A stretch of 43,087 nt of DNA, taken from NCBI GenBank assembly GCA_029257435.1, contig JARIBI010000200.1, forward strand, positions 1 through 43,087. The letters run 5' to 3'. Within the stretch, counting starts at the first letter, position 1. Every line of letters starts with the position of its first letter. The DNA comes from Sporosarcina sp. (lineage in GTDB: Bacteria; Bacillota; Bacilli; Bacillales_A; Planococcaceae). Under the pieces are notes generated by a model that saw nothing but the letters and a program-made list of their open reading frames with translations, made no database searches and was not told where the DNA came from. Below are positions 1 to 43,087 of this stretch, in pieces. The position numbers were made by a program, and so were the translations under genes.

Positions 1-23
1 CAGAAAAACTACAGTAAGCAAAC

Positions 24-52
24 CAAAAAAAGCACACAAATTACGTGTGCTT
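24..52 (-). terminator. Rho-independent terminator of the NERD gene
   Basis: On the minus strand an 8-bp stem (AAGCACAC/GTGTGCTT) with a 7-nt loop is followed by a run of seven T. The stop codon of the NERD gene (41-43) lies inside the loop, so the last two codons form one arm of the hairpin. Confidence 0.8.
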
Positions 53-1009
53 CACGAAGTTAGAAGTGTATGTTCGACCGCGATTATTCCCGTTAGGAAC
101 TAGTCCCATTTCTCTGATAAGACGTAACGCAGATCGGGGACTTTTCATCTCCAGAAATGTTCGAAAGGATTTGTTTGAAAGTGGTTCATCGATTAGCAAA
201 AACCAATCTCGAATCGCTTGTCTATGAGCATCCTTGGAATAGGTTTTACAGACAGGACAATACCAGCCCTTTCCACCTTTTCGCATCCCTAAACGATGAC
301 AGCCTGGACATTCGACGCCGACTTTAATTTCAAAAGGTTGGATATTGAATTTGGCACAAATGGACTTAGGCGTATATTCTTTGTGTGCGTTCAACAAAGA
401 TTGCGTGAGTAGAGAAATTTCATTTTTAGTCATAATGGGGGTACCGATCAGCAAGCGTCGGACGTGTTGTGGAACAAGTCTTGGAAACAATGTTGGAATT
501 TCACTAGGCGGAAGCGTAATCCGTTGTTTCGCATAAGCGAGCACAACGCATCCAAAAACCGGAAGCTGAATATCTCTTTGGAGCAGCCAGTCTTCAAAAA
601 GCTGACATGTATTGCTGACTTGTGCTAGCGGGCTCAGGAAGCCGCTAACTGTGCCGTCATCTGCTATACGAATTAATTGTGGCGGGTTCTCTCGTACGGA
701 AAGGTCTCCGGCTATATTTTTCACTTCACAGATTAAAGCGAATTCAGTCGTAATCAGGAGAGTGTCAATTTGAAATAGTGAACTAGAGGAGAGGGATAAG
801 TCATTGAGGATGCATGTCTCGTCAGGGAATCGGTAATTTCTTAACACGCGATCCAATTCTTGTTCTCCGCCAAATCCAGCATTCACATTCATGAGTTGTG
901 CTTGGATTTTGGGGAAGGCGGGGTGTTGTGTGGATATTCTTCTAAGTGCAGCGTTCAGCCCATCTATGAGGATAGGTGAAGTTCTTTCCTTAACTATTAT
1001 TGCATTCAC
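41..1009 (-). CDS. NERD-domain protein with C-terminal zinc ribbon
   Basis: A 322-aa protein with an N-terminal NERD (nuclease-related) domain at about residues 45-160. The family's catalytic-type residues are visible: E50 in GGEQE, QID at 80-82 and EVK at 95-97, resembling the PD-(D/E)XK nuclease core. A zinc ribbon follows (C234, C237, C251, C254), then a basic tail that may bind DNA. NERD proteins are widespread in Bacillales; their substrate is generally unknown, so a DNA-processing role is an inference. No signal peptide is evident. The GTG start lies only 2 nt from AAGG, which is unusually tight, and there is no better ATG/GTG/TTG in frame nearby, so the exact start is uncertain. The gene is divergent from helD and has its own terminator. 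Confidence 0.85.
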   Translation of the reverse strand: MNAIIVKERTSPILIDGLNAALRRISTQHPAFPKIQAQLMNVNAGFGGEQELDRVLRNYRFPDETCILNDLSLSSSSLFQIDTLLITTEFALICEVKNIAGDLSVRENPPQLIRIADDGTVSGFLSPLAQVSNTCQLFEDWLLQRDIQLPVFGCVVLAYAKQRITLPPSEIPTLFPRLVPQHVRRLLIGTPIMTKNEISLLTQSLLNAHKEYTPKSICAKFNIQPFEIKVGVECPGCHRLGMRKGGKGWYCPVCKTYSKDAHRQAIRDWFLLIDEPLSNKSFRTFLEMKSPRSALRLIREMGLVPNGNNRGRTYTSNFVKHT

Positions 1010-1102
1010 TTCCTTTCAAGTAATAAATTAATAGTATCACACTATTCAGTTAGATGGAACGCAGGAATCATCAGGATGTTTATTACATTAGTTGTTGAAG
1101 GG

Positions 1103-1228
1103 AATCGGTCAAATTGGAAGGGATATCGGCAATATAACAAGAACATTCGACCGTATCGCTTAAAGAATCGGACAAATCCGACAAACAATCGGCCATATGC
1201 TAGAATGAATCGGCCACAACTTGATGTG
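1103..1228. repeat. 21-bp repeat array A1 (6 units)
   Basis: Six consecutive units of exactly 21 bp begin at 1103, 1124, 1145, 1166, 1187 and 1208. Each starts with a version of AATCGGCCA (AATCGGTCA, TATCGGCAA, ATTCGACCG, AATCGGACA, AATCGGCCA twice) followed by 12 variable bases. This is the most diverged array in the window and carries no linker. It lies between the divergent NERD gene and helD, directly upstream of the helD promoter. Confidence 0.85.
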
Positions 1229-1250
1229 CGGAATTTTCCGACATTTACTC

Positions 1251-1279
1251 TTGCGCTTCGCAATTCCGAGTGGTACAAT
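1251..1279 (+). promoter_or_regulatory. Sigma-A promoter of helD
   Basis: The -35 box TTGCGC (1251-1256), a 17-bp spacer and the -10 box TACAAT (1274-1279) preceded by TGG (extended -10) predict a transcript start near 1286, about 70 nt before the helD start codon. Confidence 0.65.
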
Positions 1280-1355
1280 CGACTTCTGTTTAAAATTTTC
1301 CCCTATGATATCCGGAAACGACAGGACAAATTCTAGGAAAGCGGAGGATCTGTAC

Positions 1356-3581
1356 ATGCAGAGACACCCTGATTTTGAGTTTGAGGCTGAGCGTCTGGAC
1401 TACACAGTGCATTACATGCGACGGCTTTTGGAAGAGTCGCAGCGTGATGTCGACGCCTCTCAAGAACAAATTCGTCACGCGATGGCGGATTTGGATTATT
1501 TGGATTCCAGTATGAGTTACATTAACATCCTCACGAACACACGGTTTTTCGAAATGGCGAGGTCCCAGAAAGAGACCTTTGAGGCCATCCAGAAGAAGCC
1601 GTATTTTGCGCGCATCCACTTTCAGCCTGATGATGAAAAAGACCAATTTCTGTATATCGGTAAGACATCGGTGTTTCATCAGGAGACACAAGAACCCATC
1701 ATTGTCGACTGGCGATCACCTGTCGCGAACGTATATTACGATGGGCGTTTAGGTGACATGACGTACGATGTCCGCGGAGAAGAAGTGAGCGGTCATCTGC
1801 ATTCGAAGCGGCAATACCAGATTGAAGAGGGCGAGTTGCTGGATGTCCGGGATATTGACCTCACCACAAATGATGAGTTGCTTCAGGAAGCGCTTGCTGG
1901 AAAAGCGGACGTGCGATTGACGGAAATCATCTCGACAATCCAGTCGGAACAGAATGATATTATCCGCGCGAGTTTGCGTAAGCCAATCATTGTACAAGGG
2001 GCTGCAGGCAGTGGAAAGACGACGATTGCATTGCATCGTATTTCTTATTTTCTTTATACAAAAGGAACGGATTTTCCTGCTGAAAAACTGATGATTCTCG
2101 CACCCAGTAAATTATTCATGGACTATATCGGGGACGTGCTTCCCGAGCTCGGCGTGGGCAGTATTTGCCAGACGACGTTTGAGGAATATGTGCTGAATGC
2201 GACGGGGTTAAAACTGAAATTGACCGACACCAATAGCAAATTGGAAAGATTAGCGTCATCGGATTCATTGGATGAAACCACAATTGCCATTGCGAGGATG
2301 AAAGGGTCTGAAGTGTATCGCACCATCATCGCAAGGTACGTGAAAAAACTTGAGCAGCAGACAGTGGCACTTTTTGAAGATGTATTCATTGAAAACTATC
2401 GAATCATGGGTGCGAAGCGATTACGCAAACTGTTCTTGGATGACTTCGGCTACTTGCCGATTGAAAAGCGGCTGGAGCGCATTAAACTAATCATGAAATC
2501 TGAAGTGACACGGAAACGCAAACAACTTTATCAGTTATTGTCGGATAAATATGAGGCCGCGCTTGATAAAGCGTTATACGGCATTCGTGACGATGAAAAG
2601 CGCCGGGCTCGGATCACGCGCATCATGGACGAGCGGGATGAACGGCTACCGAAGATAGAAAAAGAAGGCAAGCAAAAGGTTGCTTCCTATATGAAGCGAT
2701 TTAAAAAGTTCAACGTGAAGCAACTGTATCGGAGTCTGTTGACGGATTCCGGCTTGCAAACAGAACTTGCGCCAGAGTGGTCAGAAGCGTTCAAGGTTTC
2801 ATTCCAGGAAGTCCATGCGAAAAACACGTGGGAAACAGAGGATTTGGCCGCACTTTACGATTTGCATGTACAGCTGAAAGGCATCGAGAGTGAATGGAAA
2901 ATGCGTGTCGTTTTCATTGATGAAGCGCAAGATTACAGTGAATATCAGCTGGCGGCGCTGCACGACGGACTAGAGACGGAATTGTTCACGCTGGTAGGTG
3001 ACTTGGCGCAGGGAATTCATAGTTATCGAGCGCTAACGTCATGGGATTCGGTGAGAAAAATGCTGCCGACCGCTACGTATACGACACTTCAGAAAAGTTA
3101 TCGAACGACGATTGAAATCATGAATTTGGCAAATCTAGTACTTGCGCAAATGGAGGAAGATTTGCCTTTGGTCGAGCCCGTCGTCCGGCATGGAATCGAA
3201 CCTGTATTTTATGAGATGAATGAACTGGACGTCAGCCGGGTGAGTGAAATCTATGAAACGATTGTAGGACGAGGGCATCGATCTGTTGCAATGATTTGTA
3301 AAACGAATGCCGAAGCGATGCGCCTTTTTAAAGTGTTGTCAGAGGGGGGCATGGCAGTCCAATTGCTCGATGACCAAAGCGACATTGACGATTCTCGCAT
3401 GCTGATTGTGCCAAGTGTCTTGTCGAAAGGACTGGAGTTTGACGCTGTCATTATGGCGGCATTTGACGATCCATTTCGAGTTTCACCAATTGATCGTAAG
3501 TTGCTGTATGTCGCGATGACACGGCCGATGCATGAGTTGCATGTGCTGGGAAATGCAGCAAAAGATGTATTAGGCAAATAA
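1356..3581 (+). CDS. helD: HelD-type RNA polymerase recycling motor ATPase (UvrD/Rep-like helicase)
   Basis: A 741-aa superfamily 1 helicase-like ATPase, close to the roughly 770 aa of B. subtilis HelD. HelD proteins bind stalled RNA polymerase and use ATP to release it from DNA and recycle it. Visible are a charged, coiled-coil-like N-terminus (residues 1-80), Walker A GAAGSGKTT (about 215-223), a Walker B/motif II segment FIDEAQD (about 519-525), the QKSYRTT segment of motif IV and a C-terminal YVAMTRP (motif VI). The ATG at 1356 is preceded by GGAGG with an 8-nt gap. A longer in-frame reading upstream has no ribosome binding site and would begin upstream of the predicted transcript start, so it was rejected. 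The gene is monocistronic, with its own promoter and terminator. Confidence 0.93.
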   Translation: MQRHPDFEFEAERLDYTVHYMRRLLEESQRDVDASQEQIRHAMADLDYLDSSMSYINILTNTRFFEMARSQKETFEAIQKKPYFARIHFQPDDEKDQFLYIGKTSVFHQETQEPIIVDWRSPVANVYYDGRLGDMTYDVRGEEVSGHLHSKRQYQIEEGELLDVRDIDLTTNDELLQEALAGKADVRLTEIISTIQSEQNDIIRASLRKPIIVQGAAGSGKTTIALHRISYFLYTKGTDFPAEKLMILAPSKLFMDYIGDVLPELGVGSICQTTFEEYVLNATGLKLKLTDTNSKLERLASSDSLDETTIAIARMKGSEVYRTIIARYVKKLEQQTVALFEDVFIENYRIMGAKRLRKLFLDDFGYLPIEKRLERIKLIMKSEVTRKRKQLYQLLSDKYEAALDKALYGIRDDEKRRARITRIMDERDERLPKIEKEGKQKVASYMKRFKKFNVKQLYRSLLTDSGLQTELAPEWSEAFKVSFQEVHAKNTWETEDLAALYDLHVQLKGIESEWKMRVVFIDEAQDYSEYQLAALHDGLETELFTLVGDLAQGIHSYRALTSWDSVRKMLPTATYTTLQKSYRTTIEIMNLANLVLAQMEEDLPLVEPVVRHGIEPVFYEMNELDVSRVSEIYETIVGRGHRSVAMICKTNAEAMRLFKVLSEGGMAVQLLDDQSDIDDSRMLIVPSVLSKGLEFDAVIMAAFDDPFRVSPIDRKLLYVAMTRPMHELHVLGNAAKDVLGK

Positions 3582-3588
3582 AAGCTAG

Positions 3589-3624
3589 AATCCCGCGAGC
3601 GATAGATGCGCTGCGGGATTTTTT
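3589..3624 (+). terminator. Terminator of helD
   Basis: Stem AATCCCGC/GCGGGATT, with an inner AGCG/CGCT pairing, is followed by TTTT shortly after the helD stop codon. Confidence 0.85.
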
Positions 3625-3639
3625 GTGTGGGGTGGGCGG

Positions 3640-4134
3640 AATCGGCCACATCTCGAAGGAAATCGGCCGCATAGCGGGAAGAATCAGCCACACGCCGCTA
3701 AGAATCGGCCACATGTGGGAATTAATCAGCCACGGGACACAACTCACTGGGATTAAGGGATTAATTGGTAGCGCTGCGCTTGTTTCGTGCAGTGTCCGCA
3801 CGCTGACCAATGGAATCGGCCAGATCTCGAAGGGAATCGGCCGCATAGCGGGAAGAATCAGCCACACGTCGCCAAGAATCGGCCAAATCCAGCGAACAAT
3901 CGGCCACATGAGGGAATTAATCAGCCACAGGCCACAACTTGCTACCGTTAAGGGATTAATTGGTAGCGCTCCGCTTATTTCGTGCAGTGTCCGCACGCTG
4001 ACCAATGGAATCGGCCACATCTCGAAGGAAATCGGCCGCATAGCGGGAAGAATCAGCCACACGCCGCTAAGAATCGGCCAAATCTAGCGAACAATCGGCC
4101 ACATGTGGGAATTAATCGGCCACGGGACACAAAT
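3640..4134. repeat. 21-bp repeat array A2 (17 units, two 69-bp linkers)
   Basis: Three blocks of 21-bp units: five from 3640, six from 3814 and six from 4009. They are separated by two linkers of exactly 69 bp (3745-3813 and 3940-4008). Units start AATCGGCCA or AATCAGCCA. Units in the same position of different blocks resemble each other, so whole blocks were duplicated. The linkers share TTAAGGGATTAATTGGTAGC, followed by a GC-rich segment. Because 21 and 69 are multiples of three, open reading frames run through the array on both strands; they have no ribosome binding sites and are considered spurious. The array lies between the helD terminator and the ydbS promoter. Confidence 0.93.
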
Positions 4135-4150
4135 CGCTCCATCGCATCCT

Positions 4151-4179
4151 TTGAAACTCCTGCTGAAATTTGGTGTAAT
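4151..4179 (+). promoter_or_regulatory. Sigma-A promoter of ydbST
   Basis: -35 TTGAAA (4151-4156), 17-bp spacer, -10 TGTAAT (4174-4179). It sits just outside array A2 and about 30 nt upstream of the ydbS start. Confidence 0.55.
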
Positions 4180-4209
4180 AAGGGTAGGCATAAACTAGGG
4201 GGATTCATA

Positions 4210-4707
4210 TTGAAGAATGACATTCAAGCACCGACCCAGCGATTAGCAGATCGTACAGTGTCAGCATTTAGGTGGGCATCGATTATCAGTCATGGGATAC
4301 TGCTTGTGGTTTTAGGGATCGTATACGCCGCCAGTTTGTACTTTTCGTGGTGGACGTGGACACAGTGGGTCGTATACATACTCGCGGGACTTACGGTGTT
4401 ATCGGGAATCTGGTCCATCGGATTCCGGCCGGTCTATTTACATAAACACTTCCGATATGGAGTTACGGATGAATTTCTGCAAATCAAATCGGGTGCGTTC
4501 CATGAACACTATGCGCTCATTCCGATGACGAAAATCCAGGCGGTTTCCACGAGCCAGGGGCCGGTATTAAGGCGGTTCAGTTTGTATACACTGGAAATCG
4601 AAACGATGGGGTCGAGTCATGGCATTCCTGGGTTGCCAAAGGAAGTAGCAATTGACGTTAGAAATCAAATTGCCCGCTGCGCGAAAATCAAGGAAGTGGA
4701 TGAATGA
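4210..4707 (+). CDS. ydbS: PH-domain membrane protein YdbS
   Basis: A 165-aa protein with two hydrophobic segments (about residues 20-40 and 48-68) followed by a bacterial PH-like domain (YdbS/YdbT family, bPH2). B. subtilis YdbS is 159 aa. The TTG at 4210 is preceded by AGGGGG with a 7-nt gap; the reading frame stays open upstream into repeat array A2 but no start there has a ribosome binding site. The stop overlaps the ydbT start (ATGA), so the two are translationally coupled. In B. subtilis the ydbST pair has been linked to resistance to amylocyclicin-type antimicrobial peptides; a membrane-protective role here is inferred from homology only. Confidence 0.87.
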   Translation: MKNDIQAPTQRLADRTVSAFRWASIISHGILLVVLGIVYAASLYFSWWTWTQWVVYILAGLTVLSGIWSIGFRPVYLHKHFRYGVTDEFLQIKSGAFHEHYALIPMTKIQAVSTSQGPVLRRFSLYTLEIETMGSSHGIPGLPKEVAIDVRNQIARCAKIKEVDE

Positions 4708-6179
4708 TGAACATGAAGCGCTATCACCCGTTATCCATCCTGTTCGAGTTCGCCGCATTTTTAAAAAGCTATGCCATCCTCGCGTTTGTCGTAGTTGTTA
4801 ACCTCAATTCGGACTCGTGGTTTGCCTGGCTCGGGCGTATCCTTTTGATCGCAGCAGTAGCCCTGACACTCATCGCCAGTATTATGAAGTGGTTTACCCG
4901 GAAATATGCAGCAGGTGAGCTTTCGTTTCATTTGAAATCGGGTACTTTTGAGAAAACAGAACGAACAATCTACTATGACAAAATACAGAACGTGCAGCGG
5001 CATACGTCATTTCTTCATAAACTGTTCAAAATGACTTCCCTTACCTTTGAAACGGGCTCGACGGGCATGAACTCCAATGTTAAATTCGATGTATTAACAC
5101 GTTCTGAAGCAAATCGGCTGGAAGCTTTCGTAAAGGAATTCATGCATGCTGAAAGTGTAACAAACCCACAGGAATCCGGAGCGGTTCTAGAGAAACCAAA
5201 GCGAATGGTGCACTTCACTCCAACCCGGAGCGATACGGTGAAAGCATCGTTCACGTCATTTAGCTTTTTACTCATAGTAGTAATTGGTGCGTCCCTCTTT
5301 TCTAAAATCAACCAGCTGTTCGATGTAGAGGATTATGTCGAAGGCTGGCTCGAGTCCGTTCTGACATCGGGCTGGCTCATTGCAGGAGTGACAGCAGTTC
5401 TCGTTGCACTCGCCGTGACGATTGGGATCATTTGGACGTTTGTCAAATATGGAACCTATGAAATTGCTTCAGACGAAAAGCGGATCTATATTTCTAAAGG
5501 GGTTTTGGATGAAACCGCGTTTTCCATCGCGAAGAATCGTGTGCAGGCAGTGGAAATTACTCAATCCTTCATGAAAAGAATTCTTGGACTTGCTGAAGTG
5601 AAGCTGATTAGCGCAGGGAATCTTGGAGAGGATGAGGATGAAGTCAGCACGCTGTATCCGTTTTTGCCGGTGAACCGGGCGTATGCCATGATTGCAGAGT
5701 TGCTGCCTGACTATGAAGTGATTACAGACAGCAGCCGATTGCCGCGTAAATCATTAATCGCCCGCCTCATCAAACCTTATTGGTTCTGGCTGATCATCAC
5801 GATCTTGCTAATTTATTTCAGGCCGGCAGTATTCAAATTAGATACAGGCTGGGCGGTTGTGTCAATCGCACTTCTGATTCTAATCATACTCAGCCGGATA
5901 CTCGGGTTTTGGAATACGTCCTATGCACGAAGAGGACGGTTCATTCAACTGAGTGAAGGGATATTTGGGAAAACGACGTTTATCACGCGGCGCGACAAAG
6001 TCATTGAAATATTCGTAAAGCGGACAAAACTTCAGCAGTGGTTCGGCCTTGCGACGATAGGATTTATTAACCGCGCTAAACCGGTGCGCTATGAAACGCT
6101 TGCGGACTTGCCGATTCAAGAAGCGAAGGAGTTCGCGGATTGGTATGCAGAGCGGACCGAAGAGGTGCAGTTACAATAG
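4704..6179 (+). CDS. ydbT: PH-domain membrane protein YdbT
   Basis: A 491-aa membrane protein matching the length of B. subtilis YdbT (about 493 aa). It has an N-terminal pair of hydrophobic segments, a first PH-like domain (about 70-150), a second hydrophobic pair (about 185-255) with a second PH-like domain, and a third pair (about 350-400) followed by a third PH-like segment. The repeated signature is a tract like YDKIQNVQ, KNRVQAVE and RDKVIEI, once per domain. It overlaps ydbS by 4 bp and forms a two-gene operon with it. Molecular function is not established; a partner role with YdbS in the membrane is inferred. Confidence 0.87.
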   Translation: MMNMKRYHPLSILFEFAAFLKSYAILAFVVVVNLNSDSWFAWLGRILLIAAVALTLIASIMKWFTRKYAAGELSFHLKSGTFEKTERTIYYDKIQNVQRHTSFLHKLFKMTSLTFETGSTGMNSNVKFDVLTRSEANRLEAFVKEFMHAESVTNPQESGAVLEKPKRMVHFTPTRSDTVKASFTSFSFLLIVVIGASLFSKINQLFDVEDYVEGWLESVLTSGWLIAGVTAVLVALAVTIGIIWTFVKYGTYEIASDEKRIYISKGVLDETAFSIAKNRVQAVEITQSFMKRILGLAEVKLISAGNLGEDEDEVSTLYPFLPVNRAYAMIAELLPDYEVITDSSRLPRKSLIARLIKPYWFWLIITILLIYFRPAVFKLDTGWAVVSIALLILIILSRILGFWNTSYARRGRFIQLSEGIFGKTTFITRRDKVIEIFVKRTKLQQWFGLATIGFINRAKPVRYETLADLPIQEAKEFADWYAERTEEVQLQ

Positions 6180-6250
6180 AGAAGTTTTAATCGGAACCAT
6201 TTCAGGAATAGGATAAGAAGTAATGTCTGTCTAATAGAGGGGTGGTTGAA

Positions 6251-7078
6251 TTGGGACGACGGAGAAAGTTTGGGAAAATGAGTGTTGTTGTACTCGTCAC
6301 GTATCTAGTAATGATTGTCATGAATTACCTGGCAAATGCGCTGCCGTTGAACGGGAAGACTACTGGAGAAGTATCGGATTCGTATAGTAATTTGTTTGCA
6401 CCGGCAGGCTATACGTTTGCCATTTGGGGACTCATTTATGTGCTGCTTGCTTTTCATGTCATTTATCAGCTCGGATTCTTCCGGTCTGGAGAACGGTCGG
6501 CTGTAACGCAGCTCATGCAGAAGATCGCGGTGTATTTTTCAGTTTCATCTGTCGCTAATGCACTTTGGATTTTGGCATGGCATTACGGGCACCTGGCCAT
6601 TTCGATTGTTTTAATGCTCGTTATGCTGATCAGTCTGATTATTATTAACGGCCTGACGGTGAAATCAGATCTGTCGTTCAAAGAGAAGTTCTTCATTCGG
6701 CTGCCGTTTAGTGTGTATTTTGGATGGATTACAGTTGCGACCATCGCGAATATCACAGCGTATTTTGTATCGATTGACTGGGATGGTTTCGGTCTGTCAG
6801 ATTCTACCTGGACGGTGATTATTCTCCTGGTTGGAACAGTTATCGGAATCGCAACGTTGTTGAAAAATTGGATTGCCTCATACGGGTTCGTTCTAGTGTG
6901 GGCGTATATCGGGATTTATAGCAAACATGTATCCCCGGAAGGTTGGAACGAAGCCTATCCAGGAATTATAATGACCGTTTCGATTTGTATTATTTTACTG
7001 GCGCTGCTCAGTCTATGGGTCCTTGTCAAGCGCCCGAAGAAACGGAATCGAAGAAACAACAAGTCTATGTTCAGATGA
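6251..7078 (+). CDS. TspO/MBR-related tryptophan-rich membrane protein
   Basis: A 275-aa integral membrane protein with about eight hydrophobic segments. Near the N-terminus the segment APAGYTFAIWGLIY matches the start of the TspO/MBR family (P-x-x-F-x-x-W-x-x-L/I-Y), and tryptophans are frequent (NALWILAW, FGWITVA). Classic TspO proteins are about 155-165 aa with five helices, so this is one of the longer relatives common in Firmicutes. The ligand (tetrapyrroles in classic TspO) is unknown here. The TTG at 6251 is preferred because GAGG-GGTGG lies 5-10 nt upstream; the GTG at 6242 overlaps that ribosome binding site. The C-terminus is strongly basic. Confidence 0.75.
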   Translation: MGRRRKFGKMSVVVLVTYLVMIVMNYLANALPLNGKTTGEVSDSYSNLFAPAGYTFAIWGLIYVLLAFHVIYQLGFFRSGERSAVTQLMQKIAVYFSVSSVANALWILAWHYGHLAISIVLMLVMLISLIIINGLTVKSDLSFKEKFFIRLPFSVYFGWITVATIANITAYFVSIDWDGFGLSDSTWTVIILLVGTVIGIATLLKNWIASYGFVLVWAYIGIYSKHVSPEGWNEAYPGIIMTVSICIILLALLSLWVLVKRPKKRNRRNNKSMFR

Positions 7079-7110
7079 TTTTTCGGTGAATACGATAAAG
7101 ATTGTTAGGG

Positions 7111-7138
7111 ACGCTTCGCATATGCGGAGCGTTTTTTC
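7111..7138 (+). terminator. Terminator after the TspO-like gene
   Basis: Near-perfect inverted repeat ACGCTTCGCA/TGCGGAGCGT (7111-7132) with a minimal TA loop, followed by a run of T. Confidence 0.85.
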
Positions 7139-7483
7139 TTTCCCAATACGAGAGAAACTATACAGAGTTATTAAATTGATTTAAATAAACCAAAGCCGTT
7201 TTATATGAATCAGCTTGTGTACAGTAGAGGGCGTCATGGAAGTCTCCCTAATTAATGATTATGCACAATAAATTCCAGTCAACGACACTCGTTTTAGGGG
7301 ACGCTGTGAAAGCTGCTGTCTTTTCGAATGTTTCTTATTGAAAATAACCGTCCTTTCCAAACATATACTGAACAAAACAAATCCAGTCGACTCAATCGGC
7401 TGGGTTTGCTTCGTTATCTAGTGGTATATTGATAGATAGAAGAGGGGACTGAATATTCAACTACAGGGATTGGGGGAATGGGG
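7139..7483. other. Intergenic region with one hairpin (7379-7407)
   Basis: This 345-bp gap holds no convincing gene. An 11-bp stem with G-U pairs (7379-7389 with 7397-7407, 7-nt loop) lies about 75 nt upstream of the ABC ATPase gene. It has no clean T run on the plus strand, and only ATTTGTTTTG on the minus strand. Its role (weak terminator or leader structure) is unclear. I found no confident promoter. Confidence 0.4.
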
Positions 7484-8392
7484 ATGAAGATACTTGACGT
7501 AAAAGGATTGACGAAGACATTTGGGACGTTTAAAGCGCTTGACGGTGTAGACTTCGAAGTGAGAAAAGGAGAAGTTTTCGGGTTCATCGGTCCGAACGGT
7601 GCTGGGAAATCGACGACGATCCGAGTGCTGCTAGGGTTATTGAAACGGGATGCGGGGACGGCCACGATTTTCGGTCAAGATGTCTGGACGGATGCAGTTG
7701 CGATCCATGAAAGAATCGCATACGTTCCGGGGGATGTGAACTTATGGCCGAATTTGACGGGCGGGGAGGTCATAGACTTGTTTGCGAGTCTGCAAGGACG
7801 TTTGAACTCAAAGCGAAGAGATGAGCTGATTGCAAAATTCGACTTGGATCCGACCAAAAAGTGCCGCACCTATTCGAAAGGGAACCGGCAAAAAATCGCG
7901 CTAGTTGCAGCATTTGCATCCGATGCTGAGTTGTTCATTCTCGACGAACCTACATCGGGACTAGACCCGTTAATGGAACGTATATTTCAGGAGTGTGTAG
8001 AAGAAGTGAAAGCCGAAGGGAAAAGTGTATTGCTTTCCAGCCATATCCTATCCGAAGTGGAACGGTTGTGCGACCGTGTCGGAATTATCCGTCAGGGAGT
8101 CATCGTTGAAGTCGGTACGCTTGCCGAACTGCGCCATTTAACCCGCACGAAGTTTGTTGTGCAACTGAATACTCCTGCGGATGGGCTTGGAGATCTAGTG
8201 GGCGTCTATGAGCTGAATCGGATTGACGATAGCTGGTCGTTTCAAGTGGATAGTGAAAAACTCGGGGCGGTCATTTCCTATTTGAGTCCGTTTGGTATCC
8301 GGAAATTAGAAAGCGCACCGCCTACGCTGGAAGATTTATTTATGCAGCATTATGGGGATGAAGTTGGAGCTAGTTTAGAAGGTGATTCCTAA
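7484..8392 (+). CDS. ABC exporter ATP-binding protein
   Basis: A 302-aa ABC ATPase of the ABC-2 export class. Walker A GPNGAGKST is at 36-44, the signature is the variant YSKGNRQKI (about 127-135), and Walker B plus D-loop is LFILDEPTSGLD. A C-terminal extension of about 90 aa is typical of drug and polyketide export ATPases. The ATG at 7484 lies 7 nt after GGGGGA; the ATG two codons earlier abuts that sequence and is less likely. The stop overlaps the permease start by 1 bp (TAATG), so the two are coupled and form one transporter. The substrate cannot be read from the sequence. Confidence 0.9.
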   Translation: MKILDVKGLTKTFGTFKALDGVDFEVRKGEVFGFIGPNGAGKSTTIRVLLGLLKRDAGTATIFGQDVWTDAVAIHERIAYVPGDVNLWPNLTGGEVIDLFASLQGRLNSKRRDELIAKFDLDPTKKCRTYSKGNRQKIALVAAFASDAELFILDEPTSGLDPLMERIFQECVEEVKAEGKSVLLSSHILSEVERLCDRVGIIRQGVIVEVGTLAELRHLTRTKFVVQLNTPADGLGDLVGVYELNRIDDSWSFQVDSEKLGAVISYLSPFGIRKLESAPPTLEDLFMQHYGDEVGASLEGDS

Positions 8393-9987
8393 TGGGGCAG
8401 CTCATGAAAGGAAGCATCCGTTTGACCAGGTTCATCGTCCGACGTGATTTTGTTCGATTAGTGCTTTGGGTTGTGGGCATTGCCGCAATCACGCTTGCAG
8501 TTCCGCTCGCTTTCCAAGATCTCTATCCGACACAGGAGCAGCGCAATGTGATGGCTGAAACGATGAGGAATCCCGCGATGACGGCAATGGTCGGACCAGG
8601 GAATTTAGAACACTATACGCTCGGTGCGATGACAGCGCATCAAATGCTGTTGATGACCGCAGTTGCAGTTGCGCTGATGAATATCTTGCTGGCTGTGCGT
8701 TTTACTCGAGCTGAAGAGGAATCTGGAATTACAGAAATGCTGCGTGCCCTTGCTGTCGGCCGCCGTTCACCGCTGATTGCAGCGCTAAGTGTGCTAGTTG
8801 GTGTGAACCTACTACTCACGTTGATTACTTGGCTGGGGCTAGCGAGCTTAAGATTGGAAGGGTTGGACAGTACGGGTGCGCTATTATACGGGCTGACGCT
8901 TGGCGGGACTGGATTGTTTTTTGCTGGAGTGGCAGTGGTTTGTGCCCAACTTGCAGAGAGCGCACGCGGGGCAACAAGTCTGTCCATGATTGTTCTTGTC
9001 CTTTCGTATCTCATTCGTTCCGCTGGAGATGTCACTGAATCAGCAGTGTCCTGGTTCTCACCTTTAGGGTGGGTCACATTTGTCCAGCCGTTCAGTGAGA
9101 ATAATGGCTGGCCGATTGTGTTAGCTGTCACGAGCAGTATGTTGTTAGGAATGCTCGCGGGAAGTTTACAAGGACGTCGCGATCTTGGCTCAGGGTTTAT
9201 CCGCACGAAGCCCGGACGGATCCATGCTTCTGCATATTTGGCATCTCCGCTTGGACTCGTTTTACGGCTCCAGCGAACAGGGATGATCATTTGGGCAATT
9301 GGAATGCTGATGCTCGGAATTTCGTATGGTTCCGTGCTTGGGGATATGGAGTCTTTTTTTGACGGGAATGAATTGCTGAAGAGTATGCTTGCGGGCAATT
9401 CAAATCGACCGATTGCAGAACAGTTTTTACCGATGCTGATGCTCGTTATGGCATTCATAGCGACAATTCCTGGAATACTTGTGATGCACAAGTTAGCGAG
9501 TGAAGAAAAGAAAGGGCGGATTGATAGTCTATTAGGCCTCCGTGTTTCCAGATACCGAATTATGGGAGCTTATGTGCTCGTTGCACTCCTGAATGGTGTG
9601 GTGATGAATTCACTTGCGGCTGTGGGATTGTGGGCAGCGGGAAGAAGTGTAATGGATAAGCCGCTTTCGTTGGAATTAGTGTTTGGGGCGAGCGCTGTCC
9701 AGCTTCCTGCTATCGCGGTTATGATTGGTGTGAATGCTTTCCTGATTGGTTTCATTCCAAAGTGGAGTTCCGTCATTTGGCTCTATCTTGTGTATTCGTT
9801 TATGACATTATATTTAGGCAGTTTGTTCCAAGTCCCTGAATGGGCAGCCCGTATATCACCATTCGGCTGGGTACCGGAATGGCCGATTGAAATGATGAAC
9901 TGGATGGCGGCGGGATGTTTGTTCGTAATCGCTGTTGGTTTGCTCAGTGCAGGAATGTATGGTTACCGAAATAGAGACATTCAGTAG
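8392..9987 (+). CDS. ABC-2 type exporter permease (polyketide/antibiotic exporter-like)
   Basis: A 531-aa permease with about twelve hydrophobic segments in two related halves, as in the family annotated as exporters of polyketide antibiotics (fused permeases of TetAB/YtrB-like systems). The first periplasmic-side loop after helix one contains the family-like stretch MAETMRNPAMTAMVGP, and a basic cytoplasmic segment (LASEEKKGRIDSLLGLRVSR) opens the second half. It pairs with the preceding ATPase through a 1-bp overlap. The likely role is export of a toxic or antimicrobial compound; this is family-level inference. No terminator with a T run follows. Confidence 0.85.
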   Translation: MGQLMKGSIRLTRFIVRRDFVRLVLWVVGIAAITLAVPLAFQDLYPTQEQRNVMAETMRNPAMTAMVGPGNLEHYTLGAMTAHQMLLMTAVAVALMNILLAVRFTRAEEESGITEMLRALAVGRRSPLIAALSVLVGVNLLLTLITWLGLASLRLEGLDSTGALLYGLTLGGTGLFFAGVAVVCAQLAESARGATSLSMIVLVLSYLIRSAGDVTESAVSWFSPLGWVTFVQPFSENNGWPIVLAVTSSMLLGMLAGSLQGRRDLGSGFIRTKPGRIHASAYLASPLGLVLRLQRTGMIIWAIGMLMLGISYGSVLGDMESFFDGNELLKSMLAGNSNRPIAEQFLPMLMLVMAFIATIPGILVMHKLASEEKKGRIDSLLGLRVSRYRIMGAYVLVALLNGVVMNSLAAVGLWAAGRSVMDKPLSLELVFGASAVQLPAIAVMIGVNAFLIGFIPKWSSVIWLYLVYSFMTLYLGSLFQVPEWAARISPFGWVPEWPIEMMNWMAAGCLFVIAVGLLSAGMYGYRNRDIQ

Positions 9988-10065
9988 GGACCGTTTTAAT
10001 GTTGAAAACGCGGGCTGTAAAGTGTGTAACAGGGAGACTCTCCATATAACCCGTTGTATGATTAA

Positions 10066-10094
10066 TGGTCACCTCTAGCTGCATACTGTATAAT
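10066..10094 (+). promoter_or_regulatory. Sigma-A promoter of the rsbR-like gene
   Basis: -35 TGGTCA (10066-10071), 17-bp spacer, perfect -10 TATAAT (10089-10094), predicting a start near 10101. Confidence 0.65.
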
Positions 10095-10127
10095 GGAATA
10101 TAGGAAATTAATGGAGTGTGATCATGA

Positions 10128-10943
10128 ATGCAGTCATTCGATCAATTTATTAACTATATAGCGCAGCATACGGATGAGCTGGCGGCCACAATCGTTAAAA
10201 GGGTCGTTGACGAGATACCAAGTGAAGTGCCTGAAGCTGAACAACAGCAGGCGCTGCTCATGTACAAGGAACTTTGGAAATCATTAGGGGAATCATTACG
10301 GGATGACCAATTTGAAATTCCTGAAGCGCTTATGAAGTGGAGCCGCAGCAACGCAGCTATGCAGACAGAAATAGGCGGCAAAATCTCAGTGATAGTAGAT
10401 CGCTATCCGCCGACACGCATGGTGTTTTCAGATGTTCTTGTTGAAATCAGCGAAGAAGCTGGACTTTCTCTAAAAGAGTTCGCACAAGTCAACAAACAAG
10501 TGAATACGATGCTGGATATTAGTCTCAATGAAACCTATTATGCATTTGAACGGCTATCAGAGCTCTATCGTTCCGAAACGGAACACGAACTCGCGCAATT
10601 ATCAGCACCAATCGTTCCTTTACAAGATGGAATTGTCGTCATTCCGTTCATCGGTGAAATTACGGACGACCGCTCCTATGCAATTATGAATAATGTCCTG
10701 CCAAAAATTGCAGAGATGGATGTGGAGTGTACAATTGCAGATTTCTCGGGGCTCGTTTCAGTAGACGATCATGTAGTCCGGTCGCTCCATCAAATAGAAG
10801 ATGCGCTTAGTTTGATGGGGATCGATGTCTATACGACAGGACTGCGGCCCGAGCTTGCACAGAAGATCGTCAATTCAGGTATGGATTTTGCGGGAACGAA
10901 GTATTATGCAACGGTTAAACAGGCTTTGGAAAGTTTGTTGTGA
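10128..10943 (+). CDS. RsbR-family stressosome protein (STAS domain) with Asp at both usual phospho-Thr sites
   Basis: A 271-aa protein with an N-terminal non-haem globin-like sensory region (about 1-150) and a C-terminal STAS domain (about 160-271), the layout of RsbR paralogues that form the stressosome with RsbS and RsbT. In B. subtilis RsbRA the kinase RsbT phosphorylates T171 and T205. Here the equivalent positions appear to be D180 (in GEITDDRS) and D214 (in VSVDDHV), 34 residues apart as in RsbRA. Acidic residues at both sites would mimic or remove phospho-control. No rsbS or rsbT lies nearby; the gene stands alone between its own promoter and terminator. ATG 10128 has GGAGTG 9 nt upstream. 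Confidence 0.85.
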   Translation: MQSFDQFINYIAQHTDELAATIVKRVVDEIPSEVPEAEQQQALLMYKELWKSLGESLRDDQFEIPEALMKWSRSNAAMQTEIGGKISVIVDRYPPTRMVFSDVLVEISEEAGLSLKEFAQVNKQVNTMLDISLNETYYAFERLSELYRSETEHELAQLSAPIVPLQDGIVVIPFIGEITDDRSYAIMNNVLPKIAEMDVECTIADFSGLVSVDDHVVRSLHQIEDALSLMGIDVYTTGLRPELAQKIVNSGMDFAGTKYYATVKQALESLL

Positions 10944-10963
10944 TAGTAAAAATCTTTAAAATG

Positions 10964-10993
10964 CGGATTCTTATGTTTAGAGTCCGTTTTTTT
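10964..10993 (+). terminator. Terminator of the rsbR-like gene
   Basis: Stem CGGATTCT/AGAGTCCG with a 7-nt loop and a run of seven T. Confidence 0.8.
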
Positions 10994-11033
10994 GCGTCCT
11001 GATTGCAGCAGCTTAACCACAGGTTCTAAACAT

Positions 11034-11062
11034 AGAAAAACCAGCCACGATAGTGATGGCTG
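11034..11062 (-). terminator. Terminator of the SHOCT-protein gene
   Basis: On the minus strand CAGCCA and TGGCTG pair around a short loop and are followed by GTTTTT, just downstream of the SHOCT gene stop. Confidence 0.7.
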
Positions 11063-11084
11063 ATTTGCTTGTTAGAAACCCGTT

Positions 11085-11393
11085 TCAGGATTGTATGTAA
11101 GTATTCTGTTTGCTGCAAGTTAGGAGTCTATTTTGAACAGTGAGCTCGTCTTCGGTTAGCAGACCTGATTCACGCAAGTCCTTGAGTCGCTTCAGTTCAC
11201 CGGCTAAAAAGTCTTGGCGAGAGGAGCGCTGGGTACCGTTCGAATTTCCGAGTTGTTTCGTATGACTTCTTATAAATGTGTAACCTAAATAAAGTGCGCA
11301 GCATGTCAGCAACAGCACGATTCCTAATGTGATTGACTTTGTAAATCCCCAAGTGACTAGAAGGACAAAAATACCGAGAACAGACCAACTCAT
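11085..11393 (-). CDS. Small membrane protein with SHOCT domain
   Basis: A 102-aa protein: two hydrophobic segments (about residues 3-22 and 24-42), a polar linker, then a C-terminal SHOCT motif (LKRLKDLRESGLLTEDEL). SHOCT is a short oligomerisation motif found at protein ends in many Firmicutes. The ATG at 11393 has GGAGG 9 nt upstream; a TTG three codons earlier abuts that ribosome binding site and is unlikely. The last 15 residues or so after the motif (from TVQNRLL on) are atypical, since SHOCT proteins usually end soon after EFxxxKxKLL, so the extreme C-terminus may be altered. The specific function is unknown. Confidence 0.75.
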   Translation of the reverse strand: MSWSVLGIFVLLVTWGFTKSITLGIVLLLTCCALYLGYTFIRSHTKQLGNSNGTQRSSRQDFLAGELKRLKDLRESGLLTEDELTVQNRLLTCSKQNTYIQS

Positions 11394-11593
11394 CGTGTTC
11401 AACCTCCACTGTATGATAAGACTATCTTATCTATAAAAAAAGAAAAAGTATACAGTCCAAAGGAACTATATCTGTTTAATTTAAAGGTTTTGTTTTTCTG
11501 AATGAATTTCTGAATGTAGACGAATGTAAGACTTTGTAATTAATAACTGAATAGTTGATGGAATCTGTTTTCAACAGTGGCATCATAGATATT

Positions 11594-11621
11594 TTGAAAA
11601 AGCTTTTGTATTCCCTATCAT
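11594..11621 (+). promoter_or_regulatory. Putative promoter of the SLH-SGNH gene
   Basis: -35 TTGAAA (11594-11599), 16-bp spacer, -10 TATCAT (11616-11621) in an AT-rich 296-bp gap. Nothing else was recognised in that gap. Confidence 0.45.
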
Positions 11622-11689
11622 TCAAACAATAAAAAATGAGTCGATATAAAATACAACGAACTTAACTACAAGCAACAGGGGGAAATGAA

Positions 11690-13003
11690 TTGAAAAGAGA
11701 AGCAAAAACGTATCGCAACTGGGCGGTACTGATCGTTTTGATGTTGACCATATCCTTCATATCACCAGTCATTGTAGAGGCAGATGGTTTCAGGGATGTA
11801 TCGCCGGCGTATAAAGAAGCCGTCACTTATTTAACGGAAAAAAACTATACGAATGGAATTTCGCCGACACTTTTTGGTACAGGTGACCCGATTACGAGAG
11901 GAAGTGCAGCGGTCATATTGGCGAATGCATTGGAGCTGCCGATGAACCCTGCAGAATCGCGCGGATTTTTAGATGTCCCTGCACGTGCAGAACAGGCTGT
12001 CAATGCTTTGAAGCATGCAGGAATCATACGCGGGAAAAGCGATTCGCGCTTCGGATTTACGGATTCGATAAAACGGGGTGAAATGGCGCTAATGCTCAGC
12101 CACGCCAAAGCGTATAATTTAACAGGAGATGCCTCTCGTATTGGCTTCCGTGATGTCAATAGCCGTTATGCTGAAGCTGTGGCTGGATTGGTTGCTAATG
12201 GGATCACAAAAGGGAAATCAGAAACTCGATTTGGAACGGATGATTTGCTGAAACGCGGAGAATTTGCAGTTCTTGTCTATCGTTCAGAAATGGACAAGTT
12301 GACAGAGGCGATGCCTAAGACGTATAGCGTGCTTGCGGATCAATTGAAAAGTGGAAACGTGAAGTCTATCAAATTGATCGGCGATAGTATTACTGCCGGA
12401 GCTGGCGGAAATGGCTATACAATCCCGGCAGACGGACGCGTGATTTTACAAGACGGGGAAGCGATTTATCGTGAATCATCTAAGCTTGCAGATACGTGGG
12501 CAAATCGATTCCGTGCATATGCTGAACGTCCAGAGTTCGGACAAGTCGATTTCTTCAATGCGGGCATTAGCGGGAAAACGGCTCAGTGGTCACTGGAGCG
12601 GAAAGACAAGCTGGTTTCATCCAAAGAAGATGTTGTCTTTGTGATGCTTGGTACGAACGACCGTCTCATTGGGGACCTCAATCAGTATGAACAAACGATT
12701 CGCAAGCTTTTATCTGAAGTAGACGAGCGTTCGAAGCTGATGGTTGTCATGGCACCGCCGCCTTCTACGCAGCAAATCGCACATTATCAATTTTCACCGG
12801 AAAGTATTAACAATCTTCTAAAACGAATCAGCAGCGAAAATGGATATGTGTTCGTGTCGCATTACGATGCAGTAAATGAGTTTTTAGAGCAGCATCCGGA
12901 CACAACTTATGAAGACTTGATGGAAACAAGGAGTCCTCATCCAACGAGCGCTGGGTATGAAGTGATGTGGAAAGCGATAGAGAGTAAGTTGCAGTTAAAA
13001 TGA
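11690..13003 (+). CDS. SLH-anchored SGNH/GDSL-family hydrolase
   Basis: A 437-aa secreted surface protein. The signal peptide occupies about residues 1-31 (ending VIVEADG). Three S-layer homology repeats follow at about 32-75, 90-135 and 148-195 (FRDVSP, FLDVPA and FRDVNS openings, each with an ITRG, IKRG or LLKRGE tract). A C-terminal SGNH domain covers about 225-437: block I IGDSITAG with nucleophile S233, an FFNAGISGKT stretch for block II, GTNDR for block III and SPHPTSAGY for block V with H417. The Asp usually found three residues before that His is replaced by Arg (RSPH), suggesting a Ser-His dyad or altered activity. SLH repeats normally bind pyruvylated cell-wall polymers. A wall-attached esterase role is inferred. 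The TTG start has GGGGGA upstream. Confidence 0.88.
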   Translation: MKREAKTYRNWAVLIVLMLTISFISPVIVEADGFRDVSPAYKEAVTYLTEKNYTNGISPTLFGTGDPITRGSAAVILANALELPMNPAESRGFLDVPARAEQAVNALKHAGIIRGKSDSRFGFTDSIKRGEMALMLSHAKAYNLTGDASRIGFRDVNSRYAEAVAGLVANGITKGKSETRFGTDDLLKRGEFAVLVYRSEMDKLTEAMPKTYSVLADQLKSGNVKSIKLIGDSITAGAGGNGYTIPADGRVILQDGEAIYRESSKLADTWANRFRAYAERPEFGQVDFFNAGISGKTAQWSLERKDKLVSSKEDVVFVMLGTNDRLIGDLNQYEQTIRKLLSEVDERSKLMVVMAPPPSTQQIAHYQFSPESINNLLKRISSENGYVFVSHYDAVNEFLEQHPDTTYEDLMETRSPHPTSAGYEVMWKAIESKLQLK

Positions 13004-13010
13004 ATACAGC

Positions 13011-13042
13011 AAACCCCCTTCAAGAGTTTTTGAAGGGGGTTT
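13011..13042. terminator. Bidirectional terminator between the SLH-SGNH gene and nanE
   Basis: A perfect 13-bp inverted repeat (AAACCCCCTTCAA and its complement) with a 6-nt loop lies between convergent genes and can serve both. Confidence 0.85.
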
Positions 13043-13059
13043 GTTGTATGAACCGTGTT

Positions 13060-13749
13060 TTAACGGGAATTGGTACGAGCATTTTGCAGTTCATTGGCAA
13101 ACGTACGGGTGATGTCTCGCGGACGTGTAATTGCACCGCCGACAACCACAGCGTATACACCAAGTTCAAACACCCGTTTAAGCATTTCAGGTGTAGCAAT
13201 ATTGCCTTCTGCAATCACGGGTGCAGTTACTGAGCTCAATACTTCTTTTAAGAATGAAAAGTCGTCATGGTACACTTTTTTTCCTTCCGTATTGGCCGTG
13301 TAGCCATGTAAGGTCGTTCCGATGTAATCGAAGCCGAGCTGTTCTGCGCGAACGGCTTCTTCCACAGTCGCAATGTCTGCCATGAGTTCGACGTGAGGGG
13401 CAGCCGAACGAGCGTATTGAACGAGTTCTTCAAGGGATTCCGCTGGACGCTTGGCAAGAGTCGCGTCCATCGCAATCACTTCACAGCTGCTTGTGAGCAG
13501 TTCATCTACTTCAATCCGAGTTGCTGTAATGTAGACATCGGATCCCGGATAATTCCGTTTCACAATTCCAATCACAGGTAGGGACACTTCTTGTTTAATC
13601 GCTGCTATATCTTCTTTCGAATTCGCGCGAATCCCTTTTGCGCCGCCTTGATAGGCAGCAAGTGCGAGTTTACTCATGATGAAAGACGAATGCAGCGGCT
13701 CGTCTTCGAGTGCTTGGCATGAGACGATTAAGTCTGATGGTAAATGCAT
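13060..13749 (-). CDS. nanE: N-acetylmannosamine-6-phosphate 2-epimerase
   Basis: A 229-aa TIM-barrel epimerase, the normal length for NanE, which converts ManNAc-6-phosphate to GlcNAc-6-phosphate. Family segments visible are [42 protein letters not shown] and [11 protein letters not shown], with the conserved lysine in GIVKR and Asp in ADIAT. GGAGG lies 7 nt before the ATG. It is the second gene of an operon after the PTS EIICB gene (12-nt gap), so ManNAc or a related amino sugar would be phosphorylated on entry and then epimerised into the GlcNAc-6-P pool. No nagA or nagB lies in the window; those would have to act from elsewhere. Confidence 0.93.
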
Positions 13750-13761
13750 AAGATTTCCTCC

Positions 13762-15312
13762 TTATTGCTCTAAAAGCTCTTCTACTTCGTTCTTTATAAC
13801 AGATACTTGAGGACCATATACGACTTGGACACCAGTACCATTCATAATGACGCCTTTACTGCCTGTCGATGGGAAAACTTCTTTCTTCACGAGTTCCGGA
13901 TCTTTTACTGTAACCCGCAGACGCGTTGCGCAGTTATCCAGGTCAAGAATATTCTCTTTTCCTCCAAATGCATCGATTATTGTATGAGAACGGCTCGCTT
14001 CGGGGTCGATAGATGATTGACCGTCGGCAGGTTCAACCGCTTTTTCATCTTCACGTCCGGGTGTTTTAAAGTTGAATTTGCGAATCATGAACTTGAATGT
14101 GAAGTAGTACAGGAAGAACCAAACGATACCGATGGGGATCACATACATCCAGTTCGTCTTCGCTTCTCCTTGCAATACACCAAAGAGCATGAAATCGATG
14201 AATCCGCCAGAGAATGTCTGACCGATTGTAATATTGAAAATGTCAGCCAGCATAAACGCCAAACCGTCAAATACGGCGTGGACTACGTATAGGGCAGGTG
14301 CAATGAACAGGAACGAGAACTCAAGCGGTTCTGTAATTCCGGTTAAGAATGAAGTAAGCGCAGCCGAAAGCATAAGACCGCCGACGACCTTTTTGTGTTC
14401 TGGCTTTGCTGTGTGGTAAATCGCAAGTGCTGCTCCAAGAAGACCGAACATCATCGTAATGAAACGGCCGGACATGAAGCGGGAAGTGCCTTCAAAGAAT
14501 CGTTCTGTGGTCGGGTCACTTAGTTGTGCAAAGAAAATGTTCTGTGTACCTTGAACAAGCTGACCGCCGATTTCCAGAGATCCTCCCAAACCGGTTTGCC
14601 AAAATGGCAAGTAGAAAATGTGGTGCAATCCGAAAGGTCCGAGCATACGGAGGATAAATCCATATAAGAATGTTCCGATGACCCCTGTCGCATTGACCAA
14701 GTTCCCAGCCTCTGCAATTAGATTTTGGAAAAGCGGCCATACGAGATACATGATTGCTCCAAGAATAATGGATGAAAATGCCGTCACAATGGGAATGAAA
14801 CGGGAACCGCCGAAGAATCCTAAATACTGAGGCAGCTCAATTTTGTTGAATCGATTGTGCAGCATTCCGGCCATGATTCCGACGACAATACCGCCGAATA
14901 CACCCATCTCGAGCGTTTGAATGCCTAACGCATTTCCTTGTCCGACAGCCGAAAGATTGTCGACAGCAAGTGTATCGGTGATGGTCAAGATCGCATTGAT
15001 CGTTGCGTTCATGACTAAGTAACCGACAAGAGCTGCCAGTGCAGCGGTCCCTTTGTCCGAACGGGCTAGACCGATTGCAATGCCGACTGCAAAGATGATT
15101 GGAAGGTTGGCGAAGACAATACTACCCGCGCTGCTCATTATAGTAAACAATGCTTGTAAGAAAGACTGATCTAAGATTGGATAAGAACTGATCGTATTGG
15201 GATTGGATAGTGCTCCCCCGATTCCTAACAGCAAACCAGCCGCAGGCAGAATCGCGATTGGCAGCATGAACGATTTTCCGAACTGTTGAGCTTTACCGAA
15301 AAAGTTTTTCAT
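13762..15312 (-). CDS. PTS glucose/N-acetylglucosamine-type EIICB, likely amino-sugar transporter
   Basis: A 516-aa phosphotransferase permease with domains in the order IIC then IIB and no IIA. The IIC part (1 to about 385) carries multiple membrane segments and the family motif GITEPLEFSFLF. After a linker the IIB domain has the phospho-cysteine motif LDNCATRLRV (C461). Phosphate must come from a IIA domain encoded elsewhere, commonly a glucose-type IIA. Linkage to nanE and to an RpiR regulator points to N-acetylmannosamine or a similar amino sugar as substrate; this is inference, since sequence alone cannot separate it from Glc, GlcNAc or MurNAc carriers. ATG 15312 follows AGGAGGTG with ideal spacing; a longer reading upstream crosses the promoter and was rejected. 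Confidence 0.87.
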   Translation of the reverse strand: MKNFFGKAQQFGKSFMLPIAILPAAGLLLGIGGALSNPNTISSYPILDQSFLQALFTIMSSAGSIVFANLPIIFAVGIAIGLARSDKGTAALAALVGYLVMNATINAILTITDTLAVDNLSAVGQGNALGIQTLEMGVFGGIVVGIMAGMLHNRFNKIELPQYLGFFGGSRFIPIVTAFSSIILGAIMYLVWPLFQNLIAEAGNLVNATGVIGTFLYGFILRMLGPFGLHHIFYLPFWQTGLGGSLEIGGQLVQGTQNIFFAQLSDPTTERFFEGTSRFMSGRFITMMFGLLGAALAIYHTAKPEHKKVVGGLMLSAALTSFLTGITEPLEFSFLFIAPALYVVHAVFDGLAFMLADIFNITIGQTFSGGFIDFMLFGVLQGEAKTNWMYVIPIGIVWFFLYYFTFKFMIRKFNFKTPGREDEKAVEPADGQSSIDPEASRSHTIIDAFGGKENILDLDNCATRLRVTVKDPELVKKEVFPSTGSKGVIMNGTGVQVVYGPQVSVIKNEVEELLEQ

Positions 15313-15343
15313 TATAACTACACCTCCTGGAAATATTTTTATT

Positions 15344-15372
15344 AGAATAGCAAACGCTTTCAATATTGTCAA
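15344..15372 (-). promoter_or_regulatory. Promoter of the EIICB-nanE operon
   Basis: Read on the minus strand: perfect -35 TTGACA (15367-15372), 17-bp spacer, -10 TATTCT (15344-15349). The cre site fills the spacer. Confidence 0.75.
15349..15363 (-). promoter_or_regulatory. cre site (CcpA operator) inside the promoter spacer
   Basis: TTGAAAGCGTTTGCT on the minus strand matches the catabolite-responsive element consensus (TGWAARCGYTWNCW type). Its position between -35 and -10 predicts strong repression by CcpA when a preferred sugar is present. The other likely input is the RpiR regulator encoded divergently. Confidence 0.82.
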
Positions 15373-15462
15373 TGTAAGAATGGACTCATTTTATAGTTCG
15401 TGTGTGCAGTTTTAGGCTATGCTATGATGTTGGAAAAGCTGAAATAAGAAAGGACTATAATT

Positions 15463-16257
15463 ATGGATTTTGAAAATCGCCTGCAAAAGCACAGCGCGGA
15501 GTTCACTGAGAACGATCGTAAAATCGCGGAACATTTACTGAACGAAAAAAATATTGCGCAGAAATCGATTACGGATTTGGCTGAAGAGATTGATGTTTCG
15601 CCTTCTAGTATCACCCGCTTTTGCAAAAAAATTCGGTTTGCCAGCTTCCAGCAGATGAAGTACGCGTTACTTGCAGCGCGCACCGAAAAGCGTGTAAATG
15701 ATGAAGAAGTGGAGAGTGTAGCCCGCTATTATCAGTCCATCATTGCGTCCACTCAGCAATTCATGGACACAGGCCAGACGGAGCGAATCGCAAATGATCT
15801 CATTCGTGCGAAGCGTGTTCTATTTTGCGGCATTGGGAATTCGGGGTTGATTGCAAAAGAATTCAATAGCAGAATTGAGCGAATGGGAATCGATTCAACT
15901 GCAATCACGGATGCGCATGCGATGGTCATGAAAACTGCATTGCTTGGGAAAGAAGACGTGTACATGTGCTTTTCGTACACTGGGAAAACGCAAAGCGTGT
16001 TAGACGCTACTCGACAGGCGAAAGATTGCGGAGCCCGGGTCATTGTCATTACAACGAATGATGCCGAAGAACTGACTGCACTTGCGGATGAAGTGGTGCT
16101 GGTTGCCAACCATGTATTTGTCGATGATGATAAGTTTATCAATACTCAAATTTCAAGTTTGTTTTACTTGGATGTGCTGACGTACCGTTTGCTGGAGAAT
16201 TCAAAGTTAATGGAGCAGCGTAACAAAACGCTTGAAGCGCTTAAGCGATTTGGATGA
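15463..16257 (+). CDS. RpiR/MurR-family transcriptional regulator
   Basis: A 264-aa regulator with an N-terminal RpiR helix-turn-helix (about 1-75, including SITDLAEEIDVSPSSITRFCKKI) and a C-terminal SIS sugar-phosphate-binding domain (about 110-240, with VLFCGIGNSGLIAKEF and CFSYTGKTQSVLDA). Members sense phosphosugars; the divergent position next to the EIICB-nanE operon makes that operon the expected target and a ManNAc-6-P-like phosphosugar the likely ligand (inference). The ATG has AAAGGA upstream. No operator palindrome other than the cre site was recognised in the shared 150-bp region. A strong terminator follows. Confidence 0.9.
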   Translation: MDFENRLQKHSAEFTENDRKIAEHLLNEKNIAQKSITDLAEEIDVSPSSITRFCKKIRFASFQQMKYALLAARTEKRVNDEEVESVARYYQSIIASTQQFMDTGQTERIANDLIRAKRVLFCGIGNSGLIAKEFNSRIERMGIDSTAITDAHAMVMKTALLGKEDVYMCFSYTGKTQSVLDATRQAKDCGARVIVITTNDAEELTALADEVVLVANHVFVDDDKFINTQISSLFYLDVLTYRLLENSKLMEQRNKTLEALKRFG

Positions 16258-16274
16258 ACGAACCAAATATGTGT

Positions 16275-16311
16275 AAAACCCAAGTTCCCGAACATAGGAA
16301 CTTGGGTTTTT
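16275..16311 (+). terminator. Terminator of the RpiR gene
   Basis: A perfect 14-bp stem (AAAACCCAAGTTCC and complement) with an 8-nt loop ends in a T run. Confidence 0.88.
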
Positions 16312-16419
16312 GCATGGTGTGGATTGAAATCCATTTTAGTTAGCAAGGTTTGAAAGTCATCGCTAGGGGTAAAACTGTTTAGCACATAAAATCGAGCAAC
16401 TTAGTGAGGATGGTCTTCT

Positions 16420-17919
16420 TTGAAATATGTAACATCAGTTTTCTGGTATGCGCTTGCAGGGTGCCTGGCACTTGTAGCGTGGGGTGCGATTTCACCAGAA
16501 TCTTTGGAAAATAGCACAACTAAGATAACGGCAGGCATTTCCAACGTATTTGGCTGGTATTATTTATGGCTTGTCGCCGCAATCGTTGTGTTTTGTCTTT
16601 ACCTGATTTTCTCCAAGTTCGGGCATATCAAACTTGGAAGTCCGGATTCGAAACCTGAATTCAGTTTACTATCATGGTTTGCAATGTTGTTCAGTGCAGG
16701 AATGGGGATTGGAGTCGTATTCTGGTCGGCGGCAGAACCGGTAACGTACGCTTTCAAATCTGCGCCTGTCGCAGATATCGGAACAGATGTGGCAATCAAA
16801 GATTCGTTAAAATACACATTTTTACATTGGGGAATCAGTGCGTGGGGCATCTACGCAATCGTCGGACTCACTCTCGCATACTTTAAATTCCATAAAAAAT
16901 ATCCAGGATTGATCAGCTCCACGTTGATTCCACTGTTTGGTGAAAAATTGATGGCAGGCATCCTTGGAAAAATTATTGACGTATTGGCTGTACTAGCAAC
17001 CGTCATTGGTGTAGCGGCATCACTCGGATTTGGTTCTGCTCAGATCAGTGGCGGATTCCAATTTCTTTTCAATACACCAGACGCGTTTTGGATGCAGCTA
17101 TTGATTCTTACTGTGACAACCGTGCTATTTATGATTTCTGCATGGTCTGGAATCGGAAAAGGCATCAAATACTTGAGTAACATCAATATGGGACTTGCGC
17201 TTATCCTCTTTCTACTGCTTTTCATCACAGGTCCAACCCTTTATATACTCAACATGTTTACGAATGCGTTCGGCAGTTACGTGACAGATCTTGTGGAAAT
17301 GAGTTTCCGATCTGCGCCTCAAAATTCAGGTAGCCGTGAATGGATTAACAACTGGACATTATTTTACTGGGCCTTCTGGATTTCCTGGTCACCGTTTGTC
17401 GGTTCCTTCATTGCTCGTATTTCAAAAGGCCGTACGGTAAAAGAGTTCTTGCTGGGCGTCCTGCTCGTTCCATCTTTCGTCTGTTTCATCTTCTTCTCAA
17501 TTTTCGGAGCGTCTGCCCTCAATGTAGAAAACTTAGGGTGGGCAAAGTTATCTGATATGCCGATTGAGACGATGACATTCGGCATGCTTGAACAGTATCC
17601 ACTTGGGTTCATGATGTCCTTGCTGACGATTGTCGTCATTTCCATTTTCTTCATTACATCGGCAGACTCTGCAACATTCGTGCTCGGCATGTTTACAACG
17701 AATGGATTGTCCAACCCGGCTCAATCTGTTAAATTAGCTTGGGGACTCATTCAAGCTGCAGTGGCAGCGATTGTCGTGTACTTTGGCGGTACTCAAGGGC
17801 TGCAAAATACAGTCATCGTTTCGGCATTGCCTTTTTCGTTCATAATCATTTTAATGGCAGTGTCGTTCTATAAGTCCGCCAGTGAAGAAGTCGCAAAGGA
17901 AAACTCAATAGAAAAGTAG
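16420..17919 (+). CDS. BCCT-family betaine/carnitine/choline transporter (OpuD-like)
   Basis: A 499-aa sodium-coupled carrier of the betaine-choline-carnitine family with about twelve membrane helices. Diagnostic are the glycine-rich helix SAGMGIGVVFWSAAEPV (about 88-104) and the tryptophan-rich signature WTLFYWAFWISWSPFVG (about 310-326), followed by the FIARISKGRT loop. The MGIG rather than MGIN motif favours Na+ coupling (as in BetP and OpuD) over the substrate-exchange type (CaiT). Glycine betaine import for osmoprotection is the best guess. Cytoplasmic tails are short, so a BetP-like C-terminal osmosensor is not obvious. TTG start with AGGA 9 nt upstream. Monocistronic. Confidence 0.9.
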   Translation: MKYVTSVFWYALAGCLALVAWGAISPESLENSTTKITAGISNVFGWYYLWLVAAIVVFCLYLIFSKFGHIKLGSPDSKPEFSLLSWFAMLFSAGMGIGVVFWSAAEPVTYAFKSAPVADIGTDVAIKDSLKYTFLHWGISAWGIYAIVGLTLAYFKFHKKYPGLISSTLIPLFGEKLMAGILGKIIDVLAVLATVIGVAASLGFGSAQISGGFQFLFNTPDAFWMQLLILTVTTVLFMISAWSGIGKGIKYLSNINMGLALILFLLLFITGPTLYILNMFTNAFGSYVTDLVEMSFRSAPQNSGSREWINNWTLFYWAFWISWSPFVGSFIARISKGRTVKEFLLGVLLVPSFVCFIFFSIFGASALNVENLGWAKLSDMPIETMTFGMLEQYPLGFMMSLLTIVVISIFFITSADSATFVLGMFTTNGLSNPAQSVKLAWGLIQAAVAAIVVYFGGTQGLQNTVIVSALPFSFIIILMAVSFYKSASEEVAKENSIEK

Positions 17920-17932
17920 TAGCTGTATCATC

Positions 17933-17969
17933 CAAATCCCATTTGCCGATAACTGGCAAGTGGGATTTG
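17933..17969 (+). terminator. Terminator-like hairpin after the BCCT gene
   Basis: CAAATCCCA-TTTGCC pairs with GGCAAG-TGGGATTTG around a short loop. The T run is weak (TTGTTCGTT). Confidence 0.6.
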
Positions 17970-18369
17970 TTCGTTGTACCGGAATTATTCCTATGCAGGC
18001 CATGAAAGTTCAGCAGTTTCGATGTAAAATGAGACTATAAATGACTATTTATTCACCGGATAGTATAGTTCGATTCACCTAAATGAATGAAATTTGGGGT
18101 TGATTGCTTTTGATACTGTAGTAACGTATATAAATTCAATTGAAGTGATGGAGGGCTATTCGTCTTAAGCAGAAGATAATTTTCCGATTGTAGTGATTGG
18201 TAAAGGCGGGCACGGATTATCATGACATGAAACGGTTGACGCACTTGTGACGGCGAGTTAGCTCGTCGTCAACTTGCCGCCCTGTAAGCCGTAGCAAGCA
18301 GCGGCTATCAGAGTCAATTCGCTGCATTGCGGTGAAGGACATACTGTCTCATTCCGAAGTGAACGCCGC
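17970..18369. other. Intergenic region with a hairpin and a possible decayed gene
   Basis: About 400 bp without an intact gene. A 9-bp hairpin (18249-18257 with 18262-18270) lies in a GC-richer stretch. Around 18185-18290 one plus-strand frame reads like protein (for example VVIGKGGHGLS and HETVDALVTAS) but is broken by stops. I could not assign it to a family, so it is either a remnant or chance. Confidence 0.3.
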
Positions 18370-18410
18370 AAAAGCTCGTACCCTTCTCGCGGAAGAGGGA
18401 CGAGCTTTTT
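18370..18410. terminator. Bidirectional terminator downstream of ytaF
   Basis: AAAAGCTCGT pairs with ACGAGCTTTT and an inner CCC/GGG extends the stem. It lies 18 nt from the ytaF stop and has T runs in both directions. Confidence 0.8.
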
Positions 18411-18427
18411 ATGTGGGGGATGCAGCG

Positions 18428-18997
18428 TTAAAATAGGATTTCAACTAAACCGATCACGATAAGTAATCCGCCAGCAATTCCAGCAGGATACTTGCCAATC
18501 CAAGTACGTGCAAGAAGGAATCCGAATCGATGGCTGGCACCAATTGTGATCAATGAAAAGAATCCGACCGAGGAAATCGTGCCAAGCATGGAGCTGCCGC
18601 TAACGCCCATTCCGAATCCCGCCGCCAAACAATTTGCAGATAGCAAAAAGCCAAGAGGGAGCGCTTCGGGAATGGAAATAATCCGGTCACCGTCAATGTC
18701 TGCAACCGTGGGATTTTCAAATGGATTCGGTTGTACAGGCTTTGGCTGGAGCAACATCCAAATCCCAATACCACATAGCAACAAACCACCTATAAAATCA
18801 GCAGTCCCGGCAGATATATAGGTCGACAATCTGTCACCTGTGACCATTGCAAAATACGTAACTATCATAGATACGAGCGCAATGGTAACGTTCGAGCGAA
18901 GGGGGATCTTCGTCTTTTGAATGCCATACGCCAATCCAATCCCTAAATTATCTAAGTTGGCAGCGATGCCTAGGAAAAGTATCATAATCCACTGCAT
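18428..18997 (-). CDS. ytaF: YtaF-type sporulation membrane protein (MntP-related)
   Basis: A 189-aa membrane protein with six hydrophobic segments. The two internally related halves each carry an Asn/Asp-rich or Asn-containing segment (GIAANLDNLGIGLAYG near residues 10-25, and LLSANCLAAGFGMG near 118-131), as in the YtaF/MntP fold. A soluble acidic loop (VADIDGDRIISIPEA) separates the halves. YtaF is linked to sporulation in B. subtilis; MntP relatives export manganese. Which applies here cannot be decided from sequence, but the length and the ISIPEAL loop fit YtaF. ATG start with GGAGG about 11 nt upstream. Its 5' end faces repeat array A3. Confidence 0.82.
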   Translation of the reverse strand: MQWIMILFLGIAANLDNLGIGLAYGIQKTKIPLRSNVTIALVSMIVTYFAMVTGDRLSTYISAGTADFIGGLLLCGIGIWMLLQPKPVQPNPFENPTVADIDGDRIISIPEALPLGFLLSANCLAAGFGMGVSGSSMLGTISSVGFFSLITIGASHRFGFLLARTWIGKYPAGIAGGLLIVIGLVEILF

Positions 18998-19104
18998 AAT
19001 CCTTGCCTCCTCGGTGTACTCTGCAGTATATGCAAGTTGAAAGAGGGGGAAGGGGCGTCTGCAATAGGAGGTGGGCGGAATCCTATGGGGGGAGTTGTGA
19101 CGCG

Positions 19105-20013
19105 TGGCTGATTAATTCGCTCGAGTGTCCGATTGTCAGCGGGATATGTCCGATTCCTGTTGCTGAGTGGCCGATTCTTCCCGGCATTTGGCCGATACTC
19201 AGCGCCAAGTGTCCGATTCCCCCGCTGCAGCGCGGTAGCCCGTCCCTCAACGCGGGAAGCGCCACCAATTAATCCTTTAAAGTGGTTGAATTGTGTGCCG
19301 TGGCTGATTAATTTGCTCGAGTGTCCGATTGTGGGCCGGATATGTCCGATTCCTGTTGCCAAGTGGCGGATTCTTCCCGGCATCTGGCCGATACTCAGCG
19401 CCAAGTGGCCGATTCAACCGCGCAGCGCGGCAGCCCATCCCTCAACGCGCGAAGCGCCACCAATTAATCCCTTAATGTGGTTGAATTGTGTGCCGTGGCT
19501 GATTAATTCGCTCGAGTGTCCGATTATCAGCCGGATCTGTCCGATTCCTATTGCCGAGTGGCCGATTCTTCCTGGCATCTGGCCGATATTCAGTGCCAAG
19601 TGTCCGATTCAACCGCGGCAGCGATGCAGCCCGTCTCTCAACGCGCGAAGCGCCACCAATAAATCCCTTAACGCTGTTGAATTGTGTGCCGTGGCTGATT
19701 AATTTGCTCGAGTGTCCGATTGTCAGCGGAATATGGCCGATTCCTGTTGCCAAGTGGCCGATTCTTCCCGGCATCTGGCCGATACTCAGCGCCAAGTGGC
19801 CGATTCCCCCGCGGCAGCGATGCAGCCCATCCCTCAACGAGCGAAGCGCCACCAATTAATCCCTTAACGTAGTTGAATTGTGTGCCGTTATCTAGAAATT
19901 CCGCTAAATGTCGGAGAAATACAAAGAGTTAATTGGTAAAGGGCACTTAGTGATCAAGAACACATTCCAAGCGTCGGCCAACGACGAATATGTGTCGGCC
20001 TCCCCCTAAATGC
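19105..20013. repeat. 21-bp repeat array A3: four 196-bp super-repeats plus a second 21-bp module
   Basis: Four super-repeats begin at 19105, 19301, 19496 and 19692 (spacing 196, 195, 196). Each comprises six 21-bp units (TGGCTGATT, TGTCCGATT and TGGCCGATT starts) and a linker of about 70 bp containing the shared core CGCCACCAATTAATCC. The orientation is opposite to A1 and A2: the reverse complement aligns with A2, including the unit AATCAGCCACGG and its flanking ACACAA. From 19888 to 20013 six further segments keep exact 21-bp spacing but with different starts (TTATCTAG, TGTCGGAG, TAATTGG, TGATCAAG, CGTCGGCC, TGTCGGCC). The array separates the divergent ytaF and rbsK genes. Confidence 0.93.
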
Positions 20014-20064
20014 TCCAATTTAATTGACTACTCAAAAAATCTTCAACTCCCTTACGGAAAATCA

Positions 20065-20094
20065 TTGCCCCAACCAAACGCTCTATGCTATCCT
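20065..20094 (+). promoter_or_regulatory. Promoter of rbsK operon
   Basis: -35 TTGCCC (20065-20070), 18-bp spacer, -10 TATCCT (20089-20094). The operator begins 8 bp after the -10 box, covering the expected start site. Confidence 0.5.
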
Positions 20095-20101
20095 AAAAAT
20101 G

Positions 20102-20115
20102 TGTAATCGGTTACA
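20102..20115. promoter_or_regulatory. LacI-family operator at rbsK
   Basis: TGTAATCGGTTACA is a palindrome with a central CG (TGTAAYCGRTTACA), typical of LacI-family operators. A one-mismatch copy lies at the nupC promoter, beside the LacI-type regulator gene, which is the probable binder. Confidence 0.75.
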
Positions 20116-20163
20116 TATAGAAATGAAGTTCCTGTCTACTACTACTTGAAAACAGGTGATGAA

Positions 20164-21066
20164 TTGGAGAAACGTATTGTCGTTGTCGGCAGTTTAAATA
20201 TGGATATTATTATCTCAACAGATCGCTTGCCCCAAATCGGAGAAACGATTCTAGGGAACGAAGTCAACTACCTTCCCGGAGGAAAAGGCGCCAATCAAGC
20301 AGTCAGCATTGCACGCCTCGGCGGCGATGTTACAATGATTGGGGCTGTCGGGCAAGACGAATTCGGGAAAAGCTTACTCGAACAAATGGCTGAAAACCAA
20401 GTGAACACGGCGTTTATCGACCAAGTCGAAGACGTTAAAACAGGCATCGCGGACATTTTTCACGTCAATCATGACAACTGTATCGTCGTTGTTCCTGGTG
20501 CGAATTTCACACTGACTCCTGATAAAATCACTCCAGAAATGGAGCGGCTTATCGCTCAATCGGACGTGTTGTTAACGCAACTCGAAATTCCTCTTGAAAC
20601 GGTTCAAAAAGTCTTGGAAATCGCAAACAAACATAATGTAAAAACGATCCTGAATCCAGCACCTGCACAAACATTGCCTGCAGAATTGCTGCACCTCGTC
20701 GATTATTTGACACCGAATGAAACGGAATTTGCGTTACTTGCTGAGCGCTCGTTCACAACCAATGACGAGCTCGAAAAACTTATGACGGAGTGGGAAGCTG
20801 CGTATAACCAAACGATGATCGTCACACTTGGCGAGCAAGGAAGCGCACATTTGCAAGACGGCAAACTTGTCGTTACACCTGCTGAAAAAGTGGAAGTCGT
20901 TGATACGACTGGCGCAGGTGACTCGTTTAACGGTGCGCTTGCCATCAGCATTGCGGAAGAAAAATCACTTCCTGAAATGCTTGCATTCGCAACAAAAGTT
21001 GCAGCCCGGGCAGTCACGAAGTTCGGCGCGCAAGACGGTATGCCATTTGCAGCTGATTTGGATTAA
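20164..21066 (+). CDS. rbsK: Ribokinase
   Basis: A 300-aa PfkB-family kinase that phosphorylates ribose to ribose-5-phosphate. N-terminal VVVGSLNMD, the GGKGANQAV sugar-binding motif (about residue 40) and the C-terminal DTTGAGDSFNGA motif (about 245-256, with the catalytic Asp) are all intact and characteristic of RbsK. TTG 20164 is chosen because it matches the usual ribokinase N-terminus and has AGGTGA upstream, although the gap is short (4 nt); the TTG at 20146 lacks a ribosome binding site. First gene of an operon with the M20 pseudogene and the nucleoside hydrolase, where ribose released from nucleosides would be its substrate. Confidence 0.92.
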   Translation: MEKRIVVVGSLNMDIIISTDRLPQIGETILGNEVNYLPGGKGANQAVSIARLGGDVTMIGAVGQDEFGKSLLEQMAENQVNTAFIDQVEDVKTGIADIFHVNHDNCIVVVPGANFTLTPDKITPEMERLIAQSDVLLTQLEIPLETVQKVLEIANKHNVKTILNPAPAQTLPAELLHLVDYLTPNETEFALLAERSFTTNDELEKLMTEWEAAYNQTMIVTLGEQGSAHLQDGKLVVTPAEKVEVVDTTGAGDSFNGALAISIAEEKSLPEMLAFATKVAARAVTKFGAQDGMPFAADLD

Positions 21067-21090
21067 TTCACACAAAAAGGAAACGATACG

Positions 21091-21948
21091 ATGGAAACGA
21101 TTTCTGTCCAAAGGATTGAAGAACGCCTCGACGGGTATCTCCGGGATACATACAAGCATTTACACATGAACCCCTAATTGAGTATGGAAGAAACGAATAC
21201 TCAAGGCTTCATTTAGCAAGAATCGGATCACATTGGCACTACACACAGAGCGATGGCGAAAACAGGTGTCTGCGCGGAAATTTCGGGAGCGGCCTCTGTA
21301 AAGACGATTCTTATGCGTTGCGACATTGACGCATTGCCAATCGAAGAAGACACTGGACTCGACTATAGCTCGACAAATAAAGGTGTCATGCATGCGTGCG
21401 GTCACGATGCGCACACGACGATCGGTCTCGCGATTTTAACAATTTGATAACGGAGTCATCATGTTCGGAACTATCAATGGCGGGACGACTTCCAACATAC
21501 TCTGCGGCCGTGTGGAAATCTCAGGAACAGTTCGTACCATTAAAACAGAAACCCAAGATAAAATTGCATCGCAACTTGAAGTGCTGCTTCGTTCCATCAC
21601 TGATATCTGGGGCGGATCGTATGAATATACCTACAGCAAAGGCTATCCAGCGAGCTGGAATGATCCTGAACTGACAGACGTGTTAACAAATCGGTCACTT
21701 CAACGTTTGGAGACCAATTTGTTGTTGTCAATGAACACCCGTATATGTGCGGCGACGATTTCTCAATCGTTGCAAGCGAAGTTCCTTCGATCTTCATGTA
21801 TTGGGGCACGGGTTCATCTGAAAAGGAGAACTTTCCTTGGCATAACGCTAACTACCGTGTAAATTTGGATGCGCTGAAATATGGCGTTGCGACAGGCTTA
21901 CACTGCATTACGGAACTACTAGAATATGAAAAGGTGGGACAAGCATGA
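21091..21948 (+). pseudogene. Decayed M20-family amidohydrolase
   Basis: Remains of an M20 metallopeptidase/amidohydrolase gene. It starts at ATG 21091 with AAAAGGAAA upstream. In-frame nonsense codons occur at 21175-21177 (TAA where related proteins have Glu, in HMNP-stop-LSMEE) and 21214-21216 (TAG). The metal-binding segment MHACGHDAHTT is still readable near 21390-21420. After 21447 the frame changes and a central stretch is missing; later pieces (GRVEISGTVRT and MCGDDFSIVASEVPS) are in other frames. About 858 bp remain, against roughly 1.15 kb for an intact gene. It lies between rbsK and the nucleoside hydrolase and its last codons overlap the latter's start (ATGA), so the ancestral operon had a coupled amidohydrolase whose role in nucleoside use is unknown. 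Confidence 0.9.
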
Positions 21949-22865
21949 AAAAAGTGATCATTGACGTAGATACTGGTATTGACGACGCAATCGGGATTTT
22001 ACTTGCGGAAAAGAGCGGGGAAGCTGACATCCTCGGCATTACGACGGTGAACGGCAACACGTCTTTAGAACAAGCGACGATCAATACACGTAAAGTGACG
22101 ACATTGCTTGGTCGTGACGACTTGAAAGTGGTTCAAGGAGCATCCCGCCCATTAATACGCGAACCCTTTTTCGAAGTGAGTGTACACGGGAATGACGGAA
22201 TTGGCGGCGCGCTGAAAGACATGAAAGTGGAAATACGCGATGAAGGATTTGCACCTGATTTCATCATCGAACAAGCGAAACAGCATCCGGGTGAGATTAC
22301 AGTAATTCTGCTTGCCCCACTCACAAATATGGCGCTTGCAATCCGCAAAGAGCCGCGTCTCAAAGAGTGGCTGAAAGAATTCGTTATCATGGGAGGGGCT
22401 GTCGACCATCCAGGCAATATTACACCAACCGCAGAGTACAACATGTACATCGATCCGGAAGCTGCAAAAATTGTCTTCCATTCAGGGATTCCGATTACGT
22501 TAGTTGGACTTGATGTGACAGCGAACACATTGCTGACGAAAAAAGACGTCGAAGCCATTCAACCAGGTCCTGCACGGGACTTCGTTGCGGAATCCACGGT
22601 TCATTACATGAATCATTATTTAAAGCGAAACGGTCACGAGGCATGTTCGATGCATGATCCGCTCGCAGTTGGAGTTGCCCTCGATCGTACACTCGTGAAA
22701 ACGGAGAAGTACTTCGTTGACGTTGAAACGAAAAGTGAGCTGTGTGATGGACAAACCGTTTGTGACTTCAAAAATTATTACAAGAAAGAACCGAATGTGG
22801 ACGTATGCATGGCAGTGGATGACGCACGATTCATCCGGAAACTTGTGGACACGTTAGGGAAGTAA
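21945..22865 (+). CDS. Inosine/uridine-preferring nucleoside hydrolase
   Basis: A 306-aa nucleoside N-ribohydrolase (IunH/Rih family) that splits nucleosides into base and ribose. The calcium-binding N-terminal motif DVDTGIDDA (residues 7-15) is intact, with further conserved segments NGNTSLEQATINT, LLAPLTNMALA, EYNMYIDPEAA and the C-terminal MHDPLAVG. Length is normal. The start overlaps the end of the M20 pseudogene. Pairing with ribokinase and a NupC transporter under a common operator makes it the catabolic core of the locus. Preference for purine or pyrimidine nucleosides cannot be told from sequence. A strong terminator follows. Confidence 0.92.
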   Translation: MKKVIIDVDTGIDDAIGILLAEKSGEADILGITTVNGNTSLEQATINTRKVTTLLGRDDLKVVQGASRPLIREPFFEVSVHGNDGIGGALKDMKVEIRDEGFAPDFIIEQAKQHPGEITVILLAPLTNMALAIRKEPRLKEWLKEFVIMGGAVDHPGNITPTAEYNMYIDPEAAKIVFHSGIPITLVGLDVTANTLLTKKDVEAIQPGPARDFVAESTVHYMNHYLKRNGHEACSMHDPLAVGVALDRTLVKTEKYFVDVETKSELCDGQTVCDFKNYYKKEPNVDVCMAVDDARFIRKLVDTLGK

Positions 22866-22877
22866 CCAATTGGGAGG

Positions 22878-22907
22878 AGTCTGACAACGGAATGTCAGAC
22901 TTTTTTT
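22878..22907 (+). terminator. Terminator of the rbsK-hydrolase operon
   Basis: Perfect 9-bp stem AGTCTGACA/TGTCAGACT with a 6-nt loop and seven T. Confidence 0.9.
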
Positions 22908-22932
22908 ATTCAATTTTTCAAATAGAAAGCAG

Positions 22933-23034
22933 ATGCTCCAGCCGCTCATTAGCAACGGCTTGCTTGTCGGAGTGCTGCTGTCTGTAGTCATGGAAATTAT
23001 ATCCAGTGATAAACGGAAGGAGCTCGCCCATTAA
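22933..23034 (+). pseudogene. C-terminal remnant of a nucleobase permease (NCS2-like)
   Basis: A 33-codon stretch from ATG 22933 to TAA reads MLQPLISNGLLVGVLLSVV, then a short polar tail. This resembles the last membrane helix of xanthine/uracil permeases (a QPLLSNGLLxG pattern), recalled from the family rather than searched. It has no ribosome binding site and lies just after a terminator, so it is probably the 3' end left by a deletion. A purine permease would fit the neighbouring nucleoside genes. Confidence 0.55.
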
Positions 23035-23045
23035 GGGAGCTCCTT
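23017..23045. terminator. Inverted repeat between the permease remnant and the LacI gene
   Basis: AAGGAGCTC pairs with GAGCTCCTT, followed by TTTATT on the plus strand. It overlaps the end of the permease remnant and probably was its terminator; it also lies immediately after the LacI-type gene stop on the minus strand. Confidence 0.7.
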
Positions 23046-24038
23046 TTATTCATTCATCGTAGATTGTTTGGCAATTAGGGAGACCGGAAAGACTCGGTCG
23101 GTAACGATGTCTGGTTCTTTTCGGATTAACCTGACCAGTGAATCCATTGCGGTTTTGCCGAGTTCGTATATCGGCTGGGCAATCGTCGACAGTTCCGGTG
23201 TCATCATCTCTAACCCGATTCCGTCAAAACCGATCACTTTCACGTCCCGAGGAACGCGTTTCCCTGCTTCATGCAAGGCTTTCAGCGCACCTGCCGCCAT
23301 TAAGTCATTGCTTGCAAACACACCGTCTAAATTTGGATGAAGCGTCAGCAGCTCTTTCATCGTGATATAGCCGCCATTAACGGTGAAATCACTATAGCCG
23401 ATCAAACTCGGGGTGAACCAGTCCGTTCTGCGGCTTGCATCCTCAAAGCCGGCGGTCCGTTCCCGGGATGAAGTAATCGTCAAGGGCCCGCATATATGGG
23501 CAATTTTCGAGCATCCTTGTGTGAGCAAATGCTCGACGGCCAGTTCACCGCCGCGCCGGTTTTCAACGGTAAGGGAAACCACAAAGTCATTGGAAAACAC
23601 ATTGTCCATCAGAACGACAGGGATGGACTGTTTTTGCAGTCCGTTTAAGTGTTCGGGCTCGATTGTATAGGAAGAAATAATGATTCCGTCGACTTGTTTT
23701 TGAAGCAGTGTGTCTATGTACTTTTGTTCTTTCAACGAGTCGTTATCTGTGTTGCATAACACGACCGTGTAGCCGTATTCGTTGGCAGCATCTTCGATTG
23801 AGCGGGCGAGCTCAGGGAAAAAAGGATTCAGAATATCGGGGACCATCAAACCGATAGTAGCGGTTTTCATCCCAGCAAGACTCCTTGCGATATTATTCGG
23901 CCGATAATTGAGCTTATCAATGACTTCTGAGATGGTAGCTGCAGATTCTTTACTGACATAGCCGTTCTTGTTCAAGTATCGGGAAACGGTTGCTACTGAA
24001 ACGCCTGCTAACTTGCTTACATCTTTAATTGTAGCCAT
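23046..24038 (-). CDS. LacI-family regulator of the nucleoside/ribose genes
   Basis: A 330-aa repressor: an N-terminal LacI helix-turn-helix (TIKDVSKLAGVSVATVSRYL, residues 3-22, with the hinge helix NIARSLAG about 50-57) and a periplasmic-binding-protein-like ligand domain (about 60-330). ATG 24038 has GGAG upstream; the reading frame continues further upstream only into the regulatory region. It is divergent from nupC and lies downstream of the ribokinase-hydrolase operon. Both those promoters carry the same CG-centred palindrome, so this protein is the expected repressor, released by ribose or a nucleoside (inference). It resembles RbsR/PurR-type members in length. Confidence 0.9.
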   Translation of the reverse strand: MATIKDVSKLAGVSVATVSRYLNKNGYVSKESAATISEVIDKLNYRPNNIARSLAGMKTATIGLMVPDILNPFFPELARSIEDAANEYGYTVVLCNTDNDSLKEQKYIDTLLQKQVDGIIISSYTIEPEHLNGLQKQSIPVVLMDNVFSNDFVVSLTVENRRGGELAVEHLLTQGCSKIAHICGPLTITSSRERTAGFEDASRRTDWFTPSLIGYSDFTVNGGYITMKELLTLHPNLDGVFASNDLMAAGALKALHEAGKRVPRDVKVIGFDGIGLEMMTPELSTIAQPIYELGKTAMDSLVRLIRKEPDIVTDRVFPVSLIAKQSTMNE

Positions 24039-24055
24039 CAGTATCTCCTCTGTTA

Positions 24056-24069
24056 AGTAATCATTTACA
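24056..24069. promoter_or_regulatory. Possible degenerate operator upstream of the LacI gene
   Basis: AGTAATCATTTACA resembles the operator at rbsK and nupC but has a central CA instead of CG and further mismatches. It lies about 18 nt before the regulator's start codon and could mediate weak autoregulation; it may also be chance. Confidence 0.3.
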
Positions 24070-24131
24070 CAAATATACCAAATATTATGGAACCATTCAA
24101 GGTGCGTTAAATAGTATGTCACAATTTGTTA

Positions 24132-24161
24132 TTGACGCTCCTATTCAACCTGTGGTAAATT
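24132..24161 (+). promoter_or_regulatory. Promoter of nupC
   Basis: -35 TTGACG (24132-24137), 18-bp spacer, -10 TAAATT (24156-24161). The operator follows 3 bp after the -10 box, much as at rbsK. Confidence 0.55.
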
Positions 24162-24164
24162 ATA

Positions 24165-24178
24165 TGAAACCGATTACA
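24165..24178. promoter_or_regulatory. LacI-family operator at nupC
   Basis: TGAAACCGATTACA differs by one base from the perfect palindrome TGTAACCGATTACA, and matches the rbsK operator in reverse complement. It overlaps the expected transcript start, a position for simple repression. Confidence 0.75.
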
Positions 24179-24214
24179 CATCGTGTTACAATGCATTTAC
24201 ATGAGGAGATACTA

Positions 24215-25444
24215 ATGAACATCTTAACTGGCTTACTTGGGTGTCTCGTCATTCTTTTCGTTGCTTTTTTGCTCTCAGACAACAAACGCAAAATCAATTA
24301 CCGCGTCGTAGTAATTGGAGTTACGATGCAAATTTTCTTTGGTTACCTCGTTTTAAAGTCTTCAGGCGGCCGAGCAGTAATTGAAAAGTTTTCTGGCAGT
24401 ATCCAAAACGTGATCCATTACGGAAATGAAGGACTCGCATTCGTATTTGGAAGTCTCGCGGATTCATCCGCTCCGACAGGTTTCATCTTTGGAATCCGGG
24501 TGGCAGCAATGGCGATTTTCGTCACTGCGCTCATTTCTCTGCTTTACCACTTGGGCATTATGCAATTTTTCGTCCGGATTGTCGGCGGAGGATTGGCAAA
24601 AGTTCTAGGAACAAGCAAGCCGGAATCCCTTACTGCAGCCTCTAATATTTTCTTAGGGCTTCAAGAAGCACCGCTTATTATTAAGCCATACATTAAAACA
24701 TTAACACGTTCAGAATTGTTCGCTGTCATGGTGGGCGGACTCGCATCAGTAGCGGGCGGAACGATGCTCGCATACGCAGCACTCGGTATCCCAATCAATT
24801 ATTTGCTGTCTGCAAGTTTTATGGCGGCTCCGGCAGGCCTCGTGTTTGCTAAAATTTTAATTCCTGAAACAGAAGTTCCGAAAAACGTTGTAGATGATGA
24901 ACCGAAAGAATTGATTAGCGAAGGCGGAGTGAAGCCAGGCGCAATCGATGCAGTCACAAAAGGTGCTGCTGAAGGATTGAAAATGGCAGGGCTAATTATT
25001 GCAATGCTGATTGCATTCATCTCGCTTCTAGCCATGGCGAACGGCATTCTTGGCGGAATCGGTGGCTGGTTCGGTCATCCAGACATTTCACTTCAGCAGA
25101 TTTTCGGGTACATCTTCTCCCCACTGGCGTTCGCAATGGGCGTGCCTTGGTCTGAAGCAATGACAGCAGGTAACTTGCTCGGTCAAAAAGTAATCTTGAA
25201 CGAGATGGTCGCATTCACATCATTCCAGCCAATGATTGAAGCGCTGTCGGATAAAACCGTCGCAATCTTGACATTCTCGTTATGTGGATTCGCGAACATC
25301 GGATCCCTCGGAATCCTAATTGCCAGCATGACAGCATTTGCTGAAAACCAGCGCGCCGTTGTTGCGAAACTAGGTTTCAAAGCAGTCATCGCAGGTACGC
25401 TCGCAAACCTGATGAGCGGTACAATCGCTGGTATGTTTATGTAG
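24215..25444 (+). CDS. nupC: NupC-family concentrative nucleoside transporter
   Basis: A 409-aa carrier of the concentrative nucleoside transporter family, which imports nucleosides with protons or sodium. Multiple membrane segments are present, with family motifs GLQEAPLIIKPYI (about residues 148-160) and the C-terminal half PWSEAMTAGNLLGQKVILNE and FSLCGFANIGSLGI. ATG 24215 follows GAGGAGA; an upstream in-frame ATG would start before the promoter and was rejected. It is the uptake arm of the nucleoside regulon, divergent from its probable repressor. Confidence 0.92.
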   Translation: MNILTGLLGCLVILFVAFLLSDNKRKINYRVVVIGVTMQIFFGYLVLKSSGGRAVIEKFSGSIQNVIHYGNEGLAFVFGSLADSSAPTGFIFGIRVAAMAIFVTALISLLYHLGIMQFFVRIVGGGLAKVLGTSKPESLTAASNIFLGLQEAPLIIKPYIKTLTRSELFAVMVGGLASVAGGTMLAYAALGIPINYLLSASFMAAPAGLVFAKILIPETEVPKNVVDDEPKELISEGGVKPGAIDAVTKGAAEGLKMAGLIIAMLIAFISLLAMANGILGGIGGWFGHPDISLQQIFGYIFSPLAFAMGVPWSEAMTAGNLLGQKVILNEMVAFTSFQPMIEALSDKTVAILTFSLCGFANIGSLGILIASMTAFAENQRAVVAKLGFKAVIAGTLANLMSGTIAGMFM

Positions 25445-25458
25445 ATGAATTGCAAAAA

Positions 25459-25487
25459 AAGCACCCGCAGCTGCGGGTGCTTATTTG
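25459..25487 (+). terminator. Terminator of nupC
   Basis: A 24-bp perfect palindrome (AAGCACCCGCAG and complement, 25459-25482), preceded by A7 and followed by ATTTG. Confidence 0.8.
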
Positions 25488-25523
25488 CATGAAGGGGAGT
25501 GGGGGGCGATGAATTCTTGGGAT

Positions 25524-26033
25524 TGGCCGATTGTCCAAGCTGAATGGCCGATTGTTTGCTCCAAGTGGCCGATTCACCCCGGGGTCTGGCCGATTCCGCA
25601 AGCTATGTGGCCGATTCCAACACGAAGCTGGCCGATTCCACTATTCTCCGTTATCTAGCCATCCCTAAACGCGCGAAGCGCCACCAATAAATCCCTTAAC
25701 GCAGTTGAATTGTGTGCAGGTGCCGATAAATTCAAGGACATGGCCGATTGTTTGCTCCAAGTGGCCGATTCCCCCCGGTATCTGGCCGATTCCCAAAGCC
25801 AAGTGGCCGATTCCAATACGAAGCTGGCCGATTCCACTATTCTCCGTTATCTAGCCCGTCCCTCAACGCAGTTGAATTGTGTGCCGTTATCGAGAAACTC
25901 CGTGAAGTGTCGGAGAAATGTCCGTGAGTGATGGAGAACTTCATCTAGATGATCGACAAACACCCATAACTGACAGACAAATCCGAGACTATGATAATGA
26001 GAACCAGCACGCCATATAAATGAAAACCAGCGC
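25524..26033. repeat. 21-bp repeat array A4 with second 21-bp module
   Basis: Six units of 21 bp from 25524 (TGGCCGATT starts), a 70-bp linker (25650-25719) with the same core as A3, one variant unit at 25720 (GTGCCGATAAA) and five units from 25741. A shortened 41-bp linker follows (25846-25886). From 25887 to 26033 seven segments keep 21-bp spacing with the second-module starts (TTATCGAG, TGTCGGAG, TGATGGAG, TGATCGAC, TGACAGAC, TGATAATG, CATATAAA). The orientation is the same as A3. It lies between the nupC terminator and the 3' side of the GNAT gene. Confidence 0.92.
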
Positions 26034-26387
26034 ATTAACATAAGTAATTTATAGTGTAATAATACAGCTAACGGTCCGTTCGGGCGATGACTATAGACCG
26101 TTCATCGGAAAGCATTCCGAAAGTAGACGAAGCAGCAAATACAATGCTTTACGAACCGTTTAGAGCAGATTCTAAACTTGCACATCTTAAAATGCATGCT
26201 CCGGTAATACCTTCATTCCTAATCACACGGGCTTCGCCCAATAAACCCATGCGTCCATCTTCCGAGGGAGTCATCCTCAAGCTGGAGAAGAGCTGTTGTC
26301 AGCTCTTCACGATGAACAGGGCTTCAATGTGCCGTATTCTTCTGTCCAAACTGTATCGAAATGCCTGAACAAGACAACCGTGTCTTC
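26034..26387. other. Intergenic region, no supported gene
   Basis: This 350-bp stretch between array A4 and the GNAT gene has short open frames on the plus strand without ribosome binding sites. One (about 26250-26390) reads PQAGEELLSALHDEQGF, protein-like but unassigned. A small hairpin near 26370-26385 (AAGACA/TGTCTT) could be a weak terminator for the GNAT gene. Confidence 0.3.
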
Positions 26388-27224
26388 CTATTTGACTGCT
26401 AAGTTGCGGAGAACTTCATAATAATCTTGCCGCTCTTGCTGGACAAATCCGATTCTCTCATACAATTTCAATGCGCCTTCATTTTTAGTTTCTACATCTA
26501 ATTTAATGATATTTCCAGTTGGAATTTCGTGTTGAACAATCCGTTGCAGCGCTTGACCGCCATAGCCTTTGCCTCTGAAATCAGCGAGGACTGCAAATCC
26601 CGAAATGTAGGATTCATTGGGACTGCGGGTTACTCGGATTTTGCCGATTGAGATTCCTCTTGCTTCTATAATGTAGCGTTGTTCTTCAACACGCGATAAG
26701 CGCTCACTGTAGTAGGACTCCGCATCTTCTAATGAAAACGAAAACGCTTCTGCGTCCAAAGCAGTTTCAAACGTTTTGTCTTCCGGGACAGCCGTTCTCA
26801 ATGCGATGTCTTTCGTTTCTGCCAGTTCCTTCTGATGCCAATGCATATGAAACTCGGAAAACGAATAGTCACACGGCTGGGCTGCCATCCATCCTTTCGC
26901 GGAATCTGAAGTTCCAGGTGCATTGAATAACACCTTCTTGAACCCTTTATCTTCAATCACTTGCAGCGCTTCATGCCAGAGCTTTGTAAAGTGTCCATTT
27001 CTGCGTTCTTCCGGAGTCACCATGCCGCAAACTTCGACTGTGGAACCGAATCCGTATAATGCTAAGTAGGCGATGAGTTCTTCGTCCCTCCAAACAAAGA
27101 AATCCAGTGAGTCGTCTGTCCGTTCCCGAAGCATCTCCCAATTTAATTTCAGTTCAATCGTGTCGTGCTGCTCACATTGTTGTTGTAAGTGCTGTATTCC
27201 TTTAAGTTGTTTTGCAGTCAGCAT
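26388..27224 (-). CDS. GNAT acetyltransferase with two GNAT-like halves
   Basis: A 278-aa protein with two GNAT-like halves. The N-terminal half (about 1-130) has a degenerate acetyl-CoA motif (GMVTPEERRNGHFTKLW). The C-terminal half (about 140-278) has a canonical motif A, VLADFRGKGYGGQAL, followed by LDVETKNEGALKLYERIGF. Such tandem GNATs usually keep one active domain and use the other for structure or substrate binding. The acceptor substrate is unknown. ATG 27224 follows GGAGG with a 6-nt gap; an ATG eight codons upstream lies before that site and was rejected. Divergent from the PduO-like gene. Confidence 0.88.
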   Translation of the reverse strand: MLTAKQLKGIQHLQQQCEQHDTIELKLNWEMLRERTDDSLDFFVWRDEELIAYLALYGFGSTVEVCGMVTPEERRNGHFTKLWHEALQVIEDKGFKKVLFNAPGTSDSAKGWMAAQPCDYSFSEFHMHWHQKELAETKDIALRTAVPEDKTFETALDAEAFSFSLEDAESYYSERLSRVEEQRYIIEARGISIGKIRVTRSPNESYISGFAVLADFRGKGYGGQALQRIVQHEIPTGNIIKLDVETKNEGALKLYERIGFVQQERQDYYEVLRNLAVK

Positions 27225-27290
27225 GCCGTACCTCCAATGATAATTCAAGGTTTTTATTCATCGTTGTGCAAATGTCATGTTCTTTTATTA

Positions 27291-27299
27291 TGCTATACT
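27291..27299 (+). promoter_or_regulatory. Extended -10 promoter of the PduO-like gene
   Basis: TGCTATACT forms an extended -10 (TGn plus TATACT) about 36 nt before the start codon. No good -35 box is present at 17 bp. Confidence 0.45.
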
Positions 27300-27334
27300 G
27301 GCTCAAATGAACCCCATAGGAAGAAGGTATTCAA

Positions 27335-27901
27335 ATGAAAAAAGATATGCGTTATATTTGTTATCCATTCATGAGAGAATCTGCATCGATGGTAGACTTT
27401 GAAATTCGGACAGATTCATTGACGACTCGAATCGGGGAAGCCTTATCTTTGACTGAAGACGTTGAGAAAGTTCAAACCGATCTTCGCTGGCTCCAACCGC
27501 TGGCCTACCACTTAAATGGCTCAGTCCGCGGGAAACAAGCGATCTTCCCCGAAGACTTGCAGCGTCTGAGTGACGTATACGATGAGTATGTGAACGAACT
27601 GGGGGAATTGATCGAACAATTCGTACTCCCGCAAGGCACCCATGCGGCCACTGTCCTTCACGTGTGCCGAAGTGAAGCTAAGAAATCGGTACGTGCTCTC
27701 CACAAAGTATCGTTAGAACGCGACGTTCCAGAAATTCTTTTCGATTTCGCTCAGCTGATGGCAAACGTGTTATTCGTAATGGCTGTCTATACCAACAAAG
27801 CTCAAGGATGCGACGAAATTCCATTCATCAGTAAATCTTATCCTGAATGGAAAAAGAAAAAGAAACAAATCGACAAGGTGAACACTTCCTCTGAAGCGTG
27901 A
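27335..27901 (+). CDS. PduO-like (cobalamin adenosyltransferase fold) protein lacking the ATP-binding N-terminus
   Basis: A 188-aa protein resembling the helical core of PduO-type ATP:cob(I)alamin adenosyltransferases. The segment LPQGTHAATVLHVCRSEAKKSVRAL (about 98-123) parallels the family's LPGGxxxAAxLHxARTxxRRAER stretch. The N-terminal KIYTKTGDxGxT ATP-binding motif is missing; the protein begins directly with MRYICYPFMRES. The conserved RR pair of the core is KK/KS here. Catalysis is therefore doubtful; a regulatory or ligand-binding role is possible. The normal start (ATG with AGAAGG) and long open frame argue against a pseudogene. A very basic C-terminus (KKKKKQ) is unusual. Identification rests on one motif plus length. 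Confidence 0.65.
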   Translation: MKKDMRYICYPFMRESASMVDFEIRTDSLTTRIGEALSLTEDVEKVQTDLRWLQPLAYHLNGSVRGKQAIFPEDLQRLSDVYDEYVNELGELIEQFVLPQGTHAATVLHVCRSEAKKSVRALHKVSLERDVPEILFDFAQLMANVLFVMAVYTNKAQGCDEIPFISKSYPEWKKKKKQIDKVNTSSEA

Positions 27902-28030
27902 TCGTTGGATGTGTGGTGATTGATGTAATAAATGTACTATAAGAAGTTCTTATGTTATTCATTCGAAACTAACGAATTACCTTATCTGTCGGAGAGAGGT
28001 ATACTACAACAGATGAGGAGGCAGATGACG

Positions 28031-28768
28031 ATGGAATACATTTTGCTCTTTTTTATAGCACTGATTGCAATGATGCTTGGTACGCTAGCAGGAGGCGGGG
28101 GACTGATTACGATGCCCGCGATGCTGCTAATGGGTATTCCAATCCATTCTGTGATCGGAGCCAGTAAAATCTCCACGACTTTCAGTTCCTTCACTACGTT
28201 TCTAACTGTATTATTAAAAAAGGAGATTACACTCCGTGAATCATGGTGGATTTTACCAGTCTCCCTGACAGCAGGCACATTGGGCGGAATTACCGCAACC
28301 CATATTCCAGAGTCCGCACTTTATAAACTTGCGATTGTCTTGCTGGTCGGTGCATTTTTCACATCATTTCTATCGAAAGCAGACTTTGCGGGACAAGCGA
28401 TGCTGCAGCCTTCGAAAACCGGCGTAGCTGGATTGGTCGGCATCGGGTTGTACGATGGTTTATTCGGCCCAGGGCAGGGTACGCTCCTGCTCTATTTGTT
28501 CAATCAATTACGGATTTCCTACATGCGTTCAATTGGATTTGTTCGGCTCGCTTCGTTTTCTAGCGGGTTAGGAGCTGCCGTCAGCTATATCGCGATGGGG
28601 AAAATTATTTGGCCGATTGCGTTCGTACTTGTCTTAGGCTCTTTGTCTGGCGCTCAAATTGGAGTGCGCATTGCAGAAAAACTGAACCCGCAACACGTTC
28701 GTGTCCTACTGCGCTTAGTCATTGTAGGCTTAATTGTCCAGCTGGTTGTGGAAGCCATTTTAAAATAA
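28031..28768 (+). CDS. TauE/SafE-family sulfite/organosulfur exporter-like membrane protein
   Basis: A 245-aa membrane protein with about eight hydrophobic segments and the family's paired motifs: GTLAGGGGLITMPAMLLMGIP near the N-terminus (about 14-34) and GLYDGLFGPGQGTLL in the second half (about 140-154). Substrates in characterised relatives are sulfite, sulfoacetate or taurine-derived anions; the substrate here is unknown. ATG 28031 is 9 nt after GAGGAGG; the ATG at 28025 is too close to it. Convergent with rsgA, with a shared terminator. Confidence 0.88.
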   Translation: MEYILLFFIALIAMMLGTLAGGGGLITMPAMLLMGIPIHSVIGASKISTTFSSFTTFLTVLLKKEITLRESWWILPVSLTAGTLGGITATHIPESALYKLAIVLLVGAFFTSFLSKADFAGQAMLQPSKTGVAGLVGIGLYDGLFGPGQGTLLLYLFNQLRISYMRSIGFVRLASFSSGLGAAVSYIAMGKIIWPIAFVLVLGSLSGAQIGVRIAEKLNPQHVRVLLRLVIVGLIVQLVVEAILK

Positions 28769-28775
28769 GAAAACG

Positions 28776-28813
28776 CGAAAGCAGCCGACTCCAGAGCCGC
28801 TTTCGTTTTTTTT
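28776..28813. terminator. Terminator between TauE/SafE gene and rsgA
   Basis: Stem CGAAAGC/GCTTTCG with a 16-nt loop and eight T on the plus strand. The minus strand also has a T-rich tail, so it may act for both convergent genes. Confidence 0.8.
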
Positions 28814-28823
28814 GGTCCTGGCA

Positions 28824-29888
28824 TCATTTGCGCTGTGATTTTGTAAGAGCTTTCCATCGTTTTCGTTCAGCAGCTTGTGCTTGTGCATCCGTTTTTCGAT
28901 CCAAGTATGCGATTTCCCGCTGCAATTTAAGGTAACTGGCGAAACGGTCTTCCGCAAGAGATCCGTCACTTAACGCTTGTGAAATGGCACATCCCGGCTC
29001 GGATCGATGGCTGCAGTCATTGAATTTGCATGACTCGGAAAGTGCGTCAATATCTGAAAAACTGCCTTCAATATCCTCACTGTCGTTCCATAATTGAAAT
29101 TCCCGCATACCGGGTGTGTCTATCAAGACGCCGCCTGCAGGGAGCGGTATGAGTTCGCGGTGAGTTGTTGTATGGCGTCCTTTGGCATCATCTTCCCGGA
29201 TATTTTGGACCGTCATCGTCTGATCCCCGCAGATTGCGTTGACTAACGAAGACTTCCCGACACCTGAGGAGCCTAGTAAAGACGCGGTTTTCCCGCCTTT
29301 AAGCCAAGTTGTGAGCTGATCAATTCCGGCACCCGTTTTACTGCTGACAGCGAGTACATCAGTGCCGAATGCAATGTCGCGTGCTTGGTTAATAAAATCA
29401 TCTGGAGTATCACTTAGATCTGCTTTTGTCAGTACAATTACTGGAATTGCGCCGGAGTCAAAGGCCGCGACCAAGTATCGTTCCAGTCTCCGAATGTTGA
29501 AATCATCATTCATGGAAGTGACCAAAAATACGATATCGACATTGACTGCAATCAGCTGTTCAGACATGGAGTCTCCCGCGGTTTTCCGGGAAAAAATAGA
29601 AGTTCTTGGCAGGATCGAATGGATGATTCCACGTTCTTCGCCGGGCATTTGTTCAATTGCGACCCAGTCTCCGACGGCAGGATAATCTCTTCGGTCGAGT
29701 GCGTGATGGAGTAAAGATCCGGAGCAGACAGCAAGCCACTCACCGTGTTCAGTGATAACCCGATACATATGTTTATGTTCTAAGATCACGCGTCCAGCTA
29801 TGCAGTTGCCTGATTTGAAATCGTGTTTCTGTTCATTCCAATGCAGTTGGTGAAGATCGTTCCAACCGTAACTTTGTAGTGTGTTCAA
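28824..29888 (-). CDS. rsgA: Ribosome small-subunit-dependent GTPase A
   Basis: A 354-aa circularly permuted GTPase that checks late maturation of the 30S subunit. Order of motifs: an OB-fold N-terminus (about 30-100), G4 LTKAD, G5 VSSKTG, then G1 GSSGVGKSS, G2 with the TTTHRE tract and G3 DTPGMREF, followed by a zinc knuckle (CKFNDCSHRSEPGC). It is longer than the roughly 298-aa housekeeping Bacillus RsgA (YloQ), closer to the E. coli length, so it may be a second paralogue; a housekeeping copy would be expected elsewhere. TTG 29888 lies 7 nt after GGAGG; the frame continues upstream without a start that has a ribosome binding site. A terminator-like hairpin lies in its leader. Confidence 0.92.
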   Translation of the reverse strand: MNTLQSYGWNDLHQLHWNEQKHDFKSGNCIAGRVILEHKHMYRVITEHGEWLAVCSGSLLHHALDRRDYPAVGDWVAIEQMPGEERGIIHSILPRTSIFSRKTAGDSMSEQLIAVNVDIVFLVTSMNDDFNIRRLERYLVAAFDSGAIPVIVLTKADLSDTPDDFINQARDIAFGTDVLAVSSKTGAGIDQLTTWLKGGKTASLLGSSGVGKSSLVNAICGDQTMTVQNIREDDAKGRHTTTHRELIPLPAGGVLIDTPGMREFQLWNDSEDIEGSFSDIDALSESCKFNDCSHRSEPGCAISQALSDGSLAEDRFASYLKLQREIAYLDRKTDAQAQAAERKRWKALTKSQRK

Positions 29889-29915
29889 TTCAATTCCTCC
29901 TAAATATGGGCATAT

Positions 29916-29953
29916 AAAAAAAGCATAGTGTCCTGGATCGGACTCCATGCTTT
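29916..29953 (-). terminator. Terminator-like hairpin in the rsgA leader
   Basis: On the minus strand AAAGCAT/ATGCTTT plus an inner GTCC/GGAC stem (two mismatches, loop of 6) is followed by seven T, ending about 15-20 nt before the rsgA ribosome binding site. No minus-strand gene lies directly upstream that it could terminate, so it may be an attenuator or block read-through. Confidence 0.65.
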
Positions 29954-30261
29954 CACGCGCATATCAGAAGAAACATGCCGAGTTTAGGGCATGGCAGGTG
30001 AAGGTATGGGTCCAATCCAATTTACATGTGTCAAGTTGAAGTTCGTCATAGTCATCACCTGCTTTCTGAATGTTAAATTAATCATAAAGGGTAGCTGTTT
30101 CAATGTCAATGAATTTTTAGAATTCACTTGCAACGGATGCGAGGAGCTGGAAAAACTAAGCAATTTCGCTATCCCGGCTCCTGCAACCGCAATGCGCGGG
30201 GAAATTATGATACACTTAATCTCACTAGCAACCTAATATATGCAATAGATGAGGTGACTCA
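29954..30261. other. Divergent intergenic region rsgA / pRiA4b-ORF3 gene
   Basis: About 310 bp with no supported gene. On the minus strand TTGACA (around 30030) and a small CATGCC/GGCATG hairpin (about 29975-29995) lie upstream of the rsgA leader terminator, but no good -10 box pairs with this TTGACA. TATGAT near 30207 could be a -10 for the plus-strand gene, without a convincing -35. Confidence 0.35.
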
Positions 30262-31689
30262 ATGAAGTCTTATATCGTAAACATTACAATGGTTCACGTA
30301 GAACCTGCCGTACGGCGAAGAGTGATTATGCCAGCAGGGGCGACGTTTAATCGTCTCCATGAAATGATTCAGCAAATGACAAACTTTGAGAGTTACCATA
30401 CGGATCGTCCGTATCACTTTTTTGAAGTTGAGGTAGATGGTTTGTGCATAACAGACAATCCGGTCCAGCGTGAGGAACTTAAACACTCTAATACACTCAC
30501 TCCTAAGCTTCCGACGCGAGTGAAAATTGATAAATATTTGGAGAAACACAAGCAATTGATGTACACATATGACTTTGGGGATGATTGGCGCTTCTCGATT
30601 GACCTCGAAGAAATCGTAGAAGATTATCACTTCGGTTTCCCGACGTTGCTGGACGGGGAAGGAACAGCACCGCCAGAAGACGTGGGAGGGCCGCCGGGAT
30701 ATTCCTCATTCCTGGCCATTATGAATGATCCCGCACATCCCGAGCACGAGCATATGAAGCAATGGGTATCCGGTGCGAGATATCACTCTTATGATAAAGA
30801 TCGAATCAATGACATGCTGAAATTGGTTAAATATAAGAAAACGGAATGGGATCATATTCATCATAAAAATTACGTGGTTATTAGCGACCCGTATCGCGAA
30901 TCTGAACTGTCAGAGGAGCAAGCAGCCGCAAAACCTGCAAAATCGGATTCCAAGAAGCAGGCAGACCATGGACTGAATTCTGCGCAGCAAGAAGATATAG
31001 AGCTGTATATCAAAGCGATGACCCGGTTATATGGATTGGTCCAGTTTGAACAAGTGGTTACTCTGTATAACATTCAAAATGAAGACCAGCTTACAGTGAA
31101 AAATTTGCAAGATTTCCTGACAACGGACAAGGTGGCGTCGAGCCTGAAAAAAGAAGATATTCTCTTTAAAGATTCCGTTTTCCTTGGTCCGAAACTTGCC
31201 GGAATCGTTCCAGAACAATTTGTCAGGGAAACCATTGAAAAACCGTATTATCAGCCCCCAAAAGAACAGCTGCTTCGCTATGCGGACCCCGGGTATTTTG
31301 ATCAAACACCTGAATTGGTTCATTTGGAGAAGTTATTCCAGAAGGAGAACATTCCTCAGATTCAAATTGATCGGATGCTCCATACGTTCATGACAGGATT
31401 ATCGATGTGGCATGCGAATTTCATGGAAGTCATCGGACGATTGATGGCGCAGGCAGGTCTCTTGCCTGAAGAGCGTGTGAAACAAATCGTTCCTGTTGCT
31501 ATTAATGTTGCGAATGCGGTTCGTCTTATTGAGAACAGAGGGCATACCCCTCAAGAGATGTTTGAATTGGAACGTTCTGACTTGAAACCATTGACGGAGC
31601 AGCCTGCTGCACCTGAAGTCAAAGTCGGACGCAACGAACCATGCCCATGCGGAAGCGGGAAGAAGTATAAGAAATGCTGCGGACGTTAA
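30262..31689 (+). CDS. Plasmid pRiA4b ORF-3-like protein with C-terminal SEC-C zinc motif
   Basis: A 475-aa protein. Residues 1 to about 190 match the pRiA4b ORF-3 (IS1096 passenger TnpR-like) family: an N-terminal [16 protein letters not shown] strand region, [19 protein letters not shown] and [19 protein letters not shown] middle region of about 240 aa (about 215-450) is rich in helices and unassigned. The C-terminus is a SEC-C motif, [20 protein letters not shown] (about 455-474), a zinc-binding tail first seen in SecA. The fusion is common in Bacillales but its function is unknown. Despite the family name, no transposon ends were seen nearby. ATG has GAGGTGA upstream, and a strong terminator follows. 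Confidence 0.85.
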
Positions 31690-31703
31690 CAGCGGACAAA
31701 CTG

Positions 31704-31744
31704 AATGCCCGCATCTGTTTAACCAACAGATGCGGGCATTTTAT
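31704..31744 (+). terminator. Terminator after the pRiA4b-ORF3/SEC-C gene
   Basis: Perfect 16-bp stem (AATGCCCGCATCTGTT and complement) with a 5-nt loop, followed by TTATT. Confidence 0.9.
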
Positions 31745-31763
31745 TAATTCAATCGGTTTATGA

Positions 31764-32655
31764 TCAGTGAACGTGTGATTTCAATTGTTCAATAACGATG
31801 GATAAAATGGTAAAGAATCGATCGATCTCCTCGACCGTATTGTAATGGACGAGACTGATCCGAAGAGCGCTTCCTCCGAACGGTGCAGCTAATCACTTCA
31901 TAAGGTTAATCGCTAAATAGTTCCCAGTCCGCGCTTCGATACCCGCATCATTCAAGGCATGACCAAGTATATCCGTTTCAATTCCTTCAATATTGAACGA
32001 GAACACGGGTAACCGTTCATCTGCATGAGCTGCGTTCTTTCCATATAAGATAACACCTTCTGCTTCTGTAAGTTTAGCAAGGAAGTGATTTGTGAGCTGC
32101 TGTTCATACAAATGAACAAAATGCATCGCACCGGTAATGTTACGGCGGCTTGGACGTATGCTCCCAAACAGGGCTTCATCTAATACAAGCCCATTAGCTT
32201 CGGCATCTTTTGTTAGTTGTGTTAAGTATTCCATAGAGCCGATGACCCCTTCAATTCCTTCATGGTTTTGCGAGCCGACTTCAAAGAAATAGGCGTCTTT
32301 CCCTAATTCTTTCTGGATCCGCCAGCCCTCCAGCCGTTCGAGTCGATCTCTATTTATATATCCGAAGCCCATGTGAGGACCGAAAATTTTCCTTGAAAAT
32401 CGACATTACATAAGTGAACGTGAATATCTCGTTCTGCCAGTTCCATCTATGGATTCACATTTGCGTGATGATCCGCTTGTGTAATGATAATATGGTCCCC
32501 TGCACGCAAGTCTCTTCCAAGATGATGTGCATACAAATGGAAGAAGTTTGTTGCATGCTGACCGAATCCGATCTCCGTATGATCTGCTGCGCCGACTAAA
32601 TTTGCAGCGAGCTGCCGGGCATCGACAATAGTTTGCTGCATTAGCGCTCGAAAAC
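31764..32655 (-). pseudogene. Decayed class V aminotransferase (cysteine desulfurase-like)
   Basis: Remains of a PLP-dependent class V aminotransferase related to cysteine desulfurases. Starting at the 5' side (near 32655) the sequence reads EIGFGQHATNFFHLYAHHLGR and TQADHHANVNP. Then comes a TAG (32447-32449) where relatives have Trp (TGG). After CNVDFQGKF the frame jumps to GPHMGF: the middle third, including the PLP-lysine segment (SAYKFFGP in relatives), is deleted. A further in-frame TGA at 31893-31895 separates the last part (PFGGSALRISLVHYN), which runs to a stop at 31764. The N-terminal 60 or so residues are also missing: the gene ends abruptly where the TPR fragment on the other strand begins. 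Clearly non-functional. Confidence 0.88.
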
Positions 32656-32913
32656 TCCTTCTTCCTCTATCACAAGTCGAATTACTTACGGGAACTCGGA
32701 AGGCACGAAAAAGCCATTGAAGTAATGGCAGAGCTTTTTCGAAGACATCCCGAACGCTATGATTTCTGGTTCCATCCAGCGAACAGTTTACGCTCGCTGG
32801 GTCGTCACGAAGATGCGATCGCGGCGATTGAATATGCAATTGAATTACAGCCGAACAATTCCCTCTATGCAAAACACAAAGCTCAATCTGAGCATTTGTT
32901 AGCAAATCACTAA
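32632..32913 (+). pseudogene. Truncated TPR-repeat protein (3' fragment)
   Basis: The frame is open from about 32632 to the stop at 32913. It reads as two tetratricopeptide repeats (YLRELGRHEKAIEVMAELF and LRSLGRHEDAIAAIEYAIEL) with a NNSLYAKHK tail. There is no start with a ribosome binding site; the first ATG (32725) is internal to a repeat. The beginning is cut off at the same point where the aminotransferase fragment is cut. A terminator follows. Confidence 0.75.
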
Positions 32914-32923
32914 TTCGATTTAT

Positions 32924-32955
32924 AGCTGCGTTGTCTTAGGATAACGCAGCTTTTT
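32924..32955 (+). terminator. Terminator after the TPR fragment
   Basis: Stem AGCTGCGTT/AACGCAGCT with a 10-nt loop and five T. Confidence 0.85.
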
Positions 32956-33098
32956 GCCCTTCAAAGGAGATTGTGATTTGCAGTGTGGGTAGAGACTAAT
33001 CGTCATTTTGAGTTGAAGATGCGCAAAATAGCAACTCTTCTATCTGCAGCACTTCCATGATAAACTGTATAAAAACTCAGAAATGGAGTACACCATAT

Positions 33099-34040
33099 AT
33101 GATGAAGAAACATGTACTGATTTATGGCGATGTATTCGTCGATTACATTGCAGAAAATGAGAGAAATTCATCATTTAATACTTATTTAGGCGGAGCGACA
33201 GTTAATGTAGCAGCTGGTATCGCACGATTAGGTGCACCCGTATCTTTCATCACCATAACTGGAGACGACGAAACGTCAGAGTTTGTGCGCAAAGAACTGG
33301 AGAAGGAAGGAGTGGACTTGACCCCTTCAATTTTAAAGCCGGAAAAACGGGTAAACGGGGTATATGTCCATTTAACATCTGACCATGACCGCGTCTTTTC
33401 AAACTATCAAAACGAAACACCAGATTTGCAAGTAACTACAAATGATTTACAACGAGAAACTTTCCAACAAGCATCTATTTTACATATTTGTTCAGGTACA
33501 ATGTTTCATCCGACGGCTCTTGAAACGACCCGGAAAGCAGTGGACCTTGCGAGAGAAACGGAAACGCTTGTTTCATTCGATGCGAATATTCGACCGCTGC
33601 GTTGGGAAAGTGAGGAACTTTGCCGCGAAACAACAGTTTCATTTCTGACTAGTGCAGATCTCGTTAAACTGACGGAAGAAGAGCTGATGTTCATGATGAA
33701 TACGGATACGTTGGATGAGGGAATAATCCAACTATCGGCTTTTTCGATTCCTGTAGTCTTGATTACGCAAGGTGAACTTGGCACGCTCGCGATCATTCAT
33801 GGTGAACATTTTCAAATACCTTCTCCAAAAGCCATCCCTGTGGATACAACTGGAGCGGGGGATGCATTCATGGCAGGGATTTTACGTCAGCTTCATCTAA
33901 ATGGGTTCCCGAAGAATACATCTGAATGGCAAAAAGTGATTCGTTTTGGCAATCAAATGGGGGCTTTATGCGTCACAAAGGCAGGCGCTTTAACAGCGAT
34001 GCCTTATGTAGATGAACTGGATGATGGTAGTTCTAAGTAA
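33099..34040 (+). CDS. PfkB-family carbohydrate kinase (fructokinase-like)
   Basis: A 313-aa PfkB/ribokinase-superfamily sugar kinase. The N-terminal YGDVFVDYIAE strand, the glycine pair motif YLGGATVNVAAGIARLG (about 29-45) and the C-terminal VDTTGAGDAFMAG motif (about 247-259, with the catalytic Asp) are intact. The LGGAxxNVA form fits fructokinase-like or aminoimidazole-riboside-kinase-like members better than ribokinase; the substrate is undecided. ATG 33099 has GGAG 10 nt upstream. No transporter or hydrolase for a specific sugar is adjacent: upstream are two pseudogenes, downstream an OFA-type carrier with its own promoter. Confidence 0.87.
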   Translation: MMKKHVLIYGDVFVDYIAENERNSSFNTYLGGATVNVAAGIARLGAPVSFITITGDDETSEFVRKELEKEGVDLTPSILKPEKRVNGVYVHLTSDHDRVFSNYQNETPDLQVTTNDLQRETFQQASILHICSGTMFHPTALETTRKAVDLARETETLVSFDANIRPLRWESEELCRETTVSFLTSADLVKLTEEELMFMMNTDTLDEGIIQLSAFSIPVVLITQGELGTLAIIHGEHFQIPSPKAIPVDTTGAGDAFMAGILRQLHLNGFPKNTSEWQKVIRFGNQMGALCVTKAGALTAMPYVDELDDGSSK

Positions 34041-34175
34041 AGGGTGCTGTAAGCAGGAAAACGGATCTTCATCGTATCGATTTCTACAAACAGTTGGATA
34101 GTACATTGATAATTCTTTTCAGACTTCTGGGAAGAATTTTTTTATTAAATTAAACGTCAAAAAACTTCTGAAAGG

Positions 34176-34184
34176 TGGTATACT
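34176..34184 (+). promoter_or_regulatory. Extended -10 promoter of the OFA transporter gene
   Basis: TGGTATACT (TGn plus TATACT) lies about 70 nt upstream of the start codon. The -35 region is poor. Confidence 0.45.
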
Positions 34185-34253
34185 ATATCAGTTGGAAATG
34201 TCGCGGCTTATGTGGATACTAGCAATAAAAAATAAGTACAAGGTGGTAATTTT

Positions 34254-35507
34254 ATGGATAAGACAAAAAGTAAAATTCACTATGCCTGGTGGATTCTAGT
34301 AGGACTTTGTTTGATGGTCGGTCTAGGAAAAGGTGCACTTAATAATACAGCGGGTCTTTTCATCACTCCGGTTGCTAAGGACTTAGGAATTGGTATTGGG
34401 AATCTAACGCTTTACTTAAGTATTTCTTCAATTGTCACATTGATTTTCTTGCCGATTGGCGGAAAGATGATGGCGAAGTATGATATTAAAGCACTTTTAA
34501 TTGGTGCAATTATTTTACAGGCAGGAGCATTTGCTGCATTCGGTTTCATGAAAGCCGTATGGGGCTGGTACCTCTTCTCGATTCCTTTGGCAGTAGGCGG
34601 CGTGTTCATCACTGTTATTGCGGGTCCGGTTTTAATCAACCAATGGTTCAAGAAAAGTAACGGACTTGCACTTGGAATCATGGGGGCAGCAGCGGGAGCA
34701 CTTGGTGCGATTTCTCAGCCTGCCATCGGGAATCTCATTGCAACCAGAGGCTGGAGCCAAACTTACATCATTGTCGGTGTCACTGTTTTGATCATCGTTA
34801 TTCCAGTAATTCTCTTGCTTATCCGTAAATCACCAAAAGACAAAGGATTACAGCCGTATGGCGCAGCTGCAGATGGTGAAACAGCGGCAGACATGAATGA
34901 TAAAGGGATTGCGGTGGCAGTTGCAAAGAAATCCGGTGCATTTTATGCATTGACACTTTTCTTCTTCCTAATCACTGCAATTGCAAGTTTCTCGATTCAC
35001 ATCCCAACGTTCCTTGCGAACAAAGGATATTCTGTTGAGTTTTCTGGAACAGTCATGGGGATTTATATGATCGGTGTTTTACTGGGCGCGCTTATCCTCG
35101 GTGTTCTTAGTGATAAAATCGGTTCGAAAAATACATCATTGCTTGCGATGATGCTAGGTATTTTGTCAATCTTCATGTTACTATTCTTCTCTGAAAGTGC
35201 GACACTCATTACAATCGCTGCCGGTATACTTGGTTTCATGGCATCGTCAATTGGTACACTTGCGCCAACGCTTGCTTCTACATTGTTCGGTAGTAAAGAC
35301 TATAGCCAGATCTATGCGATGGCTTCACTGGGACTAGCAGTTGCTTCTATCATCGCGTTGCCTGCATATGGTTATGTTTATGACTTCACTGGAACATACA
35401 CAATGGTTCTTTGGATCATCGTTGCGATGTTCGTCATTAACATTGTTGCGATACTTTATGCATTCAAGAGTAAAAAACAATTGATCGATCAAGGCCACTG
35501 GAACTGA
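34254..35507 (+). CDS. MFS transporter of the oxalate/formate antiporter (OFA) family
   Basis: A 417-aa major facilitator with twelve hydrophobic segments. The start HYAWWILVGLCLMVGLGKG is typical of the OFA/monocarboxylate group, as are NQWFKKSNGLALGIMGAAAGALG and the central SDKIGSKNTS loop matching the MFS D-R/K-x-G motif. Such carriers exchange small carboxylates; the substrate here cannot be set. ATG has AAGGTGG upstream. Its own promoter and a very strong terminator make it monocistronic. Confidence 0.88.
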   Translation: MDKTKSKIHYAWWILVGLCLMVGLGKGALNNTAGLFITPVAKDLGIGIGNLTLYLSISSIVTLIFLPIGGKMMAKYDIKALLIGAIILQAGAFAAFGFMKAVWGWYLFSIPLAVGGVFITVIAGPVLINQWFKKSNGLALGIMGAAAGALGAISQPAIGNLIATRGWSQTYIIVGVTVLIIVIPVILLLIRKSPKDKGLQPYGAAADGETAADMNDKGIAVAVAKKSGAFYALTLFFFLITAIASFSIHIPTFLANKGYSVEFSGTVMGIYMIGVLLGALILGVLSDKIGSKNTSLLAMMLGILSIFMLLFFSESATLITIAAGILGFMASSIGTLAPTLASTLFGSKDYSQIYAMASLGLAVASIIALPAYGYVYDFTGTYTMVLWIIVAMFVINIVAILYAFKSKKQLIDQGHWN

Positions 35508-35519
35508 GCAATCCATCCT

Positions 35520-35555
35520 ATCCACACATCTATTAATAGATGTGTGGATTTTTTT
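35520..35555 (+). terminator. Terminator of the OFA transporter gene
   Basis: Perfect 13-bp stem (ATCCACACATCTA and complement) with a TTAA loop and seven T. Confidence 0.92.
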
Positions 35556-35575
35556 CACTCCTCTTCCGAAAATCA

Positions 35576-35620
35576 AAAAAGCTGCTAACGCGTCTTTAGA
35601 GACGGTTTAGCAGCTTTTTC
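35576..35620. terminator. Terminator of the GGDEF-EAL gene (bidirectional)
   Basis: AAAAAGCTGCTAA pairs with TTAGCAGCTTTTT, with an additional inner CGTCT/AGACG stem. T runs in both directions. It lies 3 nt from the GGDEF-EAL stop codon. Confidence 0.88.
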
Positions 35621-35622
35621 AT

Positions 35623-37194
35623 TCAGTTAACTTTCAACAATGAAGAAAGGCAATACGCAGTTTCTATCTCCTCAGCAGGCAGTGGTTTGCTGAACAAGTA
35701 GCCTTGACCAAATTGACAACCGAAGTTTGCAAGAATTGACGATTGGTCATCCTCTTCGATTCCTTCAGCAATAAGCTCCATATTGAGGTTACGACCCATA
35801 TCGATAATCGTTTTTACAATGGATTGAATCGGTGGATGAGTCAGCATTTCCATGGTAAAGGAACGGTCAATTTTTAAATAATCAATTGGTAAAAATCCAA
35901 GCTTGCTTAAAGACGAATAACCTGTTCCAAAGTCGTCAATCGCTAATTTTACGCCAAGTGCACGTATTTCTTCGATAATTCGGACAGACTCGTAATCATC
36001 CTGCATCATGGATTCAGTAATTTCCAAAATAAGCAGATGAGGAGGAAACTGAGTAATTTCGAGAACATCTCTGACGACACTCGGGAATTGAAGATTTCTG
36101 AACTGGCGAATGGAGACATTTACTGCAAGACCTAACTTGTCATTTAAACTTTGCCATTGTTTTACTTGTTCACACGCAGATTCTAGCACCCATGTGCCGA
36201 TTTCGTTGATCAACCCTGAACGCTCTGCCAGGGGGATGAATTCTCCAGGCGGGATAAGTCCCAACTCAGGGTGTTTCCAACGCACCAGCGCCTCAAAACT
36301 TTTAAGGCGTCCTGTTGAAAGGTCAACGACAGGCTGGTAGTGAACGAGTAATTGATCCGTTTCGCATGCATTCCGGAGATCATTTTCCAAAATCAATTGT
36401 TTCTGGTCATTATCTTCTGCCAACTGGGCGAATACTTTGTAGGTGTTGCCGCCTGCCTCTTTTGCCCGGTACATGGCCCGGTCCGCATTTTTTAATAAGG
36501 TCACTGAATCTGAACCGTGTTCGGGCAGGTGACTGATGCCGATACTTGCAGATGTATACAGCAATGTGCTATTGACTTCGAACGGTTCTTTAAAAACATG
36601 GAGTATCTGCTCAGCAACTTCAACAGCTCTTGAATTTGGCAATTCAGATATAATCACGAACTCATCGCCACCGTGACGAAACACTTGGGCTCCCATTGGA
36701 ATCGCTTGTTTCAGACGCATACTGACCATTTTTATAAATATATCTCCCGATAAATGGCCCATAGTGTCATTGATGGACTTGAAACGATCGAGGTCTATAA
36801 ATAGAATCGCAAGCTCTGAACGCTTTACAGCCATTTTATCGAGGACTTGAAAAAGTTTGTAACGATTTTGAAGACCTGTCAGAAAATCATGATTGGCGTT
36901 ATAGTCCAATTCAATATTGGAAAGCGTCAGCTTCCGATGAATCTTGTCATTCTCAATCAGCTGCTTGTGTAAAGAAGAGGCAGTGCTTTCCGTTTTTTGG
37001 ATCAAATAAATGAAAATCGGAATAGAGAATAGAAGCATAATACTAGTCCCTAATAGGTTGTACCAAATCTTATTTTTAAAGTCAAGATGATAAAACTGAA
37101 TGAGCAGTGCTTCACAAATAATTGGCAGAAGAACTACAAAGATAATAAGTAAAAAAAGACGTTTATATTTAAAACGCTGTGTCGCAAGCTCCAT
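35623..37194 (-). CDS. Membrane-bound GGDEF-EAL cyclic-di-GMP protein
   Basis: A 523-aa protein with two N-terminal membrane segments (about 12-34 and 46-65), a short coiled linker, a GGDEF domain (about 95-255) and an EAL domain (about 270-515). GGDEF is canonical (175-179), so diguanylate cyclase activity is possible; the inhibitory I-site RxxD five residues upstream is absent (PMGA). The EAL half has the catalytic set: EAL 301-303, N359 in NVS, E391 in LEITES, DDFGTG 420-425, K441 and the EGIE segment at 477-480, so phosphodiesterase activity is expected. Net activity cannot be predicted. The ribosome binding site is weak (GGCGGT), so the start is moderately certain. Confidence 0.92.
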   Translation of the reverse strand: MELATQRFKYKRLFLLIIFVVLLPIICEALLIQFYHLDFKNKIWYNLLGTSIMLLFSIPIFIYLIQKTESTASSLHKQLIENDKIHRKLTLSNIELDYNANHDFLTGLQNRYKLFQVLDKMAVKRSELAILFIDLDRFKSINDTMGHLSGDIFIKMVSMRLKQAIPMGAQVFRHGGDEFVIISELPNSRAVEVAEQILHVFKEPFEVNSTLLYTSASIGISHLPEHGSDSVTLLKNADRAMYRAKEAGGNTYKVFAQLAEDNDQKQLILENDLRNACETDQLLVHYQPVVDLSTGRLKSFEALVRWKHPELGLIPPGEFIPLAERSGLINEIGTWVLESACEQVKQWQSLNDKLGLAVNVSIRQFRNLQFPSVVRDVLEITQFPPHLLILEITESMMQDDYESVRIIEEIRALGVKLAIDDFGTGYSSLSKLGFLPIDYLKIDRSFTMEMLTHPPIQSIVKTIIDMGRNLNMELIAEGIEEDDQSSILANFGCQFGQGYLFSKPLPAEEIETAYCLSSLLKVN

Positions 37195-37501
37195 ATATTG
37201 ACCGCCATTCTAAAGGTAATGTGGGGAATTGAAGTTAATGGGAAATCATCCATCGTGAGGATATACGTCATGTATCGACAAATTTCTAGACATATGAATA
37301 GGATAATTCGATTATGATTTAAGAAAAACGCTAAGAAATTTAATTTATTTCCGTGTGACATTAGTCGTGAAAGTCCATTGGAAAAGAATAGAAACGTGAT
37401 CTATGTTAGTATTAATCTGAAAAATAAATATATTTAAACGAATGATCTTTCCATCTGATTATGCCATTAGAAAAAAATTGAGAGAAGAGGTGGAGAACGA
37501 T
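37195..37501. other. Divergent intergenic region GGDEF-EAL / ugpB
   Basis: A 307-bp AT-rich gap. A weak candidate promoter for ugpB is TTGGAA (37378-37383), 18-bp spacer, TATGTT (37402-37407). Unlike the glpQ-ugpC gap, no PhoP-box-like direct repeats were seen here. Confidence 0.35.
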
Positions 37502-38887
37502 ATGAGGAAAATGCTGAATGCTGTTTTGCTTATCGTAACATTCTTAACTCTAGGTGTTCTTGCTGCATGTACAAATCAAGAATCCGACACAAAGGATGAG
37601 AATCCGGCAACAGGAAAAGACCATTCTCAATCTAACACAGATCAGCCAAACGAATCAGATATGAAAACACCTTCCATTAAATTTTGGCACAATTTGTCTG
37701 ATGAAGACCAAGTAGCATTAGAAAGCATCGTGGAAGGATTTAATGAATTACAAGATATAGTTGAAGTGACCGTTGAATTTCAAGGCGACTATGAAAAAGC
37801 GATGGAGAAATGGCAGCAAGTGAGCGGAACAAAAGAGGCGCCTGCATTAATTCAAATAGAAGATATGGATACACAATCTATGTTAGACAGTGATAAAGGT
37901 GAGCCGATACAAATGTTAGCGGATAGTGGCGGGATTGACATTAGTGGGTTGGACGCTGCTGTTTTGAACCATTACAACTATCAGGGCAAATTGGTTTCCA
38001 TTCCTTTAACTGCATCGATACCAATGATGGTATACAACAAAGACCTATTTAAAGAGGCAGGACTTGATCCGGAAACAGGACCTGAATTGATTTCTGAACT
38101 GATCCATTCATCGGCGACTCTGACAACTGATCAAAGAACAGGATTTTCAATGCCCTCTAATGGCTGGCTTTTTGAAAACTGGCTCGCGATTATAGGCGGC
38201 GAATACGTCAACGAACGTAATGGCCGGGCGGGAAATGCGACAAAGGCTGAATTCAGCAGCGACGCAGGACGTCTAGTATTCCGTACATTACAGGATATGA
38301 ATGAAGCCGGGACATTCAAAAGCTTTGGGACAGACTGGGAGGATACACGTGATGCGTTTGTTTCTGAAAAGACGGCAATCTATCTGGAATCTTCGTCTCA
38401 TATCGAAAAAGTAAGTTCTGACGCATCGTTTAATGTGGGTGTTGCCTTTGTGCCAGGAGGAGATGAGTTAAGAAGAGAAGGCGTGGTCACTAGCGGCTCA
38501 TCCGTATGGGTGTCAAAAGAAATTGACAATGAGCAGCAAGAAGGGGCCCTTAAGTTTCTCACTTACTTTTTAACGCCAGAGGTTCAAGCAGAATGGCATG
38601 TGAAAACTGGTTATTTAGCCATCAATCCGAAATCGGTTGACGAAGAAATAGTTCAATCAAAATGGGAGGACCAGCCTTTCTATCAAGTAGTGATGGATCA
38701 GCTGCACGACGCAGAATCCTCTTCTGTAAACCAAGGCGCTCTGTTCGCGGCACATCGTGAATCCCGGCAGGCCATTGTGAGCGCATTGGAAAAGATGTAC
38801 GAAGGGAAGGATTATCAGACAGCACTTGCAGAAGCAGCTGAACGAACGAATACTGCAATGGAAGAAGGGAATACTAAAGGGGAATAA
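37502..38887 (+). CDS. ugpB: Glycerol-3-phosphate ABC transporter substrate-binding lipoprotein (UgpB-like)
   Basis: A 461-aa family 1 extracellular solute-binding lipoprotein. The signal peptide ends with the lipobox VLAAC (Cys22), then a Ser/Asn/Asp-rich linker. The mature part starts with IKFWHNLSDED and contains PALIQIEDMDTQSM, YNKDLFKEAGLDP, a central GWLFENW segment, the conserved GSSVWV stretch and a C-terminal FYQVVMDQL element resembling UgpB proteins. The ATG at 37502 with GAGGTGG upstream is chosen because it gives a proper signal peptide; a longer reading adds 20 polar residues. UgpB captures sn-glycerol-3-phosphate or glycerophosphodiesters for the UgpAEC importer encoded about 1.3 kb downstream; another sugar or polyol cannot be excluded. 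Confidence 0.82.
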   Translation: MRKMLNAVLLIVTFLTLGVLAACTNQESDTKDENPATGKDHSQSNTDQPNESDMKTPSIKFWHNLSDEDQVALESIVEGFNELQDIVEVTVEFQGDYEKAMEKWQQVSGTKEAPALIQIEDMDTQSMLDSDKGEPIQMLADSGGIDISGLDAAVLNHYNYQGKLVSIPLTASIPMMVYNKDLFKEAGLDPETGPELISELIHSSATLTTDQRTGFSMPSNGWLFENWLAIIGGEYVNERNGRAGNATKAEFSSDAGRLVFRTLQDMNEAGTFKSFGTDWEDTRDAFVSEKTAIYLESSSHIEKVSSDASFNVGVAFVPGGDELRREGVVTSGSSVWVSKEIDNEQQEGALKFLTYFLTPEVQAEWHVKTGYLAINPKSVDEEIVQSKWEDQPFYQVVMDQLHDAESSSVNQGALFAAHRESRQAIVSALEKMYEGKDYQTALAEAAERTNTAMEEGNTKGE

Positions 38888-38989
38888 TAGAAGGGGATTG
38901 AACTGCATAAAGTTGCAAAGCTGCTTTTGCTTGAATAAAGAAAGTCAGCGTTTATCAGCACGTGCGAATTCTTTATACGAAAAATTCCG

Positions 38990-39041
38990 GAGCCGTTTCG
39001 AAATGTCAGTTCATGACTTTTCGGAACGGCTCTATTATTTT
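38990..39041 (+). terminator. Terminator of ugpB
   Basis: 14-bp stem (GAGCCGTTTCGAAA with TTTCGGAACGGCTC, one G-U pair) and a tail TATTATTTT. It isolates ugpB transcription from the downstream genes. Confidence 0.8.
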
Positions 39042-39206
39042 GCGGCAAACCCTCCATAAGAAGGATGTGCGTCGCTTATGGGGTATTCATATCTTGAAAA
39101 GGATTTTGGCCGAATCTGACTAGCGCTTTTTAATCTCGGCTAAAATAATAAATTTGGATATGGCAGTGAATGTAAGCATACATTATGGTGTATATGTTCT
39201 GAAAAT

Positions 39207-40079
39207 TTAATCACTTCCAGAATCTTGATTTAAAAGTTGGATGATCAGGTCGGGCTTATCAGTGAAAACTCCATCTATTCCCATCGAGAAAAGAGAAGAA
39301 AATTGCTCTGTTTCATTGACTGTAAAAGGATGTATAGCAAGCCCTGCTTGGTGGACTGCATCTACGAGCTGTTCCGTAACGGCGGTTGCGTTTACTCCGA
39401 TCCCGGATGCGTAGTGAGTGACTTGTTTCAGTTTTGAAGGTGACAAATTCGCTTTTTTCTTAAATGAATAGAGTTGAATTAAAGGAGTTTCCGGACTCAT
39501 TTCATGTACTTTTTTCAGGCTGTCACTGCTGAATGATTGAATGATTACTTTCGGAATTGAGTCCTCGCGGTTTAACAGATCATGCCCCGCCAACTGGTCA
39601 ATAAGCTGCTGTTCGATGCCGGGATATCGATCCGGAGACTTGATTTCTATATAGTAATTTGTCTGATCACCGAATTCACGGAGTACTTGTTCCAAAGAAG
39701 GGACTCGAAGACTTGAGAATCTTTGCGAAGCGAATTCGTTTGTCGGCTGGTTGAATTCTTCGGCAGGTTTGAAAGCGCCTAATGTATCGGAAGTGATTTC
39801 ATCAATCTCCAATTCACTGCCATTCAATTCAATTGAATCGTTGTGAAGAACAACCAGTTTACCGTCTTTTGTCCGGTGCAGATCGAGTTCTATATAATGG
39901 GCGCCCATGTCAATCGCCAGCTCGTAAGAAGGAAATGTGTGAGCGGGCGCATAGGCGGAAGCCCCGCGGTGAGCAATGACAAGAAACGGTTCTTCGGGCA
40001 GGGCAACAGGCTTTTGGTAATCGGAAGAGCAGCCGGAAAGCAAAAGAATGAGTAAACTGGCAACCTTTAAAACTTTCAA
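39207..40079 (-). CDS. glpQ: Glycerophosphodiester phosphodiesterase lipoprotein
   Basis: A 290-aa GDPD-family enzyme that releases glycerol-3-phosphate from glycerophosphodiesters. An N-terminal signal with lipobox LLSGC (Cys17) anchors it outside the membrane. Catalytic motifs are present: IAHRGASAYAPAHTFPSY (about 34-51; HR motif, with Ala in PAHT where the canonical motif has Glu, PENT), then IELDLHRTKDGKLVVLHND (about 63-81) with the metal-binding E-x-D and the second His, EIKSPDRYPG, and the C-terminal GVFTDKPDLI. The Glu-to-Ala change in the PENT-like motif is notable because that Glu usually binds metal. TTG start with GGAGG 8 nt upstream. It would feed G3P to the Ugp importer. Confidence 0.85.
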   Translation of the reverse strand: MKVLKVASLLILLLSGCSSDYQKPVALPEEPFLVIAHRGASAYAPAHTFPSYELAIDMGAHYIELDLHRTKDGKLVVLHNDSIELNGSELEIDEITSDTLGAFKPAEEFNQPTNEFASQRFSSLRVPSLEQVLREFGDQTNYYIEIKSPDRYPGIEQQLIDQLAGHDLLNREDSIPKVIIQSFSSDSLKKVHEMSPETPLIQLYSFKKKANLSPSKLKQVTHYASGIGVNATAVTEQLVDAVHQAGLAIHPFTVNETEQFSSLFSMGIDGVFTDKPDLIIQLLNQDSGSD

Positions 40080-40105
40080 AGTGATATCCTCCGATTCTAT
40101 TGAAA

Positions 40106-40143
40106 TGTAAAGCGCATGTAAAGAAGATGTTAACTTATGTAAA
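40106..40143. promoter_or_regulatory. Four PhoP-box-like direct repeats
   Basis: On the minus strand TTTACA, TTAACA, TTTACA and TTTACA recur at spacings of 10, 11 and 11 bp (plus-strand starts 40138, 40128, 40117, 40106). This matches the Bacillus PhoP consensus TT(A/T)A(C/T)A with about 5-bp gaps. The array lies between the divergent glpQ and ugpC. Its orientation matches glpQ, but a possible -10 for ugpC (TAAAAT 40164-40169) lies about 20 bp beyond it, so either or both genes may be controlled. Confidence 0.75.
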
Positions 40144-40234
40144 AAGTGCGAAAACCTGTTACGTAAAATGATACCATGACCTTGTTAAGAGTGACAGGTC
40201 AAATGGAAGTTGACTACCCGAAAGGATGGATTGG

Positions 40235-41368
40235 ATGAAAAGAGTCGAACTGATTGACGTGTCAAAGTCATATGACAAACAAGTCGATGTGATTTCGAAA
40301 ATCGACGTAACCATCGAACCGGGAGAATTTTTTGTGCTGGTCGGTCCTTCTGGATGCGGTAAGAGCACGATGCTGCGGATGATCGCCGGCCTGGAAGAGA
40401 TTACAGATGGAGTAATTCAAATCGGCGGGAAAATCGCAAATCATTTATCTCCTGACAAGCGAGAACTATCGATGGTTTTTCAAAACTATGCGCTGTATCC
40501 ACATCTAACCGTCCGTCAAAATATTACGTTTGGTCTCGATGTTAAGAAAGTGAAGAAAGGTGTTCAAACAGAAAGGGCGAACGAAGTCGCAGAGATGCTT
40601 GGGTTAACCGATCTTTTGAAGCGGAAACCTCGTGAACTTTCAGGAGGGCAGCGGCAGCGGGTTGCGCTTGCACGAGCGATTGTAAGTGAAGCGCCAATTT
40701 GTTTAATGGATGAGCCTCTATCTAACTTAGATGCCAAGCTGAGAGCGCATATGAGGACAGAGATTCGCAGAATTCAGCGTAAACTCGGCATTACGATGAT
40801 CTACGTAACGCACGACCAAGTAGAAGCGATGACGATGGGTGACCGGATTATGATTCTGCATGAAGGAAAGATCCAGCAAGTCGGAAAGCCCGTCGATATC
40901 TACAACTTTCCAGCAAATCCTTTTGTTGCGACGTTTATCGGATCACCGCCGATGAATGTCAGTCCAGCTAGAATGGAATCGACGAAATCAGGAATTTTCA
41001 TAGAGGATACAATTCATATCCCGATGAATGAAGACCAATTGATTGCGAGCTCTGCAAGGTCGCTGCTCGCAGGAATTCGTCCGGAGCAAATAAAACCGGT
41101 TCTTACAGGAAATGAAGTCGGGAATAAGATACAAGTTGAAGTGACGAATGTAGAGATTTTAGGGAATGAGACTGTATTTTCATTCCAAGTAGGGCAGCGG
41201 GAATGGATGGCAAAATGGAGTGGCCAATGGGATATTGCGATTGGCGATCATGTTCCGATTCTGTTAGGTTCTGAATTCTTCTGTGTATTTGATGAAGAGA
41301 CAGGAGAGCTGATTCGTAAACCTGAAGGTCTTGAGCACCTTTCGATTGCGAAAGAGGTGAGCTTATGA
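40235..41368 (+). CDS. ugpC: Sugar/glycerol-3-phosphate ABC importer ATPase (UgpC/MsmK-like)
   Basis: A 377-aa carbohydrate-uptake (CUT1) ATPase. Walker [10 protein letters not shown] is at 37-45, Q-loop [14 protein letters not shown], signature LSGGQRQRV (about 135-143), Walker [16 protein letters not shown] and the switch His in THDQVEA. A C-terminal TOBE/MalK-like regulatory domain covers about 240-377. ATG 40235 follows AAAGGA with an 8-nt gap; the ATG three codons earlier overlaps it. It overlaps ugpA by 4 bp (ATGA). In other bacteria such ATPases can serve several sugar importers, so its assignment to the G3P system rests on the linked permeases and glpQ. Confidence 0.88.
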
Positions 41369-42267
41369 CGACAGTTCGAGCTCCTGGTATGTGGAAACGT
41401 TCTTCAAATGTGCGTGTTGGATTTTTATATCTGCTGCCATCCATCATCTTATTTGCGGTATTCCTATTTTATCCGATGATCCGGACGATTTATCTAAGTT
41501 TCTTTTTGACGGATCAAAACGGGAATGCGGCGGTTAATGTCGGTTTTGAAAACTACAGCTACTTGCTCACATCTTCAGCATTTTTGAATAGTATGCAGGC
41601 AACCGGGTTATTTGTCTTGTATACAGTGCCCATCGGAATTATTCTAGCATTATTTTTCGCGTTGCTCGCAAATGAGAAATTGAAAGGAATCGGCTTTTTC
41701 AGAACGATGTATTCGTCGACGATGGGGATATCTGTTGCGGCATCCTCAGTGATTTGGTTATTTCTGTTTCATCCGAGCGTAGGGTTATTCAATCGGATCC
41801 TGCTCGCCATGAATCTCCCGCAAATTCAGTGGCTGCTGGATCCGGAGTGGGCACTGCTGTCGATTGCAATCTCCACAATTTGGATGAACACCGGATTCTC
41901 CTTTCTGATTCTTCTCGGAGGATTGCAGAATATCGATGAGCATTTGTACGAAAGCTCACGAATTGACGGGGCTGGCTATTTTTACAGACTTCGGCGTATT
42001 ACGATTCCCATGCTGTCCCCAACATTGTTTTTCATTATCACGATTTCTTTGATCAATGCGTTCCAGACCTTTGGCCAAATTGACATTTTGACGAAAGGCG
42101 GGCCTTCCCAATCGACAAACCTGATTGTCTACTCGATTTATCGGGAAGCGTTCATCAATTATCAGTTTGGAACTGCCAGTGCGCAAGCGGTCATTCTGTT
42201 TATCATCATCCTGGTAGTTACGATCCTTCAATTTAAGCTTCTCGAAAAGAAGGTGCATTATCAGTGA
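41365..42267 (+). CDS. ugpA: Glycerol-3-phosphate ABC importer permease (UgpA-like)
   Basis: A 300-aa CUT1 permease with six hydrophobic segments. The cytoplasmic EAA loop, which contacts the ATPase, reads YESSRIDGAGYFYRLRRITIPML (about residues 195-217). Coupled to ugpC (ATGA overlap) and to ugpE (GTGA overlap). Together with UgpE it forms the membrane channel fed by the UgpB lipoprotein. Naming as UgpA rests on context. Confidence 0.85.
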   Translation: MTTVRAPGMWKRSSNVRVGFLYLLPSIILFAVFLFYPMIRTIYLSFFLTDQNGNAAVNVGFENYSYLLTSSAFLNSMQATGLFVLYTVPIGIILALFFALLANEKLKGIGFFRTMYSSTMGISVAASSVIWLFLFHPSVGLFNRILLAMNLPQIQWLLDPEWALLSIAISTIWMNTGFSFLILLGGLQNIDEHLYESSRIDGAGYFYRLRRITIPMLSPTLFFIITISLINAFQTFGQIDILTKGGPSQSTNLIVYSIYREAFINYQFGTASAQAVILFIIILVVTILQFKLLEKKVHYQ

Positions 42268-43082
42268 GAGACTCGACGCTTAAGAAAGTCTGGATTTACT
42301 TTTTATTGATTGTTACTTCGTTTATGGTGTTCTTCCCTGTGTTGTATGCGCTCATGATTTCGTTTATGAGCGGACCGGAAATTCTACAAGGACGATTTTT
42401 CCCGGAAGCCTTCAAGTTTGATAACTATGTGAAGGTGTTTGATCGACTTCCGCTGATGAACTACTTGTTAAACAGTTTCATTGTGTCCATTACAGTAATG
42501 TTCGGACAATTAATCGTTTGCAGTCTAGCGGCCTATGCATTTGTGTTCATCCCGTTTAAAGGAAGGGATTTCGTATTCTTCTTATTCATCTCGACGATGA
42601 TGATTCCGTGGGAAGCGACGATGATTCCGAACTTCTTCACGATTCAAAAGCTCGACTGGCTGAATACGTATCAAGGGATGTCGTTGCCGTTTTTCGCGCT
42701 CGCTTTCGGAACGTTCTTGCTGCGTCAGCATTTTAAAACGATTCCGAAAGAGTTGCAGGAGGCGTCACAAATTGCAGGTCTCGGCAGGTTTGCATTCTTT
42801 TGGAAAGTGATTTTGCCGGTCTCGAAAACGAGTCTGGTCACACTCGGGGCATATGGATTCCTGACAACGTGGAATATGTACTTATGGCCGCTGCTGATCA
42901 CGACCAATAGTTCAGTGCGAACGGTTCAAATTGGATTAAAGCAGCTGCAGTCTCAGGAGATGTCAACCGATTGGGGGGTGGTCATGGCTGGTGTCATCGT
43001 CGTCATCATTCCGACGTTATTGCTGTTGTTTATCGGACAAAAGCAACTTCAGAAAGGTTTGTCGCAGGGGGCTTTGAAGTGA
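42264..43082 (+). CDS. ugpE: Glycerol-3-phosphate ABC importer permease (UgpE-like)
   Basis: A 272-aa CUT1 permease, the second channel subunit, with six hydrophobic segments. The EAA loop is LQEASQIAGLGRFAFFWKVILPV (about 170-192). The GTG start overlaps the ugpA stop by 4 bp. The C-terminus ends QKGLSQGALK; the QLQKGLxxGAxKG ending is characteristic of the UgpE/MalG side of the family. The stop codon is 5 nt from the window end, so following genes of the operon cannot be seen. Confidence 0.87.
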   Translation: MRDSTLKKVWIYFLLIVTSFMVFFPVLYALMISFMSGPEILQGRFFPEAFKFDNYVKVFDRLPLMNYLLNSFIVSITVMFGQLIVCSLAAYAFVFIPFKGRDFVFFLFISTMMIPWEATMIPNFFTIQKLDWLNTYQGMSLPFFALAFGTFLLRQHFKTIPKELQEASQIAGLGRFAFFWKVILPVSKTSLVTLGAYGFLTTWNMYLWPLLITTNSSVRTVQIGLKQLQSQEMSTDWGVVMAGVIVVIIPTLLLLFIGQKQLQKGLSQGALK

Positions 43083-43087
43083 TAGGG

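What the first reader, a model, noticed from the sequence alone, without database searches (positions are those of the whole stretch)
1103..26033. Four dispersed arrays of a degenerate 21-bp unit with a strict helical period
Arrays at 1103-1228, 3640-4134, 19105-20013 and 25524-26033 are built from units of exactly 21 bp whose first 9 bp are conserved (AATCGGCCA, or TGGCCGATT read from the other strand) and whose remaining 12 bp vary. Nearly 60 such units were counted by eye. They occur in both orientations and only between genes, upstream and downstream alike. A period of 21 bp is two turns of B-DNA, so all cores face one side of the helix, as expected for cooperative binding by a nucleoid or regulatory protein; structured RNA is an alternative. 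Similar repetitive short reading frames occur in other Bacillales genomes as I recall, but I know of no named element or function.
Basis: partly seen in the sequence, partly recalled or inferred. Interest (0 to 1): 0.78.

Follow-up and report, generated by a model that had tools for sequence, protein, structure and literature searches.

The report
Helically phased intergenic DNA repeat arrays
Between many genes of this bacterium (apparently a Sporosarcina) lie blocks of short DNA words repeated every two turns of the double helix; relatives carry the same kind of block with different words, which suggests an undescribed chromosome-wide docking system for DNA-binding proteins.

Summary
In detail: 21-bp units with a 9-bp conserved core, between genes, far above chance. 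The basic element is larger: six phased units followed by a conserved ~63-bp linker, single or in uniform tandem. Seven closely related species of the genus carry 49-78 linker copies each. At gene neighbourhoods shared by several of these species, core words differ between species and modules (AATCGGCCA, AATCGGCAA, TCTCCGACA types). In duplicates, cores change at 0.5-0.6 of the spacer rate. Arrays show no strand bias relative to neighbouring genes. No RNA structure or coding frame is supported. At one site (glyA-upp), 26 of 41 congeners read, 21 of 34 non-carriers among them, have significant 20-21-bp arrays, with many unrelated words. In 400 kb of four non-carriers, 31 arrays were found at lag 20/21 and none at ten other lag pairs. 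A 20-bp period is not a whole number of codons; 20-21 bp is two helical turns. Best reading: phased binding arrays with fast-changing words for unidentified oligomerising DNA-binding protein(s), chromosome-organising rather than gene-regulatory. A parasitic BOX-like repeat is the main rival. No binding protein was identified and no experiment was run. Eight searches of an open-access library found no description of it.

The parts
1103..1216 (+). Degenerate single block of six 21-bp positions (cores at 1103, 1124, 1145, 1166, 1187, 1208), without a recognisable full linker
   Evidence: sequence read directly; core hits; only 1166-1216 chained; no linker hit here
3640..3813 (+). Module 1 of three: five units (word AATCGGCCA) and linker (model match 3724-3785)
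3814..4008 (+). Module 2: six units and linker (model match 3919-3979)
4009..4140 (+). Module 3: six units, linker truncated after its first bases
   Evidence: no linker match here
19105..19896 (-). Four modules of six units (19105-19218, 19301-19414, 19496-19609, 19692-19805) with linkers at 19249-19309, 19444-19504, 19640-19700 and 19836-19896
19887..20000 (-). Block of the second word (TCTCCGACA type) that feeds the linker at 19836-19896; four of the five scored units recognisable
   Evidence: register analysis and class string BBB-B; bounds approximate, computed from the register
25524..25845 (-). Two modules of the first word: six units 25524-25637; five exact plus one diverged unit 25720-25833; linker 25667-25729 between them
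   Evidence: the diverged unit read directly
25859..26000 (-). Block of the second word (TCTCGATAA, TCTCCGACA, TCTCCATCA, TGTCGATCA, TGTCTGTCA, TCATTATCA) with its shortened linker at 25859-25896
   Evidence: class BBBBB

Best explanation
The arrays are DNA docking platforms. Each module offers six short recognition words on one face of the helix, two turns apart, followed by a conserved linker. A sequence-specific DNA-binding protein that oligomerises along the DNA (in the way ParR does on plasmid parC repeats) would occupy all six and form a local nucleoprotein body. Because strand and gene context matter little, the likely role is chromosome organisation (compaction, tethering, segregation or insulation of a region), not control of neighbouring genes. 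The recognition word changes quickly between lineages, and new-word modules replace old ones at existing sites, perhaps by exchange through the shared linkers. Shown: phasing, the six-unit limit, the linker, slower change of cores, shared gene neighbourhoods with different words, intergenic position, absence of strand bias. Inferred: that a protein binds, that it oligomerises, the chromosomal role, and the exchange route.
For: Six-unit limit: over 327 anchored linkers the mean core information falls from 0.63 (second word, 241 rows) or 0.91 (AATCGG words, 86 rows) at the sixth position to 0.06 at the seventh; it is 0.13-0.24 at the eighth and ninth, which reach into neighbouring linkers or flanks. 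Cores change more slowly: 224 duplicate pairs show 8.1% mismatches in cores against 16.4% in spacers; with one pair per locus file (53 pairs), 6.0% against 9.6%, cores slower in 43 and faster in 9. Gene context: 18 of 136 array spans overlap conserved ORFs by more than 10%, against a mean of 112 for random placement; tandem gene pairs 23 same and 24 opposite sense, 24 divergent, 39 convergent, of 110 classified. Shared neighbourhoods with different words. Two-turn period in relatives with unrelated words: 21 of 34 non-carriers and 5 of 7 carriers beat all 200 shuffles at glyA-upp; 14, 2, 15 and 0 clusters at lag 20/21 in 100 kb each of four non-carriers, none at ten other lag pairs from 12/13 to 32/33. 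Periods of 20 as well as 21 fit a helical constraint and not codons.
Against: No binding protein was found or tested, and several words coexist in one genome, which needs several proteins or a lax one. Most congeners lack this particular linker (58 of 68 have no match, with filters that lose weak ones). One congener sample (G021) and samples of two other genera show no arrays, and six of 41 glyA-upp gaps show no recurrence at lags 20/21 at all. Linkers of the duplicate pairs differ as much as 13%. The map on the complete G152 chromosome is lopsided (22 of 29 loci in 70-838 kb), as local spreading of a repeat would also give. Convergent sites are over-represented (39 of 110 against 75 of 375 gaps), so a role at transcript ends is not excluded. 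In the G175 sample 8 of 15 clusters lie inside nominal ORFs.
Confidence: 0.47

Rival explanations
1. A parasitic or neutral composite repeat, in the manner of pneumococcal BOX elements: modules spread in the past, now multiply mainly by tandem duplication and conversion, and do nothing for the host.
For: Modular make-up with 1-7 linkers at one site and uniform orientation in 136 of 136 clusters, 92 of them with more than one linker; patchy occurrence in the genus; regional clustering in G152; 12 of 32 flank groups seen in one genome only. BOX elements are likewise modular and thought parasitic (PMC3049150, abstract and passages).
Against: Slower change of cores than spacers in duplicates; sharp stop after six phased positions over 327 copies; many unrelated words with the same two-turn period, also at one and the same site in congeners, which one spreading element would not give. 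I made no search for mobility genes, fresh insertions or target-site duplications, so that side is open.
Confidence: 0.28
2. Operator arrays: multi-site binding of classical regulators that control the neighbouring genes.
For: Arrays also stand in divergent gaps (24 of 110), and one cluster runs up to a start region with a promoter-like stretch (L173, seen by eye).
Against: No strand bias in tandem gene pairs (23 against 24) and an excess of convergent sites, where no promoter is expected; the seven flanking genes of the window arrays are unrelated (NERD-domain protein, UvrD-like helicase, PH-domain protein, manganese efflux pump, PfkB kinase, nucleoside transporter, GNAT).
Confidence: 0.1
3. 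An RNA element: the modules are transcribed and the units work as structured or protein-sponging RNA.
For: Long arrays of like short words could titrate an RNA-binding protein; several arrays follow the terminator of the upstream gene closely (by eye).
Against: 0 pairs predicted on 60 linkers, z-scores -1.5 to +0.8 for 8 folds, no Rfam match at arrays in 5 sources, no bias of strand relative to tandem genes, helical rather than free spacing.
Confidence: 0.08
4. A mutational or replication-slippage product: some process copies DNA in two-turn steps, and the arrays have no function.
For: Unrelated words with one common period.
Against: Whole units would then be equally alike; cores are conserved and 12-bp spacers vary; stop after six units.
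Confidence: 0.07

Closest known systems
parC centromere of type II (ParMRC) plasmid partition systems, e.g. pSK41 with 20-bp repeats bound by ParR
   Same: Direct repeats, in pSK41 about two helical turns long; the repeat differs between plasmid families and ParR specificity decides incompatibility (PMC9426499, title, abstract start and passages); repeats act as one platform.
   Different: One locus per plasmid near parM/parR genes; here dozens of chromosomal loci with no par genes beside them in the window. Whether the genome has ParR was not tested.
BOX elements of Streptococcus pneumoniae (boxA-boxBn-boxC)
   Same: Composite dispersed repeat: conserved part plus tandem array, variable size, ORFs on both strands (PMC3049150, abstract and passages).
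   Different: BOX is predicted to fold as RNA and its boxB number is variable; here no fold was predicted, a near-constant six units per module, strict helical phase and word switching at shared sites.
Iteron arrays of plasmid replication origins
   Same: Short direct repeats of about 20 bp in helical phase bound cooperatively by an initiator (recalled, not looked up).
   Different: Dispersed over the chromosome; no rep gene among the seven genes beside the window arrays.
REP/BIME, ERIC and other small dispersed intergenic repeats
   Same: Intergenic, many copies (recalled; REP as palindromes in an abstract listed).
   Different: Those are palindromes; these are direct repeats without a predicted stem.

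Membership tests
BOX element (pneumococcal composite repeat) | Sequence relationship to boxA/boxB/boxC | not tested
   no BOX sequences were fetched
BOX element (pneumococcal composite repeat) | Composite: conserved module(s) plus tandem array | tested here: met
   six-unit array plus linker
BOX element (pneumococcal composite repeat) | Predicted stem-loop when transcribed | tested here: not met
   0 consensus pairs on 60 linkers, z-scores near 0 in 8 folds
ParMRC parC centromere | Direct repeats of small number, two turns apart | tested here: met
   21-bp phase, 37 of 47 own blocks with six units
ParMRC parC centromere | Adjacent parM and parR genes | tested here: not met
   Pfam names of the 7 genes at the four window arrays are unrelated; other loci were not annotated
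ParMRC parC centromere | Bound by a ribbon-helix-helix ParR | not testable with these tools
   needs a binding experiment; presence of ParR-like genes in the genome was not searched
CRISPR array | Near-identical repeats of about 23-50 bp with unique spacers (definition recalled) | tested here: not met
   unit is 21 bp in all with a 9-bp core; the 12-bp spacers recur between modules; no search for cas genes
MITE / transposon-derived repeat | Terminal inverted repeats and target-site duplication | tested here: inconclusive
   none apparent by eye in the printed ends of loci; no formal search
Protein-coding repeat gene | A reading frame kept over copies | tested here: not met
   module spacings mod 3 are 18, 22 and 16; even the best frames carry stops in 84-85 of 117 elements; other words have period 20
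Structured RNA of Rfam | Match above a family's gathering score | tested here: not met
   5 sources, one match only, a SAM riboswitch about 200 bp beyond an array block

The most novel reading that the evidence does not exclude
A family of Bacillales keeps a chromosome-wide set of helically phased docking arrays whose architecture and sites persist while the recognition word is rewritten lineage by lineage, as in centromere or PRDM9-type turnover (recalled comparison). That would be an undescribed bacterial chromosome-organising system with rapidly evolving DNA specificity.
Probability: 0.35. Interest if true: 0.92.

Novelty: new variant of a known kind. Interest (0 to 1): 0.78.

Why it matters
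If the arrays are bound, they reveal a chromosome-organising or segregation layer, with dozens to hundreds of sites per genome, that may have escaped description because the words differ between species and the arrays look like junk ORFs. The pattern of constant architecture and sites with changing words would make the question of how DNA-binding specificity and many sites co-evolve directly testable in bacteria. If they are parasites, they are a repeat family with an unexplained helical rule.

Tried and rejected
Protein coding: rejected (no homologues for two array ORFs). RNA structure: not supported. Replication-strand orientation: G152 loci occur in both orientations on both arms, no rule seen. 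Symmetric ori-proximal placement: at first suggested, but the full list shows a one-arm cluster plus scattered loci. The Bacillus subtilis dif pattern (recalled) with 3 mismatches found nothing in 7 genomes, so the terminus was not placed. Phase between tandem modules (195 against 205 bp, about one turn): suggestive but essentially one independent event, so not used. A shared half-site (GCTC) in many words of non-carriers was noticed by eye and not tested. One search asked for the order but returned 261 genomes, all tagged as same genus or family, so spread beyond the family rests on one named locus seen by eye (L106), which the detector missed. 78 of its loci served as a control, which is ascertained on a 21-bp pair. 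The viral scan gave 5 stretches with one pair each, not followed up. Literature: eight searches aimed at the arrays listed no paper on them; two more were for comparators. Subscription papers are not held. Seen: passages of PMC4060949 and PMC9426499, abstract and passages of PMC3049150; all others only as search listings.
Full report
WHAT WAS CHECKED. The window is contig C27 of a 3.37-Mb draft genome in 251 contigs. Its genus is probably Sporosarcina. This is inferred, not shown by a marker gene: two loci of Sporosarcina sp. NCCP-2716 carry the word pair and align with stretches of the window's genus at 69-77% DNA identity over 1.7-4.4 kb in the 15 longest BLASTN matches printed. The word AATCGGCCA is present exactly 31 times in the window, against 0 or 1 in each of 20 shuffles; in the one-mismatch list 45 neighbouring pairs are exactly 21 bp apart. 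Over the whole genome the spaced pair (<=2 mismatches) occurs 208 times, against 0 for the pattern read backwards. With <=1 mismatch, 11 of 250 family genomes have it: 152 in G000, 66 in G152, 6-7 in G213 and G217, one each in the other seven.

THE REAL ELEMENT. Stacking the blocks of the window and 15 fetched stretches of its genome gave 47 blocks, of which 37 have exactly six units. The rest have 2, 3, 4, 4, 5 (five times) or 7; locus L175 alone supplies five of these ten. Most blocks are followed by a conserved linker, consensus CGGGACACAATTCAAC-N-GC-N-TTAAGGGATTAATTGGTAGCGCTTCGCTTGTTT. The repeated module is therefore about 195 bp, singly or in tandem. The regular expression that collected the linkers fixes some of their bases, so part of that conservation is by construction.

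DISTRIBUTION OF THE MODULE. An exact linker pattern hits 7 of 261 family genomes, all in the window's genus, with 0 control hits in all 261. A sequence-only profile of the linker finds 49-78 copies in those seven, 1-3 weak ones in three more, and none in 58 of 68 genus genomes (filters lose weak matches, and G253 has one weak linker match by nhmmer). The seven are a tight clade: their Upp protein is 99-100% identical to the G152 query, the next relatives 93%. In G152, a single-contig genome of 3,203,634 bp with dnaA at 3,183,771, the 49 copies fall into 29 loci by my grouping, 22 of them between 70 and 838 kb.

ANATOMY ACROSS SPECIES. Of 328 linkers found by nhmmer in the fetched stretches of the seven genomes, 327 could be anchored. 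Reading upstream in 21-bp steps, the core stays informative through six positions and then stops. Mean information per core base is 0.63 at the sixth and 0.06 at the seventh for the second word (241 rows), and 0.91 and 0.06 for the AATCGG words (86 rows, 83-85 at later steps); the eighth and ninth give 0.13-0.24. Three core classes share this frame: AATCGGCCA (A), AATCGGCAA (a) and TCTCCGACA-like (B). Module classes by genome are G000 A 34, B 8; G152 B 28, A 15, a 1; G157 a 21, B 14; G190 B 57, a 2; G213 B 56, A 1, a 1; G116 B 33, a 4; G217 B 33, A 2; the other 17 of 327 are unclassed. 21 of 88 clusters with more than one classed module are mixed. All 136 clusters are uniform in orientation, 92 of them with more than one linker. 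Grouped by reciprocal-best flanking ORFs, 10 of 32 groups contain arrays from at least six of the seven genomes and 12 of 32 from one only. Within shared groups the word class differs between genomes. Two cautions apply: groups are single-linkage and some merge neighbouring sites, and the stretches were chosen because they hold arrays, so absent sites could not be counted.

SELECTION. In 224 duplicate pairs within 1.5 kb (array >=70% alike), mismatches are 819 of 10080 in cores (8.1%) and 2206 of 13440 in spacers (16.4%). With one pair per locus file, 142 of 2385 (6.0%) against 306 of 3180 (9.6%); cores were the slower part in 43 of 53, the faster in 9. Linkers in these pairs differ by 13%, in the closest pairs more than the spacers do; truncated last linkers of a cluster probably inflate that, which I did not test.

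NOT CODING, NOT RNA. Spacings of tandem modules modulo 3 are 18, 22 and 16, and even the best frames hold stops in 84-85 of 117 elements. RNAalifold predicts no pair on 60 linkers. Eight folds of seven regions have z between -1.5 and +0.8. Rfam gives nothing at the arrays in five sources.

GENE CONTEXT. 18 of 136 array spans overlap conserved ORFs by more than 10%, against 103-122 in 100 random placements. Of 110 spans with two conserved neighbours, 39 are convergent, 24 divergent, 23 tandem with the array in the same sense and 24 in the opposite sense. All gaps over 150 bp in the same loci are 206 tandem, 94 divergent, 75 convergent. Gene calls are simple ORF calls supported by BLASTP between genomes. 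The absence of strand bias speaks against a role in the transcript or as an operator; the excess of convergent sites stands in these numbers and is unexplained.

THE LARGER PATTERN. The glyA-upp gap was read in 41 of the 68 genus genomes (for seven, where glyA lay outside the stretch, up to 1500 bp before upp was used). Recurrence of 6-mers at lag 20 or 21 beat all 200 shuffles in 26 of 41: 5 of 7 carriers and 21 of 34 non-carriers. Carriers G152 and G190 did not pass (15 and 3 of 200) although they hold modules there, so the test is insensitive. Lag 20 or 21 was the best of 23 lags in 32 of 41; six had no recurrence at these lags. The words are unrelated by eye: TGTCCGATA, TGGCCGATT, GCGCTCAAGAA, GCGCTCATAAG, CGCATAAA, ATAGAGCGG, TGATAACTT, ACCGCGCAA, GAGTTTCCC. 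De novo clusters in 100 kb each of G085, G227, G175 and G021, taken around or near upp, number 14, 2, 15 and 0 at lag 20/21, and 0 at each of the ten other lag pairs from 12/13 to 32/33. In carrier stretches the counts at 20/21 against all other pairs are 24 and 5 (G152), 9 and 1 (G190), 5 and 0 (G217), 16 and 1 (G157). Two other genera gave none at 20/21 and a third gave 3. 78 loci of other taxa (588 kb, chosen by a 21-bp pair) gave 5 at 20/21 and 7 over all other pairs. In G085 13 of 14 clusters lie outside ORFs of 120 aa or more; in G175 8 of 15 lie inside such ORFs, which may be formed by the arrays themselves and was not resolved. Two word pairs were counted in all 261 family genomes. GCGCTCA is present in 60 (ten or more pairs in 25; 471 in G202, 385 in G243). 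GCTCATAA is present in 63 (ten or more in 19), including all seven carriers (51 in G000). The reversed control of these patterns is zero in most genomes but reaches 74-106 in G049, G127 and G170, 9-48 in G035 and up to 18 in a few others (such as G095, G099, G167, G180). These are probably arrays of yet other words, so the control is not a clean null there. A 20-21-bp array of a close word (GTGGCCGATT) is visible by eye in Pseudalkalibacillus decolorationis (L106), but the cluster detector does not report it.

HOW IT MOST LIKELY WORKS. Two-turn phase, a fixed small number, conserved cores with freer spacers, and no strand preference point to cooperative protein binding along one face of DNA. 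The nearest studied platform is plasmid parC bound by ParR, where direct repeats of 10-20 bp seed a solenoid and ParR specificity decides incompatibility (PMC9426499, passages). That is a statement about how it may work and not about kinship: no par genes are among the seven genes beside the window arrays, and ParR was not searched for. Second-word blocks left at the edge of first-word clusters (19887-20000 and 25859-26000 of the window) suggest replacement of words at old sites, perhaps by exchange through the shared linkers; this is inference.

VERDICT. Function is unproven.

Noticed in passing
L173:13219-13316: SAM riboswitch (RF00162, 71.8 bits) on the + strand, about 200 bp beyond the 12907-13020 array block on contig C23.
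   Followed up: no
G049, G127, G170 (genus g14) and G035 (g17): The reversed control of two array patterns gives 74-106 hits in the first three and 9-48 in G035, which suggests arrays of another word containing ACTCGCG at 20-21-bp spacing.
   Followed up: no
L178:5113-5226 and L183:3702-3815; L179 and L184; L180 and L182: Pairs of own-genome contigs with nearly the same array and flanks (C73/C193, C87/C209, C142/C157; by eye): true duplications or strain mixture in a 251-contig draft.
   Followed up: no
L341:8370-9126 (G175): A very long array of TACGTTTCGATACG-type units, about 750 bp in two clusters, inside a nominal ORF.
   Followed up: no
G152:C1 226668-226836, 304321-304748, 352291-352338: The carriers hold a second array family, GCTCATAA, mostly at 20-bp spacing, some of it near weak linker matches of the first family (304.2 and 352.5 kb).
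   Followed up: partly
L062:5694-6014: The word-pair hits of Sporosarcina sp. NCCP-2716 lie in a gap between two blocks that align with carrier stretches, so the neighbourhood is shared although no linker match was found in L062.
   Followed up: partly
window 44-1009 (-) and 1221-3581 (+): NERD-domain protein divergent from a UvrD/HelD-like helicase, with the degenerate six-unit block between them.
   Followed up: partly
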